Positions 1 to 64,000 of a DNA stretch of 64,000 nt are shown here, piece by piece. The notes beneath the pieces are model-generated. The model was not told the DNA's origin and searched no databases. It was given only the letters and a program-made list of their open reading frames with translations. Source of the stretch: Polynucleobacter sp. AP-Kolm-20A-A1 (GTDB taxonomy: Bacteria; Pseudomonadota; Gammaproteobacteria; Burkholderiales; Burkholderiaceae); the NCBI RefSeq assembly GCF_018688315.1, contig NZ_CP061315.1:434001-498000 (forward strand), written 5' to 3'. Numbering within the stretch: the first letter of the stretch is position 1; each line of letters opens with the position of its first letter. Made by a program: the position numbers and the translations under genes.

Positions 1-1403
1 CTTTGATTACTCACAGTCCAGATAGTTGACCAAAATAATTCTCGCTCTTTAACGGAGACGAAAGCTAGGTGTGGACCAGCCAAACAATAGATTGGCGTAA
101 TGACTTCGAGCGGAACAAAAGGTGATCTGACATGCCATTTTGCATAGCGTGGCAAAGCATCTTCTTTAAAGAGTGATTTTAAAAAGACGGACTTTAGCGG
201 CGCTAGAGGATTTGTCAGTGATATGACCTGCCCTTTTTCTATGCGCTTTGGTCCGATATCTGCGCTGATGTGTGAGCCTGAGCGGCCGAGGATCTCCGGT
301 AGCTGAAGTCCACCACCGATTGCCAATAGTGCTCGAAATCCAGGATTGAGTGGCGAGAACTTCAGAGTACTTCCTTTTGCTAGCCACACAGGGCGGTTTC
401 CAGGGATACGTTGACCATTTACAATGCCATCGCAATGCCCTCCTACCCAGGCTACACAAGTTGCCTGATGAAATAAAAGTGTGGGTCCACTAGAAGTCAT
501 TTCTATAGCAGCCATCTCCAACAGATTACCAACTAAAGCGTTTGCAAGGTGCAGTGAAGATAAATCGCATGCGCCTCCTGGCCCAACGGCCCAATGCGAA
601 AGGCCTGATCTTGGTTCATCTTGAATACTTGTAAAAGTTCCCGACTGCAAAACCTCTATTGATCCTAGGCCTTTGCTTTTATCTAATGACCTAATAATTT
701 CTTCTCGTGAATTTTTTTGATCTAATTTTTGAAACTCATCCAATGTAATTTCTTCAATTTGCATTTGATCGCCGGCCATGAATAATCCTGGCGGATGATT
801 TTGGATGTCAAACATTTGATTGGGTGATCTACCAATCAAATTCCATCCGCCGGGTGTAGTTCGTGGATATATTGCGGTTTGTAGCTCGGCAATCGCAACA
901 CTACCTTTTGGTACTGCAGGCCGAGGTGAGGATAGGCGAGGTAGGCGCAGCTTAGGGTTAAGGCCGCTGAAGTATGCAAAACCAGGCATAAAGCCCAGGA
1001 TATCGGCCGTGTAGAGGCTGGTTTTATGAAGATGAATTGTCTCTTCAACGGACAGCTTGCAGGCCTTAGCAATAGCGTGTAGATCCAATGCAACATCTGG
1101 GTGGTAGCAAACTTGAATGCGGTGAATCTTAGCCGGATAAGTTGAGCGCTTCTTTTGTTTCTCTCGTTGCTTATTAATTTTTTCCAGTTCTGCAAAAGCG
1201 TGTTGGCGCGTAAGACTCGGCTCATCAACTCCGCTCTGCAATTGGATAACCAATGAGTCTAATCCGGGCACGATTTCAGCGGCCCATAAGGGTTTGTCGG
1301 CCAATAGCAGTTTGCTCAGCTCGTGAATATCTTTCAAAGCTTGCGTTGATTTTGAGAAATCAATCAATATGCTGTGGTCACCAATTAGTGTGCAATGCAT
1401 CAT
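1..1403 (-). CDS. PxpB-PxpC fusion (5-oxoprolinase subunit B/C type), 3' end beyond the window
   Basis: The reading frame is open for 467 codons from the tandem ATG ATG at 1403 to the left edge, so the C-terminus is missing. Residues about 1-225 resemble PxpB/KipI (cyclophilin-like fold), with GFMPGFAYF near residue 137 and TPGGWNLIGR near 183. From about residue 247 a PxpC/KipA half begins, with SGTFTSIQDEPRSGLSH followed by the usual LANALVGN stretch. PxpB and PxpC are separate genes in many bacteria, so this is a fused version. With PxpA the family hydrolyses 5-oxoproline to glutamate using ATP; older annotations say allophanate hydrolase or biotin-dependent carboxyltransferase. A pxpA gene would be expected just left of the window. 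It is divergent from the MFS gene at 1511. The family call is secure; the exact substrate is not. Confidence 0.85.
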   Translation of the reverse strand, partial: MMHCTLIGDHSILIDFSKSTQALKDIHELSKLLLADKPLWAAEIVPGLDSLVIQLQSGVDEPSLTRQHAFAELEKINKQREKQKKRSTYPAKIHRIQVCYHPDVALDLHAIAKACKLSVEETIHLHKTSLYTADILGFMPGFAYFSGLNPKLRLPRLSSPRPAVPKGSVAIAELQTAIYPRTTPGGWNLIGRSPNQMFDIQNHPPGLFMAGDQMQIEEITLDEFQKLDQKNSREEIIRSLDKSKGLGSIEVLQSGTFTSIQDEPRSGLSHWAVGPGGACDLSSLHLANALVGNLLEMAAIEMTSSGPTLLFHQATCVAWVGGHCDGIVNGQRIPGNRPVWLAKGSTLKFSPLNPGFRALLAIGGGLQLPEILGRSGSHISADIGPKRIEKGQVISLTNPLAPLKSVFLKSLFKEDALPRYAKWHVRSPFVPLEVITPIYCLAGPHLAFVSVKERELFWSTIWTVSNQ

Positions 1404-1510
1404 GATGGAGTGTTAGGGGTTTTCTCTAATTTGCCCTGCGGCAGGAATAATTGGGTTATAAAGATGGTACTCATTCATTAATTTAAAGCCTAAAAAATAA
1501 AGGAGACAAA

Positions 1511-2773
1511 ATGAGTCAACAACTGGACACCAGTCTGACTGGTTTTTATAAGGTCATGAACCCCAAGGAAAAGAAAACCTTTTGGGGATGTTTCTTGGGC
1601 TGGGCATTAGACGGCATGGACTTCATGATTTACCCCTTAGTAATTGGAACCATTATTGCAGTATGGCAGGTTGATCGCGGCATGGCTGGTCTTGCAGTAA
1701 CTGGAACTCTTTTGGCCTCAGCTTTTGGTGGATGGTTTGCAGGTTACTTGGCCGATCGAATCGGTCGCGTTCGCACACTTCAGTTCACGATTCTTTGGTT
1801 CTCTAGCTTTAGTTTAATTTGCGCATTCACACAAGACTTTAATCAACTCATGGTTGCTCGCGCACTCTTGGGTTTTGGTTTTGGTGGTGAGTGGGCTGCT
1901 GGTGCGGTTTTGATGGGCGAAACTATTCGCGCTGAATATCGTGGTCGTGCTGTAGGTACTGTTCAGTCAGCATGGGCGGTAGGTTGGGGCGCTGCAGTTC
2001 TCCTGCAAGCCATTATGTTTAGCTTGTTGCCAGCAGATATGGCTTGGCGCGCAATGTTTGTTGTGGGCTTCTTCCCAGCATTGCTTTTGCTCTACATTCG
2101 TCGTCACGTAGATGAGCCTGAGATTGCTAAGATTGCTCGCGAAAAAGTTGCAGCAGCTGGCGATTCACCATCCATTTTTGAAATCTTCAAACCTGGCATT
2201 CTGAAAACAACCATCTTGGCTTCTTTGTTGACCATGGGTGCACAAGGTGGTTACTACGCAATTACTACTTGGGTGCCAACCTTTCTAAAAGCTGAACGTA
2301 AATTGACTGTGGTTGGTTCCACTGGCTACTTGGCGTTCTTAATTGTCGGTAGTTTTGTTGGTTATCTAGTTGGAGCTTGGATGGCCGATCGCTTTGGTCG
2401 TCGGAAACTCTTTATGACTTTCTCATTGGGTGCGATTGTTTTGGTGTTGGCATATACCCAGTTAGAAATCACGAACGAGATGATGATGTGGCTTGGTTTC
2501 CCTCTCGGATTTTTTGCCAGTGGCTATTTCTCAGGCATGGGTGCATTCTTAACTGAACTCTTCCCAACGCGTTTGCGTGGATCTGGTCAGGGCTTTTGCT
2601 ATAACTTTGGCCGCGGTATCGGTGCTTTGTTCCCTGCTTTGGTTGGTTACTTCTCAGCCCAATATGGATTGGCTATGGCAATTGCGATCTTTGCAGTGAT
2701 TGCTTACGGCGTTTTCTTTGTGGCCGCAGTAATCCTTCCGGAAACTAAAGGACGCGAATTGCAGGCTAACTAA
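1511..2773 (+). CDS. MFS transporter, organic acid:H+ symporter type
   Basis: This 420-residue integral inner-membrane protein has the 12-helix layout of the major facilitator superfamily. The loop 2-3 signature appears twice, as GYLADRIGRVR in the first half and GAWMADRFGRRK in the second, and GFGFGGEWAAGAVLMGE is typical of the sialate/aromatic-acid symporter group. A good ribosome site (aaggag) precedes the ATG at 1511. It is followed after 9 bases by an amidohydrolase and is probably co-transcribed with it, which suggests import of a small carboxylic acid that the hydrolase processes. The substrate cannot be read from the sequence. Confidence 0.85.
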   Translation: MSQQLDTSLTGFYKVMNPKEKKTFWGCFLGWALDGMDFMIYPLVIGTIIAVWQVDRGMAGLAVTGTLLASAFGGWFAGYLADRIGRVRTLQFTILWFSSFSLICAFTQDFNQLMVARALLGFGFGGEWAAGAVLMGETIRAEYRGRAVGTVQSAWAVGWGAAVLLQAIMFSLLPADMAWRAMFVVGFFPALLLLYIRRHVDEPEIAKIAREKVAAAGDSPSIFEIFKPGILKTTILASLLTMGAQGGYYAITTWVPTFLKAERKLTVVGSTGYLAFLIVGSFVGYLVGAWMADRFGRRKLFMTFSLGAIVLVLAYTQLEITNEMMMWLGFPLGFFASGYFSGMGAFLTELFPTRLRGSGQGFCYNFGRGIGALFPALVGYFSAQYGLAMAIAIFAVIAYGVFFVAAVILPETKGRELQAN

Positions 2774-2782
2774 CGATTTTTT

Positions 2783-3649
2783 GTGTCAAAAAAAGATATT
2801 CCGTTTTGTCCAGGACCGCCCGATCATCAGGGTGGTCCTTTTCCTTTTAAGATGCCTATCGGTGCGGTAGATACGCATGCGCATGTGATTAGCGCAGCCA
2901 GTTTTGTTCCTGATCGTTCCTATACTTCTCCTGAGGCAACAGAAGAGCAATACATTCGGATGCTTGATGAAGTCGGCATGACCTATGGCGTGCTGATTCA
3001 AGTGAGTGTGAATGGCCAAGATAATGAGCCAATGCTGAAGGTTCTAAAAAATCATCCGCAGCGCTTGCGTGGGGTCGCTGTGCCACTCCTTGGTCAAGCA
3101 GATACTTATTACCAAAGAATGAAAGATGCCGGTGTAGTTGGTATTCGCATGAACCTCATGTTTTCTGGTGGTGGCTTAGATATTTCGAAGCTTGAAGAGT
3201 GCGATGCTCTAGCAAGAGATTGGGGATGGCATATTCAGTTTCTATTGGATGCAAATGATCTTCCGGTACTCATGCCGCGTATGCAGAAGTTGAAGTCCAC
3301 GCTCGTGATTGATCATATGGGTTACCTAAGAACCGCTGTCGGCTTAGCTTCACCTGGATTTAAAGCGCTTGTTGACTTGGTGAGAGAGAGGGCGTGGGTA
3401 AAGGTATCGGGTGCATATCGGTTAACGGATCAAGCGCCCCCTTATGAAGATGTGGTGTCCTATGCAAAGGCATTAATCGAAGCCGCGCCTGATCGTTGTG
3501 TCTGGGGTTCTGATTGGCCCCACGTAGCTAATTGGGGTGTGATGCCAACGGTAGCGCAGATGCTTGAAAGCCTTGCTTTGTATGCGCCAGACGAAGGGTT
3601 ACGCAATCGAATCCTCTGCACTAACCCACAGAAGCTTTATTTTTCATAA
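2783..3649 (+). CDS. Amidohydrolase family protein, LigI-like (COG3618 type)
   Basis: The product has 288 residues and belongs to the TIM-barrel metal-dependent hydrolases. Visible metal or active-site motifs are DTHAHV near residue 30, IDHMGY in the middle and WGSDWPHV near residue 242, the pattern of 2-pyrone-4,6-dicarboxylate lactonase and related lactonases. The start is GTG at 2783, nine bases after the transporter stop; no better ATG lies upstream in frame. It is probably cytoplasmic and coupled to the upstream MFS carrier. It could open a lactone or hydrolyse an amide from an imported acid. No aromatic ring-cleavage genes are nearby, so the pathway is unknown. Confidence 0.8.
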   Translation: MSKKDIPFCPGPPDHQGGPFPFKMPIGAVDTHAHVISAASFVPDRSYTSPEATEEQYIRMLDEVGMTYGVLIQVSVNGQDNEPMLKVLKNHPQRLRGVAVPLLGQADTYYQRMKDAGVVGIRMNLMFSGGGLDISKLEECDALARDWGWHIQFLLDANDLPVLMPRMQKLKSTLVIDHMGYLRTAVGLASPGFKALVDLVRERAWVKVSGAYRLTDQAPPYEDVVSYAKALIEAAPDRCVWGSDWPHVANWGVMPTVAQMLESLALYAPDEGLRNRILCTNPQKLYFS

Positions 3650-3911
3650 TGTGAAATCTCATTACACTGCGTAAAATGCAGTGCAGCAGGACTCAAGCAA
3701 TCTCGTTGCAAGAGGTGGATTCATATTCCACATTACAAAATATTTAATATAAGTTATTGAATTTAAATAACTAAATATTTTCAAAAAAATCTCATATTTC
3801 CCTTGCTTGGTTTTTTGAACTGTCTAAACTCTTATATAAGACATAAGACTTGAAGTGGTCTTAAAGGTCCTCAAATTTATTGAATTACTTGTTTAACTTA
3901 GGGAGAAAAAC
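3650..3911. promoter_or_regulatory. Intergenic region upstream of aceA with small inverted repeats
   Basis: This 262-base AT-rich gap holds no ORF that I believe. Three short inverted repeats follow one another: CACTGC-N7-GCAGTG at 3665-3683, GCAA/TTGC around 3700, and GTGGA/TCCAC near 3715-3731. None is followed by a T-run, so they are not clear terminators. Nearer the gene, TAAGAC-N8-GTCTTA lies at 3844-3863 beside a TATAAGAC repeat. Isocitrate lyase is normally carbon-source regulated, so one of these may be an operator; which regulator binds is unknown. A purine-rich ribosome site (gggag) precedes the ATG at 3912. Confidence 0.4.
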
Positions 3912-5210
3912 ATGGCAGATCGCAAAGCAGAAATTGCAGCACTACAAAAAGACTGGGATACCAATCCACGTTGGAAAGGTATTACACGTGGTTATACAGC
4001 TGAGGACGTAATCCGTCTTCGTGGCTCTTTGAAGATTGAGCACACATTGGCTAAGCATGGTGCAGAGCGCCTTTGGGAATTGGTCAATAACGAAGCTTAC
4101 GTTAACTGTTTAGGTGCTTTGACTGGTGGTCAAGCAATGCAACAAGTTAAAGCTGGCGTACAGGCTATCTATTTGTCAGGCTGGCAGGTTGCTGCTGACG
4201 GTAACTCATACGCGGCAATGTATCCAGACCAATCTTTGTACCCAGTAGATTCAGTGCCTAAGATGGTTGAGCGTATCAATAACTCATTCCAACGCGCTGA
4301 TGAAATCCAAACTGCTAAAGGCATTAACAAGGGTGATGCAGGTTACATCGAGTACTTCGCTCCAATCGTTGCTGACGCTGAAGCTGGTTTCGGTGGTGTA
4401 TTGAACGCGTTTGAATTGAGCAAAGCATTGATCAAGCAAGGTGCTGCTGGCGTTCACTTCGAAGATCAATTGTCTTCTGTTAAGAAGTGCGGTCACTTGG
4501 GTGGAAAAGTATTGTTACCTACAACTGAATCTGTACAAAAATTGATCTCTGCACGTTTGGCTGCTGACGTTATGGGTGTTCCAACCATTATCTTGGCTCG
4601 TACTGATGCTGAAGCTGCTGACTTGTTGACATCTGACTACGATGCAAATGACAAGCCATTCTTGACTGGTGAGCGTACGGCCGAAGGCTTCTACAAAACA
4701 CGTAAAGGCTTAGATCAAGCGATCTCCCGTGGTTTGGCTTACGCTGCTTACGCTGATATGGTTTGGTGTGAAACTGGTACCCCTGATCTCGAGTTTGCTC
4801 GTCAGTTCGCTGAAGCAATTCGTGCGAAGTTCCCAGGCAAGATGTTGGCTTACAACTGCTCACCATCTTTCAACTGGAAGAAAAACTTGGATGACGCAAC
4901 AATCGCTAAGTTCCAACGTGAATTAGGCGCAATGGGTTACAAATATCAGTTCATCACATTGGCTGGTATCCACTCTATGTGGTACAACATGTTCGACTTG
5001 GCTCAAGACTACATGCAGCGCGGTATGACTGCATACATCGAGAAAGTACAAGAGCCAGAATTTGCTGCTCGTGACCGTGGTTACACCTTCGTTTCACATC
5101 AGCAAGAAGTTGGTACAGGCTACTTTGATGATGTAACTACTGTTATCCAAGGTGGCAAGTCTTCTGTAACAGCGTTGACTGGTTCTACTGAAGAAGAGCA
5201 GTTCCACTAA
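3912..5210 (+). CDS. aceA: Isocitrate lyase
   Basis: The product has 432 residues, the usual length, and cleaves isocitrate to glyoxylate and succinate, the first step of the glyoxylate bypass for growth on acetate and fatty acids. The catalytic signature [11 protein letters not shown] is present around residues 195-205, and the metal-binding region [10 protein letters not shown] lies upstream of it. Codons look strongly biased towards a small set, which suggests high expression. The gene is monocistronic: a long regulatory gap precedes it and a strong hairpin terminator follows at 5259. Malate synthase is not in the window. PHB mobilisation by the depolymerase at 7570 would feed acetyl-CoA to this route. 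Confidence 0.97.
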
Positions 5211-5258
5211 GAAATCCCTAAGTAGTACGTAGCAAGCAGTAACACACCAATACTGCCG

Positions 5259-5304
5259 CGGCATCTAAATTACCCCACAAGGGTGACTTAGATGCCGTTT
5301 TCGT
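5259..5304 (+). terminator. Rho-independent terminator of aceA
   Basis: CGGCATCTAA at 5259-5268 pairs with TTAGATGCCG at 5288-5297, and the inner ACCC/GGGT bases extend the stem. A T-rich tail (ttttcgttt) follows. It sits between aceA and the HIT gene, close to the latter's ATG at 5318, and so separates the two transcripts. Confidence 0.85.
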
Positions 5305-5317
5305 TTACATTCTTCCC

Positions 5318-5758
5318 ATGACCAATTGCGTACTTTGTAAAGACGAACTCAAGCCCGAGGAAGGGCAACTGATTTGGCGCGGAGACGATTGCCGCATCAT
5401 CCTAGTTAATGACTCGGATCTACCTGGCTTCTGTCGAGTGATTTGGAATCGCCATGCAGCAGAGATGACTGATCTTACTTACGGGGAGCGTGAGCACTTA
5501 ATGACTTTGGTGTTTGCGGTTGAAGAGGCAGTGCGCCACGTAATGCATCCAGATAAGGTCAATATTGCCGCCTTGGGCAATATGGTTCCGCATATTCATT
5601 GGCATGTCATCCCAAGATTTAAGGATGATGCTTTTTATCCAGGGTCAGCTTGGTCGAGCAGAGCGCAAGAAACTCCAAAATCAATTCTAGAGTCTAGAAA
5701 GCAAAAAGCTCAGCAGTTACCAGCCGCCATCAAGGCTGCGATTGCTAGCCTTGCTTAA
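5318..5758 (+). CDS. HIT family protein (diadenosine tetraphosphate hydrolase-like)
   Basis: The product has 146 residues and the histidine-triad motif HIHWHVIP near residue 91, in which the central His is the nucleophile on a nucleotide phosphate. The N-terminal CVLC...EE arrangement could hold zinc, as in some HIT proteins. Members hydrolyse Ap4A, AMP-lysine or similar nucleotidyl conjugates; the exact substrate is open. The gene converges on the DUF1841 gene with a 4-base overlap of the stop codons. The only ATG that gives the full domain is at 5318. Confidence 0.88.
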   Translation: MTNCVLCKDELKPEEGQLIWRGDDCRIILVNDSDLPGFCRVIWNRHAAEMTDLTYGEREHLMTLVFAVEEAVRHVMHPDKVNIAALGNMVPHIHWHVIPRFKDDAFYPGSAWSSRAQETPKSILESRKQKAQQLPAAIKAAIASLA

Positions 5759-6186
5759 ACGAGCTTTTTAAGCGCCTCCAAATAATTCTCGGGGTTGAGT
5801 GGTTGACCTTCACGTTGCGCTTCCCACATCACTTGCCCTAGACATTCCATCATCACGTGTTGAGCTTCATGCATTGAGCCTAACTTTTGGGATAACTTGT
5901 CAGCAATCTCTTTAATGCCAGGCGGCTGATTGATTGAAATTTGTTCGCTGATGGAGAGATGCATAGATAAATGCAGGAATGGATTAGTTTCGCCACGTTC
6001 AGGTGTGTAGTCTTGCGCTAGGGCGCCTTCAGGATCAGCAAGTAAGTTGTGATATTCAGGGTGCTCCACCATCCAATCACTAGCTAGCGTTTGCATCGGA
6101 TCCAGAATCTGATTTTCTGTCTTTTTCTTCCAGGTATCGCAGAAGAAGCGTCGTACTTCTTCACGAGTTGGATTAAATATCGCCAC
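5755..6186 (-). CDS. DUF1841 family protein
   Basis: The product is a small acidic cytoplasmic protein of unknown function. The conserved start FNPTREEVRRFF and the later HPEYH and LHLSMHLS segments match the DUF1841 family found in beta- and gammaproteobacteria. I place the start at GTG 6186 (143 residues), because aaggaa lies just upstream and the family begins at this point. An in-frame ATG at 6237 would add 17 residues read through the nth coding region. It overlaps the end of nth by 14 bases and is probably translated from the rnfB-nth message. Confidence 0.75.
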   Translation of the reverse strand: MAIFNPTREEVRRFFCDTWKKKTENQILDPMQTLASDWMVEHPEYHNLLADPEGALAQDYTPERGETNPFLHLSMHLSISEQISINQPPGIKEIADKLSQKLGSMHEAQHVMMECLGQVMWEAQREGQPLNPENYLEALKKLV

Positions 6187-6832
6187 GAACTTTTCCTTTG
6201 CCTGTTTTTTGCTTGAAGCTGCACAACGGTTCAACAATACATTGTTGACATTCTGGGTTACGCGCCTTGCAAGTATATCGGCCGTGCAAAATCAACCAGT
6301 GGTGAGCGTCCAATAAGTATTCTTTTGGCACGCGCTTGAGTAATTGCTCCTCAACCTTCAACACATCCTTGCCTGGCGCAAGACCTGTGCGGTTGGAGAC
6401 TCTGAATATATGGGTGTCGACAGCAATAGTGGGTTGACCAAAAGCAGTATTCAAAATGACATTGGCAGTTTTTCTGCCGACACCAGGAAGTGCTTCCAGC
6501 TCTTCGCGTGTTTGCGGAACTTCTCCGCCATGCTTTTCCAAAAGCAGTCGACACGTCTCTTGAATATGCTTGCCCTTGGAGTTAAAGAGTCCGATATGTT
6601 GAATATAGGGCCTAACACCTTCCTCGCCAAGATCTAAGAGGGCCTGCGGGGTATTGGCAACCTTATAGAGCTTGCGAGTGCCTTTATTGACCGATACATC
6701 CGTGGCCTGCGCAGATAGCAGAACGGCAATGAGTAGTTCAAAAGGAGAGCTGTATTCAAGCTCGGTTTCTGGCTTGGGGTTATTGGCTTTGAGCTGTTCA
6801 AAAAAAGCGCGACGCTTTTCTAGATTCATCAT
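6173..6832 (-). CDS. nth: Endonuclease III
   Basis: The product has 219 residues. It is a bifunctional DNA glycosylase/AP lyase that removes oxidised pyrimidines. The helix-hairpin-helix LPGVGRKTA carries the catalytic Lys, the downstream VDTHIFRV carries the catalytic Asp, and a C-terminal CKARNPECQQCIVEPLC segment gives the C-x6-C-x2-C-x5-C pattern of the [4Fe-4S] cluster. Its ATG overlaps the stop of rnfB as ATGA, so translation is coupled. The shared need for iron-sulfur clusters with the RnfB-like neighbour is a common pairing. Confidence 0.96.
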   Translation of the reverse strand: MMNLEKRRAFFEQLKANNPKPETELEYSSPFELLIAVLLSAQATDVSVNKGTRKLYKVANTPQALLDLGEEGVRPYIQHIGLFNSKGKHIQETCRLLLEKHGGEVPQTREELEALPGVGRKTANVILNTAFGQPTIAVDTHIFRVSNRTGLAPGKDVLKVEEQLLKRVPKEYLLDAHHWLILHGRYTCKARNPECQQCIVEPLCSFKQKTGKGKVRGDI

Positions 6833-7521
6833 TTCTTTTCTTGCGCGCGTGCAATAGCAGCAGCAATGATGGCCCGCTTACGCTCTTGTTCTTTCTTTTC
6901 TTCTTCTGATGGGGGGTCCTCTGCATTGACTGCAGCCAGCTTAGCGGCAGCCTTCTTGGCTAGGCGATCATCATTATCCTTTTGTTCCCGCTCAAGGCGT
7001 TCATCGCGATTGTGGTAACGCTTACGAGAAACATCCGCTTGCTCCACAGACCATGCATCCCAGCCAGTTTTATTGCTGGTGACATCAATCATGCTGATGC
7101 AGTCAACTGGACATGGTGGAACGCAGAGGTCACATCCAGTGCACCAATCAGTGAGAACCACATGCATTTGCTTGGATGCGCCAACGATCGCATCCACTGG
7201 ACATGCTTGAATGCATAGGGTGCAGCCGATACATCTCTGTGGATCTATGAATGCAACTGGCCTTGGTCTTTCCACTCCGCACACAGGATCAATCGTTGGG
7301 TGCAATTCAAACGCATCTTGTGGGTAGATAGGGATCAGAATCTTGCTAAGCCGCTTGATTCCTTCTACGCCTCCAGGAGGGCAGCGGTTAGGCAGAGCTT
7401 CGCCGCTCGCCATCGCTTCTGCATATCCACGGCAATCTGGGTAGCCGCATTTAGTACATTGAGTTTGAGGGAGGGCATCCTCCAGGCGATCAGTAAGTTC
7501 GTTCGCCTGGTTGATTTTCAT
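6829..7521 (-). CDS. rnfB: RnfB/RsxB-like iron-sulfur electron transfer protein
   Basis: The product has 230 residues. An N-terminal Fe-S domain (CTKCGYPDC...CPPGG, residues about 22-49) is followed by two ferredoxin-type CxxCxxCxxxCP motifs (CIGCTLCIQACP and CTGCDLCVPPCP). The C-terminal third is a highly charged Lys/Glu/Ala tail that is probably helical. Classical RnfB has an N-terminal membrane helix; this protein lacks one and starts directly with the Fe-S domain. No other rnf or rsx gene is in the window. It is likely a soluble ferredoxin-like carrier, possibly serving nth, with which it overlaps by 4 bases. The name follows the family, not proof of an Rnf complex. Confidence 0.8.
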   Translation of the reverse strand: MKINQANELTDRLEDALPQTQCTKCGYPDCRGYAEAMASGEALPNRCPPGGVEGIKRLSKILIPIYPQDAFELHPTIDPVCGVERPRPVAFIDPQRCIGCTLCIQACPVDAIVGASKQMHVVLTDWCTGCDLCVPPCPVDCISMIDVTSNKTGWDAWSVEQADVSRKRYHNRDERLEREQKDNDDRLAKKAAAKLAAVNAEDPPSEEEKKEQERKRAIIAAAIARAQEKK

Positions 7522-7569
7522 TCTATTGAAAAGTTCTTTAGAAATTAAAGACTCCGAAGAGCCTTTAAT

Positions 7570-8850
7570 TTATGCAGATTTAGTGGTGCGAGTTGCTGTT
7601 TTTTTGGAGTTCTGGTGATCGCGAATAAAGGCTTTAATTTTTGGATACACCTTTTCACGCCAGCGACGACCAGCAAAGATGCCGTAGTGACCAGCACCAG
7701 CAACTTCATAGTGGTCTTTATTTTCTTTTGGAATGCCAGAACACAATCCGTGTGCTGAACGCGTTTGACCACTTCCAGAAATATCATCAAGCTCGCCTTC
7801 AACGGTAAGAAGAGCAGTCTTTTTAATATCTTGTGGTTTGACCAACTCACCAGCTACCTCCCAAGTGCCATTTGGCAATGAGTAGTCTTGGAAAACAGTC
7901 TTGATTGTGTCGAGGTAGAACTTGGCATCCAAATCCAATACTGCGTTGTATTCGTCATAGAAGCGAATATGGGATTCGGCATCTTGCTCGTCACCACGCA
8001 CTAAGTTTTGGAAATAATCCCAATGAGATTGCAGATGGTTCTGCGGGTTCATGGCAATAAAGCCGGTGTGCTGCAAGAAGCCTGGATACACCTTACGACC
8101 AGCAGCTGGGTAAGTAGGTGGCACGCTATAAATTACATGACTCTCGAACCATTCATAGGACTTCTGGTCTGCAAGATTGTTTACTGCAGTCGGTGATTTA
8201 CGTGCATCAATTGGGCCACCCATCATGATCATGGATGCTGGGGTTGCTTCGCCAGCAGTAGCCATTAATGAGATTGCACCTAAGGTTGGAACGGTTGGTT
8301 GGCATACAGAAATCACATGCAAATCTTTAGCGCCGATGGTGCGAATAAATTCTTGAACGTAATGTACGTAGTCATCTAAGCCAAAGTCGCCATCTTCCAA
8401 TGGAACAAGGCGTGCATCGATCCAGTCGGTGATGTAAACCTTATGGTCTTGCAAAAGAGTGCGTACAGTATCGCGCAACAAAGTGGAGTGGTGCCCTGAT
8501 AAAGGAGCCACTACCAACACCACTGGATCTTCTTTGAGTTTCTTAATAACTTCTACATCATCGGAGAAGCGTTTGAAGCGTACTAGATTGCAAAAAGGTT
8601 TTGCAACAGCAGTTCTTTCGTGAATAGCAACTTCACGACCATGTGCCATGACTGAGCGAATGCCAAATTCTGGTTTCTTATAGTCTTTACCAAGACGATA
8701 AAGAAGTTCATAGCTAGCGGCTAAGCGATCGGATCCTGGAACTTTGGACGCTGGATTTGAGGCATTAATAAACGCTTCAGAAGCAGCGCGCGCCCATGAG
8801 CTAACGGGTTGAAGTAAGGCTTTTTGAAATTCGTGTAACTGATATAGCAT
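7570..8850 (-). CDS. phaZ: Intracellular poly(3-hydroxybutyrate) depolymerase
   Basis: The product has 426 residues and matches the Ralstonia PhaZ1 type. The N-terminus MLYQLHEFQKALLQP is characteristic of that family, and the catalytic nucleophile Cys183 sits in HVISVCQPTVP, where ordinary lipases have Ser. It mobilises amorphous PHB granules inside the cell. No signal peptide is present, in keeping with a granule-associated cytoplasmic enzyme. No pha synthesis gene lies in the window. It is 31 bases downstream of the aminotransferase on the same strand and may be co-transcribed with it. Confidence 0.95.
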   Translation of the reverse strand: MLYQLHEFQKALLQPVSSWARAASEAFINASNPASKVPGSDRLAASYELLYRLGKDYKKPEFGIRSVMAHGREVAIHERTAVAKPFCNLVRFKRFSDDVEVIKKLKEDPVVLVVAPLSGHHSTLLRDTVRTLLQDHKVYITDWIDARLVPLEDGDFGLDDYVHYVQEFIRTIGAKDLHVISVCQPTVPTLGAISLMATAGEATPASMIMMGGPIDARKSPTAVNNLADQKSYEWFESHVIYSVPPTYPAAGRKVYPGFLQHTGFIAMNPQNHLQSHWDYFQNLVRGDEQDAESHIRFYDEYNAVLDLDAKFYLDTIKTVFQDYSLPNGTWEVAGELVKPQDIKKTALLTVEGELDDISGSGQTRSAHGLCSGIPKENKDHYEVAGAGHYGIFAGRRWREKVYPKIKAFIRDHQNSKKTATRTTKSA

Positions 8851-8881
8851 GTTGCCTCCGGTAATTCAGGATATCCGCTTG

Positions 8882-10081
8882 TTACGCTAAGACGCGGGCG
8901 ATTGCTTTAGCCACTTTATCAATATTTTTAGTATTGAGGGCTGCCACACAAATGCGTCCAGTAGAAAGGGCATAAATGCCATCTTCTTTCTGTAAGCGTT
9001 CTACTTGCTCGGCCGTTAAGCCTGAGTAAGAAAACATTCCGCGCTGCTTCTCGATAAAAGCAAAATCTTGCTTTACACCAGCAGCAGCGAGTTTTTCAAC
9101 GAGACCATGACGCATTGCTTTAATGCGATCACGCATTTCTGCCAACTCATCTTCCCAGAGCTTACGTAATTCTGGTGAATTTAAAACAGCGGCAGCAATT
9201 GCAGCACCGTGAGTAGGAGGGTTGGAATAGTTTGTACGAATTACGCGCTTTAGTTGTGAAAGTACACGAGTAGATTCATCTTTGCTTTGTGTCACGATTG
9301 ACAGCGCGCCAACACGCTCACCATAGAGTGAGAATGATTTGGAGAAAGAGCTGGATACAAAGAAAGACATGCCTGATTCAGCAAAGAGGCGAACAGCGAT
9401 GCCGTCCTGTTCAATGCCAGCCGCAAAGCCTTGGTAGGCCATATCCAAGAAGGGGATGAGGCCCTTGTTCTTGCAGATGTCAATTACTTGACGCCATTGC
9501 GCTTCAGTAATATCTGCACCTGTTGGGTTGTGGCAGCAAGCGTGCAACAACACGGTGGTGTTTTTTGGGAAAGACTCTAAAGACTTCACCATGCCATCAA
9601 AATCTACGCCACGTGTTTTGCCGTCGAAGTAGGTGTACTCAACTACTTCAAAGCCAGCGGATTCAAAAATGCCGCGGTGGTTTTCCCAAGTTGGGTTACT
9701 GATTGCACATGGTGCGTTTACGTTCAGGCGTTTTATGAAGTCAGCACCAACGCGCAATGCACCTGTGCCACCGAGACATTCAGCAGTCACTACGCGACCA
9801 TCTTTAATTAAAGCCGAGTCAGCGCCAAACAATAAATTTTGTACGGCGCTGTTGTATGGGTTTGGTCCTTCGATGGGGATGTAGCTGCGTGGAGAGTGCT
9901 TTGCAACAATTGCCTCTTCCGCTTTGATCACTGCCTTTAAAAGTGGAACCTTGCCATCATCCGTGTAATACACGCCAACACCTAAGTTCACTTTGTCAGC
10001 ACGTTGGTCTGCAACGTAGGCTTCTGTGAGGCCAAAAATAGGATCTTTAGGGGCTAATTGAACTGAGGCAAACAGGGTCAT
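8882..10081 (-). CDS. Aspartate/aromatic aminotransferase (class I, AspC/TyrB type)
   Basis: The product has 399 residues and transfers amino groups between aspartate or aromatic amino acids and 2-oxoglutarate. The PLP lysine is Lys248 in SSSFSKSFSLYGERVG. ACCHNPTGAD carries the conserved Asn, and YSNPPTHGA is the usual downstream motif. Length and motifs match the subgroup Ia enzymes AspC and TyrB, which cannot be told apart here. It is divergent from uvrB across a 169-base gap, a typical arrangement in Burkholderiales. Confidence 0.93.
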   Translation of the reverse strand: MTLFASVQLAPKDPIFGLTEAYVADQRADKVNLGVGVYYTDDGKVPLLKAVIKAEEAIVAKHSPRSYIPIEGPNPYNSAVQNLLFGADSALIKDGRVVTAECLGGTGALRVGADFIKRLNVNAPCAISNPTWENHRGIFESAGFEVVEYTYFDGKTRGVDFDGMVKSLESFPKNTTVLLHACCHNPTGADITEAQWRQVIDICKNKGLIPFLDMAYQGFAAGIEQDGIAVRLFAESGMSFFVSSSFSKSFSLYGERVGALSIVTQSKDESTRVLSQLKRVIRTNYSNPPTHGAAIAAAVLNSPELRKLWEDELAEMRDRIKAMRHGLVEKLAAAGVKQDFAFIEKQRGMFSYSGLTAEQVERLQKEDGIYALSTGRICVAALNTKNIDKVAKAIARVLA

Positions 10082-10226
10082 TTGAGGTCGGAATCGGTGG
10101 TTAGAGGGTAAATGGAGGTGGTTTTGTTCGTAATTGACGTTAAATTCAGCTTAATTGTCGGTTTTTGAGGCCAGAATCAACTATTTCCAAAGAAAAACGG
10201 CAAAATCAATGTTTGTACAAAATTCT

Positions 10227-10245
10227 CTGTGAAGAAATCTCACAG
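10227..10245. promoter_or_regulatory. Inverted repeat CTGTGA-N7-TCACAG upstream of uvrB
   Basis: A perfect 6-bp inverted repeat ends five bases before the uvrB start at 10251. The half-sites resemble both a CRP half (TGTGA) and a LexA half (CTGT), but the spacing fits neither the E. coli CRP site (N6 between TGTGA and TCACA) nor the LexA box (CTGT-N8-ACAG). It may be a local operator or a 5' hairpin close to the start codon. Confidence 0.35.
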
Positions 10246-10250
10246 ATGAA

Positions 10251-12407
10251 ATGATAGCCGAGATGCCCCCTAAGTTACCCAAAACTGGATCAAAATCTGA
10301 AGTAAAAGAAGTGAGCAAAAGCCAGGCTGCTGATCCATTGGGCGAGGTCGGGCACGACCTTGATCCGGCTAAATTTGTGACCTTCCCAGACTCTCCGTAT
10401 CAGCTTTACCAGCCTTTCCCCCCGGCGGGAGACCAGCCCCAGGCTATTGATGCCCTAGTGGAGGGTGTTGAGGACGGATTGACCTTCCAGACGCTTTTAG
10501 GGGTTACAGGGTCCGGAAAGACCTTTACGATGGCCAATGTCATCGCTAGAACGGGTCGTCCAGCCATCATTTTTGCCCCAAATAAGACCTTGGCGGCTCA
10601 GCTTTATAGTGAATTTAGGGAGTTTTTCCCAAGAAACGCCGTTGAGTACTTTGTCAGTTACTACGACTATTACCAGCCAGAGGCTTACGTTCCTCAGCGC
10701 GATCTCTTTATTGAGAAGGATTCCTCGATTAATGAACACATCGAGCAGATGCGCTTGTCGGCAACCAAGAGTCTTCTAGAGCGACGAGACGTCATCATCG
10801 TTGCCACTGTTTCGGCAATTTACGGTATTGGTAATCCGGGTGACTATCACAGCATGGTGATGACATTGCGTCCTGGCGACAAGATGAGCCAGCGCGATAT
10901 TTTGATGCGCTTGATCGCTATGCAGTACGACCGCAATGAAACCGATTTTAAGCGCGGCGTATTTAGGGTGCGCGGCGATACCATTGATATTTTCCCTGCT
11001 GAGCATAATGAGCTCGCAGTGCGTGTTGAGTTATTTGATGATGTGGTTGAGAGTTTGCAGTTCTTTGATCCGTTGACTGGAAAAATTCGCCAAAAGATTC
11101 CGCGCTTTACTGTTTACCCAAGCTCGCATTATGTGACACCACGTGACACCGTTTTAAAAGCAATTGAAACCATCAAAACAGAATTACGTAATCGCTTAGA
11201 TGAGTTTGTTAAGGATGGAAAATTAGTTGAGGCGCAACGACTTGAGCAACGCACTCGTTTTGATTTAGAGATGCTCAATGAATTAGGTTTCTGCAAAGGG
11301 ATTGAGAACTACTCCCGCCATCTCTCCGGGGCAGCCCCGGGCGAGGCCCCGCCTACGCTAGTGGACTATCTACCCAATGATGCTTTGATGTTCCTTGACG
11401 AGAGCCATGTCTTGATTGGGCAACTCAATGCAATGTACAACGGCGATAAATCTCGTAAACATACTTTGGTGGAATTCGGTTTCCGTTTGCCATCGGCTAT
11501 GGATAACCGCCCGCTAAAATTTACTGAATTTGAAACTAAGATGCGTCAAACCATTTTTGTTTCAGCAACACCCGCCGATTACGAGATTGCACACCAAGGA
11601 CAAGTAGTTGAGCAAGTGGCTAGACCAACAGGATTGGTAGATCCAGAAATTGAAGTATTGCCAGCCAGCACTCAGGTTGATGATTTGTTAGATCAAATTC
11701 ATGCACGCGTCAAAGTGGGCGAGCGCGTATTGGTGACTGTATTAACTAAACGTATGGCCGAGCAATTAACCGACTATCTTTCGGATAACGGCGTGAAGGT
11801 GCGTTACGTTCACTCTGATATCGATACGGTAGAGCGCGTAGAAATTTTGCGCGATTTACGTTTGGGTGTCTTCGATGTTCTTGTTGGTATTAACTTGCTA
11901 CGTGAAGGTTTGGATATTCCCGAAGTTTCATTAGTTGCCATTTTGGATGCAGACAAAGAGGGCTTCTTGCGCTCTGAACGCAGCTTGATTCAGACGATTG
12001 GTCGAGCAGCTCGAAACGTGCGCGGCAAAGCTATTTTGTATGCTGACCGCATCACCGACTCTATGAAGCGGGCGATGGGCGAGACCGAAAGGCGTCGTAC
12101 CAAGCAAATCGCCTTCAACAAGCTTCATGGCATTGAGCCTAAAGGAGTTCAAAAGCGCATTAAGGACATTATTGATGGCGTTTATGACGTCAAAGAGAAG
12201 CGTCAGGAGATGCAAGTCGAGCAGGAGCGGGCTCGCTATGAGGATATGGGTGAGAAGGACCTGGCGGCAGAAATCAAGCGTTTAGAGAAGCAAATGAACG
12301 CTGAAGCCAAGAATTTGGAGTTTGAGAAGGCTGCCAGCACCCGAGATAGGCTTACCAAGGTCAAAGAAATGGCCTTCGGAGCTCGGTCTAGAGACTCTAT
12401 CGGCTAG
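10251..12407 (+). CDS. uvrB: Excinuclease ABC subunit B
   Basis: The product has 718 residues and is the damage-verification helicase of nucleotide excision repair, loaded by UvrA and partnered by UvrC. Walker A is [10 protein letters not shown]. The beta-hairpin region [12 protein letters not shown] follows, then the helicase motifs DESH and QTIGRAARN. The C-terminal UVR domain ([18 protein letters not shown]) binds UvrC. The N-terminus carries about 40 extra hydrophilic residues compared with E. coli UvrB. In-frame ATGs lie at 10251 and 10263 and neither has a strong ribosome site, so the exact start is uncertain. Confidence 0.97.
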
Positions 12408-12472
12408 ATTCCTCGCTTTCAATAGGGATTTTTGGGATAATTCCCGAGCAGTTTGCTGGGTCTTATGGTAAA

Positions 12473-12495
12473 GTTGAGTGGAATGGTCGGGTATT
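12473..12495 (+). promoter_or_regulatory. Candidate type 1 IscR operator upstream of iscR
   Basis: GTTGAGTGGAATGGTCGGGT and its flanks match most positions of the type 1 IscR consensus (ATASYYGACTRWWWYAGTCRAST), with about five mismatches. It lies about 50 bases before the iscR ATG, as expected for autorepression by the [2Fe-2S] form. The overlapping inverted repeat GTCGGG/CCCGAC at 12486-12506 adds symmetry. No perfect -35/-10 pair is evident beside it. Confidence 0.5.
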
Positions 12496-12544
12496 ACCCG
12501 CCCGACTGTTAGCTGTCCATAACAATCCATTACCAAGGTGACAT

Positions 12545-13114
12545 ATGAGACTTACAACCAAAGGTCGTTTTGCAGTAACCGCAATGATTGATTTAGCCCT
12601 GCGTGAAACGCATGGCCCCGTAACTTTGGCCGGAATTAGCCAAAGACAAAAGATTTCCCTTTCCTACCTCGAGCAATTGTTCGGCAAGCTACGCCGTTTC
12701 AATATTGTTGAAAGTACTCGTGGCCCAGGCGGTGGTTACACCCTGGCGCGACCATCCTCTGAAGTGAGTGTTGCTGACATCATCGTCGCGGTAGATGAGC
12801 CCCTTGATGCAACTCAGTGTGGTGGCAAAGGCAACTGCCATACCGATGAAGAAAATCATGGCCGTTGTATGACGCATGATCTGTGGAGCAATCTCAATTC
12901 AAAAATGGTTGAGTACCTCAGTTCGGTGAGCTTGAAAGATTTGGTTCAGCAACAAGAAGGGCGCGGCATTGTCATTCAAGATATGCGCCAAAAGAAAATC
13001 AAAGTTGAAAGTACTAAAGCAGATAAACCTGCTCCAGCGCTTGCAGCCAAAAAAGAAGCAGCCCCTAAAGCGCCATTAGTGAATTCCGTATTCAATTTGG
13101 CGCGACAAAGTTAA
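12545..13114 (+). CDS. iscR: Iron-sulfur cluster regulator IscR (Rrf2 family)
   Basis: The product has 189 residues, with an N-terminal winged helix (MRLTTKGRFAVTAMIDLAL...) and a cluster-binding loop. Likely [2Fe-2S] ligands are Cys92, Cys98, Cys108 and His111. The interval between the second and third Cys is four residues longer than in E. coli IscR (C92, C98, C104, H107). The C-terminal 45 residues form a Lys/Ala-rich tail with no known role. It senses Fe-S status and represses its own operon when loaded. It is the first gene of the isc operon, 28 bases before iscS. Confidence 0.95.
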   Translation: MRLTTKGRFAVTAMIDLALRETHGPVTLAGISQRQKISLSYLEQLFGKLRRFNIVESTRGPGGGYTLARPSSEVSVADIIVAVDEPLDATQCGGKGNCHTDEENHGRCMTHDLWSNLNSKMVEYLSSVSLKDLVQQQEGRGIVIQDMRQKKIKVESTKADKPAPALAAKKEAAPKAPLVNSVFNLARQS

Positions 13115-13142
13115 TAACGCATTACCTACTGATAGATAAACC

Positions 13143-14402
13143 ATGAACGCCCCAAAAGATCTGCCACAACAACCGGTTCCGATGTTTAGCCCTAAACACT
13201 TTCCTGTGTATATGGACTACTCAGCTACAACACCGATTGATCCCCGTGTGGTCGATAAGATGTTGCCTTATTTGCGTGAGCAATTTGGTAATGCCGCATC
13301 ACGAAGCCATGCTTATGGCTGGGCTGCAGAAGAGGCGGTGGAGTGGGCGCGTTCAGAGGTTGCCCAATTAGTACACGCTGACCCAAGAGAGATTGTTTTT
13401 ACCAGTGGCGCCACTGAAAGTATTAACTTGGCACTCAAGGGCGCGGCGCATTTTTATAAAGAGCGTGGCAATCACATCATTACCGTGAAGACTGAGCACA
13501 AAGCAACTTTAGATACCTGCCGTGAATTAGAGCGTGAAGGTTTTGAGGTTACTTACTTAGATGTTTTGCCGAATGGTTTGATCGATTTTGCGCAGTTAGA
13601 GACTGCGATGAAGCCAGGAACAATTTTGGCTTCAGTGATGTATGTCAATAATGAGATCGGTGTAGTGCAAGACATTCCCGCTATTGGTGAGTTGTGTCGT
13701 TCACGTGGTGTGATTTTCCATGTGGATGCTGCGCAAGCCACTGGCAAGGTAGAAATCGATTTAGATAAGATCAAAGTTGATCTCATGAGTTTTTCTGCCC
13801 ATAAGACTTATGGGCCTAAAGGTATTGGCGCTTTGTTTGTCCGTCGTAAGCCGCGTATTCGTATTGAGGCTCAGATTCATGGCGGTGGTCATGAGCGTGG
13901 CATGCGTTCTGGTACCTTGGCGGTTCACCAAATCGTAGGCATGGGTGAGGCTTTCCGTATTGCCCGTGTTGAGATGGCTGAAGAAAACAAGCGTATCCGT
14001 GCATTGCGTGATCGTTTGTTAAATGGCCTCAAAGATATTGAAGAGGTTTATGTCAATGGCGACATGGATGATCGTGTTCCGCACAACCTGAACATTAGCT
14101 TTAACTATGTTGAAGGCGAATCTATGTTGATGGCCTTGAAGGATCTCGCGATCTCTTCTGGTTCAGCATGTACCTCTGCCTCTTTAGAGCCTTCATACGT
14201 TTTGCGCGCATTAGGCCGTAATGACGAGTTGGCACATAGCTCAATTCGCTTCACTTTGGGTCGCTTTACTACCGAAGAGGAAGTGGATTTCACTATCAAG
14301 TTGGTGAAAGAAAAGATTGCCAAGTTGCGTGAGTTATCGCCGCTTTGGGAAATGTACAAAGACGGAATCGACATCAGCACGATTCAATGGGCAGCACACT
14401 AA
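13143..14402 (+). CDS. iscS: Cysteine desulfurase IscS
   Basis: The product has 419 residues and uses PLP to take sulfur from cysteine as an enzyme persulfide for Fe-S clusters and tRNA thiolation. The PLP lysine is Lys221 in [11 protein letters not shown] and the catalytic Cys is Cys343 in [12 protein letters not shown]. Both are shifted by 15 from E. coli IscS (Lys206, Cys328), so the N-terminus is 15 residues longer. It is the second gene of the operon and donates sulfur to IscU, encoded 32 bases downstream. Confidence 0.97.
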
Positions 14403-14434
14403 AAAGAATATAGAGAGATAAAAGAGGAAATACC

Positions 14435-14821
14435 ATGGCATATAGCGAAAAGGTCATCGACCATTATGAAAATCCCCGTAATGTTGGATCATTTGAAAAA
14501 GGTGATGACAGCGTAGGCACTGGCATGGTTGGCGCACCTGCATGTGGCGATGTCATGAAGTTGCAGATTCGTGTGAATGATCAAGGTGTAATCGAAGATG
14601 CTAAGTTCAAGACTTATGGCTGCGGCTCTGCGATTGCTTCATCTTCATTGGTAACCGAATGGGTTAAAGGCAAGACTTTGGATCAAGCATTAGAGATCAA
14701 GAACTCATTGATCGCTGAAGAGTTGGCGTTGCCACCAGTAAAGATTCACTGCTCTATTTTGGCGGAAGATGCTATTAAGGCGGCGGTTGCTGACTACAAA
14801 GAGAAGCATCCAGCGAAATAA
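14435..14821 (+). CDS. iscU: Iron-sulfur scaffold protein IscU
   Basis: The product has 128 residues and assembles nascent [2Fe-2S] clusters. The ligand residues are at canonical positions: Cys37, Asp39, Cys63, His105 and Cys106. The HscA recognition motif LPPVK lies at 99-103. The spacing to its neighbours (32 bases on each side) and good ribosome sites fit one polycistronic message. Confidence 0.97.
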
Positions 14822-14853
14822 AGCAAACGAAGCAAACAAGAAGAATCAAAACT

Positions 14854-15177
14854 ATGGCAATTACCTTAACTGATAAAGCAGCTGCACATGTCAACCGCAA
14901 TCTAGAAAAGCGCGGTAAAGGGTGTGGCTTACGCTTGGGTGTCCGCACAACCGGTTGCTCTGGCTTGGCCTATCAACTTGAGTATGTTGATGAGCCGGCA
15001 GCAGAAGATCAGGTATTTGAATCTAATGGCATTAAGGTCTTTGTTGACCCAAAGAGCTTGGCTTATTTGGATGGTACAGAGCTAGACTTTGTGCGTGAGG
15101 GTTTGAACGAAGGGTTTAAGTTTCAAAATCCAAACGTAAAAGATGAGTGTGGTTGTGGCGAATCCTTCCGCGTCTGA
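14854..15177 (+). CDS. iscA: A-type Fe-S carrier IscA
   Basis: The product has 107 residues. Cys35 and the C-terminal pair Cys99/Cys101 (CGCGESF) are the three conserved ligands of A-type carriers, which pass clusters from IscU to target proteins, especially [4Fe-4S] enzymes. Its 3' end overlaps the hscB reading frame by up to 35 bases, which suggests translational coupling. Confidence 0.96.
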
Positions 15178-15682
15178 CGATTACTTTCGCTTCTTTGGTT
15201 TAAATCAGCAATTCAAAATCGATTTGCCTGCGCTAGATCAGGCATACCTGGCGATTCAAAAGGAAGTGCACCCTGATCGCCATGCTCGCGGTAGTGATGC
15301 AGAACAGCGCCTTGCGATGCAAATGGCCACCTTAGCCAATACCGCACTTCAAACCCTTAAGAATCCTATCCAACGCGGTCTTTATATATGCCAACTCCAT
15401 GGCGTAGATGCGAAGTTGGAGACCAATACTGCTATGCCTGCTGCATTTTTGATGAAGCAGATGGAATGGCGCGAGAATTTAGATGAGCAAGTAGAGGATC
15501 TACCAGCTTTAGAAGCCCTCATGTCTGAGGTGGAGCAGTCCAAGGAAGATACTGTTGCCGAAATCGCCCAAGCCATTGATGGTGCCAAGAATTATGAGCG
15601 TGCAGCAGAACTGCTACGCGGTTTACTTTTTATTGATAAGTTCGCCGCAGAGCTTGATGATGCTATTTCCGCATTGGTATAG
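15143..15682 (+). CDS. hscB: Co-chaperone HscB (J-domain protein)
   Basis: The product has up to 179 residues. The N-terminal J domain contains the HPD tripeptide in [17 protein letters not shown], which stimulates the HscA ATPase, and the C-terminal helical domain binds IscU. The ATG at 15143 lies inside iscA; in-frame GTG codons at 15149 and 15155 are alternatives, so the first few residues are uncertain. The J domain proper begins at about residue 12 (DDYFRFFGL). Confidence 0.93.
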
Positions 15683-15709
15683 CTCGACCTAAATTAAACT
15701 TAATCATCT

Positions 15710-17575
15710 ATGGCCTTATTACAAATCTCTGAACCCGGTAAATCGCTAGCGCCTCATCAGCGCCGCATTGCGGTGGGTATTGATTTGGGAACCACCAATT
15801 CTTTAGTAGCCATTGTTCGTGATGCATTGCCTAAAGTGCTGGCTGATGCTCAAGGGCGCGAGCTATTACCTTCAGTCATTCGCTATTTGCCAAACGGCAG
15901 AACACAAGCAGGCTTCGAGGCGCTTGAGAGCCTGGTAATTGACCCTAAAAATACGATTGTTTCGGTAAAGCGTTTCATGGGTCGCGGTTTGTTGGATGTG
16001 GAACATATTGAAAGTGCTCCATATGATTTTGTCGATCAGCCTGGCATGCTTAAGCTGCGAACAGTTGCTGGTGATAAGAGTCCGATTGAGGTCTCTGCAG
16101 AAATTCTCGCGCGCTTGCGTCAGTTGGCTGAAGATTCGGTCAATGATGAAATCGTTGGCGCAGTGATTACTGTTCCAGCTTACTTTGATGATGCGCAACG
16201 TCAAGCAACAAAAGATGCTGCTAAGTTAGCGGGTGTTGAAGTGCTTCGTTTATTAAATGAGCCAACTGCCGCTGCGATTGCCTATGGTTTGGATAATGCC
16301 TCGGAAGGCGTCTACGCCGTATATGACTTAGGTGGTGGTACCTTTGATATCTCCATACTGCGTATGAGTAGAGGGGTATTTGAAGTTCTTTCTACTGGCG
16401 GTGACTCTGCTCTTGGCGGCGATGACTTCGATCACCGCTTGTACTGCTGGGTGATTGAGCAAGCTAAGCTGCCACCACTGTCTATTCATGACCACAGAAC
16501 ACTCTTGCAGGCTTGTAAGCATGCCAAAGAGCAGTTGAGTCATAACCCGTTGGCGCGCGTCCATGAGACGCTTGCCGATGGCACGGTAGTTAATGTTGGC
16601 GTAAGCCAGGCACAGTTCTTTGAGATTACCCAGAATTTAGTAACCAAGACTTTGATGGCTTGTAAAAAAGCCTTACGTGACGCAGGTTTAAAAGCGGATG
16701 ACGTTAAAGGTGTTGTCATGGTGGGTGGCTCCACTCGTATGCCTAATGTGCAGCGAGCCGTTGGCGAACTCTTTGGTACTCAACCTTTAAATAACCTCAA
16801 CCCTGATCAAGTGGTTGCACTCGGTGCGGCGATGCAGGCTGATTTATTAGCTGGAAATCAAAGCAAGGATGACGAATGGCTTCTGTTAGACGTCATTCCA
16901 CTATCTCTTGGTATTGAAACCATGGGCGGTTTGGTAGAAAAAATCATTCCACGTAATACGCCGATTCCGGTTGCTAGAGCGCAAGATTTCACGACCTTTA
17001 AAGATGGTCAAACTGCTTTAGCAGTTCAGGTGGTGCAGGGTGAGCGTGAGCTTGCACAAGACTGCCGTTCATTGGGTAAGTTTGAGTTGCGCGGGATACC
17101 AGCTATGGCTGCAGGTGCAGCGCGTATTCGAGTTACCTTCCAAGTGGATGCAGATGGTTTGTTGTCTGTAAGCGCTATAGAGCAAGGCTCTGGTGTTCAA
17201 GCATCGATTGATATCAAGCCGTCTTATGGCCTAACAGATGCAGAAATTACCCGCATGTTACAAGATGGTTTTGCATCTGCAAAAGAGGATCTTCTCTCTA
17301 GATCATTGCGTGAGGAGCAAGTGAATGCCCAGCGCCTACTTGATGCAGTACAAACTGCTTTGGATAGCGATCGCAATCTTCTCAATGAAAACGAGCAAGC
17401 TGCAATTGATCGTGAGATGGCAGTGCTGCAAAAGATTTTGAATGAAGAGGCTGATAGTGCTATTGTGCGCAAAGCAGTTGATCATGCCGCAAAAGCAACC
17501 GATGAATTTGCACAAAAGCGAATGAACGCAAGTATTCAAAAAGCTTTATCTGGCAAGAATGTTGCCGAAATCTAA
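15710..17575 (+). CDS. hscA: Hsp70-type chaperone HscA
   Basis: The product has 621 residues. The nucleotide-binding domain is recognisable from [12 protein letters not shown] near residue 23, [12 protein letters not shown] near 205 and [13 protein letters not shown] near 336. The C-terminal substrate-binding domain binds the LPPVK motif of IscU and drives cluster release. It lies 27 bases after hscB and 39 before fdx. Confidence 0.97.
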
Positions 17576-17614
17576 GAAAACAAAAAACCTAAAACGAATT
17601 AATAGAAAAGAATC

Positions 17615-17953
17615 ATGACTCAAATCGTCGTACTACCGCATAGTGAGTATTGCCCTGAAGGCGCTGTTGTAGAGGTTGCTCCAGGCACTTCGATTTGCGA
17701 AGCTTTGCTAGACAATGACATTCCTATTGAGCATGCCTGCGATATGGTCTGCGCATGCACTACCTGTCACGTAGTCATAAAGGAGGGGTTTCAAAGTCTT
17801 AACCCGCCCGATGAAAATGAAGAGGATATGCTCGATCGCGCCTGGGGTCTGAACCCTCAATCGCGCTTGTCCTGCCAAGCCATTGTGGCGAAAGAGGATC
17901 TGGTGATTGAAATCCCTAAATATTCAATCAATCACGCCAAAGAAAACCATTAA
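17615..17953 (+). CDS. fdx: ISC-type [2Fe-2S] ferredoxin
   Basis: The product has 112 residues and delivers electrons to cluster assembly on IscU/IscS. The cluster ligands follow the adrenodoxin-like C-x5-C-x2-C pattern in CDMVCACTTC, and a fourth Cys sits in SRLSCQAIV. It ends the isc operon. No iscX follows; the next feature is a terminator at 18072. Confidence 0.96.
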   Translation: MTQIVVLPHSEYCPEGAVVEVAPGTSICEALLDNDIPIEHACDMVCACTTCHVVIKEGFQSLNPPDENEEDMLDRAWGLNPQSRLSCQAIVAKEDLVIEIPKYSINHAKENH

Positions 17954-18071
17954 TGCACTAAATCGGGGCATTTGGCTCTGAAATCATGCAATTGTTCAAA
18001 AGCACAATCTACATGGTCATTAGTATGAAGTTGTAGTTCATTCTTTAGGTGGCACCTCCAAAAAATCTTTT

Positions 18072-18100
18072 AAGCCATCCCTCGGGGTGGCTTTTCTTTT
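18072..18100. terminator. Terminator after the isc operon
   Basis: AAGCCATCCC pairs with GGGGTGGCTT across a two-base loop, followed by TTTTCTTTT. It lies between fdx and the convergent LysR gene (stop at 18106), and its symmetry and flanking A/T runs could let it serve both directions. The 118 bases between fdx and the hairpin (17954-18071) contain no credible ORF; a short AGGTGGCACCT inverted repeat lies at 18047-18057. Confidence 0.8.
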
Positions 18101-18105
18101 AAGGG

Positions 18106-18993
18106 TTAGGTGCTTTTAGTAGTGCCCAATAAAAATTGTTGCTTGATGAGTTGGGTGACGTTTTGTCGGCTGTGCTTCTTGCGTTCTAGTAAGCCCACTT
18201 TCCGGTAAATTGTTTTTCCTGATAACTCTTTAATCGATAGTTGTCGATCTTTTTCCCAGGCGATATTGGCAAGCTGCGGAACTATTGAATAGCCAAGTCC
18301 TTGTCTCACTAGCTCAATAATTGCCTCAACAGAATTAAGCTCCATACCCTCTTCAATCATTAGCTTATTAGCTTTAATTGTTTGATCAACTAAGTGTCCA
18401 GTCCACGTATTTCTCTCAAATCTAATAAAGGGTAACCGAGCATCAGCGTAGGCTGAGTTTGGCTGTCTCTTTGATTGAGGGGCTGGTGCGATCAAAATCA
18501 TCGGCTCTTTGTATAGCTCTGTCCATTGGACATTTTGAGGTAGCGCATATGGTGACTCTGTAACAATTGCCGCATCAAGGCTGCCGTCTAGGACTTGATC
18601 AAGAAAATTGCTCGATAAGCCCGCGATTAACTTTACCTCTAGACTGGGAAAGTTTTGCTTTAATTCATTCAAGGTTTTGCCGAATGCACCCATCAGGGTC
18701 GATACGAGAGCCCCTAAAACAATAGTGCCGCTGAGATCTGATTTCAGGTCCGAACCAAGAGCCTCGTAGCGAGCCACAATTTCTTGGATGGGCTCAATCA
18801 GCGATCTGCCATGTGCATTTAGGGTAAGAGAGCGCTTGGTTCGATCAAATAGCTCGAGACCAATTTCCCTTTCCAATTGCTGCAGCTGCTGGCCTGCAGC
18901 GGCTGCAGTTAAGCCAATTTCTCTGGCCGCGGATGCAACACTCTTGTGGCGGGTGATCGCTAAGAAGTTCTTGAGGGTTTTGATGCTGGACAT
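18106..18993 (-). CDS. LysR family transcriptional regulator
   Basis: The product has 295 residues. The N-terminal helix-turn-helix (NFLAITRHKSVASAAREIGL) and the following LQQLEREIGLELFDR are typical of LysR proteins, with the effector-binding domain from about residue 90. It is divergent from the dehydrogenase/hydratase operon at 19076 across 82 AT-rich bases, the classic arrangement for a LysR activator of the neighbouring operon. The inducer is probably a substrate or product of that operon and is otherwise unknown. Confidence 0.92.
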   Translation of the reverse strand: MSSIKTLKNFLAITRHKSVASAAREIGLTAAAAGQQLQQLEREIGLELFDRTKRSLTLNAHGRSLIEPIQEIVARYEALGSDLKSDLSGTIVLGALVSTLMGAFGKTLNELKQNFPSLEVKLIAGLSSNFLDQVLDGSLDAAIVTESPYALPQNVQWTELYKEPMILIAPAPQSKRQPNSAYADARLPFIRFERNTWTGHLVDQTIKANKLMIEEGMELNSVEAIIELVRQGLGYSIVPQLANIAWEKDRQLSIKELSGKTIYRKVGLLERKKHSRQNVTQLIKQQFLLGTTKST

Positions 18994-19041
18994 AATTCTA
19001 ATTATAAATAAAAACTTTATCTCAATGAAAATTTAATTCGA

Positions 19042-19076
19042 TTTATTTTTTACTATCCATCAATATAATGGGGATA
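19042..19076 (+). promoter_or_regulatory. Candidate promoter of the sdh-like/hydratase operon, leaderless
   Basis: A perfect -10 box TATAAT lies at 19064-19069. Counting its last base as -7 puts +1 on the A of the ATG at 19076, so the message would start at its own start codon. The bases before the ATG offer only GGGG two bases away, too close for a normal ribosome site. The -35 region is poor (TTTATT at 19042 with 16-base spacing), which suits activation by the divergent LysR protein. Confidence 0.5.
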
Positions 19077-19807
19077 TGTCAAATACTGATCTCAAAGTAA
19101 GGGTATGGCGCGGCTCTCAAGAAGGGGAGTTTGTTGAGTACTTGGTGCCACGCAATCCAAATCAAACAGTTTTGGATGTGGTGACCTATATCCAAAGAAA
19201 ACTCGACCCCACTTTAAGTTATCGCTTTGCGTGTCGAGTTGGCATGTGCGGATCATGCGCAATGACTGTCAATGGAGTTGCTCGCTGGACTTGTCGTACT
19301 CATGTATCTCAAATTCTTCAGGGTGATTCATTAGAGATTGCCCCCTTGAACAACTTGCCCATTATTAAAGACCTCGCAACAGACATGCGAGAGTTTTTTA
19401 ATAAGTGGAAAGGTGCCGTTGGGTTCTTTAAAGGCAATCAAACCCGCCATGATGATTTTGCTAAGGTTGAACCAAATTCTGAAGAGCGTCAGTTGGCGAA
19501 CGCAGGCATCGAGTGTATTGGTTGTGGCGTTTGTTATGCTTCTTGTGAGGTTGTAGAGTCTAGACCAAACTATCTTGGGCCTGCCGCTCTAAATCGTGCC
19601 TGGACGTTAACGAATGATGTGAGGGATATTCAGCAATTAGAGCGTATGCGTGCAGTTGCCGGTGATGCTGGTTGCCATGCCTGTCATACGCAAGGCTCCT
19701 GTACTGAGCGTTGCCCTAAGGCTATCGAGCCGACCGCAAGTATTGCAGGTTTGAAGAAGTTGGTTGCAAAGGCTGCGGTGCGCGGAAGCAAGTGGGGCAA
19801 GTTATGA
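19076..19807 (+). CDS. Succinate dehydrogenase/fumarate reductase-like iron-sulfur subunit
   Basis: The product has 243 residues. The N-terminal [2Fe-2S] ligands are in CRVGMCGSCAM with a later Cys in ARWTC, and the C-terminal domain has CIGCGVCYASC and CHACHTQGSCTERCP for the other two clusters. It passes electrons from the flavoprotein (22016) to the membrane subunits. The CYASCEVV segment lacks the Pro that usually follows the third Cys in SdhB. It is the first gene of the operon and overlaps the next one as ATGA. The gene order (Fe-S, membrane, membrane, hydratase pair, flavoprotein) matches neither sdhCDAB nor frdABCD. Direction and substrate cannot be read from this subunit. Confidence 0.88.
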   Translation: MSNTDLKVRVWRGSQEGEFVEYLVPRNPNQTVLDVVTYIQRKLDPTLSYRFACRVGMCGSCAMTVNGVARWTCRTHVSQILQGDSLEIAPLNNLPIIKDLATDMREFFNKWKGAVGFFKGNQTRHDDFAKVEPNSEERQLANAGIECIGCGVCYASCEVVESRPNYLGPAALNRAWTLTNDVRDIQQLERMRAVAGDAGCHACHTQGSCTERCPKAIEPTASIAGLKKLVAKAAVRGSKWGKL

Positions 19808-20154
19808 GTCCCGGTGTATTGCAAGCCAAGCTCTGGTATGCACAAAGAATTAGTGCCATGGTTCTCGGCCTTTGTGTGGCCATTCATTTGTTGATTATCT
19901 TTTATGCAATTAGAGGTGGTTTAAGTGCACAAGAGATTTTGGGTAGGACCCAAGGCAACGTGCTATTTGCCATCTTTTATGAAGTGTTTGTCATAGCCTG
20001 TTTTGTGCATGCGCCAATCGGCGTTGTTAATATTTTGCAAGAGACTTTTCCTAAGAGTGGTCTAGCAAGACCCCTGTCTTGGATTCTGGCTCTTCTGATT
20101 TTGGTTTTTGGCACTACTGCTGTCATTGGTGTTTTTACAGGCGGTCAGATATGA
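19804..20154 (+). CDS. Membrane anchor subunit of the SDH/FRD-like complex (first)
   Basis: The product has 116 residues with three hydrophobic helices at about 15-38, 54-77 and 88-110. His residues within helices (CVAIHLLII and CFVHAPIG) could bind haem or line the quinone site. I chose the ATG at 19804, which overlaps the stop of the Fe-S gene as ATGA; a GTG at 19792 would add four residues. It probably anchors the dehydrogenase to the inner membrane together with the next protein. Confidence 0.8.
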   Translation: MSPGVLQAKLWYAQRISAMVLGLCVAIHLLIIFYAIRGGLSAQEILGRTQGNVLFAIFYEVFVIACFVHAPIGVVNILQETFPKSGLARPLSWILALLILVFGTTAVIGVFTGGQI

Positions 20155-20510
20155 GCTCCAGACCAAAATTGGATTACCGCGCTAAAAGCCACCTGTCTTA
20201 TTTTGCATATGCGTGTCATCGAATATCCGGTTTGTTATTGGCATGCTTTATTCCATTGCACTTTCTGATGCTGTCTCAATCATTGCGAGGTGCACAAGGT
20301 TTTGAGAGATCCCTGGCCTTAACTGATTTTTGGGTCTTCAAGTTCGGAGAGTGGGCCTTAGTGATCTTGTTGGCAGTGCATTTGGCTGGGGGGATCCGCT
20401 TGTTAATGATTGAGTTTGGCCCATGGAAGGGATTGCGCAAGGGCTGGATTCAGACTTCCATCTTGTTCGCTATAGCTTGCGGACTTTTATTTTTATATTT
20501 TGCTAATTGA
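20151..20510 (+). CDS. Membrane anchor subunit, SdhC cytochrome b556 type (second)
   Basis: The product has 119 residues and three transmembrane helices. HRISGLLLACFIPLHF near residue 22 is the SdhC-type signature at the quinone site, and VHLAGGIRLL near residue 83 matches the haem-ligand helix of SdhC. The ATG at 20151 overlaps the previous stop as ATGA; a longer in-frame ORF starts at 20079 inside the previous gene, but this start fits the family. It likely carries electrons to or from quinone. Confidence 0.82.
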   Translation: MSSRPKLDYRAKSHLSYFAYACHRISGLLLACFIPLHFLMLSQSLRGAQGFERSLALTDFWVFKFGEWALVILLAVHLAGGIRLLMIEFGPWKGLRKGWIQTSILFAIACGLLFLYFAN

Positions 20511-20520
20511 TTAGGCTGAT

Positions 20521-21396
20521 ATGCAATTACAAATGAATTTAGTAGAAGAGGCTTGTAAGGAGCTCTACATTCGCGCCCTTAAAGTTCTGCCTGATGACAT
20601 TAAGGCTGGCATTAATAAATTAGATAGCGCTGAAACTGACTCGCGAGCTCAGGTGGTATTAAAGACCATGATTACCAATATCGCAGTGGCAGAACGCGAA
20701 GATAATTTGCTTTGCCAAGATACGGGCTTACCGATCTACAACGTTAAGATTGGTAGAAATGTCCAATTCGATGGCATGGAATTAAAGGCGGCTATTCGTA
20801 AGGGATGCGAGCGTGCAACTAAGGAATATCCGCTTAGATCCTCGGTGGTCCATCCGATCACTCGCAAAAATAATCACACCTCTTGTGGAATCGATATGCC
20901 TGCCATCCACATTGATTTTTTTGATGAGTCAGAATCAGTTGAGATTGAAATGGTGCCAAAGGGAAGTGGCTCTGAGAACAATTCATTTTTAAAAATGGCA
21001 ATACCTGCAGATGGCATCAAAGGTGTTAAAGCATTTGTGATTGAGAGCGTTGTCTCTGCTGGCGGCAAAACTTGCCCGCCAACCATTGTTGGAGTTGGCA
21101 TCGGAGGTACGTCAGATCAATGTGTAGCCATGGCAAAGCGTGCTGCAACCCGTGAGTTAGGAAGTGTATGCAGCGATGAAGAGGGGGCCAAGTTAGAGAA
21201 AGAGCTTAGCGCCGCCGTCAATCAACTAGGTATTGGCCCACAAGGATTGGGTGGCGATGGAACTGCTTTTGCAGTTCAAGTTGAGCTGGCTCACACTCAC
21301 ATTACTTTGAACCCGGTTGCAGTCAATATGCAGTGTCACTCCGCTCGCAGAGCGCGTGCAACATTTACGCCTACCGGCGTGACTTACGGATTCTAG
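20521..21396 (+). CDS. Class I hydratase alpha subunit (fumarase/L-tartrate dehydratase type)
   Basis: The product has 291 residues and is the catalytic Fe-S half of two-subunit class I fumarases and tartrate dehydratases. Visible motifs are LLCQDTGLP near residue 60, the HTSCGIDMPAIHID loop, KGSGSENNS and GGKTCPPTIVGVGIGG; the Cys in these are the expected [4Fe-4S] ligands. It adds or removes water on a C4 dicarboxylate double bond. Fumarase and TtdA cannot be separated by eye. Placement within a dehydrogenase operon suggests it acts on that enzyme's alkene product or supplies its alkene substrate. Confidence 0.85.
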   Translation: MQLQMNLVEEACKELYIRALKVLPDDIKAGINKLDSAETDSRAQVVLKTMITNIAVAEREDNLLCQDTGLPIYNVKIGRNVQFDGMELKAAIRKGCERATKEYPLRSSVVHPITRKNNHTSCGIDMPAIHIDFFDESESVEIEMVPKGSGSENNSFLKMAIPADGIKGVKAFVIESVVSAGGKTCPPTIVGVGIGGTSDQCVAMAKRAATRELGSVCSDEEGAKLEKELSAAVNQLGIGPQGLGGDGTAFAVQVELAHTHITLNPVAVNMQCHSARRARATFTPTGVTYGF

Positions 21397-21407
21397 GAAG
21401 GCGACAG

Positions 21408-22019
21408 ATGGCACATTACAACCTTGCTACACCGGTAAGCGAAGAAGATATCCGCAAGCTCCGTATTAACGATACCGTGACTTTGCAAAATACATTGTTT
21501 GGCATTCGTGATGCAACTCAGATTCATATGTTTGACCATGATCGTAAAACGCGATTTGATTTGAATGGTCACGCAGTCATTCATACAGCTCCGAATGTTC
21601 GTAAGGTTCCGGTAAGCAAAGAGTTCCCTGCAGGATATGAGCCTATTTGCATTGGCACGACTACCTCAGACCGCATGGAGAGATTCACTCGTCCTTTGAT
21701 GACTCAAAACGGTGTGCGCATGATTGTAGGTAAGGGTGGTATGCGTGAGGGATCTGCTGAGGCTTTTAAGGAGTTGGGTGGCGTATACCTAGCGATTATT
21801 GGCGGCACTGCAGCGCTTGAGACCACCTGGATAGAACAGATTGAAGATGTGGATATGGATGATCTCAATCCAGAATCTTTATGGCGCTTCAAGATTAAAG
21901 ATTTTGGCCCATTGTTGGTGGCAATGGATAGTCATGGCGGGAGTATCTATCAAGAAGTGAAGAGCGATGTTGCTAGTAAAAAAGAAGCGGTACTAAAAAG
22001 CCTTGGGATTACCTCATGA
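21408..22019 (+). CDS. Class I hydratase beta subunit (fumarase/L-tartrate dehydratase type)
   Basis: The product has 203 residues from the ATG at 21408, which has GGAAGG upstream; a 25-residue longer in-frame ORF starts inside the alpha gene but lacks support. It matches the C-terminal domain of FumA and TtdB, with PVSEEDIRKLRINDTVTL at the start and GTTTSDRMERF and VGKGGMREGS in the middle. It pairs with the alpha subunit, 11 bases upstream, and overlaps the flavoprotein start as ATGA. Confidence 0.85.
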   Translation: MAHYNLATPVSEEDIRKLRINDTVTLQNTLFGIRDATQIHMFDHDRKTRFDLNGHAVIHTAPNVRKVPVSKEFPAGYEPICIGTTTSDRMERFTRPLMTQNGVRMIVGKGGMREGSAEAFKELGGVYLAIIGGTAALETTWIEQIEDVDMDDLNPESLWRFKIKDFGPLLVAMDSHGGSIYQEVKSDVASKKEAVLKSLGITS

Positions 22020-23737
22020 ATGCGATTCCAACAATAAATACTGATATTTTGATTCTGGGCTCAGGGGGTGCAGGCCTCTTTGCTGCCTTGCATGCACATC
22101 AAGCTAATCCTGACTTAAATATCACGATAGCAGTCAAAGGCTTGTTAGGTAAGTGCGGCTGTACGCGAATGGTGCAGGGAGGTTACAACGTAGCTTTGGC
22201 AGAAGGCGATTCTGTCGAGCGCCATTTCATGGATACGATTGAGGGTGGCAAATGGCTATCTGATCAGGATCTAGCATGGACGCTAGTGAGTAAGGCGGTA
22301 GAGCGTATCCATGAATTAGAAAATGAGCTCGGATGCTTTTTCGATCGCAACCCCGATGGCACTGTTCATCAAAAAGCATTTGCTGGCCAAACGTTTGACC
22401 GCACAGTTCACAAAGGTGACTTAACAGGTATTGAGATTATTAATCGTCTCGCCGAACAAGTGTGGTCTCGCGGGATTAATCGTCTTGAAGAGCATCGCGC
22501 GATAGAGTTGATTCATAGCAAGGATGGTAAATCGCTTGCAGGTGTATTGATGCTCAATATGCAAACAGGTGCATTTGTATTGGTGCGCGCTAAGGCGGTG
22601 TTGCTGGCAACTGGCGGTGGCCCAACAATGTACAAATACCACACACCGTCCGGCGATAAGAGTTGCGATGGTTTGGCCATGGCATTACGTGCAGGCCTGA
22701 CTTTGCGTGACATGGAGATGGTGCAATTTCATCCTACTGGCTTATTGGCTGGCCCTGGCACGCGTATGACAGGTACGGTTCTAGAGGAAGGTCTGCGAGG
22801 CGCGGGCGGATATTTGCTGAATGGCAATAAAGAGCGTTTTATGGGCAACTATGATCCACGTAATGAGCGCGCCACCAGAGATATTGTTTCCCGATCAATT
22901 AACTCAGAAATTCGTGCTGGGCGTGCTACGCCAAATGGCGGTGTTTACATTCAAATGAGTCATTTAGGTCCAGATAATGTGCGTAAACAATTTAAAGGCA
23001 TGGTTGAACGTTGTGCTGATAGTGGATTTGATCTTGCTAATGATTTGGTAGAGGTTGTACCAACTGCGCATTACATGATGGGTGGTCTCGTCTTCAAGAA
23101 AGACTGCAGCACTGACCTTCCGGGGCTCTTTGCCGCTGGCGAAGATACGGGCGGAGTCCACGGCGCTAATCGCTTGGGTGGTAATGGTGTTGCTAATTCA
23201 ACAGTATTTGGTGGTATTGCTGGGGAGGCAATGGCTCATTGGGTTTCCTCTCAGAAGTTAAGCGACTGTAATATGGATGAGGTCGAAGCTAGCATTGAGG
23301 CGCATGAGGCGCCATTGAAAAAAGCAGCCGGTGATATTGAAGCAATCCGCGACGCACTTGCCGAATGCATGTGGGATGACGTTGGCATTTCGAGAACAAA
23401 AGATTGTTTATTGCGTGCACGTCAAACTTTAAAGCAGTTGGCGGCCCAACTAAAGCAAATGGGCGTGGGCGATATACAGCGGGAATACAGCAATACTTGG
23501 CAAGATTGGATGAATTTACAAAACCTGATTTTGGTGAGCCAGGCTGTCACTGAAGCAGCCATTGCCAGGGAGAACTCTAGAGGCGCCCACTATCGTGATG
23601 ATTTTCCCGAACCAGGATCTTTTGAGAATTCCTTTTACACAGCCGTAAACTTTAAGCATCAAGAGCTGAAGATAGAAAATCGCCCGGTGCAATTTACGAT
23701 GATTAAGCCGGGTGAAACGATTTTGGTTGAGGCCTAA
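22016..23737 (+). CDS. SDH/FRD-like flavoprotein lacking the covalent-FAD histidine
   Basis: The product has 573 residues. The N-terminal Rossmann motif (LILGSGGAGLFAAL) binds FAD. Active-site residues of succinate dehydrogenase/fumarate reductase are present: His239 (QFHPTG), Glu258, Arg288 (RDIVSRS), His352 (TAHYMMGG) and Arg386 (HGANRLGGN). The position that carries the FAD-linking His in E. coli SdhA and FrdA (SHT...GG) is Cys49 here (GCTRMVQGG), so FAD is probably not covalently bound through His. Work on E. coli FrdA showed that replacing this His keeps fumarate reduction but abolishes succinate oxidation. The enzyme may therefore work reductively or on another dicarboxylate. It is the last of six overlapping or closely spaced genes. 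Confidence 0.85.
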   Translation: MNAIPTINTDILILGSGGAGLFAALHAHQANPDLNITIAVKGLLGKCGCTRMVQGGYNVALAEGDSVERHFMDTIEGGKWLSDQDLAWTLVSKAVERIHELENELGCFFDRNPDGTVHQKAFAGQTFDRTVHKGDLTGIEIINRLAEQVWSRGINRLEEHRAIELIHSKDGKSLAGVLMLNMQTGAFVLVRAKAVLLATGGGPTMYKYHTPSGDKSCDGLAMALRAGLTLRDMEMVQFHPTGLLAGPGTRMTGTVLEEGLRGAGGYLLNGNKERFMGNYDPRNERATRDIVSRSINSEIRAGRATPNGGVYIQMSHLGPDNVRKQFKGMVERCADSGFDLANDLVEVVPTAHYMMGGLVFKKDCSTDLPGLFAAGEDTGGVHGANRLGGNGVANSTVFGGIAGEAMAHWVSSQKLSDCNMDEVEASIEAHEAPLKKAAGDIEAIRDALAECMWDDVGISRTKDCLLRARQTLKQLAAQLKQMGVGDIQREYSNTWQDWMNLQNLILVSQAVTEAAIARENSRGAHYRDDFPEPGSFENSFYTAVNFKHQELKIENRPVQFTMIKPGETILVEA

Positions 23738-23772
23738 TTATTTTTGATCTGATAGACCCCATTCATTTTTTA

Positions 23773-24489
23773 TTGGCGACGTTAGTTATTTTTGTTGCTT
23801 ATTTTATTTTTGGTATCTCTGGATTTGGGTCATCGATCATTTCTGTACCATTACTGGTCCAGATGTATCCACTGAAATCGGTGGTCCCAATGATGGTCAT
23901 TATTGACATCTGCGCCTCTTTATACGTCGGTAGAAAATCTTCTCAAGACGCCAACCTCAAAGAGCTCAAATGGCTATTTCCATTTAGCCTGATTGGCATG
24001 ATTCTAGGCATTTATCTCTTGGTGAAGGCGCCAAGTGAACCGCTTTTAATTACTCTAGGCTGCTTTGCTGCACTCAATGGCGCTCGCGTCCTTTGGCAGA
24101 GAAATTCAGAAATGCACGAGCCAATTAATAAATGGTGGGCGGCGCCATTTGGATTTTTTGGTGGCACCTTTACCGCCTTATTTGCTACTGGTGGGCCGAT
24201 CTATGTGTCCTACTTAGGTCTGCGAATAAATGATCCCAGGGCATTGCGTGCCACTATGGCATTTGCAATATTTATGCTGACTTTTTTGCGGCTGACCTTG
24301 ATGTTAGTTACCGGTTTGATTCTGAGTTGGCCCGTTGTTGGCTTAGCAATTTGTTTAATGCCAGCAACCTTTTTAGGAATTTGGCTAGGCACTCATGTTC
24401 ATACTAAATTAAGTAATGCCGCCATGAGGGTGGCTTATGGATCAATTCTAATTTTTGCTGGAACGATGCTGTTGATTCGTCAGCTTTAA
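23773..24489 (+). CDS. Sulfite/sulfonate exporter, TauE/SafE family
   Basis: The product has about 238 residues with 7-8 predicted helices, beginning FGISGFGSSIISVPLL, and a second-half repeat (PFGFFGGTFTALFATGGPIYVSY) typical of TauE/SafE carriers. These export sulfite or sulfoacetate, or take up organosulfonates. The start is uncertain: TTG at 23773 is the first usual start, yet the frame is open and hydrophobic back to the ATT codons at the preceding stop (23737), so a rarer start (ATT or CTG 23749) is possible. It follows the flavoprotein by about 35 bases and ends at a strong terminator. This links the dehydrogenase operon with sulfur metabolism. Confidence 0.85.
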   Translation: MATLVIFVAYFIFGISGFGSSIISVPLLVQMYPLKSVVPMMVIIDICASLYVGRKSSQDANLKELKWLFPFSLIGMILGIYLLVKAPSEPLLITLGCFAALNGARVLWQRNSEMHEPINKWWAAPFGFFGGTFTALFATGGPIYVSYLGLRINDPRALRATMAFAIFMLTFLRLTLMLVTGLILSWPVVGLAICLMPATFLGIWLGTHVHTKLSNAAMRVAYGSILIFAGTMLLIRQL

Positions 24490-24491
24490 AA

Positions 24492-24519
24492 AAATGGGCG
24501 AAGATATCTTCGCCCATTT
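24492..24519. terminator. Bidirectional terminator between the tauE and Bug genes
   Basis: A perfect 14-bp-arm palindrome (AAATGGGCGAAGAT and its complement) has A and T runs on its flanks. It separates the plus-strand dehydrogenase operon from the convergent minus-strand Bug gene and can stop transcription from both sides. Confidence 0.9.
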
Positions 24520-24536
24520 CATTAAGTAAGGTATTT

Positions 24537-25523
24537 CTACTGGGCGCTAATATTTCTACCCTTAATTACCTTCTCCCAAAGAACAGACTCAGTCTTTACT
24601 TGGGATTCAAATTCTTTCTGATTATTGACCACAGCTGTTAGACCATTTAAATCTAAGCTGGTTCGTAATGCTTCAGAATTCACGGCTTTAACAGTGGCCG
24701 CATAAATTTTATCGGTGATAACTTTAGGTGTATTTGCTGGAGCAACTAATCCAAACCAGCCAGTGGATTCGAATCCTGGAATGCCTGATTCAGCAACAGT
24801 AGGGACGTCAGGTAATTGTTTAGAGCGCTTCAAGCTGGTGACTGCCAATGGTTTAATTTGACCAGACTTCGCAAAACCTGTCGCTGCTGTAAGGTTGCCC
24901 ACCATAAAGTCAATCTGACCAGCAACTAGATCATTCAGTGCTGCAGATTCACCTTTATAAGGAACGTGCGTAGCTGGAATGCCCGCTGTATAGGTAAAGT
25001 TTTCCTCGGCCATATGAACCTGGCTGCCAATACCAGCTGAGCCAAAGTTCAGATCTTTGGTTTTGGCGTAGGCAATAAACTCAGCGACATTCTTCACGGG
25101 AATCTTATTGCTAACTGACAAGAGCATCGGTCCACTCGCTACGTTGGTAATGTAGACAAAGTCCTTGGCATAATTTACAGGAAGCTTTTTATAGAGATTT
25201 GGGTTGACCGTAAGCATGCTTCCAGAGGCGAGCATGATGATGTAGCCATCAGCTGGTGACTGTGCAACATATTCCGCAGCGATATTGCCGCCAGCACCGG
25301 GCTTATTTTCAACGATGACATTTTGACCGAGGTCTTTGGTTAATTGCTGCGCTAATAAACGCCCAAGAATGTCGGTAGTGCCTCCAGCGGCAAATGGAAT
25401 AATTAGTTTGATAGGTTTTGTTGGCCAGTTTTGTGCATTCGCCAAGGGTGAGGCTAGTAGTACTAGTGAACCTACAGTCAGTAGAATTTTCTTTCCTAGA
25501 TTGCTGATATGTTGCTTAAACAT
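24537..25523 (-). CDS. Bug/TctC family solute-binding protein
   Basis: The product has 328 residues with a Sec signal peptide ending at about SPLANAQNWP. The mature start WPTKPIKLIIPFAAGGTTDILGR is the hallmark of Bordetella uptake gene (TctC) proteins, periplasmic binders for carboxylates in tripartite tricarboxylate transporters. No TctA or TctB gene is in the window, so it is an orphan as far as visible. In Chromohalobacter the sulfolactate locus includes such a transporter (SlcHFG), so sulfolactate or a related sulfonate is a reasonable ligand. It is divergent from slcC across about 200 bases. Confidence 0.9.
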   Translation of the reverse strand: MFKQHISNLGKKILLTVGSLVLLASPLANAQNWPTKPIKLIIPFAAGGTTDILGRLLAQQLTKDLGQNVIVENKPGAGGNIAAEYVAQSPADGYIIMLASGSMLTVNPNLYKKLPVNYAKDFVYITNVASGPMLLSVSNKIPVKNVAEFIAYAKTKDLNFGSAGIGSQVHMAEENFTYTAGIPATHVPYKGESAALNDLVAGQIDFMVGNLTAATGFAKSGQIKPLAVTSLKRSKQLPDVPTVAESGIPGFESTGWFGLVAPANTPKVITDKIYAATVKAVNSEALRTSLDLNGLTAVVNNQKEFESQVKTESVLWEKVIKGRNISAQ

Positions 25524-25544
25524 GCTTACTATCTCCGATGGTAA

Positions 25545-25558
25545 ATTGATCTAAATAT
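25545..25558. promoter_or_regulatory. Possible operator half-site before the Bug gene
   Basis: ATTGATCTAAATAT is close to the right arm of the large palindrome before slcC (ATGATCTAGATAT), with two differences over 13 bases. It lies about 22 bases upstream of the Bug start codon on the minus strand, so one regulator may control both divergent genes. The matching left arm is poor. Confidence 0.3.
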
Positions 25559-25690
25559 CTTATCTGCATTTGCATCTAAAAAATCCTGCGATCTCTATTT
25601 ATTAGTTATAAGCTTATGTGTTGCTAGTGTCTCCTCCAGCCATTGTTTATGCAATTTAATTCATAATTGCGCCGCACAATAATTGGGGTA

Positions 25691-25727
25691 TTGCAAGATA
25701 TCTAAATCATCTATATGATCTAGATAT
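25691..25727 (+). promoter_or_regulatory. Promoter with embedded palindromic operator, leaderless start of the slcC-suy operon
   Basis: TTGCAA at 25691-25696 and TATGAT at 25714-25719 are separated by 17 bases and form a good sigma-70 promoter. Its expected +1 is the A of the ATG at 25726, so the transcript would be leaderless, and indeed no ribosome site is visible. A palindrome with 13-base arms (25698-25710 and 25715-25727, 4-base spacer, 12 of 13 pairs) covers the spacer, the -10 box and +1. Such placement fits repression, most simply by the GntR protein encoded at 29204. Confidence 0.65.
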
Positions 25728-26655
25728 GTCATCTATTTTGATCTCTGAGTTCATTACAAGTCAAGCCCTGGAAACCCTGCGTTCTAAACATGCAGTGGTT
25801 TATGAGCCAGAGCTATATAAAGACCGCCCAGCTCTAATTGCTGCATTGCAAAAAATGGAGGGGCTAATTGTTCGCAACCTTACTCAGGTGAATGAGGAGA
25901 TTTTGGTTGGCGCGCCTCATTTGAAAGTGGTTGGCCGGCTTGGCGTTGGTCTAGAGAATATCGAATTGCCTGCATGCGCCAAGCGCAATATCAAAGTGAT
26001 TCCTGCAACAGGTGCAAATGCTGAGTCTGTTGCTGAGTATGTAGTCGGCGCTGCCGTTGCATTAACAAGGGGATTCATTCCCGCGACGATTTCAACTTTG
26101 AAGGGCGAGTGGCCTCGCCCACGTTTTTCTAGTTACCATGAATTTTTGGGTAAGACTATTGGAATCGTTGGTTTCGGAAGCATTGGTAGAGTGGTAGCAA
26201 AAAAGGCTCATGCATTTGGTTTGCAGTGCCTTGCCTATGACCCAATGCTCTCTGGCGACTCTGTCGAGCTTGATGGGTTTTCTGTTCCCTTGCTCCCATT
26301 GAATGATCTGCTTGCAAAAAGCGATGCGGTTACTTTGCACCTTCCATTTTTGCCAGAAACTAAGAACTTATTTAACGCTTCAACTCTCGATCAAATGAAG
26401 TCCGGTGCATGCCTGGTTAATACTGCGCGTGGCGGGATCGTTGATGAGGTTGCGCTTGTAGAGCGTTTGCGCTCGGGACGTCTGGGTGGGGCGGCGATTG
26501 ATGTTTTTCAGAGTGAGCCCGCCAAAGACCTAAACCACTTTGCTGGAATTGAGAATCTTATTCTTACTCCGCACGTAGCGGGTGTGACCCACGAAAGTAA
26601 TGAGCGTGTTAGTCAAATGATTGCTGATGAAGTTAATCGGTTTTTAGGAGCATAA
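25726..26655 (+). CDS. slcC: D-2-hydroxyacid dehydrogenase, likely (S)-sulfolactate dehydrogenase SlcC
   Basis: The product has 309 residues. The NAD-binding fold is shown by VGFGSIGRVVAKKA near residue 149, followed by the catalytic set: Arg in VNTARGGIVDE, Glu in FQSEPAKDL and His in LTPHVAGVTHES. The family (PGDH-like) is certain. The assignment to sulfolactate rests on the SuyAB genes two and three positions downstream: in Chromohalobacter SlcC oxidises (S)-sulfolactate to sulfopyruvate beside suyAB. It is the first gene of the operon, one base before the next start. Confidence 0.8.
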   Translation: MSSILISEFITSQALETLRSKHAVVYEPELYKDRPALIAALQKMEGLIVRNLTQVNEEILVGAPHLKVVGRLGVGLENIELPACAKRNIKVIPATGANAESVAEYVVGAAVALTRGFIPATISTLKGEWPRPRFSSYHEFLGKTIGIVGFGSIGRVVAKKAHAFGLQCLAYDPMLSGDSVELDGFSVPLLPLNDLLAKSDAVTLHLPFLPETKNLFNASTLDQMKSGACLVNTARGGIVDEVALVERLRSGRLGGAAIDVFQSEPAKDLNHFAGIENLILTPHVAGVTHESNERVSQMIADEVNRFLGA

Positions 26656-26656
26656 A

Positions 26657-27664
26657 GTGAACTTGTCTTATCAAAAGATGGTTGAGTTAGCTTCATCTGG
26701 GTTACAGGCAGCCGGAATCGGAGAGAAAGCCGCTTATGAGACTGCCCAATTTTTAGCATTAGCTGAGCTCGATGGGTTGGCCTCGCACGGATTGGCGCGT
26801 GTCTCTCAATACGCTGGGCATGCCAAAAATGGCCGCATAGAGTTATCGCCAAAATTTAAGGTGCGGCCTTTTAAAACATCTGCTGCATTGGTTGATGCAT
26901 GTGATGGATTGGCATTTCCAGCGCTGCGATTTGCAACTGATCTATCAGTGAACTTGGCCTCTAAGACTGGCGTAGGTCTTGTCGCTGTTACAAACAGTCA
27001 TCATTTTGGAGTGGCGGGGCATTTTGCTGAAGCAGCAGCACGTGCAGGATATATTTCTTTGCTGTTTGGTAATACGCCTGCAGCAATGCCAATGGTCGGA
27101 GGTAGCAAAGCACTATTTGGTACCAATCCACTGGCTGCAGCATTTCCAGTTGCTAAGCGCGACCCATTAGTTATTGATATGTCGCTCTCAGCAGTTGCTA
27201 GGGGCAAGTTACTGGTTGCCGCTAAAAAAGGTGAATCTATTCCAGAGGGGTGGGCATTAACTGCTGAGGGCAAACCCACTACTGATCCAAACGAAGGGCT
27301 TAAGGGCCTAATGGTCCCGCTTGGCGGTGATAAGGGTGCTTTGCTTGCCTTGATTATTGAGTTATTGGTGGTTGGCCTATCGGGAAGCCGGTTCTCTTAT
27401 GAGGCGGATTCTTTTTTTGATGCCAAGGGTAATCGCCCGCGCATCGGTCAGCTCTTATTAACAATTGATCCAGGCTTAGCGGGTAGTCAAGTATTTGCAA
27501 ACAAGATGCAAGAGTTTTTGAAGACCTTGGCATCCGATTCGGGAACTCGAGTTCCAGGGCAAAGACGTTTTAAACAGCGTGCATCAGGCTTTAAAGAAGG
27601 CGTCAACGTTTCTGATGTGGTTGTAGAAGAAATTCGGACTGGCATCCGCCAGTTGTGGAGTTAG
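26657..27664 (+). CDS. comC: Ldh/malate dehydrogenase family oxidoreductase, likely sulfopyruvate reductase ComC
   Basis: The product has 335 residues of the NAD(P)-dependent Ldh family (malate/L-sulfolactate/ureidoglycolate dehydrogenases), with the conserved VTNSHHFGVAGHF carrying the catalytic His near residue 117 and FGTNPLAAAFP. The GTG start at 26657 has AGGAG upstream. In sulfolactate degraders ComC reduces sulfopyruvate to (R)-sulfolactate, so that with SlcC both isomers feed SuyAB. The context supports this role; malate or another hydroxyacid remains possible. Confidence 0.78.
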   Translation: MNLSYQKMVELASSGLQAAGIGEKAAYETAQFLALAELDGLASHGLARVSQYAGHAKNGRIELSPKFKVRPFKTSAALVDACDGLAFPALRFATDLSVNLASKTGVGLVAVTNSHHFGVAGHFAEAAARAGYISLLFGNTPAAMPMVGGSKALFGTNPLAAAFPVAKRDPLVIDMSLSAVARGKLLVAAKKGESIPEGWALTAEGKPTTDPNEGLKGLMVPLGGDKGALLALIIELLVVGLSGSRFSYEADSFFDAKGNRPRIGQLLLTIDPGLAGSQVFANKMQEFLKTLASDSGTRVPGQRRFKQRASGFKEGVNVSDVVVEEIRTGIRQLWS

Positions 27665-27699
27665 TAGTCAAAAAAAACAGGATTAAAGAGGAGAAGATA

Positions 27700-27981
27700 A
27701 TGATCCATTTTGTCGTGCATGAGCCAGGAGATGGCGTTGGTGTGGTGGTAGTTGAAGGTGTAAAAGCTGGAGACGATTTGATTGGTTGGGTAATGGACGG
27801 AGATTTAACCCTCAATATGAAGTCTGAGAGTGATATTCCAATTGGCCACAAAATTTCTTTGAATGAATTTAAGCCAGGCGATACCGTGATGAAGTATGGC
27901 GTTGATATTGGCAAAGTAGTTGCTCCCATCAAAAAAGGTGAGCATCTACACGTTCAGAACGTTAAAACTAAGCGCTGGTAA
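27700..27981 (+). CDS. suyA: (R)-sulfolactate sulfo-lyase, small subunit
   Basis: The product has 93 residues from the ATG at 27700, which has AAAGAGGAGAAG upstream; a longer in-frame ORF begins at 27655 but lacks that support. It is the SAF-like N-terminal domain of the UxaA/altronate dehydratase family, and as a separate small gene directly before the large UxaA-type subunit it matches SuyA. With SuyB it removes sulfite from sulfolactate and leaves pyruvate. Altronate or another sugar acid is an alternative by family alone, but the exporters and sulfite dehydrogenase downstream favour a sulfonate. Confidence 0.82.
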   Translation: MIHFVVHEPGDGVGVVVVEGVKAGDDLIGWVMDGDLTLNMKSESDIPIGHKISLNEFKPGDTVMKYGVDIGKVVAPIKKGEHLHVQNVKTKRW

Positions 27982-28020
27982 TCCAAGCCCTTATCTACAC
28001 ATTCATTGAGAAAGAAAAAA

Positions 28021-29193
28021 ATGATTAATTTGAAAGACGCAACCTTTATGGGTTACCGCCGTGAGAACGGCCGCATGGGTATTCGTAACCACGTGCTTAT
28101 TCTGCCTTTGGATGACCTATCTAATGCCGCTTGTGAAGCTGTAGCAAACAATATCAAAGGAACTCAGGCTATTCCTCATTCCTACGGTCGTTTGCAGTTC
28201 GGTGCGGACTTGGATCTGCACTTCCGTACCTTAATTGGTACTGGCTCAAACCCAAACGTTGCTGCTGTAGTGGTAATCGGCATTGAGCCGCAGTGGACAA
28301 AAATTGTGGTTGATGGCATTAAAGCCTCTGGTAAACCTGTAGAGGGTTTCTGGATTGAGGGTAACGGAGATACAGCTACGATTGCTTCCGCTAGTAAAGC
28401 TGCTTATAAGATGATGAAACATGCATCCAAGCAGCAACGTGTTAAAGCTCCATTATCTGAGTTATGGGTATCCACTAAATGTGGTGAGTCTGATACAACA
28501 TCTGGTTGCGGCGCTAACCCAACCGTTGGTGATGCATTTGACAAGCTCTACGGCATTGGCTCTACCTTGGTATTCGGCGAGACCACTGAGTTAACTGGTG
28601 GTGAGCATTTGGTTGAAGCCCGTTGCCGCACTCCAGAGGTGAAGAAAAAGTTCCGCGAAATGTTTGATCGCTATCAGGATGTTATTGAGCGCCATAAAAC
28701 AAGCGACTTATCTGACTCACAGCCAACCAAAGGCAATATTGCTGGTGGTTTGACTACGATTGAAGAAAAAGCCTTGGGCAATATTCAGAAAATCGGTAAG
28801 AAATGTATCGTTGATAGCGTTTTGGATAAGGGCGAAGAGCCAAAAATCCCAGGTTTGCACTTTATGGACTCCTCTTCAGCTGCTGCTGAGATGGTGACCT
28901 TATGTGCTGCTGCTGGATTTGCTGCTCATTTCTTCCCAACAGGTCAGGGTAACGTGATTGGTAATGCAATTCTTCCTGTGATTAAGATCTGCGCTAATCC
29001 AAAAACAGTTCGCACAATGGGTGAGCATATCGACGTTGATGTGTCAGGTCTTTTGCGTCGCGAAGAGAATATGGATGATGCTGGCAATAAGTTATTGGAG
29101 TGCCTATTGCGTACTGCCGATGGTGAATTAACTGCATCCGAGATTCTCGGTCATCGTGAATTCGTATTAACTCGTTTATACGAATCAGCGTAA
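28021..29193 (+). CDS. suyB: (R)-sulfolactate sulfo-lyase, large subunit
   Basis: The product has 390 residues from the ATG at 28021. It belongs to the UxaA dehydratase family: [19 protein letters not shown] opens the domain, and conserved Cys lie in VSTKCGESD and TSGCGANP, where the family binds its metal. The separate suyA/suyB organisation and the flanking sulfite-handling genes support sulfo-lyase activity, which yields pyruvate and sulfite. It probably forms a heteromer with SuyA in the cytoplasm. The GntR gene follows after 10 bases. Confidence 0.85.
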
Positions 29194-29203
29194 GTTTTAA
29201 AGC

Positions 29204-29923
29204 ATGAAGTCCCTGACCGCTTATCAAGAAGTAAAGCAAAAGATCACCGAAGATCTGGTCAGGGGCCGCTATCCTATGGGGCAGGCGTTGCCTGCTGAAA
29301 AGGATTTATCAAAAGAATTAGATGTATCTATAGGAACCCTGCGTAAAGCGGTGGATGAATTGGTTGCTGAAGGTATTGTGGTTCGTCGCCAAGGCAGGGG
29401 TACCTATGTTGCTGAGCATGATCTTAAGCGTTTGTTGTATTACTTTTTTCACGTTGTAAAGCATGATGCTGATAAAAAGACCAACCCAAGGGTTGAGCTC
29501 GTCTCTTTAACAAGTGCTGTTGCAACCAAAGAGGAAGCAAACAAGCTTCAAATTAAAGAAGGTGCAGCTGTTTGGCGTCTGGTTAACTGCCTTTATCTTG
29601 AGGATAAATGCGTCATGATCGACCAGATTACATTGGATAAAAAACGTTTTCAAAAACTCACGCGAGCTGATTACATTAATCGTGAGGGAAGTATCTATCA
29701 GTTGTATCAAATGAAATATGGTCAGACTGTTGTTCGTAGTAGCGAACGATTAAGAGCAGGGCTTGTAAGTAAGCAGCATGCCGAGTGGCTTGGTATGAAG
29801 GCGGACTCACCAGTTTTGATTATCCGAAGGATTGCGTTAGGAATTCAGGATGAGCCCCTAGAATGGCGCGTTTCTACCCTGAACACCGAGCATCACGAAT
29901 ACTTTAGTGAATTAGTGGTCTAG
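29204..29923 (+). CDS. GntR family regulator (HutC/UTRA type)
   Basis: The product has 239 residues. The N-terminal winged helix (LPAEKDLSKELDVSIGTLRKAVDEL, then GIVVRRQGRGTYV) is followed by a UTRA ligand-binding domain from about residue 95 to 235. It lies inside the sulfolactate operon and is the best candidate to bind the palindrome at 25698-25727. The ligand is presumably sulfolactate or sulfopyruvate. Regulators in other suy loci belong to various families, so this cannot be named by analogy. Confidence 0.88.
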   Translation: MKSLTAYQEVKQKITEDLVRGRYPMGQALPAEKDLSKELDVSIGTLRKAVDELVAEGIVVRRQGRGTYVAEHDLKRLLYYFFHVVKHDADKKTNPRVELVSLTSAVATKEEANKLQIKEGAAVWRLVNCLYLEDKCVMIDQITLDKKRFQKLTRADYINREGSIYQLYQMKYGQTVVRSSERLRAGLVSKQHAEWLGMKADSPVLIIRRIALGIQDEPLEWRVSTLNTEHHEYFSELVV

Positions 29924-29928
29924 CGTTT

Positions 29929-30921
29929 ATGTACAACACCAGCAAGCGCAATTTACCTGGGCTATTAGTTTGCTTGGTGATTGCTATGTCCACCAGCTTT
30001 CTTTCTGAGAATTATGGCGGACCCCAACTTTTGTATGCTTTGTTATTGGGTTTATCACTCCATTTTCTTTATCTTAATGAGACTGTAAAACCAGGTATAG
30101 ACTTTTGCGCAAAGACAATTCTTCGCCTGGGCGTTGCGTTTTTGGGTATACGAATCACCTTTGCTGATATTGGTGCAATTGGTCTTAATACTGGTTTGAT
30201 GGTGATGATGGCGGTTGCTTCAACTGTTTGCTTGGGCTTTTTGTTGGCAAAGATTTTAAAGTTATCTCCAGATTTTGGGTTGATAGCAGGTGGTTCGGTT
30301 GGTATATGCGGCGCGTCTGCCGCTCTTGCTGTAGCCTCGGTATTGCCAAAGTCAAAAGAAAATGAGCAATTTACTTTGCTAGTTGTAGTGGGTGTCACCG
30401 TACTGTCGACGATTGCAATGGTGACCTATCCTTTTGCATTGCAGATGCTGAACATTGGATCTCTTTCAGCGGGAATTTTTATAGGCGCCACCATCCATGA
30501 CGTAGCTCAAGTGGTTGCAGCAGGTATGCTGTTTGGCCCAGAGGCGGGCGATGTTGCTACCGTAGTCAAGTTATTTAGGGTGGCCCTTCTGCTCCCCGTG
30601 GTGCTAGTAATCTCCATTTTCTTTGGTGCACAAAAAAATACCAATCAATTGGGATGGGCTAGCTTACGATTGATCCCAACTTTTCTACTAGGCTTTGTCG
30701 CGCTTTCTATTGTGGCTTCCATGCAAATTTTGCCTACCTCTATAACTCACCAAATTGGTGGATTATCGCGCTGGATGCTGGTGATTGCTATTGCGGCGGC
30801 AGGATTAAAAACGAATTTCCAGGAGTTGGCTAAACTTGGTTGGCAGCCGGTGCTGATGTTAGTAGTTGAAACCCTATTCATTGCTATTTTTGGGCTCGTA
30901 TTTATTTTGTACGCATCCTAG
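29929..30921 (+). CDS. YeiH family putative sulfate/sulfite exporter
   Basis: The product has 330 residues with about 10 hydrophobic helices. The central GGSVGICGASAALAVASVLP and IGATIHDVAQVVAAG segments are hallmarks of the YeiH/UPF0324 family. Members recur beside sulfonate-cleaving enzymes and are thought to export sulfite or sulfate, though biochemical proof is thin. It starts 5 bases after the GntR gene. Together with TauE (23773) the locus has two unrelated candidate exporters. Confidence 0.85.
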   Translation: MYNTSKRNLPGLLVCLVIAMSTSFLSENYGGPQLLYALLLGLSLHFLYLNETVKPGIDFCAKTILRLGVAFLGIRITFADIGAIGLNTGLMVMMAVASTVCLGFLLAKILKLSPDFGLIAGGSVGICGASAALAVASVLPKSKENEQFTLLVVVGVTVLSTIAMVTYPFALQMLNIGSLSAGIFIGATIHDVAQVVAAGMLFGPEAGDVATVVKLFRVALLLPVVLVISIFFGAQKNTNQLGWASLRLIPTFLLGFVALSIVASMQILPTSITHQIGGLSRWMLVIAIAAAGLKTNFQELAKLGWQPVLMLVVETLFIAIFGLVFILYAS

Positions 30922-31011
30922 ATTGAAAAGAATTAGCATTTCTTTGTGCATTAGCTGTATGCTTTAAAAAAATATAAGCCAATCAGCTCGTATAACGGAG
31001 GCAAAGCATTT

Positions 31012-32271
31012 ATGTCTAAGAAAGATGTATTTTCTAATCGCCGGCAATTCTTAAAATCATCTGTTGTTGCGGGCGCTAGTGTAGGCAGCGTCATGAGCGC
31101 CTCTTCTGTTAACGCTCAAATTCAAGAGGGTGGTTTTTTAGAGGTTGACCCTTGGACCAAAACCCAAGGATCTACCTTTGTTAATCCACCTTATGGTTTG
31201 CCGTCAAAATATGAAAAGAATGTGGTGCGACTGCTTCCTTCGCCAGCGCCAACCTTTCTAACGGGATCACGCACTCCTCTGCAGAGTTTGCATGGGATCA
31301 TTACTCCAAACGGTCTAGTCTTTGAGCGCCACCATGCAGGAGTTCCAGATATTAACCCTGATCTCCATAAGCTAGTCATTCATGGAATGGTTGATCGTCC
31401 AATGATTTTTACCATGGATGATATTGTTCGTTTTCCATCTGAATCCAGAATTTATTTTCTTGAGTGTTCTGGTAATAGTGCGGCCGAGCTTAAAAAGGCG
31501 AGCAATCAAACTGTTCAGCAAATTCATGGATTGGTGTCTTGCTGTGAGTGGACGGGTGTGCGTTTATCCACAATTTTGCAAGAATGTGGCGTGCAATCTG
31601 TGGCTAAGTGGGCTTTGGCTGAGGGGGCTGATGGCGCAGCGATGACTCGCAGCATTCCAATGAATAAGATGATGGATGATGCCTTGCTGGTTTACGCTCA
31701 AAATGGTGAGATGTTGCGCGCTGAGCAGGGCTATCCTTTGAGATTATTTTTGCCTGGCTATGAAGGCAATATGAGTATTAAGTGGCTGCGCAGAATTAAG
31801 TTGGGTACCGAGCCTTGGCAAACCCGCGAAGAGACCTCTGCTTATACCGATTTGCGGTCAGATGGTAAGGCGCTGCAATTTACTTTTGCAATGGAGGTTA
31901 AATCTGTAATTACTCAGCCTTCAGGGATGATGAAACTTAAATCCAAAGGTTTTTATGAGATCTCTGGTTTTGCATGGTCAGGAAATGGAAAAATACGCCG
32001 TGTTGAAGTTTCAACTGATGGCGGAAAATCGTGGGGAGAGGCAGTGCTGCAAGAGCCGGTGATGGATAAATCTCTAGTGCGGTTCCGTTTTCCTTGGGTG
32101 TGGGATGGTGCGCCAGCAACATTGATGAGTAGAGCAATTGATTCAAGCGGTGAGATGCAGCCTACGATGGATGCTGTTATCAAGGCTAAGAGTGTCAACA
32201 CTTTCTACCACAATAACGCCATACAACCATGGCGCGTTGCAGCCAATGGGGAGGTTACCAATGGTCGCTAA
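31012..32271 (+). CDS. Sulfite dehydrogenase, molybdopterin subunit (SorA/SoxC family)
   Basis: The product has 419 residues. A twin-arginine signal (SNRRQFLKSSVVAGASVG) sends the folded protein to the periplasm. The molybdenum-ligating Cys is in YFLECSGNS near residue 151, and HGLVSCCEWTGV is typical of SoxC. The C-terminal Mo-cofactor dimerisation domain carries the VEVSTDGGKSWGEA motif. It oxidises sulfite to sulfate, or acts like SoxC. No other sox gene is present, which supports stand-alone sulfite oxidation of SuyAB's product. It is preceded by a 90-base gap with a ggagg ribosome site, so it may have its own promoter. Confidence 0.88.
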   Translation: MSKKDVFSNRRQFLKSSVVAGASVGSVMSASSVNAQIQEGGFLEVDPWTKTQGSTFVNPPYGLPSKYEKNVVRLLPSPAPTFLTGSRTPLQSLHGIITPNGLVFERHHAGVPDINPDLHKLVIHGMVDRPMIFTMDDIVRFPSESRIYFLECSGNSAAELKKASNQTVQQIHGLVSCCEWTGVRLSTILQECGVQSVAKWALAEGADGAAMTRSIPMNKMMDDALLVYAQNGEMLRAEQGYPLRLFLPGYEGNMSIKWLRRIKLGTEPWQTREETSAYTDLRSDGKALQFTFAMEVKSVITQPSGMMKLKSKGFYEISGFAWSGNGKIRRVEVSTDGGKSWGEAVLQEPVMDKSLVRFRFPWVWDGAPATLMSRAIDSSGEMQPTMDAVIKAKSVNTFYHNNAIQPWRVAANGEVTNGR

Positions 32272-32797
32272 GAAATTCATTAAGCTGGGCGTTTCTTTGA
32301 TCTCTATCGGCATTGTTCTTGGTTGCGCTAACGGTAATCGAGTAACCGGTCCAGTTGGCCTGGGTAAGCCAATTTCTGAAAATCAAATTCGAGCATGGAA
32401 TATTGACGTTGGTCCAAGTGGGGCAGGCCTTCCGCCTGGCTCAGGAACGGCAATCGTTGGAGAAAAGTTATATCAGCAGCAGTGCTCATCTTGTCATGGA
32501 GATCAAGGGCAGGGCGGACCTGCTAATCGCCTGGTAGGCGGGGGCTCACTGAATACGGATAAGCCTGTCAAGACTGTCGGAAGTTTTTGGCCTTATTCAA
32601 CCACTATCTTTGACTACATCAAGAGAGCGATGCCACATCAAGCGCCACAATCTTTAACTGACGACCAAGTGTATGCAGCTACCGCTTATATTCTTTATCT
32701 CAATAAGATCATTGCAAAGGATGCGGTGATGGATGCAAAGACCTTGCCTTTAGTAAAAATGCCCAATAAAGATGGCTTCATACCTATTGAGCGTTGA
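32261..32797 (+). CDS. Lipoprotein cytochrome c, electron acceptor of the sulfite dehydrogenase
   Basis: The product has 178 residues from the ATG at 32261, which has GGGGAGG upstream and overlaps the previous gene by 11 bases. A signal peptide ends in the lipobox IVLGC, so the protein is probably membrane-tethered. One haem site CSSCH lies near residue 74 and the likely axial Met is in RAMPHQAPQSL. The pairing with the molybdoenzyme mirrors SorAB and SoxCD: electrons from sulfite go to this cytochrome and then to the terminal oxidase. Confidence 0.86.
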   Translation: MVAKKFIKLGVSLISIGIVLGCANGNRVTGPVGLGKPISENQIRAWNIDVGPSGAGLPPGSGTAIVGEKLYQQQCSSCHGDQGQGGPANRLVGGGSLNTDKPVKTVGSFWPYSTTIFDYIKRAMPHQAPQSLTDDQVYAATAYILYLNKIIAKDAVMDAKTLPLVKMPNKDGFIPIER

Positions 32798-32814
32798 ATA
32801 TTATCAATGCAGTA

Positions 32815-32979
32815 TTAAGCAAAAGAGTTGGAAAACTCTTCCATCTTAATTGTGGTCATCAAAAATAGAATGCGGCGCTGAAAGCTTTTACGCTCCTCAA
32901 CTCGATCATGAGGAAGTCGGTCGTGCTCTCTCAGCAGATTGGTAATAATTGGGTTGTAGTGCTCGCGTATGGGGGACAT
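32815..32979 (-). CDS. Possible small hypothetical protein (54 residues)
   Basis: ATG at 32979 has AAGGAA six bases upstream and opens 54 codons to TAA at 32815. The product is highly charged, begins MSPIREHYNPIITNLLREHD and looks helical. I do not recognise it. It lies antisense and convergent to the cytochrome gene in a gap otherwise empty. A 7-bp hairpin (AAGAGTT-GGAA-AACTCTT, 32823-32840) inside its 3' end could instead be a weak terminator for the plus-strand operon. The good ribosome site and the promoter-like bases upstream (TTGCGA, 17 bases, TAACAA on the minus strand) are the main support. Confidence 0.45.
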   Translation of the reverse strand: MSPIREHYNPIITNLLREHDRLPHDRVEERKSFQRRILFLMTTIKMEEFSNSFA

Positions 32980-33022
32980 CTGATTTCCTTGGCAAATATC
33001 TTGTTAAGATAAATTTACCAAG

Positions 33023-33055
33023 ATCGCAATATATCTACAAGAAATATATTGCGAT
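33023..33055. repeat. 12-bp perfect inverted repeat, AT-rich palindrome
   Basis: ATCGCAATATAT at 33023-33034 and its exact complement at 33044-33055 enclose nine bases. The left arm contains the minus-strand TTGCGA that could be the -35 of the small ORF at 32979, so this looks like an operator more than a terminator; no T-run follows on either strand. Confidence 0.5.
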
Positions 33056-33076
33056 ATCTAAATTACTTTTAGATAT
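33054..33076. repeat. 9-bp inverted repeat ATATCTAAA-N5-TTTAGATAT
   Basis: Both arms are perfect, and ATATCTAAA is identical to the first nine bases of the operator palindrome in front of slcC (25698). It abuts the palindrome at 33023-33055 and lies between the end of the ferredoxin reductase gene and the small ORF. It may be another binding site of the same regulator. Confidence 0.4.
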
Positions 33077-33090
33077 AAAAGAAAGCTTGA

Positions 33091-33867
33091 TTATTTCTCT
33101 ACGAAGGCTCGTTCGTAGACATAGTCACCCATTTGGCCAAGACTAGGTGAAACCTTGAACCCCTTGGCGTCTAGCATCTCAGAGGTTTCTTTGAGCATAG
33201 AAGGACTACCGCAAATCATTGCACGATCTACGGCAGGATCAAGCGGTGGCAACCCAATATCTTTAAAGAGTTGGCCGGATTCAATTGCAGTGGTCAGGCG
33301 GCCAGTGTGTTTGAATGCTTCGCGAGTTACGGTTGGGTAGTAGATAAGTTTTTCGCGAATTAGTTCACCAAGGTACTCGTCTTGAGTGAGCTCATTCTTA
33401 ATATAGTCGCCATATGCAAGTTCACTAACTAAGCGTACTCCATGTATTAAAACAACCTTCTCGAACTTTTCGTATGTTTCTGGATCGCGAATGATGCTCA
33501 TGAATGGAGCTAAGCCAGTACCCGTGCTAAATAAATATAGATGTTTTCCTGGATTGAGGTCATCCAATACCAAGGTGCCCACAGACTTTTCACTTACCAG
33601 AATTGGATCTCCGACTTGAATTTTTTGTAGTCGCGATGTCAGCGGACCATCTTGAACTTTAATACTTAAAAATTCTAAATGCTCTTCATAATTAGGGCTT
33701 GCAACGCTATAGGCGCGCACTAGTGGTTTGCCTTCTACCTCAAGACCAATCATTAAGAAGTGGCCGCTCCGAAAGCGCAGGCCCTTATTGCGGGTGGTAG
33801 TAAAGCTAAATAAGGTGTCGTTCCAGTGATGAACGGTGAGAACTGTTTCGGTGTTATATGCGGCCAT
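33091..33867 (-). CDS. fpr: Ferredoxin-NADP(+) reductase
   Basis: The product has 258 residues, with an N-terminal FAD-binding barrel (VRAYSVASP near residue 50, the RxYS flavin motif) and a C-terminal NADP domain (STGTGLAPFMSII near residue 113). It ends with ERAFVEK, the aromatic-capped tail of the bacterial Fpr subclass. It exchanges electrons between NADPH and ferredoxin or flavodoxin; the ISC ferredoxin at 17615 is a possible partner. It is convergent with the sulfite genes and monocistronic or followed by the small ORF. Confidence 0.93.
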   Translation of the reverse strand: MAAYNTETVLTVHHWNDTLFSFTTTRNKGLRFRSGHFLMIGLEVEGKPLVRAYSVASPNYEEHLEFLSIKVQDGPLTSRLQKIQVGDPILVSEKSVGTLVLDDLNPGKHLYLFSTGTGLAPFMSIIRDPETYEKFEKVVLIHGVRLVSELAYGDYIKNELTQDEYLGELIREKLIYYPTVTREAFKHTGRLTTAIESGQLFKDIGLPPLDPAVDRAMICGSPSMLKETSEMLDAKGFKVSPSLGQMGDYVYERAFVEK

Positions 33868-33896
33868 AAATGCGTGTAAGTAGAAGACTAAGTTTC

Positions 33897-33921
33897 AGGA
33901 ATGGTTAATTATCCCATTCCT
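33897..33921. promoter_or_regulatory. Inverted repeat AGGAATGG-N9-CCATTCCT upstream of fpr
   Basis: A perfect 8-bp inverted repeat lies 30 bases upstream of the fpr start on the minus strand, in the position of a promoter or operator. Genes of this family are often controlled by redox or iron-sulfur regulators; the sequence does not tell which one applies. The rest of the gap up to dsbB is AT-rich with no ORF. Confidence 0.45.
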
Positions 33922-34039
33922 TGGGGCGTAAATCGGAGTCTATCTATACATATATAGGATTAAGTCGTGATATACATCAAATTTTTGGTAATAAGGTTAA
34001 TCTTTGCTGACTTACTCGCCAACAGGCTATGATCCATCA

Positions 34040-34519
34040 ATGAGCTCAGCGCGTTATCTATATCTATCTATATTTAGTCTTGGACTAGTTATTTTTGCAG
34101 TCCTCCTGCAGCAGACTGGCTACCAAGGTGTCAGCTTTTTACCATGCCCTTTATGTATTTTGCAAAGGGTGGGCTATTTGGGCGTCTCGATTTTTTGCTT
34201 TTTGGCGGCGGGGATTACTCTATTGCGCAAACTCTTCCATGCGCTAGCTCTGCTATCGGCGGGATATGGGGCTTCAGTAGCTGGTCGACAAGTATGGCTT
34301 TTGTCTCACCCAGAAATATCTTGCGGGATCGATCCCATGGAGACTTGGATTAATCAATTTCAACTTTCCCAAGGTATTCCATGGCTGTTTAGGGCTGATG
34401 GCCTTTGTTCTGCCCGGCTTCCGGCTATTCTTGGCCTGCAGGTGCCTGAGTGGTCTTTGTTTTGGTTTTCAGTGCTTTTCTTGGTCTTATTGGCCACTCT
34501 ATTTAACAAAAAGACTTGA
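34040..34519 (+). CDS. dsbB: Disulfide bond formation protein B
   Basis: The product has 159 residues from the ATG at 34040, with four membrane helices. The first periplasmic loop holds the CPLC redox pair and the second holds Cys residues in EISCGID and DGLCSAR, the pair that reoxidises DsbA. It passes electrons to quinones. An in-frame TTG at 34004 has AAGG upstream and would add 12 residues (LTYSPTGYDPS); the ATG version matches the usual length and starts right before the first helix. Confidence 0.9.
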   Translation: MSSARYLYLSIFSLGLVIFAVLLQQTGYQGVSFLPCPLCILQRVGYLGVSIFCFLAAGITLLRKLFHALALLSAGYGASVAGRQVWLLSHPEISCGIDPMETWINQFQLSQGIPWLFRADGLCSARLPAILGLQVPEWSLFWFSVLFLVLLATLFNKKT

Positions 34520-34545
34520 TTTCGGCTCGCTAGGTTCGCTATATA

Positions 34546-34594
34546 CCTAAAAGTACTTAGGATATGAAAAGTACATCTTTTACAAATATAAGTA
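34546..34594 (+). promoter_or_regulatory. AAGTAC direct repeats upstream of cysK
   Basis: AAGTAC occurs at 34551, 34569 and 34589-34594, about two helical turns apart, and the first copy is inside CCTAA-N6-TTAGG. The cluster lies 40-90 bases before the cysK start. Cysteine synthase genes are commonly activated by CysB, which binds degenerate arrays upstream of the promoter; that is an inference, since no consensus can be matched exactly. Confidence 0.35.
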
Positions 34595-34634
34595 CTGATC
34601 ATAAGATCTAGATTAAACAAAATTAAGGGCTTAT

Positions 34635-35606
34635 ATGGCGTATTTTCAGGATAACTCGCAAACAATCGGTGCAACACCGTTGGTGCGTTTAAATCGTGTA
34701 ACAGATGGTGCGAAGGCTACCGTGCTGGCTAAGATTGAAGGACGTAATCCTGCATATTCAGTCAAATGCCGCATTGGTGTTGCCATGATTAACAATGCGC
34801 AAGAAAAGGGACTCTTGGGTCCCGGCAAAGAAATCGTTGAGCCAACGAGCGGCAATACCGGAATTGCCTTGGCTTTTGTGGCTGCGGCGCGCGGCATTCC
34901 GCTGACCCTCACTATGCCTGAAACTATGAGTATTGAGCGCCGTAAGTTGCTAACTGCTTTGGGCGCCAAGATCGTTTTGACTGAAGGCCCTAAGGGTATG
35001 AATGGCGCTGTTGCTAAAGCGAAAGAAATTGCTGACTCAGATTCTAAATATGTATTACTTCAGCAATTTAGCAATCCATCAAATCCTGCGATTCATGAAA
35101 AGACTACCGGCCCAGAAATTTGGGAAGATACAGACGGCAAGGTTGATGTGTTCGTTGCTGGTGTTGGAACTGGCGGAACAATCTCAGGTGTTGGTCGTTA
35201 TATAAAGAATGTTAAGAAAAAGAATATTGAAGTGGTTGCTGTTGAACCAACGACAAGTCCTGTGATTACTCAGAAGCTTAATGGTGAAGAGATCAAGCCG
35301 GCTCCCCACAAGATTCAAGGGATTGGCGCTGGCTTTATTCCGGATAACCTTGATTTATCTGTAGTGGATAAAGTTGAGCTAGTGAGCAATGAGGAGGCCA
35401 TTGAATTTGCTCGTCGAATTGCTAAGGAGGAGGGTATTTTGGTGGGAATTTCTTGTGGTGCCGCTGCTGCTGTAGCGGTACGTCTTGCCAAAAGACCCGA
35501 ATACGCAGAAAAAACTATTGTGGTAGTTCTACCAGATGCCGCAGAACGTTATTTAAGCTCCGCATTATTTGAAGGCGTTTTTGATGAGAAGGGATTGCCG
35601 GCTTAA
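34635..35606 (+). CDS. cysK: Cysteine synthase A (O-acetylserine sulfhydrylase)
   Basis: The product has 323 residues and makes cysteine from O-acetylserine and sulfide with PLP. The PLP lysine is in [11 protein letters not shown] near residue 44; [13 protein letters not shown] near 71 binds the substrate carboxylate and [10 protein letters not shown] near 178 the cofactor phosphate. CysM remains a remote alternative. The stop overlaps the next ATG (TAATG), so the small membrane protein is probably co-translated. Confidence 0.93.
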
Positions 35607-35884
35607 TGGCAGGTGAACAATTTATGACTATGACTCACAAACAAAAAACAAGCCCACTATTTTCTATTGCCCAGGTCATTATAGGCATTGCTTTAATTGC
35701 CTTGTCGACGTATCTTGCATTCGAGAGTGAGACTTATCTCGAGGTCCTTAATCAGGGTGGGTTAAATCAATACCATGCGTTTGCACTGCTGGTATGTTTT
35801 AGCTTCTTTGCTGGAATTTTGTTGATTGCTCAACAGGTCTTGAAGCAAGATGCGCATCAGTTCGATGAGTTATCAACGTATTGA
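35606..35884 (+). CDS. Small membrane protein of unknown function
   Basis: The product has 92 residues, with hydrophobic helices at about 21-42 and 58-80 and charged ends. I do not recognise the family. The ATG at 35606 overlaps the cysK stop; a second in-frame ATG at 35624 with AGGTG upstream would give 86 residues and is equally likely. It ends just before a strong terminator, which makes it part of the cysK unit. Confidence 0.65.
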   Translation: MAGEQFMTMTHKQKTSPLFSIAQVIIGIALIALSTYLAFESETYLEVLNQGGLNQYHAFALLVCFSFFAGILLIAQQVLKQDAHQFDELSTY

Positions 35885-35896
35885 GCACCGATCTCT

Positions 35897-35934
35897 ACTA
35901 AATAAAAGGCACCCTAGGGTGCCTTTTATTTAGT
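35897..35934. terminator. Bidirectional terminator between the cysK unit and lysS
   Basis: A perfect palindrome with 19-base arms centred at 35915/35916 (ACTAAATAAAAGGCACCCT and its complement) is flanked by A/T runs. It ends the plus-strand cysK unit and the minus-strand lysS operon. Confidence 0.95.
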
Positions 35935-35961
35935 CTTTAATTGCTGAAGATGCTATTCGCC

Positions 35962-37512
35962 TTATTCTTCTTCGCGACGTAAGTGTGGGAACAGAATAAC
36001 GTCGCGAATGTTTGGCGCATCAGTCAGCAACATCACAAGACGATCGATGCCGATGCCGCAACCGCCGGTTGGGGGCATGCCGTATTCAAGGGCGCGGATA
36101 AAGTCATGGTCAAAGTACATGGCTTCTTCGTCACCAGCTTCTTTTTGCTCCACTTGCTTGCGGAAGCGATTGGCTTGATCTTCAGCATCATTTAACTCAG
36201 AGAAGCCGTTGGCAATTTCGCGGCCAGTGATAAAGAGTTCGAAACGCTCAGTAATTCCTGGGCGTGTGTCAGATTCTCTAGCAAGTGGGCTTACTTCGAT
36301 TGGGTAATCAATGATGTATGTAGGCTCCCAAAGATGCTCTTCAGCAACCAATTCAAAAAGAGCTAATTGGAGTGCACCAATGCCGGCATTCTTGAGGGTA
36401 GGGGCATCTGGATTCTCGCCACCCTTTTTCAATTCAGCACGAATGAAGTTGATGTCATCAAGCTGGGCCGCTTCATAGCTCTTGCCTGACTGACCGCAGT
36501 ACTTGAGGATAGCTTCAGTAATGGTCAAGCGTTGGAATGGCTTGCTCAAATCAAGTTCACGACCTTGGTGAGTCAATACCGCAGTGCCTTGTGCATCGAT
36601 TGCCGCAGCGCGAATCAAGCCTTCTGTGAAATCCATTAGCCAACGGTAATCTGTATACGCTGCATAGAATTCCATCATCGTGAATTCTGGGTTGTGACGT
36701 GGGCTTACACCTTCGTTGCGGAAGTTGCGATTGATTTCAAAGACGCGTTCAAAGCCGCCGACCACCAAACGCTTGAGGTAAAGCTCAGGTGCAATACGCA
36801 GGAACATTTGCATGTCGAGTGCGTTGTGGTGGGTAATGAATGGCTTAGCAGTTGCGCCACCAGGAATCGGGTGGAGCATCGGTGTTTCGACTTCCATGAA
36901 GTCAGCGTCCAACATATGACGACGCAATGAAGCAATCGCATTGCTACGTGCTTTGAAAGTATTGCGACTTTCTGGATTCACAATCAAATCCACGTAACGC
37001 TGACGATATTTAGTCTCTAGATCTGAGAGGCCGTGGAACTTATCTGGCAAAGGGCGCAGTGACTTGCTGAGTAAGCGTAAGTTACTGCACTCAACTGATA
37101 ACTCGCCTTTATTGGTCTTAAAAAGATTGCCTTCGGCAGAGATAAAGTCGCCCATATCCCAGTGCTTGAAGGCGCCATGAACATCGGCACCGCTGAGTTC
37201 ATCATTGATGTAGAACTGAATCTGCCCGCTACGGTCTTGAATAGTTGCAAAGCTGGCTTTACCCATTACGCGCTTGAGCACCATACGTCCGGCCACTTTG
37301 ACGTGAACCTTCTTTGCAGCCAACTCTTCTTTCGATAGGCTGTCATAGTGTGCATGTAAATCTGCCGCTAAATGTGTTGGAACAAAATCATTTGGGAATG
37401 CAACGCCACCAGCGCGTAACTTAGCGAGTTTTTCACGGCGCTCAGCAATGATGTGATTTTCATCAACTACTTCAGTAGCTGGCGCAGTGTCTAAATTGGT
37501 TTTATCGTTCAT
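35962..37512 (-). CDS. lysS: Lysyl-tRNA synthetase (class II)
   Basis: The product has 516 residues. The N-terminal OB-fold ([23 protein letters not shown]) binds the tRNA anticodon. Class II motif 2 is seen as [20 protein letters not shown] and motif 3 as [13 protein letters not shown] near the C-terminus. It follows prfB by 33 bases, the same pairing as in E. coli, and terminates at the palindrome at 35897. Confidence 0.97.
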
Positions 37513-37545
37513 ATCTATCGTAGTGCAGTAATGGGTGTGAGGTTA

Positions 37546-38650
37546 TTACACGCCTTGCTTCAGGCTTGCTTCAATAAAGGCATCAAGATCACCGTCCAAC
37601 ACTTTTTGAGTATTGGAGATCTCAACGTTAGTACGTAAATCTTTAATGCGGCTTTGATCTAAAACATATGAGCGGATCTGGTGACCCCAGCCCACATCTG
37701 TTTTGCTAGCTTCTAATTTGTCTTGTTCGGCACGACGCTTTTGCATCTCGTGCTCATAAAGGCGTGACTTCAACATAGTCATGGCTTCAGCGCGGTTGCG
37801 GTGCTGGCTTCGGTCATTCTGACACTGCACCACAATCCCAGTTGGGATATGGGTTAAACGGACAGCCGAGTCGGTTTTATTAATGTGCTGACCACCCGCA
37901 CCAGAGGCGCGATAGGTGTCGGTACGAATATCAGCAGGATTAACCTCAATTTCAATAGAGTCATCAATCTCTGGGTACACATAGATAGAGGCAAATGATG
38001 TGTGACGACCATTTGAAGAATCAAAAGGGGATTTGCGTACTAAGCGGTGTACACCAGTCTCAGAGCGGAGGTGACCGTATGCATATTCACCATCAACTTT
38101 GATAGTTGCACTCTTAATGCCAGCAACATCACCGTCAGATTCCTCGAGGATTTCAGTTTTATAGCCTTTGCGTTCGCAATACTTAAGATATTGGCGATAG
38201 AGCATGCTGGCCCAATCACAGGCTTCAGTGCCGCCTGCACCAGCTTGAATATCGATAAAGCAATTACATGAATCCATCTCGTTATGGAACATGCGGCGGA
38301 ATTCTAAGTCACCAATAGTTTTGCTGTAACTCTCCACATCTTGCTCAATAGCAGCAATCGTTTCGAAATCACTTTCTTCCTTGGCCATGTCAAACAGCTC
38401 AAGAGCGCTAGTAATGTTGGTATTGAGATCGGTAAGCGTGGCTACTACGCCATCGAGCAATTTCTTTTCTTTGCCCAGCGCTTGCGCTTTCTTTTGGTCA
38501 TCCCAAATAGTGGGATCTTCCAGAATAGAGTTAACTTCGGTAAGGCGACGCGACTTTACGTCGAAGTCAAAGATACCCCCGAAGAGCTTGCTCACGTGTG
38601 AGCAGATCGGACAAGGTATTCGAAATAATGTTTAGTTGTTCAGCTTCCAT
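37546..38650 (-). CDS. prfB: Peptide chain release factor 2, with programmed +1 frameshift
   Basis: The gene starts at ATG 38650 and reads 27 codons to an in-frame TGA at 38569-38567. The ribosome then shifts +1 on CTT-T-GAC and reads on to 37546, giving 367 residues. RF2 motifs are SPF in [14 protein letters not shown] (stop-codon recognition of UGA/UAA) and GGQ in [13 protein letters not shown] (peptide release). Without the shift only a 27-residue peptide is made. The frameshift is autoregulatory: scarce RF2 favours shifting. A simple ORF search starts falsely at 38595. Confidence 0.96.
38567..38579 (-). promoter_or_regulatory. RF2 frameshift signal (CTT TGA C with upstream GGGGG)
   Basis: On the minus strand the zero frame reads CGG GGG TAT CTT TGA C. 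The G-run acts as an internal Shine-Dalgarno-like element three bases before the CTT slip codon, and the stop is UGA followed by C, a weak context. All elements of the classic RF2 signal are present (E. coli AGG GGG TAT CTT TGA C), with CGG replacing AGG. Confidence 0.95.
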
Positions 38651-38695
38651 CCCCTAATTATAAGGGGGTTATTGTCCCGAACCCTTAGGTGCTGC

Positions 38696-40456
38696 TCAGT
38701 TGCTAGGACCCTCGTCATGGGCTTCAATCATCAACTGCACACGGGCTTGGCCTTGGTAGCGGTCGGTTACTAGGCGATAAGCTAATTTGGCTTTGGCTGG
38801 CAGGCTTTGGGTGCGGTTAAACCAAACCGCTGTGAGTGGCTTACCAGCTGACTTGGCTCCAGCTGTGCCGATGGGATGAACCATTAGGCGTAAGTGCTTT
38901 TCTTTCATAAGGCTTTGTTGAGCAATTTCAAATTCCCCATAAAAAACCGGCTGGGGGAAGCCTTGGCCCCAGATTTCTTCGGCGAGAAGGTCGCCAATTT
39001 CAGGGGTAAAGTCTGAAGACTCCAAAATCCCATCATGTGCATGGCGACGCTCTAACAATTCTTCAGTGAGCAATTCGGAGGCAACCTTCTGAAAGCAGGT
39101 GTCAAACTTTTCAAAATCACTTTTCCGAATCGTTAAACCTGCAGCCATCGCATGGCCACCAAATTTCAAAATGAGACCAGGCTCACGTTTCGAGACTAGG
39201 TCCAAGGCATCCCTTAAGTGAAAGCCTGCGATTGAGCGGCCTGATCCGCGCAATTCTTCACCAGTACTGCCATCGGCGGGGGCAAACACTAAGGCTGGTC
39301 GATTAAAACGTTCCTTCAAGCGTGAAGCCACAATTCCAACTACACCTTGATGCCATTCTGGATTCCATAAGCAAATGCTAGTTCGCTCAGCCATTGTTCC
39401 AGCAAGTTGATCTTCGGCGAGATGAGAGAGGGCTGTTTCTTGCATGCCGGTTTCAATGACACGTCTTTCGCGATTAATGCGATCCAGTTCATGCGCCAGT
39501 GTCATAGCCTCATCAGCGTTATCGGTGAGTAGTAAGCGAATGCCAAGTGTCATATCCGCAAGGCGCCCGGCGGCATTGAGTCTAGGGCCGATGGCAAAAC
39601 CCAGATCAAATGTATTGGCTTTGCGAGGATCTCTAGTTGCAGCTTGAAACAGTGCTTGAATGCCTGGTTGTGAAATTCCTGCGCGGATGCGTTTCAAACC
39701 ATTGGAAACCAGCACGCGATTATTGCGATCAAGTTGCGCAACGTCTGCAACTGTTCCTAGAGCAACAAGATCTAAAAGGTTTTCTACTTTGGGTTGCGTC
39801 TCATTGGTAAATTTACCGCGCTTTCGAAGTTCAGCGCGTAGCGCAACTAGCAAATAGAACATGACACCAACACCGGCAAGCGCTTTGCTTGGAAAAGTGC
39901 ATCCCGGTTGATTAGGATTCACGATGGCGAGTGCTTTTGGAAGATTGTCACCAGGAAGATGGTGGTCGGTCACAATTACTTCCATGCCAAGTTCACGTGC
40001 TCGATCAACGCCTGCTTCACTAGCAATACCGTTATCTACTGTGATTAGATATTTGGGTTTAGGATTTTGTTGTGCAGCTAACTCAACCACCTCTGGTGTG
40101 AGGCCGTAGCCCATGGTGAAGCGGTTTGGCACTAGAAACTGAATGGGAGTCTCTGGGCCGCCCAGCATGCGTAAACCGCGCACGCCGACTGCGCAAGCGG
40201 TGGCACCATCGCAGTCATAGTCGGCAACGATGAGCATAGGATCTTTTTTTTCTAGGATGTCTGCAAGAAGAGTTGCAGTACCTATGCAATTTTTAAGCTC
40301 AACTGGTGACAGTAGTTGCTTTAGGTCCAAGGAAAGCTCTTCTGGAGATTGCAGACCACGCGCTGCATATAGCCTGGCCAGTAGGGGGTGTAATCCACTC
40401 TGCGCTAACCAAGTAGCAGTGCGCTCTGAGAACGGACGTTGAGAAAAGAGGCTCAT
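38696..40456 (-). CDS. recJ: Single-stranded-DNA-specific exonuclease RecJ
   Basis: The product has 586 residues from the ATG at 40456, which overlaps the upstream stop as ATGA; an in-frame ATG at 40510 would add 18 residues lying inside the upstream gene. DHH-family motifs are VADYDCDGATA near residue 72, VTVDNGIAS-type and VTDHHLPGD near 150, and the C-terminal DHHA1 motif FGGHAMAAGL. It degrades 5' single-stranded ends in recombination and mismatch repair. The prfB start follows after 45 bases. Confidence 0.95.
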   Translation of the reverse strand: MSLFSQRPFSERTATWLAQSGLHPLLARLYAARGLQSPEELSLDLKQLLSPVELKNCIGTATLLADILEKKDPMLIVADYDCDGATACAVGVRGLRMLGGPETPIQFLVPNRFTMGYGLTPEVVELAAQQNPKPKYLITVDNGIASEAGVDRARELGMEVIVTDHHLPGDNLPKALAIVNPNQPGCTFPSKALAGVGVMFYLLVALRAELRKRGKFTNETQPKVENLLDLVALGTVADVAQLDRNNRVLVSNGLKRIRAGISQPGIQALFQAATRDPRKANTFDLGFAIGPRLNAAGRLADMTLGIRLLLTDNADEAMTLAHELDRINRERRVIETGMQETALSHLAEDQLAGTMAERTSICLWNPEWHQGVVGIVASRLKERFNRPALVFAPADGSTGEELRGSGRSIAGFHLRDALDLVSKREPGLILKFGGHAMAAGLTIRKSDFEKFDTCFQKVASELLTEELLERRHAHDGILESSDFTPEIGDLLAEEIWGQGFPQPVFYGEFEIAQQSLMKEKHLRLMVHPIGTAGAKSAGKPLTAVWFNRTQSLPAKAKLAYRLVTDRYQGQARVQLMIEAHDEGPSN

Positions 40457-41433
40457 GATTGAGTAATCTTCTTCCAAGTGAGTGGCTCTGATTTTTTCCA
40501 GAAAGCCCAAGATTTTTTATTGATATCCTTAGCAGTAAAGATGCGTTCACGAGTATTTCCATGCGGAAAGTCAATGATCAATAATTCATCAAGTTGCTTT
40601 TCTTGTAGCGCTTTGCTTAATTGCGGCCATGCTAACTCTGGTTGATTTAGCCAAGCAAAAGTATCTGCTAACAGCGCAGAGTCAAAATCACTTTTTAATG
40701 GAAGATCTAGAAGTCTTGCCAGGCCAGACAACAAAGGATGTTGACCAATTAGGCGTTGCGAATTTTTTAACGCAGCAGGTGCCTGTACGTCAGCCAGTTT
40801 GCCGATGCCATTAATCCAGATGGAGTTAATGCTAGGCATACCACGTTGTTCCCGTTCCTCGTTTACTGGGCCGATATGCCACAACATCTGAATTTCATTT
40901 TGAAGCTTCCGCCAGCGTTTTGCTACGCCATCTTCATTTGTATCGCGTGGCATCCACCAATCAATGTTGCGACCATGTGCTTGATCAACGCTATAAGTCG
41001 CTAGTTCAGAAAATGGTCCTGCAGGAATAAACCAGTAATGCGTATTTTGGAAAAGAACGGTGCTTTGAAAGTCTTCTTCAATAAAAGGTAATGCCGCTTT
41101 AAGTAATCGGGTAGATTCATCTGCTGTGAGATCAATCTGGTTTTGACCCATCAGAATAAGATGGTCTCTCGTAGCATGGAAATGAACTGGCTGTAAGCAG
41201 GCAATAACCTCGGTTGGGTTGACGACTTGCTCAGATTGCCCCAAAAGCAGTACCGGAGCCAAAGGCACTTTATTGCCCAGCAAGAAGCGCTCATGCGGCA
41301 GCCCTTGGATGGGGCGGGAGTTATTAACTTGATCATCCAAGGCATCCTCCCCTGAAAGCATCAGGGTAAAGCGCCGGAGGCTGCTTTGCTGGGAGTGGGA
41401 ATTGCGAGTCATTCCCCTGATTTTAGGTGGCAT
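40453..41433 (-). CDS. RpfE-like/COG4255 family protein
   Basis: The product has up to 326 residues. It resembles the betaproteobacterial and xanthomonad family annotated as RpfE-type regulatory or phosphoglycerate-mutase-like protein, from motifs such as PVHFHATRDHLIL and WWMPRDTNEDGVAKRWRKLQNEIQMLWH. Function is not established; I see no catalytic motif that I can name. It is first in the operon with recJ, prfB and lysS. Several in-frame ATGs (41433, 41412, 41361) make the exact start uncertain. Confidence 0.7.
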   Translation of the reverse strand: MPPKIRGMTRNSHSQQSSLRRFTLMLSGEDALDDQVNNSRPIQGLPHERFLLGNKVPLAPVLLLGQSEQVVNPTEVIACLQPVHFHATRDHLILMGQNQIDLTADESTRLLKAALPFIEEDFQSTVLFQNTHYWFIPAGPFSELATYSVDQAHGRNIDWWMPRDTNEDGVAKRWRKLQNEIQMLWHIGPVNEEREQRGMPSINSIWINGIGKLADVQAPAALKNSQRLIGQHPLLSGLARLLDLPLKSDFDSALLADTFAWLNQPELAWPQLSKALQEKQLDELLIIDFPHGNTRERIFTAKDINKKSWAFWKKSEPLTWKKITQS

Positions 41434-41479
41434 TTGAGTATTCCATCAGTTTGCCTCTGCAATTGTCTAAACTGTGGCT

Positions 41480-42742
41480 ATGTTGAGACTTCCTATTGAG
41501 CTAGAAATTGGCCTGCGCTATACCCGATCCAAGCGTCGCAAGACGGTGGGCAAGCGTGATGGCTTTCTATCCTTTATCTCCGGAATCTCTACCGCCGGCA
41601 TTGCTTTGGGCGTCGCCTCGCTAATTGTGGTCCTTTCTGTCATGAATGGTTTTCAGAAAGAAGTGCGCGATCGCATGCTGTCCGTGCTCTCGCATGTAGA
41701 AATTACTTCTCCTGATGGTTTGTCTGATTGGGAGCCTCTTGCTCTAAAGGTCGCTGCTCAACCCCATGTAGTTGGTGTGGCCCCCATGGTTAGTTCTCAA
41801 GGATTACTCACTCGTGAAAGTATGATGCGCGGCGTAGCCATTCGTGGGATATCTCCAGCTGAAGAGGGCAAGGTTTCTGAATTACCAAAACAATTTGTTG
41901 CTGGAAATATTGACGATCTCAAGCCGGGTAGTTTTGGCGTGGCGTTGGGCGCGCAACTTGCAGCAATAGTTGGCGCGCATGTTGGCGATCGCATTAATTT
42001 AATCGTCCCCGAAAGTGATTTAACTCCGGCTGGTGCTATGCCGCGTATGCGCACACTCCAGGTGGTAGGCATTGTTGATAGCGGCCATTATGAATATGAC
42101 AGCTCTCTAGCAATCATGCATTGGAAAGACGCTGCCGCCTTATTGCGCTTGCGCGATCCTTCTGGCTTACGCGTCAAAGTAGATGATATGCAGCGCGCCC
42201 CCGAAGTTGCAAATGAATTGGCTGCTATCGTGCCGCAAGCCTTATGGGTGACAGATTGGTCTCGTTCAAATCGCAATTGGTTTGCTGCGGTTCAAACCGA
42301 GAAGAAGATGATGTTCATCATCTTGACCTTAATTATTGCGGTGGCGGCATTTAATCTCGTTTCTACATTGGTAATGACTGTCAATGAGAAGCAGGCTGAT
42401 ATTGCTATTCTCAGAACTATGGGCGCAAGCCCAGGATTGATTCAAAGAATCTTTTTAGTTCAAGGGTTGGCAATTGGCATTCTTGGGTCTTTGGCCGGGG
42501 TTGGGCTTGGCTTGCTCATCGCACTGAATATCGATGTAATTGTTCCTGCCATTGAAGCGATCTTCCGTGTGCGCTTCTTGCCGCGCGAGGTATATTTCAT
42601 TAGCGAGTTGCCATCGGACGTTAGATTGAGTGATGTTGTGACTGTAGGGTTAATGGCTTTCGGTCTTTCAGTACTTGCTACTCTGTACCCAAGTCGTCGC
42701 GCTGCCAAGGTGCAACCAGCGGAGGCGCTGCGATATGAGTAA
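41480..42742 (+). CDS. lolC: Lipoprotein-releasing ABC transporter permease (LolC/E family)
   Basis: The product has 420 residues from the ATG at 41480 (a GTG at 41474 would add two). One helix near residue 35 ([19 protein letters not shown]), a large periplasmic domain to about 270, then three C-terminal helices form the LolC/LolE FtsX-type layout. [14 protein letters not shown] at the N-terminus is characteristic. With LolD it extracts outer-membrane lipoproteins from the inner membrane. Only one permease gene is present, unlike lolCDE of E. coli, so it may form a homodimer. Confidence 0.93.
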
Positions 42743-43433
42743 TGCAGAGAACAAACTGGTGTTGATGGCAAGAGGCTTGGCCAAGACTTACGGTCAAGGG
42801 ACTACCGCTGTCGAGGTTCTTAAGGCGATTGATTTGGATGTTGCCCCTTCGGAGAAGGTAGCGATTGTCGGTTCTTCTGGTTCAGGCAAAAGCACTTTGC
42901 TGCACCTGCTGGGTGGATTGGATACTCCGAGTGCGGGATCTGTTGTTTTGGCGGGCTCCAATTTAAATCAGCTATCCGTGAGGAAGCTTGATCAGTTGCG
43001 CAATCAAAGTCTGGGCTTTATTTATCAATTCCATCATCTCTTGGATGAATTCAGTGCTGTTGAAAACGTAGCCTTACCGCTTCGTATCCGCGGTCAAGGT
43101 AACGATGAATCCATGGAGCTCGCAAGCAAAATGCTCAAGGCTGTTGGCTTGGCGGCTCGTGAGTTGCATACGCCAGGCGAACTTTCTGGAGGCGAGCGTC
43201 AACGTGTTGCCGTAGCGAGGGCGTTGGTAGGTAATCCAGCTTGTGTATTGGCAGATGAGCCTACCGGTAATTTAGATACTGAAACTGCGGATGGTGTATT
43301 CGATTTGATGTTGGATATTGCGCGTGATCAAGGAACTGCTTTTGTGATCGTGACGCATGATCCTATTCGCGCTAAACGTTGCGATCGCATTTTGCATTTA
43401 GAGCGCGGAGTATTAAAGACATTTTCGGCATGA
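42735..43433 (+). CDS. lolD: Lipoprotein-releasing ABC transporter ATPase LolD
   Basis: The product has 232 residues from the ATG at 42735, 8 bases before the lolC stop; a longer in-frame ORF from 42675 lies inside lolC. Walker A is [10 protein letters not shown], the ABC signature [15 protein letters not shown], and Walker [32 protein letters not shown] is typical of the LolD/MacB subgroup. It powers the LolC permease encoded upstream and overlaps tatD as ATGA. Confidence 0.95.
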
Positions 43434-44281
43434 GTGAGCGTCCCATGTGGATTGACACGCACTGCCACCTCGATGCTCCTGAGTTCGCGAAAAATTTACC
43501 TTCAATAATTAAAGCTGCAGCATCTAAAAATGTGAAGGCAATTCTATTGCCGGCAGTCAAGGCCGCAGATTGCCCTAATGTGCGACAGCTTGCGCACCAG
43601 CATGGCGGGGAAATTCCCGGTTTGGTTTACACCTTGGGAATACATCCGCTGTATACCAATCAAGCTCAAGAGGGCGATATCGATTTTCTTGAGAAGCAAG
43701 TGCATGTGTCACTCTCTGATCCGCGCTTTGTGGGTATTGGTGAGATCGGCTTAGATTACTTTGTGGAAGGACTTGATCCTCATAAACAAGAATACTTTTT
43801 CGATGCCCAATTAGATCTTGCGCAGAAGTATCAATTGCCAGTGATCTTGCATGTTCGTCGCTCACAAGATGCAATATTGAAGGCTTTGCGTCGTCGCAAT
43901 ATTCCCGGTGGAATTGCCCATGCATTTAACGGCAGCTTTCAGCAGGCAGAGCAATTTATGGAGCTTGGCTTTAAGTTGGGCTTTGGTGGGGCTGCGACTT
44001 ATACGCGAGCATTACAAATCCGCCGACTATTAAAAGAGTTGCCGGTAGATAGTTTGGTTACAGAAACAGATGCACCCGATATCCCGCCCGCGTGGTTAAA
44101 AGAAGAGGGGATCGCATTTAACGAGCCCGCATTTCTACCTCGTATAGCTTCAGGGCTTGCATCCATTCGCGGTATGAGTGAGGCTGATTTTGCTCTGGCA
44201 GCTTGGCGCAATGCGATGCAAGTATTGCCTCGCTGGTCCGCGCTTTGTGCTGATACACCCTCTCTTCACCTAGCCTCTTAG
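43430..44281 (+). CDS. TatD family metal-dependent hydrolase/DNase
   Basis: The product has 283 residues from the ATG at 43430. The metal-binding HxH is in [11 protein letters not shown] near residue 8, the middle motif is [10 protein letters not shown] near 102, then ILHVRRSQD near 140 and [11 protein letters not shown] near 215. TatD proteins are 3'-5' nucleases linked to DNA repair and degradation. It is coupled to lolD by ATGA overlap and followed by comEC. Confidence 0.9.
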
Positions 44282-44285
44282 TTCA

Positions 44286-46760
44286 TTGCGCTTAGCTATT
44301 ACGGCGTTCATCGCCGGGGGATCGCTCCTTCTCTTTTTTCCACAAATACCAAAGTATTGGATTTATGGCTGTATTGCATTTGGAACTCTTTGTTTTCTGG
44401 CAATGTGTATTTCAGAAAAAGAGACACTTCTTAAAAGGCTTGCAGGCCTTGGTTTTTTATTTGTACTAGGATTTTTATGGAATGCCCAATATGCTGAAAG
44501 TCGCCTTGAAAATGTCTTGATCCAAGAATTAGAAGGCAAGGAATTTTCCTTGGAGGGTAGGATTGCTGCGTTACCGCAAAGCAATTCATCAGGGGCTAAG
44601 TTTGCTTTTGATTTAGACCACGCCAACGTCGGCAAGGAAACTCTAGATCGGTTTCCAAAACGTATCTATCTAAGTTGGCAGCCTGCCTGGAGAAGTCCGC
44701 AGGATATTCCGGATGTAATCCCTGGACAGCGTTGGAAATTCAAAGCAAAGCTCAAGCGCCCATATGGATCTCTCAATCCCCATACCTTTGATTTTGAGCG
44801 TTGGGCGTTTCATCAAGACTTTGGTGCCAATGGGTCGGTGCGATCCGGTGAGTTATTAGAAGATCAAGATATTGCATGGACGGATTTTGAGTTGCGCATG
44901 GAGTTAGCTCGTTGGCATTTGCGCAAAAAGATTCAATCAATGCTGCCAAATGATGCACGCTATGCAGGTGTGTTGGTTGCTTTAGTGATGGGCGATCAAA
45001 ATTCTATTAATCAAGATGATTGGCAAGTCTTTAACGCAACGGGTATTGGGCATCTTATTTCTATATCGGGGCTGCATGTAACGATGTTGGCTGGAGTCGG
45101 CGCTTCCTTTGCTGCATTTATCTGGCGTCGTCGTACCTGGCCTCTCATGATTCCCGTATCCAAGGTGGCAGCAGCAGCAGGATTTTTCACTGCATTTATC
45201 TACGCTTGGTTAGCAGGGTTTCAAATACCAGCACAAAGGACAATGTATATGGTTGGGGTGGTGGCATTCGCCTTATGGACCGGTAGAAATCCAAGATCAT
45301 TTGACATTTGGTGGTGGGCTTTAGCATTTGTTTTGCTGCTTGATCCTATGGCGCCATACACACCGGGCTTTTGGTTATCGTTTGGCGCAGTTGCTGCAAT
45401 TTTGTATGCCATGGGCGATTCATCTGGCTTGCTTGGTATACCAACAGGAAAAGAATTGGAAGTTCATTGGGTGACTCAAGCCATTCAAGCTTTGCGCGAA
45501 GCGTGTCGAGTTCAGACAGTTGTCACCATTGCTTTGTTGCCTTTCACTTTGTATTGGTTTTATCAGGTATCCGTTATTTCGCCATTCGCAAATGCGATTG
45601 CCATTCCGTTGGTAAGTTATATCGTTACACCGCTTGCAATAATGGGTGCGCTTTTGCCTGAATTTATTGGTAAATGGCTTATGGTGCCAGCGCATGCATC
45701 AATGGAATATCTCGCAATTCTTTTGGATTGGATGGCGAAGCTGAGTTGGGCTGTAGTTTGGTCAAGGCAGCCCGAGTGGTGGATGTTGGTAATTTCAGGT
45801 GCGGGAATTATTTACGCAATAAGGCCCGGAGAGCTTTATAAGTTTTGGTTTTTAAGGATGCTGGCTTTAGGTTTATCTGTGCCCTTATTTCTCATGCCAA
45901 GTCTTGCGTTAGTGGGATCCCGCCTTGAGGTTGGAGAATTTAGGGCAAACGTTTTGGATGTTGGGCAGGGTACTGCTGTGCTGATTGAGACTGCCAATAA
46001 AAAATTACTTTATGACACCGGGCCGATTCAGGGTAAGAAGGATGACGCTGGGCAGCGAGTTATCTTGCCGTACTTAAGAGGAAGAGGAATTGATCAAATT
46101 GATCGCATGGTTATTAGCCATAGCGATAGCGATCACGTTGGAGGTGCGGCTACATTGCTAAAGCATGTGCGTTTTGGATCGATGATGGGCTCTTTACCGG
46201 ATACCAACCCACTTATTCAAAATCTTCGCACAAGAAAAGTTCCGGCTATCCCATGTCGCTTTGGACAAAGCTGGACTTGGGATGAGGTAGAGTTTTTGAT
46301 TTGGCACCCTCATGAAGCAACCCTCTTTACGGAGCAATATCCTGGCAAGCCCAATGAAATGAGCTGTGTGCTTGAGGTCCGCAATAAGCAAGCTTCTTTT
46401 TGGTTAACTGGTGATGTTGAAAAGCAGGGGGAGGCTGAGATCACTGGGCGACTTGACTCAGAGGTATTAAGCAAAATAGGGGGTAGGGAGTTAGTTTTTA
46501 TGGCGCCCCACCATGGAAGTAAAACCTCATCATCGCTAGAGCTGTTAAACAAATTAGAGCCTAACCAGGCATTTGCGCAGAATGGGTATCGCAATCGTTA
46601 CGGTCACCCCCACCCGACGGTCACTGCCCGTTATGAACAGTTACAAATACCTTTTTATCAAACTCCAATAACAGGGGCGCAGATTTGGTTATTCAAAAAC
46701 AATTCAAACTCTTCGACACAATTTTGGCGGCATGATATAAAACGACTATGGCATCGATAG
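44286..46760 (+). CDS. comEC: Competence/DNA-uptake channel protein ComEC/Rec2
   Basis: The product has 824 residues. N-terminal helices and a DUF4131-like region are followed by the ComEC channel core (GDQNSINQDDWQVFNATGIGHLISISG near residue 240, then many helices) and a C-terminal metallo-beta-lactamase domain with HSDSDHVGGA near 615. It conducts single-stranded DNA across the inner membrane. The start is a TTG at 44286 directly after the tatD stop; no ATG fits better. Freshwater members of this group are often naturally competent, but no pilus genes are in the window to confirm that. Confidence 0.92.
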   Translation: MRLAITAFIAGGSLLLFFPQIPKYWIYGCIAFGTLCFLAMCISEKETLLKRLAGLGFLFVLGFLWNAQYAESRLENVLIQELEGKEFSLEGRIAALPQSNSSGAKFAFDLDHANVGKETLDRFPKRIYLSWQPAWRSPQDIPDVIPGQRWKFKAKLKRPYGSLNPHTFDFERWAFHQDFGANGSVRSGELLEDQDIAWTDFELRMELARWHLRKKIQSMLPNDARYAGVLVALVMGDQNSINQDDWQVFNATGIGHLISISGLHVTMLAGVGASFAAFIWRRRTWPLMIPVSKVAAAAGFFTAFIYAWLAGFQIPAQRTMYMVGVVAFALWTGRNPRSFDIWWWALAFVLLLDPMAPYTPGFWLSFGAVAAILYAMGDSSGLLGIPTGKELEVHWVTQAIQALREACRVQTVVTIALLPFTLYWFYQVSVISPFANAIAIPLVSYIVTPLAIMGALLPEFIGKWLMVPAHASMEYLAILLDWMAKLSWAVVWSRQPEWWMLVISGAGIIYAIRPGELYKFWFLRMLALGLSVPLFLMPSLALVGSRLEVGEFRANVLDVGQGTAVLIETANKKLLYDTGPIQGKKDDAGQRVILPYLRGRGIDQIDRMVISHSDSDHVGGAATLLKHVRFGSMMGSLPDTNPLIQNLRTRKVPAIPCRFGQSWTWDEVEFLIWHPHEATLFTEQYPGKPNEMSCVLEVRNKQASFWLTGDVEKQGEAEITGRLDSEVLSKIGGRELVFMAPHHGSKTSSSLELLNKLEPNQAFAQNGYRNRYGHPHPTVTARYEQLQIPFYQTPITGAQIWLFKNNSNSSTQFWRHDIKRLWHR

Positions 46761-46789
46761 ATGTGAAATGAAAGAAAAGGATTCTTTAG

Positions 46790-47161
46790 ATGAATAGGTT
46801 GCTCGCTCTATGTTCGCTGGTTGTTGCTCTGTCAGTCGGTTGCGCTGGTGCAGATGTGCGCCCCCTCGTGGATATGAAGGGCGTGAATGAGGCTGCATAT
46901 GAGAAGGATCTTCAAGAATGTCAGGCTTACGCCAAGGATCAGTCTGGAATGGGTTCAACAGCAGCTAAGGGTGCCGGTGCTGGTGCAGTTGTTGGCGGAC
47001 TTCTGGGCTTGGTTACCGGCGGCAATAAAACCGGCATTGTTCAGGCGGCTGGTGCTGGAGCAGTCATTGGTGGAGCTGGAGGTGCATTTACGGGTAATCA
47101 GGCTCAAGAGGCTGTGGTTAAGCGCTGTTTGAGTGGTCGCGGCTATAAAGTTTTGAACTAA
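46790..47161 (+). CDS. Glycine-zipper lipoprotein
   Basis: The product has 123 residues. The signal peptide ends in the lipobox ALSVGC, so it is lipid-anchored. The mature part holds two glycine-rich segments (GAGAGAVVGGLLGLVTGG and AAGAGAVIGGAGGAFTG) forming a glycine zipper that can insert in membranes, followed by a Cys-containing tail. It is an envelope protein of unknown function. A good ribosome site (aaagga) precedes it and a terminator follows. Confidence 0.82.
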   Translation: MNRLLALCSLVVALSVGCAGADVRPLVDMKGVNEAAYEKDLQECQAYAKDQSGMGSTAAKGAGAGAVVGGLLGLVTGGNKTGIVQAAGAGAVIGGAGGAFTGNQAQEAVVKRCLSGRGYKVLN

Positions 47162-47183
47162 AACCGCCCTGCGGACGTTGAAG

Positions 47184-47206
47184 AGCCCGAGAAATCGGGC
47201 TTTTTT
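47184..47206 (+). terminator. Terminator of the glycine-zipper lipoprotein gene
   Basis: AGCCCGA and TCGGGCT pair around a GAAA tetraloop and run directly into six T residues, a textbook rho-independent terminator on the plus strand. Confidence 0.95.
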
Positions 47207-47224
47207 AATGCCCAGAAAAGCAAA

Positions 47225-47247
47225 AAGCCCTTAAAAATTAAGGGCTT
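47225..47247 (-). terminator. Terminator of the initiator tRNA gene
   Basis: Read on the minus strand, AAGCCCTTAA pairs with TTAAGGGCTT around three bases and is followed by TTTGCTTTT. It lies 14 bases beyond the CCA end of the tRNA. Confidence 0.88.
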
Positions 47248-47260
47248 AGTACGTAAATCT

Positions 47261-47337
<77 letters not shown>

Positions 47338-47492
47338 TCTGAAGCTGAAATTCTACCATTTTTTGAGGGTCTCTGTCGAGGTATTCCTGTAAATAAGGCA
47401 TAAATAAGCGGTTTTTGAGTGGAAATTCTCGATTTAATGACCGTCTTTAAGGAGTAACATATTGCCACGCAACATCACGCTAGGGTTTATTA

Positions 47493-49436
47493 ATGTCAGT
47501 TAGCAATCCTGAGTTTTCAGAGTCATCCTTACTAAGGCCGGTTGAGATTTCCCGAGAGGATCATCCTCATAAAAAGGGTGCCTCTATTTCTTTGATGTTT
47601 GCTGCTATCGGCGTTGTGTTTGGCGACATTGGCACGAGCCCTCTTTACGCTTTAAAAGAATGCTTTAGTCCTGAGCATGGCATTCCGTTTTCTACGGATG
47701 CAGTGTATGGGGTGATCTCCATGGTGTTCTGGGCATTTGCGGTCGTGGTTTCACTTAAATATGTTTTGTTTGTGATGCGCGCAAACAATCATGGCGAGGG
47801 TGGAATCTTGGCATTGATGGCGTTAGCTCTCAGAACTGCCCCTGCAAATTCAAAACGTTCACTTTTAATCATCATGGCTGGTGTATTTGGTGCCTGCATG
47901 TTCTATGGTGATGCGATCATTACCCCTGCAATTTCAGTGTTATCTGCAGTTGAAGGACTTGAGGTGATATCAAGCGACCTCACTCGCTATGTGATGCCGA
48001 TTACGATTTTTATTTTGGTTGTTCTATTCTTTATTCAGAAGACGGGAACTGATGTAGTGGGCAAGCTTTTTGGCCCAATCATGATGGTCTGGTTTATCGC
48101 CATTGGGCTGATGGGGGTTCATCAAGTCATTCAGAACCCTGCGATTTTTGCAGCAATCAATCCAATGTTTGCTATTCGCTTTCTGATTGAGCACTCATTG
48201 CAAGGGTTTATTGTTTTGGGCGCAGTTTTCCTGGTATTGACTGGTGCAGAAGCTTTGTATGCCGATATGGGCCACTTCGGACTTAAGCCTATTCGCATGG
48301 GTTGGTTCTTTATCGTGATGCCTTGTCTGCTACTGAACTACTTTGGTCAGGGTGCAATGTTTTTGAGTAACCCTGAGACCATTACAAATCCATTTTTCTT
48401 AATGGTTCCTGAAGGCTTGGTCTTTCCGTTGGTCATATTGGCTACCGCCGCAACAGTGATTGCTTCTCAAGCTGTTATTTCAGGTGCATTCTCGATGACT
48501 AGTCAGGCAATTTTGCTTGGCTTTGTACCGCGCATGAAGGTGCGTCATACCTCTGATAGAGAAATTGGCCAGATCTATATGCCTCTAGTCAATTGGGCTT
48601 TATTGGTTTTGGTTATTGTGGTTGTCGTAGCCTTCAAGAAATCCGAAAATCTGGCCGCAGCTTACGGTATTGCTGTTACGACTACGATGATCATCACCAC
48701 TTTCTTGGCTGCAATTGTGATGCGAGTTGTATGGCGCTGGAATACTCTGTTGGTGACTTTGGTAATTAGCGCATTCTTAATTGTCGATCTTGCATTCTTG
48801 ACAGCCAATCTTCTCAAAATTATGGAAGGTGGCTGGTTCCCATTGTTATTAGGTGCTGTATGTTTCATGTTCTTAATGACCTGGTTCCAAGGTCGTAAGA
48901 TATTGCGTCAAAATGCTATGAACAATGGCATTGAACTAAAGAGCTTTATTGACTCGCTGATGATGCATCCTCCTCATCGCGTAGAGGGCACCGCTGTTTT
49001 CTTAACGGCGCACGTGGATTATTTGCCAGTTTCTTTTTTGCACAACTTAAAACATAACCACGTCTTACACGAGAGAGTATTTTTCTTGAAGGTGAGCATC
49101 TGGGATGTTCCATATGTGAAGGACAGTGAGCGCATTACTTTGCGTGATCTTGGCAATGGAATCTACGTGGTACGTGCTGTTTATGGCTTTAATGAAACTC
49201 CTGACATGGGTCAAATTATTGAGTTAATTGAGAAGTCCTCAGAACTCAAATTTGATTTGATGAATACTTCGTTCTTTTTGTCGCGTGACACGATCGTTTC
49301 TACAGAAATTCCAGGTATGGCCTTGTGGCGCGAGAAGCTCTTTTGCTGGATGTACCAAAATGCTGGGCGACAGTCTGACTTCTTCAAAATTCCTGCAAAC
49401 CGCTTAGTGGAGTTGGGTGCGAAGGTGGAAATTTGA
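47493..49436 (+). CDS. kup: Low-affinity potassium uptake protein Kup
   Basis: The product has 647 residues with 12 hydrophobic helices in the first 450 and a soluble C-terminal domain. [22 protein letters not shown] near residue 39 is the family signature, and [13 protein letters not shown] lies near 250. It imports K+ with protons. The 155-base gap to the tRNA must hold its promoter. The next gene overlaps its stop as TTGA. Confidence 0.95.
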
Positions 49437-49942
49437 GGCAGTTGCTTTCTCTTCGCTCCAAAATATTCATTGGAATATTTTTGCTGATCTCCTCGGTTAG
49501 CGGAGTTGCTTTAGCAACCCCTGCGGAAGAGGCTGAATTAGATAGGCTTAATAAGATTGAGCAAGAGTTAGAGTTGCAGCGCGAGTGGGCTAAGTATCGC
49601 TGGGGCAAGGCAACATCCGAGTGCTATCAAAACTACTGGGTTGATTATTGCGTGCGAAGTGCTAGAGCAACCTATCGTAAAGAAATTGATCCTATTCAGG
49701 AGCAAGAGGTTGCCCTTCATGAAGTGCAGCGAAATTTGCGTAAAAGCATTAAAGATCAGGAAGATATCAAGCGGGCTGCAGAGCGCGCTTCCGAGCAAAA
49801 AGCTGCAGAGCGATCTGCTAATCAGCGCGATTACGAAGAGAAGCAAAAAGATGCGGCTGCAAGGGCGGCCGATCTAGAACAGCGTCGCAAAGATGCGCCT
49901 AAGCGTGCACAAGAAAATAAAGCGGGCACACAGCTCGATTAA
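49433..49942 (+). CDS. Hypothetical exported coiled-coil protein
   Basis: The product has 169 residues. A Sec signal peptide ([23 protein letters not shown]) is followed by a largely helical, Glu/Lys/Arg-rich region with heptad-like spacing from about residue 35 to the end. Two Cys ([10 protein letters not shown]) could form a disulfide. The start is TTG at 49433, overlapping the kup stop. Similar short periplasmic proteins occur in Burkholderiales; the function is unknown. Confidence 0.7.
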
Positions 49943-49980
49943 TTTCATCCTTATTTCAATTACTTATTTACTAGGCAATC

Positions 49981-51345
49981 TTGGCTAAAGTCAAAACGGT
50001 TTATATCTGCCAATCTTGCGGTGGCACCTCTGCTAAGTGGCAAGGTCAATGCCCGTCATGTCAGGCATGGAATACGATGGAAGAGGGTCTTCCAGAGACC
50101 ACTTCTAATTCTCGTTTTCAGGGATTAGCACAATCGCTGCCAAGGCAAAAGTTATCCGCTATTACAGCTGAAGACTTGCCAAGATTTAGCACTGGCGTAG
50201 AAGAGTTTGATCGTGTGCTCGGTGGTGGCTTGGTTCCTGGCGGTGTAGTGCTTCTTGGTGGCGACCCAGGCATTGGTAAATCTACATTGCTATTGCAAGC
50301 ATTGGCAGAGATGAGTTCTGCCGGCATGAATGTGCTTTATAGCAGCGGTGAAGAATCTGCTGCGCAGATTGCTTTGCGAGCAAAACGTATTGCCTTGGAC
50401 GCACCGCAGCTTGAAGTATTGGCGGAGATTCAGTTGGAGAAACTGATCTCTATTATGGATACCGTCAAACCACAAGTCCTGGTGGTGGATTCGATCCAGA
50501 CTTTATATTCAGAGGTATTGAGCTCTGCTCCTGGCTCTGTAGCCCAGGTCCGTGAGTGTGCGGCGCAACTCACGCGAGCTGCTAAATCTAGTGGCATCTG
50601 TGTATTGATGGTGGGACACGTGACTAAAGACGGCCATTTGGCTGGCCCAAGAGTATTGGAGCATATCGTCGACACCGTGCTGTATTTTGAGGGTGACACG
50701 CATTCTTCTTTCCGCTTGGTGCGTTCCATTAAGAATCGCTTTGGCGCTGTTAATGAGTTGGGTGTATTTGCGATGACTGAAAAAGGTCTGCGCGGCGTGA
50801 CTAACCCGTCAGCGATCTTCTTGTCGCAACATGAGCAAATGGTTCCTGGTGCTTGCGTATTGGTAACGCAAGAAGGTAGCAGGCCTTTGTTGGTAGAGAT
50901 TCAGGCTTTGGTGGATACAGCGCATGTCCCCAATCCACGCCGTTTGGCTGTTGGCTTGGAGCAGGCTCGTCTAGCAATGCTGCTAGCAGTGCTGCATCGT
51001 CATGCTGGTGTTGCTTGTTTTGATCAAGATGTCTTCTTAAATGCAGTTGGTGGCGTCAAGATTTCTGAGCCAGCTGCTGACTTAGCTGTCCTCTTGGCTA
51101 TTCAGTCATCTATTCGTAATCGTGCGTTACCAAAAGAGTTGATCGTATTTGGTGAAGTAGGTTTGGCTGGGGAGATTCGCCCTTGCCCACGGGGTCAGGA
51201 GCGCTTGAAAGAGGCTGCTAAATTAGGCTTTACTGTGGCGATTATTCCCAAAGCCAATATGCCCAAAACTAAGATCCCGGGATTAAAGGTTATCCCTGTT
51301 GAGCGGATTGATCAGGCGATTGCTGCCGCAGCAGAACTCAGCTAA
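49981..51345 (+). CDS. radA: DNA repair protein RadA
   Basis: The product has 454 residues. An N-terminal C4 zinc finger (CQSCGGTSAKWQGQCPSC) is followed by a RecA-like ATPase with Walker A GGDPGIGKST near residue 94 and the RadA-specific KNRFGAVNELG near 250, then a Lon-like C-terminal domain. It drives branch migration in recombination intermediates and in natural transformation. The start is TTG at 49981. Confidence 0.95.
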   Translation: MAKVKTVYICQSCGGTSAKWQGQCPSCQAWNTMEEGLPETTSNSRFQGLAQSLPRQKLSAITAEDLPRFSTGVEEFDRVLGGGLVPGGVVLLGGDPGIGKSTLLLQALAEMSSAGMNVLYSSGEESAAQIALRAKRIALDAPQLEVLAEIQLEKLISIMDTVKPQVLVVDSIQTLYSEVLSSAPGSVAQVRECAAQLTRAAKSSGICVLMVGHVTKDGHLAGPRVLEHIVDTVLYFEGDTHSSFRLVRSIKNRFGAVNELGVFAMTEKGLRGVTNPSAIFLSQHEQMVPGACVLVTQEGSRPLLVEIQALVDTAHVPNPRRLAVGLEQARLAMLLAVLHRHAGVACFDQDVFLNAVGGVKISEPAADLAVLLAIQSSIRNRALPKELIVFGEVGLAGEIRPCPRGQERLKEAAKLGFTVAIIPKANMPKTKIPGLKVIPVERIDQAIAAAAELS

Positions 51346-51361
51346 TCCTACGTTTGATTGC

Positions 51362-52258
51362 TTAGCGCAAGTCTTCTGCTTGAATTAGTAAAACTTGCTC
51401 TTCACCTGCAGAGACTTCCATCCAAATTGCTGGAATTTGTGGGAAAGCTTTTTTAAAGTTTTCATACTCATTGCCAATTTCAATCAGAATAGCGCCACGT
51501 TCAGACAAATAGTCTGGCGCTTGCGCAATAATTTTTCTAATTAAATCCATGCCATCATCGCCGCCAGCCAAGGCCAGCTCTGGTTCTGCGTGATATTCCG
51601 CTGGCAGCGCATTCATTGAAGTTGCATTGACATAAGGCGGGTTGCAAATAATGAGATCAAATAAGTTATCTTCATTCGGCTCTGGTAGCGCATCCCATAG
51701 ATCGCCATCCAATAATTCCACTTGAGAACTTAAGCCGTGACGATCGACGTTACGTGCGGCAACCGAAAGGGCGGGCAAGCTGATGTCACAGGCGCTGACA
51801 TGGATATCGGGGCAAGACAGGGCTAGAAGTACGGCTAGCGAGCCATTCCCAGTGCATAGATCCAGGGCCTTGCCATCGGCAGGGAGCCAAGGCTCCAGTG
51901 AGCCATCAACAATGAGTTCGGCAATCCACGAGCGCGGCACAATGCTTTGTTCGCTGCAAAAGAAGGGTACACCCATGAGCCAGGCCTCACCCAAAATATA
52001 GGCGAGTGGTTTGCGTGAAGAAATTCTTTCTTGTGCAACTGCTAAAGACTTTTCGATTTGCTCTTGAGTGGCAATTTCATCCAAGTGATCTAGAGCATCT
52101 GCTGGGCTGAGATCCAATTGTTTGCTAACAATCCATAGTGCTTCGCTTTGTGAATCGATTGCGCCATGTCCGTAATGCAAATTTGCCACTTCAAGTTTTT
52201 GTGCGATCTGCTCGATGCACTGATTGACGGTAAGGTATTGCTGAGACTCAGGGTCCAT
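51362..52258 (-). CDS. prmB: Ribosomal protein L3 N5-glutamine methyltransferase PrmB
   Basis: The product has 298 residues. The SAM-binding motif is LDLCTGNGSLAVLLA near residue 134 and the catalytic ICNPPYVNA near 208, where NPPY binds the target glutamine. RKPLAYILGEAWLMGVPF matches PrmB better than HemK/PrmC. It is third in the dapD-dapE-prmB unit, 46 bases after dapE, and converges on radA with a 16-base gap. Confidence 0.93.
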   Translation of the reverse strand: MDPESQQYLTVNQCIEQIAQKLEVANLHYGHGAIDSQSEALWIVSKQLDLSPADALDHLDEIATQEQIEKSLAVAQERISSRKPLAYILGEAWLMGVPFFCSEQSIVPRSWIAELIVDGSLEPWLPADGKALDLCTGNGSLAVLLALSCPDIHVSACDISLPALSVAARNVDRHGLSSQVELLDGDLWDALPEPNEDNLFDLIICNPPYVNATSMNALPAEYHAEPELALAGGDDGMDLIRKIIAQAPDYLSERGAILIEIGNEYENFKKAFPQIPAIWMEVSAGEEQVLLIQAEDLR

Positions 52259-52304
52259 GATGGAGGGGTTCTTTAAGAGAAAAGGGGAGCGCGCAGTTAA
52301 GCTA

Positions 52305-53456
52305 TCAAGCGATTAACTGCTCGAGAGTCTTGCGATAGATATTTTTGAGTGGCACTACATCATTCACAATCACACACTCATCAATCTTGTGGCTAGTTGC
52401 GTTAAGAGGGCCGAACTCCACCACCTCTTTGCATATCTTGGCAATAAAGCGACCATCGCTGGTGCCGCCTGTGGTTGATAGCTCTGTATCTACGTTAGTT
52501 TCTGCTTTGATGGCTTTGCGGAGTGCGCCCGCTAAATCGCCGTCACCAGTAATGAAGGGGCTGCCGCCTAATACCCAGTCAATTTCAAACTCAAGACCAG
52601 CATCTTTCAGAATCTTTTCTAGGCGTTCACGTAATTGCTCTGGCTTGCTTTCGGTAGAGAAGCGGAAATTAAAGTCAATCACCAGTTCGCCTGGGATAAC
52701 GTTGTTCGCACCAGTTCCAGCATGTACATTAGAAATCTGGAAGCTAGTAGGCTGGAAGTACTCATTACCTTTGTCCCACTCGGTTTCTACTAATGCTGAA
52801 ATAGCTGGCGCAGAAAGGTGAATCGGATTCTTGCCTAAGTGAGGGTAGGCAATGTGCGCCTGAATGCCTTTCACCTTGAGCTTGCCGGATAAAGATCCGC
52901 GGCGACCATTCTTGATCATGTCGCCAAGCTGATCAACTGAAGTTGGTTCACCGATTACGCAGTAGTCCAGGCGTTGACCGTGTTTTTGCAAACGCTCACA
53001 CATGATGACCGTGCCATCGTTAGCAGGGCCTTCCTCATCGCTTGTAATCAAGAAAGCAATGGATCCTTGATGATCAGGATGTGCGGTGACAAATTCTTCT
53101 GTAGCCACTACGAAACCGGCGAGTGAGGTTTTCATATCCGCCGCACCACGACCGTAAAGCATGCCATCACGAATCGTGGGTGTGAATGGATTGCTTGTCC
53201 ATTTCTCTAGTGGGCCGGTAGGGACTACATCGGTATGGCCAGCAAACATCAATACCTTGCCTTGATCGCCAGCCTTGCCTTTTTTGATTGCCCATAAGTT
53301 GGTTACCTGAAAATTTTCAGGACCACTAACAACACTCTCAGTGTGAAAGCCAATTGCCTGCAATCGCTTGGCAATTAAATCTTGGCAGCCACCATCAGCT
53401 GGAGTTACAGAATGGCAGGCGATGAGAGCTTCGGTTAGCTCAAGTGTGGCGCTCAT
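52305..53456 (-). CDS. dapE: Succinyl-diaminopimelate desuccinylase
   Basis: The product has 383 residues and removes succinate from N-succinyl-LL-diaminopimelate in lysine and peptidoglycan synthesis. The di-zinc ligands are visible in [10 protein letters not shown] near residue 73, [10 protein letters not shown] near 105 and [10 protein letters not shown] near 140; HKIDECV near the end completes the site. It lies 9 bases after dapD. Confidence 0.96.
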
Positions 53457-53465
53457 GGATTTAAC

Positions 53466-54293
53466 TTAGTCGCGTAGTAATTCGTTGATTGCAGTCTTTG
53501 CTCTAGTTTGGGCATCAACCTTTTTCACAATGATTGCGGCATACAGACTGTATTTACCGCAAGCTGATGGCAGTGAACCTGGAACAACGACTGAACCCGC
53601 TGGTACGCGACCATAGTGAACTTCACCGGTTTCGCGGTCGTAGATCTTGGTGCTTTGACCGATATAGACGCCCATGGATAAAACAGCGTTTTCTTCAATA
53701 ACTACGCCTTCAACCACCTCAGAGCGGGCACCGATAAAGCAGTTATCTTCAATGATGACTGGGCCAGCCTGGATTGGCTCTAAAACACCACCAATACCAA
53801 CACCGCCAGAAAGGTGAACGTTTTTGCCGATTTGGGCGCAAGAACCTACTGTTGCCCAGGTATCAACCATCGTGCCTTCACCTACATAGGCGCCAATATT
53901 GACGTAGGAAGGCATTAAAACAGCGTTTTTGCCAATAAATGAGCCGCGGCGGGCAACGGCAGGGGGGACTACGCGGAATCCGCCGGCAGCAAAGTCAGCG
54001 GCTGTGTAGTTTTCAAATTTACTAGGAACCTTGTCGTAGAACTGGGTGTACCCACCAGCGCCCATTGGTTTGTTGTCTTCAAGGCGGAAAGAGAGCAAAA
54101 CAGCCTTCTTAACCCATTGATTTACTTCCCACTTGCCGACATCACGGCGCTCAGCCACGCGAATAGTCCCGGCATTTAGGCCTTCCAGGACGGCATTTAC
54201 GGCGCTACGGATGTCCGCAGGGGCGCTATCTGGAGAGAGGTTTGCGCGGTTTTCCCAGGCTTGTTCGATGATGTTTTGTGGTGATTGGCTCAT
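53466..54293 (-). CDS. dapD: Tetrahydrodipicolinate N-succinyltransferase
   Basis: The product has 275 residues. The C-terminal half is a left-handed beta helix of hexapeptide repeats (for example [20 protein letters not shown] and [20 protein letters not shown]). It precedes DapE in the succinylase branch of lysine synthesis. The gene is divergent from smc across 174 AT-rich bases that must hold both promoters; no clear motif is visible there. Confidence 0.97.
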
Positions 54294-54467
54294 GCTTTTT
54301 AGTTAACTATCAGATTGTTAAGGGATTTTGTCCCCAAGGGTAGATTTCTCATTATATAGATGGGGCAAAAACACGTATAAGTGCCTCCAAGCTTGCTATC
54401 ATCTTCCCACTTTAGCTTTAATTTTTACCCCTTTATTTGAACCTCTTTTTTCCCTGCAAAGTACGCC

Positions 54468-57400
54468 GTGCAACTGAAATCCATCAAACTTTCCGGCTTT
54501 AAGTCTTTCGTCGACCCAACCCATTTTGAAATGCCTGGCCAATTAATTGGCGTTGTGGGTCCTAACGGTTGCGGAAAGTCGAACATTATTGACGCCGTAC
54601 GCTGGGTTTTAGGTGAATCTCGCGCCAGTGAATTGCGTGGCGAATCCATGCAGGACGTTATTTTTAATGGTTCTGGTTTGCGCAAACCATCTGGTCGCGC
54701 CAGTGTGGAACTCATTTTTGATAACACAGAGGGACGTGCGCAAGGTCAGTGGAGTGCTTTTACAGAACTGGGTATCAAGCGTGTTTTAACTCGCGATGGA
54801 AATTCTAGTTACTACGTGAATAATCAAGTGGTACGCCGTAAAGATATTCAAGATATTTTCTTGGGTACCGGTATGGGTCCAAGAGGTTACGCGATCATCG
54901 GACAGGGTACGATCAACCGGATTTTAGAAGCAAAGCCAGAAGAGTTGCGTGTTTTCTTGGAAGAAGCTGCTGGTGTATCTAAATATAAAGAGCGCCGCAA
55001 AGAAACTGCATCACGTTTAGAGGACACTGTAGAGAACTTAACTCGCGTAGAAGATATCTTGCGCGAGTTGGATCAACAACTTACACGTTTAGAAAAACAA
55101 GCTACCGTTGCTGAGCGTCATGCGGAGCTTTCTACGCTAATGAAATCACAGCAACAGCTGTTGTGGTTTGTGCGTCAAACTGAGGCTGGTAAAGAGCAAG
55201 AGCGCCATGCTAATGGCATTCGTGACACTCAAGTTGGTCTAGAGGAGCAGACCGCAAAGCTGCGTCACGCCGAGGCTGAGCTAGAAACTATGCGTACTCA
55301 ACAGTACGCTTTGCAAGATAAAGTTTCGCAAGCGCAAGGCGACTTGTATCAAACGAATTCTGATGTCAGTCAGGTTGAAGCGCAAATTCATTATGTGCAA
55401 GAAGCGCGTCAACGTTTGCAACAACAAACACAAGATTTGCAAGCCCAGTTACAACGCTGGACAGTGCAAGAAACTGATGCTGCTCAAGCACAACGGACTG
55501 CTGAACATGAGCTAAGTCTTGCATCTGAAAAAGAACAAACGTTGTTAGCTGACTTAACTGGTTTGCAAGAGCAAATGCCAGCTCGTGAAGAGGGTTATCA
55601 AAATGCTTCACGTGAATTAAATAATGCGCGTGAGACATTGGCTTCGATTGAGCAACGTCTTGCTAGTTTAGGTGAGCGTATTCGCTCCATGTCCGCGCAG
55701 TCAGATGAATTGAAAGGGCGTGAGACTCGCTTAGTTGGCGAGTTTGATAGCTTGCGTCGCCCTGATGCTGAAGCCTTGCAAATGGCAATTGATCGTCAAG
55801 CAATGGCTGCACGCAAAGTGGAAGAGGCTAAGCAGCGCGCTGGTGAAACTCAGCAACGTGTTCCTGCTGCTGATGAGGCGCGTAATGCCGCGCAACAAAA
55901 AATTCAGGAAGCAAATCAGGATTTAGCTCAGACAGAAGCTAAATTGACTGCTTTGACAGCCTTGCAGGCTAGTGTTCAGGCGCAAGGCAAGATTGGCCCT
56001 TGGTTAGAAAGCAAGGGTCTTAAAGAGAGTAAGCGTCTCTGGCAAGAGCTCAAAGTAGAGAGCGGCTGGGAAGCAGCCTTGGAATCTGTTTTACGTGAGC
56101 GTTTGGCTGCCGTCACAGCAAAGAGTGTGCAAGAGACATTGGCTTTGGCTAATGATGCGCCTCCAAGTCGTTTGGCAATTTTGCTGACTGAAGAAATTAC
56201 CCCGGCACATACATCTGCTCCAGCAGACTTCACGCCACTGTTAAGTCGTGTGCAAAGCGCTGGTGCGGCAAGATTAACCTCAGTGTTGCAAGAGTGGTTA
56301 GATAACATCTATATTGCCACCAGCCTTGAAGATGCCTTGCATCGTCGCGAGAAGTTGCCTGCAGGCGGCGCATTTGTAACTCAGCAAGGTCATTTAGTAA
56401 GCCGTGTTGGCGTGCAACTTTATGCAGCTGATTCTGAGCAAGCGGGTATGTTGGCGCGCGCTCAAGAAATGGAAAGTCTCGAGAAGCAATTGCGTGCACA
56501 GCAACTGATGCAAAGTGAGCTCAAGGGTGAGTTGGATCAATGTGTAGCGAACTATCAAGCAGCCCATCAAGCGGCTGAGCAAGCTCGTGAAAACGCTGAG
56601 CATGCTGTTCAAGAGGCTCATGGTTTTGAGGTGGAAAGAATGCAGTTGACTCAAGCTGAAGAGCAATACAGTCAACGCGCAGCTCAGATTCAGGGTGAGT
56701 TAAGTGAATTGCGCCAGCAGATGGAGCAATTGAGCATGAATCAAGAGCAGTCTTCCTCTGAGTTGATTCAATCCGAAGAATCTAAGCAGGGCGCGCAAGA
56801 GTCTTTAGCTGCTGCACAAGAAAAATTAGAACTCTCTACTGAAGAGCGCGACCGTTTACGCGAATCACTTCGTGCGGCTGAGATGTCTGCTCAAGAAGCT
56901 GCATTTGCTACGCGTTCACTCCAGCAGCGTATTGCTGATTTGCAACGCGATCAAAGCACTGCTCGTACTCAGATCATGGAGATTCAAGATAAGCATGATT
57001 CTGCCGCTCAAGAGCTAGAGACTTTGAGCGATGAAGAGGCTCAAGATAAATTGCAAGGCTTGTTATTAGCCCGTAGCGCTCGTGAAGCCGCTTTGGCAAA
57101 TGCACGCACTGAACAAGACGCTTTATTGCATCAATTGCGCGAGGCTGATGAGGCTCGTATGCAGGTTGAGCGCAGCTTGCAACCAATGCGTGACAAAGTT
57201 GTTGATTTGCAATTGCGCGAGCAGGCCGCTCGTTTGAACTTTGAACAGTTTGCGACTTTATTGGCTGATGCTGAGGCTGACCTTAGTGCGCTTGAGGCTA
57301 ATTTCAGCGCAGACCTTAAGGTTGGTGCATTGCAAAGCGAAGTGAATCGTCTCAATACTGAGATTCAGTCTTTGGGCCCAGTCAATATGGCTGCTCTAGA

Positions 57401-57989
57401 TGAATTGGCAAGCTCTCGTGAGCGCAAACAGTTCTTGGATGCTCAATCTGCTGACTTGAATGAAGCGATGCAGACTTTGACGGATGCGATTGCTAAGATT
57501 GATGCGGAAACGCGCGATCTATTGCAAGGCACCTTCGATCAGGTTAATGGCCACTTCGGCAAACTCTTCCCTGAGTTGTTTGGTGGCGGTCATGCTGAGT
57601 TGGTAATGACTGGCGAAGAGATCTTGGATGCAGGTGTTCAAGTAATGGCGCAGCCTCCCGGCAAGAAAAATAGCTCTATCTACCTCCTCTCCGGTGGTGA
57701 AAAGGCTTTGACTGCAATTGCCTTAGTGTTCTCACTCTTCCTCCTTAATCCAGCCCCATTCTGCTTGCTCGATGAGGTGGATGCGCCATTAGATGACGCA
57801 AATACCTTGCGCTATGCACAGATGGTTGCCAAAATGTCAGATAAGACACAGTTTGTATTTATCTCCCATAACAAGATCACTATGGAAATCGCTCATCAAT
57901 TGATCGGCGTCACAATGCAAGAGCAAGGCGTATCCCGCATTGTTGCGGTGGATATCTCTTCTGCTGTTTCAATGGTGGAGGCTGCCTAA
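54468..57989 (+). CDS. smc: Chromosome partition protein Smc
   Basis: The product has 1173 residues. The N-terminal ATPase head has Walker A VGPNGCGKSN near residue 28. Long coiled coils (about 170-500 and 670-1000, Gln/Glu/Ala-rich) flank a hinge around 510-660. The C-terminal head has the signature LLSGGEKALTAIAL near 1080 and Walker B FCLLDEVDAPLDDANT. It condenses and segregates the chromosome with ScpAB. The start is GTG at 54468, the only one that gives the conserved LKSIKLSGFKSF. The next gene begins at the following base. Confidence 0.97.
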   Translation: MQLKSIKLSGFKSFVDPTHFEMPGQLIGVVGPNGCGKSNIIDAVRWVLGESRASELRGESMQDVIFNGSGLRKPSGRASVELIFDNTEGRAQGQWSAFTELGIKRVLTRDGNSSYYVNNQVVRRKDIQDIFLGTGMGPRGYAIIGQGTINRILEAKPEELRVFLEEAAGVSKYKERRKETASRLEDTVENLTRVEDILRELDQQLTRLEKQATVAERHAELSTLMKSQQQLLWFVRQTEAGKEQERHANGIRDTQVGLEEQTAKLRHAEAELETMRTQQYALQDKVSQAQGDLYQTNSDVSQVEAQIHYVQEARQRLQQQTQDLQAQLQRWTVQETDAAQAQRTAEHELSLASEKEQTLLADLTGLQEQMPAREEGYQNASRELNNARETLASIEQRLASLGERIRSMSAQSDELKGRETRLVGEFDSLRRPDAEALQMAIDRQAMAARKVEEAKQRAGETQQRVPAADEARNAAQQKIQEANQDLAQTEAKLTALTALQASVQAQGKIGPWLESKGLKESKRLWQELKVESGWEAALESVLRERLAAVTAKSVQETLALANDAPPSRLAILLTEEITPAHTSAPADFTPLLSRVQSAGAARLTSVLQEWLDNIYIATSLEDALHRREKLPAGGAFVTQQGHLVSRVGVQLYAADSEQAGMLARAQEMESLEKQLRAQQLMQSELKGELDQCVANYQAAHQAAEQARENAEHAVQEAHGFEVERMQLTQAEEQYSQRAAQIQGELSELRQQMEQLSMNQEQSSSELIQSEESKQGAQESLAAAQEKLELSTEERDRLRESLRAAEMSAQEAAFATRSLQQRIADLQRDQSTARTQIMEIQDKHDSAAQELETLSDEEAQDKLQGLLLARSAREAALANARTEQDALLHQLREADEARMQVERSLQPMRDKVVDLQLREQAARLNFEQFATLLADAEADLSALEANFSADLKVGALQSEVNRLNTEIQSLGPVNMAALDELASSRERKQFLDAQSADLNEAMQTLTDAIAKIDAETRDLLQGTFDQVNGHFGKLFPELFGGGHAELVMTGEEILDAGVQVMAQPPGKKNSSIYLLSGGEKALTAIALVFSLFLLNPAPFCLLDEVDAPLDDANTLRYAQMVAKMSDKTQFVFISHNKITMEIAHQLIGVTMQEQGVSRIVAVDISSAVSMVEAA

Positions 57990-59063
57990 GTGTACGTAGA
58001 ACAAATCATGACGATGTTGGGTTTGTCTGATTTGCAATTGGCTTTAGCCGTTATTGGATTATTGATTCTGATAACGGTGGCCATTCTGAACATTAAGTAC
58101 GCTCGTGCACGCCGTAAAGCGAGCGAACAGGGCAACTATTCTGCTGATGAGCGTTTTGCTCGCGAACCGAGTTTTAGCCAGGGGTTTGCTGACAGCGATA
58201 CCGCTTCCCGAACCGAACCTAATTTTGGTGATGCAATAACAACCATCTCGGCCCCAGAAAAGTTTGTCATTGATCCGCGCATCGATTGTGTGATCACATT
58301 ACGTTTTGATGAAAGTATTAGTGGCTCAGAAATTCTCGAGGAAATTAATGCCTGGACAGATCTAGAAGCGCAATCGACTGCACGCTGGATGTGCGAAGGC
58401 TTAAATGCCAATCTTGATGTTGCCGAAGACTGGGAAGAGTTACACCCAGACTCTAAGTACTCTGATTTGCAGCTCGCTATTCAGTTGGCTGGGCGCAAAG
58501 GCCCTATTGGAGTTCTGGAGTTGTCAGATTTCTGTTCACGCGCTCAGTCACTTGCTGAGACGCTCGGCTCGCAAATTGATATGCCTAGCGTGAACACCAT
58601 GTTGGAAAGCGCCAAAGAATTAGATACGATGGCGGCTGAAAGTGATATTCAATTAAGCATCAACGTGGTTTTTGATGAACCATGTCCTTGGGGTAATTTT
58701 GACTCGCTCATGCGTCAACGTGGTTTCAAGTTGTCTCGCAATGGTCGTCAATATGAATATCTCAGCAAGGGTATATTGCTCTTTAATAGCGCCGATATAG
58801 ATCCAAATAAATCTGTGGCTCAAGTGACTCTGTTGTTGGAGGTTCCTTTAGTTCCGCAAGAAGAGCGCCCATTTGAAAGAATGCTGGCGGAAGGTGTAGA
58901 GATTGCGCAAGCAGCGCATGGCCGCTTAGTGGATGACAATGGCATTAATTTAAGCGAGGCTGCAATCATTAGCATTCGTCAGCACCTTGATGTTCTCTAT
59001 GCCAATCTTGAGAAATCTGGCATTCCTGCTGGATCTTCTACAGCTAGCAGACTATTTAGCTAG
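57990..59063 (+). CDS. zipA: Cell division protein ZipA-like
   Basis: The product has 357 residues. An N-terminal membrane helix (LALAVIGLLILITVAIL, residues about 17-33) and a basic cytoplasmic patch are followed by a variable linker and a C-terminal ZipA-type FtsZ-binding domain (about 215-350, with MLAEGVEIAQAAHGRLVDD near 300). Position between smc and ligA is the standard one in betaproteobacteria. The start is GTG at 57990, immediately after the smc stop. Confidence 0.82.
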   Translation: MYVEQIMTMLGLSDLQLALAVIGLLILITVAILNIKYARARRKASEQGNYSADERFAREPSFSQGFADSDTASRTEPNFGDAITTISAPEKFVIDPRIDCVITLRFDESISGSEILEEINAWTDLEAQSTARWMCEGLNANLDVAEDWEELHPDSKYSDLQLAIQLAGRKGPIGVLELSDFCSRAQSLAETLGSQIDMPSVNTMLESAKELDTMAAESDIQLSINVVFDEPCPWGNFDSLMRQRGFKLSRNGRQYEYLSKGILLFNSADIDPNKSVAQVTLLLEVPLVPQEERPFERMLAEGVEIAQAAHGRLVDDNGINLSEAAIISIRQHLDVLYANLEKSGIPAGSSTASRLFS

Positions 59064-61088
<2,025 letters not shown>

Positions 61089-61122
61089 GCGATTTCCTAC
61101 AAAAATATCAGGTAGCTAATTT

Positions 61123-61158
61123 CCCCCTCTATAGATAAGCTCAAAGCTTTGAAGGGGG
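61123..61158 (+). promoter_or_regulatory. Hairpin that could hide the ribosome site of the FAD protein gene
   Basis: CCCCCT at 61123-61128 can pair with AGGGGG at 61153-61158, which is the ribosome site three bases before the ATG at 61162; the inner bases contain the self-complementary AAAGCTTT. Pairing would occlude translation start. No known riboswitch family is recognised. Confidence 0.35.
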
Positions 61159-61161
61159 CAT

Positions 61162-62820
61162 ATGGGTAGTCATTCAGCAAAAAAACCTCTAAACAATTTG
61201 TTCGGCTCTTATGATGATTCATGTCCTCAAGAGGGTCGCGCGGTGTTCCGGGTGGCAATTATTGGTTGTGGAGCGGCTGCTGTGGCGACACTGTTTGGGC
61301 TACTTAAATATTTATCTTCAGAGGTCAATCAAAATCTCAAAATAACAATTTTTGAGAAAGGGCCTGCTTTCGGGCCTGGTTTTGCATATCAATGCGATAA
61401 CGATGAACTGTTAATGAATATGACCAGTTCAACCACATCAATTTTTTCACATCACGCATCTGATTTTTGGGAGTGGACCCTCAAGGGTGGCTATATATCC
61501 AGTAGCAATCATATTATGTCCCGATTGGGAGTTGCGCCATACGGATACATTTCCCGTCAATTTTTTGGTTTATATCTAAAAAGCCGACTAGATGATGCAA
61601 TCACTGCTCTTGAAAAGTTGGGAGTTGAGGTTGAATTAGTTAATCTGGAGGTAATCGATGTTGCAATGTTAGACATCAATCGATTGAATGTTATTACTCT
61701 TGATGGAGGGGTTGAAATATTTAACGGTGTAATTTTATGCATTGGCAATACATCACCACAAGATGTATTTAATTTAATGGGTGAGAGTCAATATATTAAT
61801 AACCCTTATCCAGTAAATAATTATTTAAGACTTATTAAAAAGACCGATAGCGTTGGAATTATCGGCGCTCAACTTACTGCGGCTGATATTGCAGTTGTGT
61901 TGGCGAATCAAGAACATCAGGGACCAATTCATTTTCTGACAAGAGACTTGAATTTCCCGCTAATAAGATATCAAGAGCAGAATTATCGGTTGAAATATTT
62001 GACCTTAGATAATCTTGAAATTTTAAAAAGAAAAAATTGCCAAGGGATATCTGTGCGCCAGATATTAAGGCTGGCGAGAAAAGAATTTTTGTTGGCTGGA
62101 ATTTCTTGGAATAAATTCTTTGGCCCCTCAAATATTGATTATGGGGGTTGGATACAGTCATTACTAAAGAGGGAGTCTAATTTTTCATCTTGGCAGTATT
62201 TGGCAATTCAAACTGATGAAGTTATTGGCGCCTACTGGGATGCGCTCTCGAATTCAGGTAAGGAGTTATTCATGAGCCGATTCCATCGAGTGTGGGCCGC
62301 CAAAAGAGTTCCCTTGCCGGCTCATACTGCACTCAAGCTTCATTCATTGTTTCAGATGGGGATTCTTAGGCATTACCCATACTTGAGGGCAATTAATGGC
62401 TCTGGTAGAAATAAGTTCACTGCCCTTGTTGCAAAATCTAAAGGGTCAATATCAAGCACTAAGGTCCATTGTGATTGGCTAATCAATGCTACAGGCCCGT
62501 CTAGGGATATCGGCGGCAATACTGAGCTACCTTTAATAAAAAACTTACTCAAATCCGGGCTTATTATCAAAAATCCGCATGGTGGGATTATATTGGACTA
62601 TGAAACTTCCATTGTCAAAAGTGTAGCCCATCGAAACCCTAGCCATTTTTACGCAATAGGGCAGCTTACTGCTGGAACTTACTATTTTGTTAGTTCGCTA
62701 GACATGGTCTCCCTTAGGGCAAAAAAAGTTGCTAGACATTTAGTTGAATCGCTTCGCTTTCCTCGTGCTCAAAGAGGTCTAGGTAAGAAAATTCAACATG
62801 AGACTTCGCATGCCTCATAA
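61162..62820 (+). CDS. FAD/NAD(P)-binding oxidoreductase, YdhS-like
   Basis: The product has 552 residues. The first Rossmann motif (VAIIGCGAAAVATLFGLL) near residue 30 is followed by EKGPAFGPGFAYQCDN, typical of the FAD-NAD(P)-binding family to which E. coli YdhS belongs. A second nucleotide motif (VGIIGAQLTAADIAVVLA) lies near 232, and FYAIGQLTAGTYYF near the C-terminus. The substrate is unknown. The gene is richer in A/T and in codons such as TTA, ATT and AAT than the smc-ligA block beside it, hinting at later acquisition. It overlaps the MFS gene by 23 bases. Confidence 0.75.
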   Translation: MGSHSAKKPLNNLFGSYDDSCPQEGRAVFRVAIIGCGAAAVATLFGLLKYLSSEVNQNLKITIFEKGPAFGPGFAYQCDNDELLMNMTSSTTSIFSHHASDFWEWTLKGGYISSSNHIMSRLGVAPYGYISRQFFGLYLKSRLDDAITALEKLGVEVELVNLEVIDVAMLDINRLNVITLDGGVEIFNGVILCIGNTSPQDVFNLMGESQYINNPYPVNNYLRLIKKTDSVGIIGAQLTAADIAVVLANQEHQGPIHFLTRDLNFPLIRYQEQNYRLKYLTLDNLEILKRKNCQGISVRQILRLARKEFLLAGISWNKFFGPSNIDYGGWIQSLLKRESNFSSWQYLAIQTDEVIGAYWDALSNSGKELFMSRFHRVWAAKRVPLPAHTALKLHSLFQMGILRHYPYLRAINGSGRNKFTALVAKSKGSISSTKVHCDWLINATGPSRDIGGNTELPLIKNLLKSGLIIKNPHGGIILDYETSIVKSVAHRNPSHFYAIGQLTAGTYYFVSSLDMVSLRAKKVARHLVESLRFPRAQRGLGKKIQHETSHAS

Positions 62821-64000
62821 AGAAATTTTTTTAATACCGATTCTTATGGCATTAGTCATTTTGCCAATGATTGCTACGGATATCTATCTGCCGGCTATGT
62901 CTGATATGGGTTTGCAATTAAGCGCTGCAAGTGCAGATGTTACTAATACCCTAACTTCTTACATGCTTGGCTATTCCCTAAGCCTATTACTTGCCGGAAT
63001 TTTGGCTGATATATATGGACGTCGATTTATTTGTATAGCTGGATTATTGGTTTTTTGCGTTTCAAGTATTGGATGCTACTTTGTATCAACAATTGAGCAA
63101 TTAATTACTTTACGTTTTTTTCAGGCGCTCGGAGGAGGTTGTGGCACCCTACTTGCAAGGGTCATTGTCAGGGATCTATATGATCAGAAATCCCAAGTGA
63201 GGGTATTGAGTTTTTTGGCTGCGGGAATGGTGATTTCCCCTATTTTTGGGCCAAGCCTAGGTGCTTACATTGCGAGCTATTTTGACTGGCGAACAATATT
63301 TTTTGTATTAGCAATCTTTTCATTCCTCGTGCTTATATTTTTGTATATTTTTTTGAGCGAGAGTCTTACGAATCATGAAAATCAAGGCCCTTTTTGCTTT
63401 GGAGATGTAATTTCTCAATACTCTTATTTACTTAGACATCGTGAATTTATGTTTTATACCCTGGTAATTAGCTTTGCCTGGATGGTTTATTTCGCTTTTT
63501 TATCTTCGTCTCCAGTGTTAATTCGAGATTTTTACCAAGCCAGTGCTGTCGAGTACGGCTATATTTTTTCGGCAACTGTCAGTGGCTTCATCTTGGGGAC
63601 ATTTTTTATTCGTTGGAAAATGGCGACTATAAATTTAAGAAATCTAGTCTTTTTGGCTGCAGTAGTTATTTTTATAGCCACTTTAATTGGCTATATATTA
63701 ATTACTCTTCAGATTAAATCTCTTCAAGTCCGACTAATATTTGTTTTTTTCGCTTTATTTGGAATTGGCATTATTTTTCCCGCCGCCCAAGCTGGGGTTA
63801 CCAGGCCATTTAAAAATAATATAGGGCTCATTTCTGGTTTTTTCTATTCAATTGAAATGTTCTTTGGTGCCATTTGTGGTTATGTACTCTCTATGATCGG
63901 AAATGTGACCTGGATATCCACATCGACAATTATGCTAATTGCAGCAATTTGTATTGTTCTGCTTTGTATATTCGACAAATGGTATGAGCTTAGTAGGGGG
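62798..64000 (+). CDS. Bcr/CflA-type MFS exporter, 3' end beyond the window
   Basis: The frame is open for 401 codons to the right edge, so the end is missing but most helices are present. The N-terminal LPMIATDIYLPAM and the loop LADIYGRRF are signatures of drug:H+ antiporter-1 (DHA12, Bcr/CflA) carriers, some of which export siderophores. ATGs at 62798 and 62810 both lie inside the end of the FAD gene. Low G+C and close coupling to the FAD gene suggest the two were acquired and act together; the exported compound is unknown. Confidence 0.82.
   Translation, partial: MRLRMPHKEIFLIPILMALVILPMIATDIYLPAMSDMGLQLSAASADVTNTLTSYMLGYSLSLLLAGILADIYGRRFICIAGLLVFCVSSIGCYFVSTIEQLITLRFFQALGGGCGTLLARVIVRDLYDQKSQVRVLSFLAAGMVISPIFGPSLGAYIASYFDWRTIFFVLAIFSFLVLIFLYIFLSESLTNHENQGPFCFGDVISQYSYLLRHREFMFYTLVISFAWMVYFAFLSSSPVLIRDFYQASAVEYGYIFSATVSGFILGTFFIRWKMATINLRNLVFLAAVVIFIATLIGYILITLQIKSLQVRLIFVFFALFGIGIIFPAAQAGVTRPFKNNIGLISGFFYSIEMFFGAICGYVLSMIGNVTWISTSTIMLIAAICIVLLCIFDKWYELSRG

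What the first reader, a model, noticed from the sequence alone, without database searches (positions are those of the whole stretch)
18106..32797. Hypothesis: one linked system for a C4 sulfonate such as sulfosuccinate
Two neighbouring units complement each other. A succinate-dehydrogenase-like enzyme plus fumarase-like hydratase could turn sulfosuccinate into sulfofumarate and then hydroxysulfosuccinate. Oxidation and loss of CO2 would give sulfopyruvate, which the SlcC/ComC/SuyAB set converts to pyruvate and sulfite. TauE sits directly behind the dehydrogenase operon and sulfite oxidation behind the sulfolactate operon. No enzyme for the oxidative decarboxylation step is identified, both dehydrogenases already have roles in the known sulfolactate route, and the units have separate promoters, so this remains a proposal.
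Basis: inference. Interest (0 to 1): 0.8.

Follow-up and report, generated by a model that had tools for sequence, protein, structure and literature searches.

The report
Sulfonate-burning twin of Krebs-cycle enzymes
A freshwater bacterium carries a second copy of two Krebs-cycle steps that has almost certainly been re-tooled to eat a sulfur-containing acid, most likely 3-sulfopropionate, which would supply candidate genes for a degradation route that I found in print only as a cited thesis.

Summary
All named genes are present: a six-gene succinate-dehydrogenase/fumarase-like operon plus TauE (19076-24489), and SlcC-ComC-SuyAB with exporter, sulfite dehydrogenase and cytochrome c (25726-32797). 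Of 51 same-order genomes with the dehydrogenase, 50 have SuyB, against 22 of 348 without it. The two lie within 25 kb in 40 of 51. In seven Polynucleobacter genomes both units are present (4) or both absent (3) at one slot.

The proposed substrate is probably wrong. Sulfosuccinate needs an unidentified oxidative decarboxylation. 3-Sulfopropionate needs nothing extra: succinate:fumarate:malate becomes 3-sulfopropionate:sulfoacrylate:sulfolactate, which SlcC/ComC/SuyAB consume. That route is cited from a thesis on Roseovarius nubinhibens (PMC11489063, passages); no genes are named there. Dehydrogenase and hydratase carry family-wide substitutions at conserved motifs, and the genome has a second SDH-type flavoprotein and a class I fumarase elsewhere.

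A second operon type with a different hydratase often lacks SuyAB and may release sulfite directly. No enzyme activity has been shown. I am about 0.85 sure it is an organosulfonate module and about 0.5 sure the substrate is 3-sulfopropionate.

The parts
18106..18993 (-). LysR-family regulator, divergent from the dehydrogenase operon
   Evidence: PF00126 + PF03466; a LysR gene lies beside the operon in many loci
19076..19807 (+). SdhB-like Fe-S subunit
   Evidence: PF13085, PF13183; TIGR00384 188.5 bits over cut-off 88
19792..20154 (+). SdhD-like membrane anchor (ATG at 19804 likely)
   Evidence: PF01127; TIGR02968 31.0 bits, below its cut-off of 41.8
20151..20510 (+). SdhC-like cytochrome b subunit (mechanical ORF starts 20079)
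   Evidence: PF01127; TIGR02970 61.2 bits over cut-off 52.3
20521..21396 (+). class I (Fe-S) fumarase-type hydratase, alpha subunit; proposed sulfoacrylate hydratase
   Evidence: PF05681 304.5 bits; CQDTG kept
21408..22019 (+). class I fumarase-type hydratase, beta subunit (mechanical ORF starts 21333)
   Evidence: PF05683; RDAAH motif changed to RDATQ
22016..23737 (+). SdhA-like flavoprotein; proposed 3-sulfopropionate:quinone dehydrogenase
   Evidence: PF00890 + PF02910; below the cut-off of each of the 25 NCBIfam models listed (35 matched); Cys49, Lys133, Glu257 invariant in a 30-sequence family alignment
23773..24489 (+). TauE/SafE anion exporter
   Evidence: PF01925
24537..25523 (-). TctC/Bug periplasmic binding receptor
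   Evidence: PF03401
25726..26655 (+). SlcC-like D-2-hydroxyacid dehydrogenase
   Evidence: PF02826, PF00389
26657..27664 (+). ComC-like Ldh_2 sulfolactate dehydrogenase
   Evidence: PF02615; NF040650 L-sulfolactate dehydrogenase 222 bits, below its cut-off of 500
27655..27981 (+). SuyA, small subunit of sulfolactate sulfo-lyase (ATG 27700 likely)
   Evidence: weak TIGR03248 N-terminal match only, no Pfam match; adjacent to SuyB here and in relatives
28006..29193 (+). SuyB, large subunit of sulfolactate sulfo-lyase
   Evidence: PF04295 + PF20629; orthologs at 60% identity or more in 72 of 399 genomes
29204..29923 (+). GntR/UTRA regulator
   Evidence: PF00392, PF07702
29929..30921 (+). YeiH-type putative sulfate exporter
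   Evidence: PF03601; TIGR00698 154 bits, below its cut-off of 232.6
31012..32271 (+). SoxC-type molybdenum sulfite dehydrogenase
   Evidence: TIGR04555 616.9 bits over cut-off 420
32246..32797 (+). cytochrome c, probable partner of the sulfite dehydrogenase (mechanical ORF starts 32138)
   Evidence: PF13442, PF00034; start

Best explanation
The 18.1-32.8 kb block is one organosulfonate catabolic island. SdhABCD-like enzyme: a quinone-linked member of the complex II superfamily that oxidises 3-sulfopropionate (succinate with one carboxylate replaced by sulfonate) to sulfoacrylate and passes electrons through Fe-S and cytochrome b subunits to quinone. FumAB-like enzyme: a class I Fe-S hydratase that adds water to sulfoacrylate to give 3-sulfolactate. 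If the addition keeps the L-configuration of fumarase, the product is (R)-sulfolactate, because the CIP priorities swap; that is the isomer SuyAB is reported to use (PMC12421959, passages). SlcC and ComC interconvert the sulfolactate isomers, SuyAB splits (R)-sulfolactate into pyruvate and sulfite, and the sulfite is oxidised (sulfite dehydrogenase and cytochrome c) or exported (TauE, YeiH type). Shown here: gene content, co-occurrence, joint presence or absence in one genus, divergence of the two enzymes from SDH and fumarase. Inferred: every substrate and reaction of the first two steps, stereochemistry and direction. Confidence about 0.85 for 'organosulfonate module feeding sulfolactate', about 0.5 with 3-sulfopropionate as substrate.
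For: (1) 50 of 51 same-order genomes with the SdhA-like gene have SuyB, against 22 of 348 without; by genus 24 of 24 against 7 of 134; 40 of 51 within 25 kb. (2) Repeated in the class of G419 (Alphaproteobacteria by the name of its locus): 17 of 29 against 13 of 338. (3) Two of two haloarchaeal plasmid loci pair SdhA+SdhB with SuyAB and TauE. (4) In seven Polynucleobacter genomes both units are present in 4 and absent in 3 at the same slot. (5) The genome has another SDH-type flavoprotein with the His motif (35% identity; called SDH from its motif, not run through the family models) and a class I fumarase-type protein (34%) elsewhere. (6) Conserved motifs differ from that SDH-type protein, a NadB-type protein and fumarase: no FAD-linking His, Thr to Glu257, Ala to Lys133, RDAAH lost. 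(7) 3-Sulfopropionate leaves no missing step; the route 3-sulfopropionate to sulfoacrylate to sulfolactate is cited for R. nubinhibens (PMC11489063, passages). (8) In Paracoccus wurundjeri grown on a sulfosugar, a 'fumarate and tartrate metabolism' cluster with a TauE homolog rose together with SlcC/ComC/SuyAB (PMC12421959, section 6 read); that this is the same operon is likely but not verified.
Against: No activity, growth or expression data for any member. Nothing in the sequence fixes the substrate; Glu257 where SDH has Thr is not obviously better for a sulfonate. Loss of the covalent His-FAD link would be expected to favour reduction over oxidation (recalled). A TPP enzyme and a second Ldh_2 enzyme that recur beside the operon (TPP in 20 of 43 type I loci with at least 8 kb flanks, and in 3 of the 3 other island-positive Polynucleobacter) have no place in the simple scheme. 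Sulfite dehydrogenase and YeiH-type genes are near only 3 of those 43 each, so the window's neat ending is not typical. 10 of 17 flanked L159-L192 loci carry none of SuyB/SlcC/YeiH/Sor/TauE nearby, and 12 of 29 positive genomes of the class of G419 lack SuyB at 60%.
Confidence: 0.5

Rival explanations
1. One reading: sulfosuccinate is dehydrogenated to sulfofumarate, hydrated to hydroxysulfosuccinate, oxidised and decarboxylated to sulfopyruvate, then handled by SlcC/ComC/SuyAB.
For: Same enzyme classes; an Ldh_2 gene (40-46% to ComC) lies behind the operon in many relatives without a nearby SlcC and could oxidise hydroxysulfosuccinate, whose beta-keto product would lose CO2 by itself (chemistry inferred). 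Dicarboxylate-type transporters (TctC, DctA-like) nearby.
Against: In the window itself the step has no dedicated enzyme. No paper in the held library names sulfosuccinate together with sulfofumarate, or any of five sulfosuccinate-catabolism phrases. One more step than the 3-sulfopropionate route.
Confidence: 0.15
2. Direct desulfonation: the hydratase puts OH on the carbon that bears the sulfonate, giving an alpha-hydroxysulfonate (a bisulfite adduct) that falls apart to sulfite plus malonate semialdehyde (from 3-sulfopropionate) or oxaloacetate (from sulfosuccinate). Most plausible for the second (type II) operon.
For: Type II operons carry a different FumAB (24-38% to the window's) with C[AG]DTG and REGxY motifs in 30 of 30; 10 of 19 type II genomes of the class of G419 lack SuyB, and of the 12 SuyB-less positives 6 also lack Xsc. 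Pseudomonas MPC6 ends the operon with a malonate-semialdehyde-type dehydrogenase and has a sulfite oxidase nearby. Recalled, not read: Quick et al. 1994, on direct desulphonation of sulphosuccinate.
Against: For type I (the window) the near-obligate SuyB would be pointless. Such a dehydrogenase is near only 2 of 9 plasmid type II loci and 0 of 10 flanked type II loci of L159-L192. The type I/II difference in SuyB is not significant (7 of 8 against 9 of 19, p 0.09).
Confidence: 0.1
3. The pair runs in reverse: sulfolactate is dehydrated to sulfoacrylate and reduced to 3-sulfopropionate as an electron sink.
For: Missing His-FAD link, as in enzymes suited to reduction (recalled); best NCBIfam model is a fumarate reductase, TfrA, below cut-off.
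Against: In the window it stands with complete sulfolactate and sulfite oxidation genes; Sdh-type cytochrome b anchors; hosts are mainly aerobic genera (recalled).
Confidence: 0.05
4. An ordinary extra succinate dehydrogenase/fumarase or tartrate/mesaconate module that sits by chance next to sulfonate genes.
Against: Genome-wide and neighbourhood association with SuyB in two bacterial groups and 2 haloarchaeal plasmids; SDH-type and fumarase-type genes elsewhere in the genome; invariant family substitutions.
Confidence: 0.05

Closest known systems
Succinate:quinone oxidoreductase / quinol:fumarate reductase (complex II)
   Same: Flavoprotein fold, two-domain Fe-S subunit, two cytochrome b-type anchors; conserved His/Glu/Arg positions kept in alignment with FrdA and with the genome's SDH-type and NadB-type proteins
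   Different: 30-33% identity to E. coli FrdA chains; no FAD-linking His, Cys49 beside that position, Thr to Glu257, Ala to Lys133, longer loop with Arg/Lys250
Class I (Fe-S) fumarase / L-tartrate dehydratase, two-subunit type
   Same: PF05681 and PF05683, CQDTG, Arg, Thr-x3-Arg and Lys positions kept
   Different: RDxAH motif of the beta part lost in 82 of 82 readable type I loci, 89 examined; partner of a sulfonate-linked dehydrogenase
SlcC-ComC-SuyAB sulfolactate pathway (Chromohalobacter, Paracoccus type)
   Same: All four genes plus sulfite handling present
   Different: Here preceded by an SDH/fumarase-like pair that would make its substrate
3-Sulfopropionate to sulfoacrylate to sulfolactate route cited for Roseovarius nubinhibens ISM (thesis quoted in PMC11489063)
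   Same: Same three compounds as the reading proposed here
   Different: The passages seen name no genes; whether that strain has this operon was not settled
Thiol:fumarate reductase TfrAB
   Same: SdhA-like scores best on the TfrA model (537 bits)
   Different: Below its cut-off of 718; the 243 aa Fe-S subunit matches positions 4-219 of the 488-position TfrB model only, and membrane anchors are present

Membership tests
Succinate dehydrogenase / fumarate reductase proper | Complex II subunit make-up (flavoprotein, 2Fe-2S plus 4Fe-4S-dicluster subunit, cytochrome b anchors) | tested here: met
Succinate dehydrogenase / fumarate reductase proper | His that binds FAD covalently, just before the T-x-x-x-QGG segment | tested here: not met
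   Cys49 before T50; the genome's SDH-type protein has His there; C49 invariant in 30 aligned sequences and in 240 of 240 near homologs
Succinate dehydrogenase / fumarate reductase proper | Active-site Thr before the conserved Glu (role recalled) | tested here: not met
   Glu257 in 240 of 240 and 30 of 30; the genome's SDH-type and NadB-type proteins have Thr
Succinate dehydrogenase / fumarate reductase proper | Acts on succinate/fumarate | not testable with these tools
   needs enzyme assay
Class I fumarase | PF05681 + PF05683 with CQDTG, Arg, Thr-x3-Arg, Lys (residue roles recalled) | tested here: met
Class I fumarase | RDxAH motif of the beta part | tested here: not met
   RDATQ, RDATL, RDATY and similar, never His, in 82 readable of 89 type I loci; the genome's other fumarase has RDAAH
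SlcC-ComC-SuyAB sulfolactate pathway | SuyA + SuyB | tested here: met
   PF04295/PF20629 SuyB with SuyA adjacent; SuyA itself has only a weak profile match
SlcC-ComC-SuyAB sulfolactate pathway | ComC equivalog | tested here: inconclusive
   best of its five NCBIfam matches is NF040650 but 222 bits, below its cut-off of 500
SlcC-ComC-SuyAB sulfolactate pathway | Sulfite oxidation or export | tested here: met
   TIGR04555 over cut-off; TauE and YeiH-type proteins
   none dedicated in the window; Ldh_2 paralog behind the operon in many relatives
3-Sulfopropionate pathway | Dehydrogenation of 3-sulfopropionate and hydration of sulfoacrylate by these proteins | not testable with these tools
   needs assay; no held paper has the six enzyme or degradation phrases searched, and the passages seen in 5 of the 11 papers listed name no such gene
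Thiol:fumarate reductase TfrAB | Full-length TfrB Fe-S subunit (488-position model) | tested here: not met
   Fe-S subunit is 243 aa and matches positions 4-219 of 488

The most novel reading that the evidence does not exclude
A 'sulfo-Krebs' arm: a whole complex II plus fumarase pair evolved for 3-sulfopropionate/sulfoacrylate, found in Proteobacteria and haloarchaea (where an ArgH-like lyase stands in for the fumarase) with a more distant relative in Rhodococcus, and split into two chemistries. Type I makes sulfolactate for SuyAB. Type II is a C-S-bond-breaking hydratase that releases sulfite directly as a bisulfite adduct. The flavin may be held by Cys49 instead of His, which would, to my knowledge, be new for complex II.
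Probability: 0.18. Interest if true: 0.88.

Novelty: new variant of a known kind. Interest (0 to 1): 0.72.

Why it matters
3-Sulfopropionate is an end product of sulfoquinovose/DHPS fermentation and of homotaurine use (PMC11489063 and PMC5320631, passages). PMC11489063 states that bacterial degradation of it had not been reported before, apart from a thesis on one strain, and itself shows Bilophila wadsworthia respiring it by an unknown route. If the reading holds, this operon names enzymes for it, shows the gene in 51 of 399 sampled genomes of the window's order and 29 of 367 of the class of G419, and corrects database labels ('L-aspartate oxidase', 'fumarate reductase flavoprotein subunit', 'fumarate hydratase') that hide it. 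It makes an orphan step of the organic sulfur cycle directly testable in cultured strains.

Tried and rejected
Ordinary SDH/fumarase duplication: rejected on co-occurrence, motifs and the SDH-type and fumarase-type genes elsewhere. XcbC link of the haloarchaeal ArgH-like protein (XcbC makes sulfoacrylate according to PMC8727900, passages): the genome's own ArgH scores 222.6 bits on the same model against 260.4 and 256.9, so this is only suggestive and I do not lean on it (a second control protein gave no family, probably because I took the wrong strand). Xsc as the sulfite-releasing partner in SuyB-less genomes: 6 of 12 have it over cut-off, 6 do not; no clear answer (to which I gave 45 genomes: the 29 positives and 16 others). 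Aldehyde-dehydrogenase genes near the operon as evidence for 3-sulfopropionate: too rare (GabD-like near 1 of 43 flanked type I loci and 2 of 9 plasmid type II loci). AlphaFold model: mean pLDDT 73, active-site segments under 50, so it gives no residue-level argument. Promoter scan: uninformative. P. onubensis does have the SdhA-like protein at 90%. The greedy ORF clustering was spoiled by antisense shadow ORFs and was replaced by marker tblastn. Mayer and Cook 2009 and the DOI I recalled for Quick et al. 1994 are not held.

Rows dropped before counts: five genomes whose SuyB match was only 34-41%; fragment matches were kept. In one search, 16 loci (short, near-duplicate or interrupted) were left out by name, and rows with stops or under 480 residues were dropped by the script. 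Identity cut-offs for types and markers are mine. The centre genome G419 was known to be positive before the class survey, so one of the 29 is there by choice.

Full report
WHAT IS THERE. The window is a stretch of a 1.92 Mb single-contig genome whose closest named relatives by the SdhA-like protein are Polynucleobacter. Between the isc operon (IscS to ferredoxin, up to 17953) and a reductase/DsbB/CysK/LysS stretch (from 33091) lie 17 genes. First unit: LysR (-), SdhB, SdhD, SdhC, class I fumarase alpha and beta, SdhA-like flavoprotein, TauE. Then TctC (-). Second unit: SlcC-like, ComC-like, SuyA, SuyB, GntR, YeiH-type exporter, SoxC-type sulfite dehydrogenase, cytochrome c.

ONE SYSTEM? I ran it. 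In 399 genomes of the window's order (Burkholderiales, judging by the names of relatives) the SdhA-like gene is in 51 (64-100% identity, E <= 1e-150), and SuyB at 60% identity or more is in 72 (77 rows less 5 with only 34-41%). Both are in 50; SdhA-like alone in 1 (G211); SuyB alone in 22. Per genus: 24 of 24 against 7 of 134. In 40 of 51 genomes they lie within 25 kb on one contig (median 8.1 kb), in one far apart on one contig, in ten on different contigs or without SuyB. I then searched 22 genomes behind loci, 19 of them chosen because no SuyB was near: 19 of 22 have SuyB at 60% or more (at least one, G409, is the same genome as G228 of the earlier set). In 367 genomes of the class of G419 (an alphaproteobacterial locus by name): SdhA-like 29, SuyB 30, both 17 (17 of 29 against 13 of 338, odds ratio 35). 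These counts are not corrected for phylogeny beyond the genus count, and the SdhA tree shows that the gene has moved between lineages. In seven Polynucleobacter genomes the slot between ferredoxin and the reductase holds both units in four and none of the 17 genes in three; the stretch fetched for G369 ended at YeiH, and two of the positives have additional DNA between ferredoxin and LysR. The asymmetry (SuyB often without the operon, the operon almost never without SuyB in this order) is what an upstream feeder into sulfolactate should look like.

NEIGHBOURHOODS. Of 80 named loci, 74 are type I and 43 of these have at least 8 kb on both sides: SuyB in 31, ComC-like in 31, TauE in 26, TctC in 23, SlcC in 21, a TPP enzyme in 20, but YeiH-type and sulfite dehydrogenase in only 3 each. 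Plasmid records in Methylobacterium, Paracoccus, Sulfitobacter, Pseudomonas, strain NT-25 and haloarchaea mostly repeat the association with TauE, exporters, sulfite oxidation or SuyAB. Against it: 6 of 46 flanked loci, 10 of 17 of L159-L192 and 2 of 13 plasmid loci (Rhodococcus L046, Sulfitobacter L048) show none of SuyB/SlcC/YeiH/Sor/TauE.

WHICH SUBSTRATE. With sulfosuccinate an oxidation and decarboxylation must be added. With 3-sulfopropionate nothing must be added: 3-sulfopropionate to sulfoacrylate to sulfolactate copies succinate to fumarate to malate, and sulfolactate is what the second unit consumes. If the hydratase keeps the L face, the product is (R)-sulfolactate by CIP rules, the isomer SuyAB is reported to use (PMC12421959, passages). 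PMC11489063 (passages) says that bacterial degradation of 3-sulfopropionate had not previously been reported, except that a Konstanz thesis on Roseovarius nubinhibens ISM describes it going via sulfoacrylate and sulfolactate; the passages name no genes. The same paper shows 3-sulfopropionate as a product of sulfoquinovose/DHPS fermentation and as an electron acceptor for Bilophila. Searches for sulfosuccinate with sulfofumarate, for sulfosuccinate catabolism and for the enzyme names gave no paper in the held library. All this favours 3-sulfopropionate by parsimony; it is not proof.

INDEPENDENT HINT. [quoted passage not shown] its authors suggest a Krebs-cycle link. In Paracoccus versutus the operon described here lies beside a TauE gene. 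That the two are the same is likely, not verified; the SdhA-like protein is in P. onubensis at 90% identity to that of P. versutus.

TWO TYPES. Type I (the window): SdhB-D-C-(TctC)-FumA-FumB-SdhA. Type II: SdhB-D-C-SdhA-FumA-FumB with a different FumAB (24-38% to the window's), C[AG]DTG and REGxY motifs in 30 of 30. Among the 29 positive genomes of the class of G419, type I has SuyB in 7 of 8, type II in 9 of 19, and 2 show no FumAB marker nearby (1 with SuyB); the type I/II difference is not significant (p 0.09). Of the 12 SuyB-less, 6 have Xsc over cut-off and 6 do not. Pseudomonas MPC6 has a malonate-semialdehyde-type dehydrogenase in its type II operon. A hydratase that hydroxylates the C-S carbon would release sulfite as a bisulfite adduct; this is the boldest reading left open. 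In two haloarchaeal plasmids an ArgH-like lyase (323 bits on the argH model against 599 for the window genome's own ArgH) stands where bacteria have FumAB.

UNEXPLAINED. The TPP enzyme (nearest to acetolactate synthase and 2-hydroxyacyl-CoA lyase models, below cut-offs) also sits in the island of the three other positive Polynucleobacter but not in the window. One idea, untested: it decarboxylates a 2-oxo acid such as 4-sulfo-2-oxobutyrate, on the way from homocysteate to 3-sulfopropionate.

VERDICT. Observation confirmed; linkage strongly supported; sulfosuccinate demoted in favour of 3-sulfopropionate at about 0.5. No enzyme has been assayed.

Noticed in passing
window 24489-24537; L213-L217; L052: Between TauE and TctC the three other island-positive Polynucleobacter genomes, and P. 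campilacus, carry a TPP enzyme (about 50% to the Methylobacterium one); the three also hold a second TctC; the window has only 47 bp there.
   Followed up: partly
L042 10215-11717 (-), L047 8284-9786 (-): Haloarchaeal plasmids with SdhA/SdhB-like, SuyAB and TauE carry a divergent argininosuccinate-lyase-like protein where bacteria have FumAB.
   Followed up: partly
L065, L082, L084, L085, L087, L091, L094, L098, L099, L101, L106, L107, L123, L125: A second Ldh_2 dehydrogenase (40-45% to the window's ComC) is the next marker gene after the SdhA-like gene, or after a TctC behind it (genes outside my marker set may lie between); role unknown.
   Followed up: no
L044, L045, L189, L190; L169: Type II operons followed by an Amidohydro_2-family protein (four loci; Pfam checked for L044) or an FAA_hydrolase protein (L169), both families with decarboxylases (recalled).
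   Followed up: partly
L038, L040, L041, L049: A NIPSNAP protein of unknown role recurs beside the type II operon and the YeiH-type exporter.
   Followed up: no
L110 900-2222 (-) and the 5 other loci of its cluster: Histidinol-dehydrogenase-family protein (Pfam checked for L110) near the operon; HpsN, the DHPS dehydrogenase, is of that family (recalled).
   Followed up: no
database labels of the SdhA-like family: Public names for these proteins are mostly 'FAD-binding protein', 'L-aspartate oxidase' or 'fumarate reductase flavoprotein subunit', which hides the sulfonate link.
   Followed up: no
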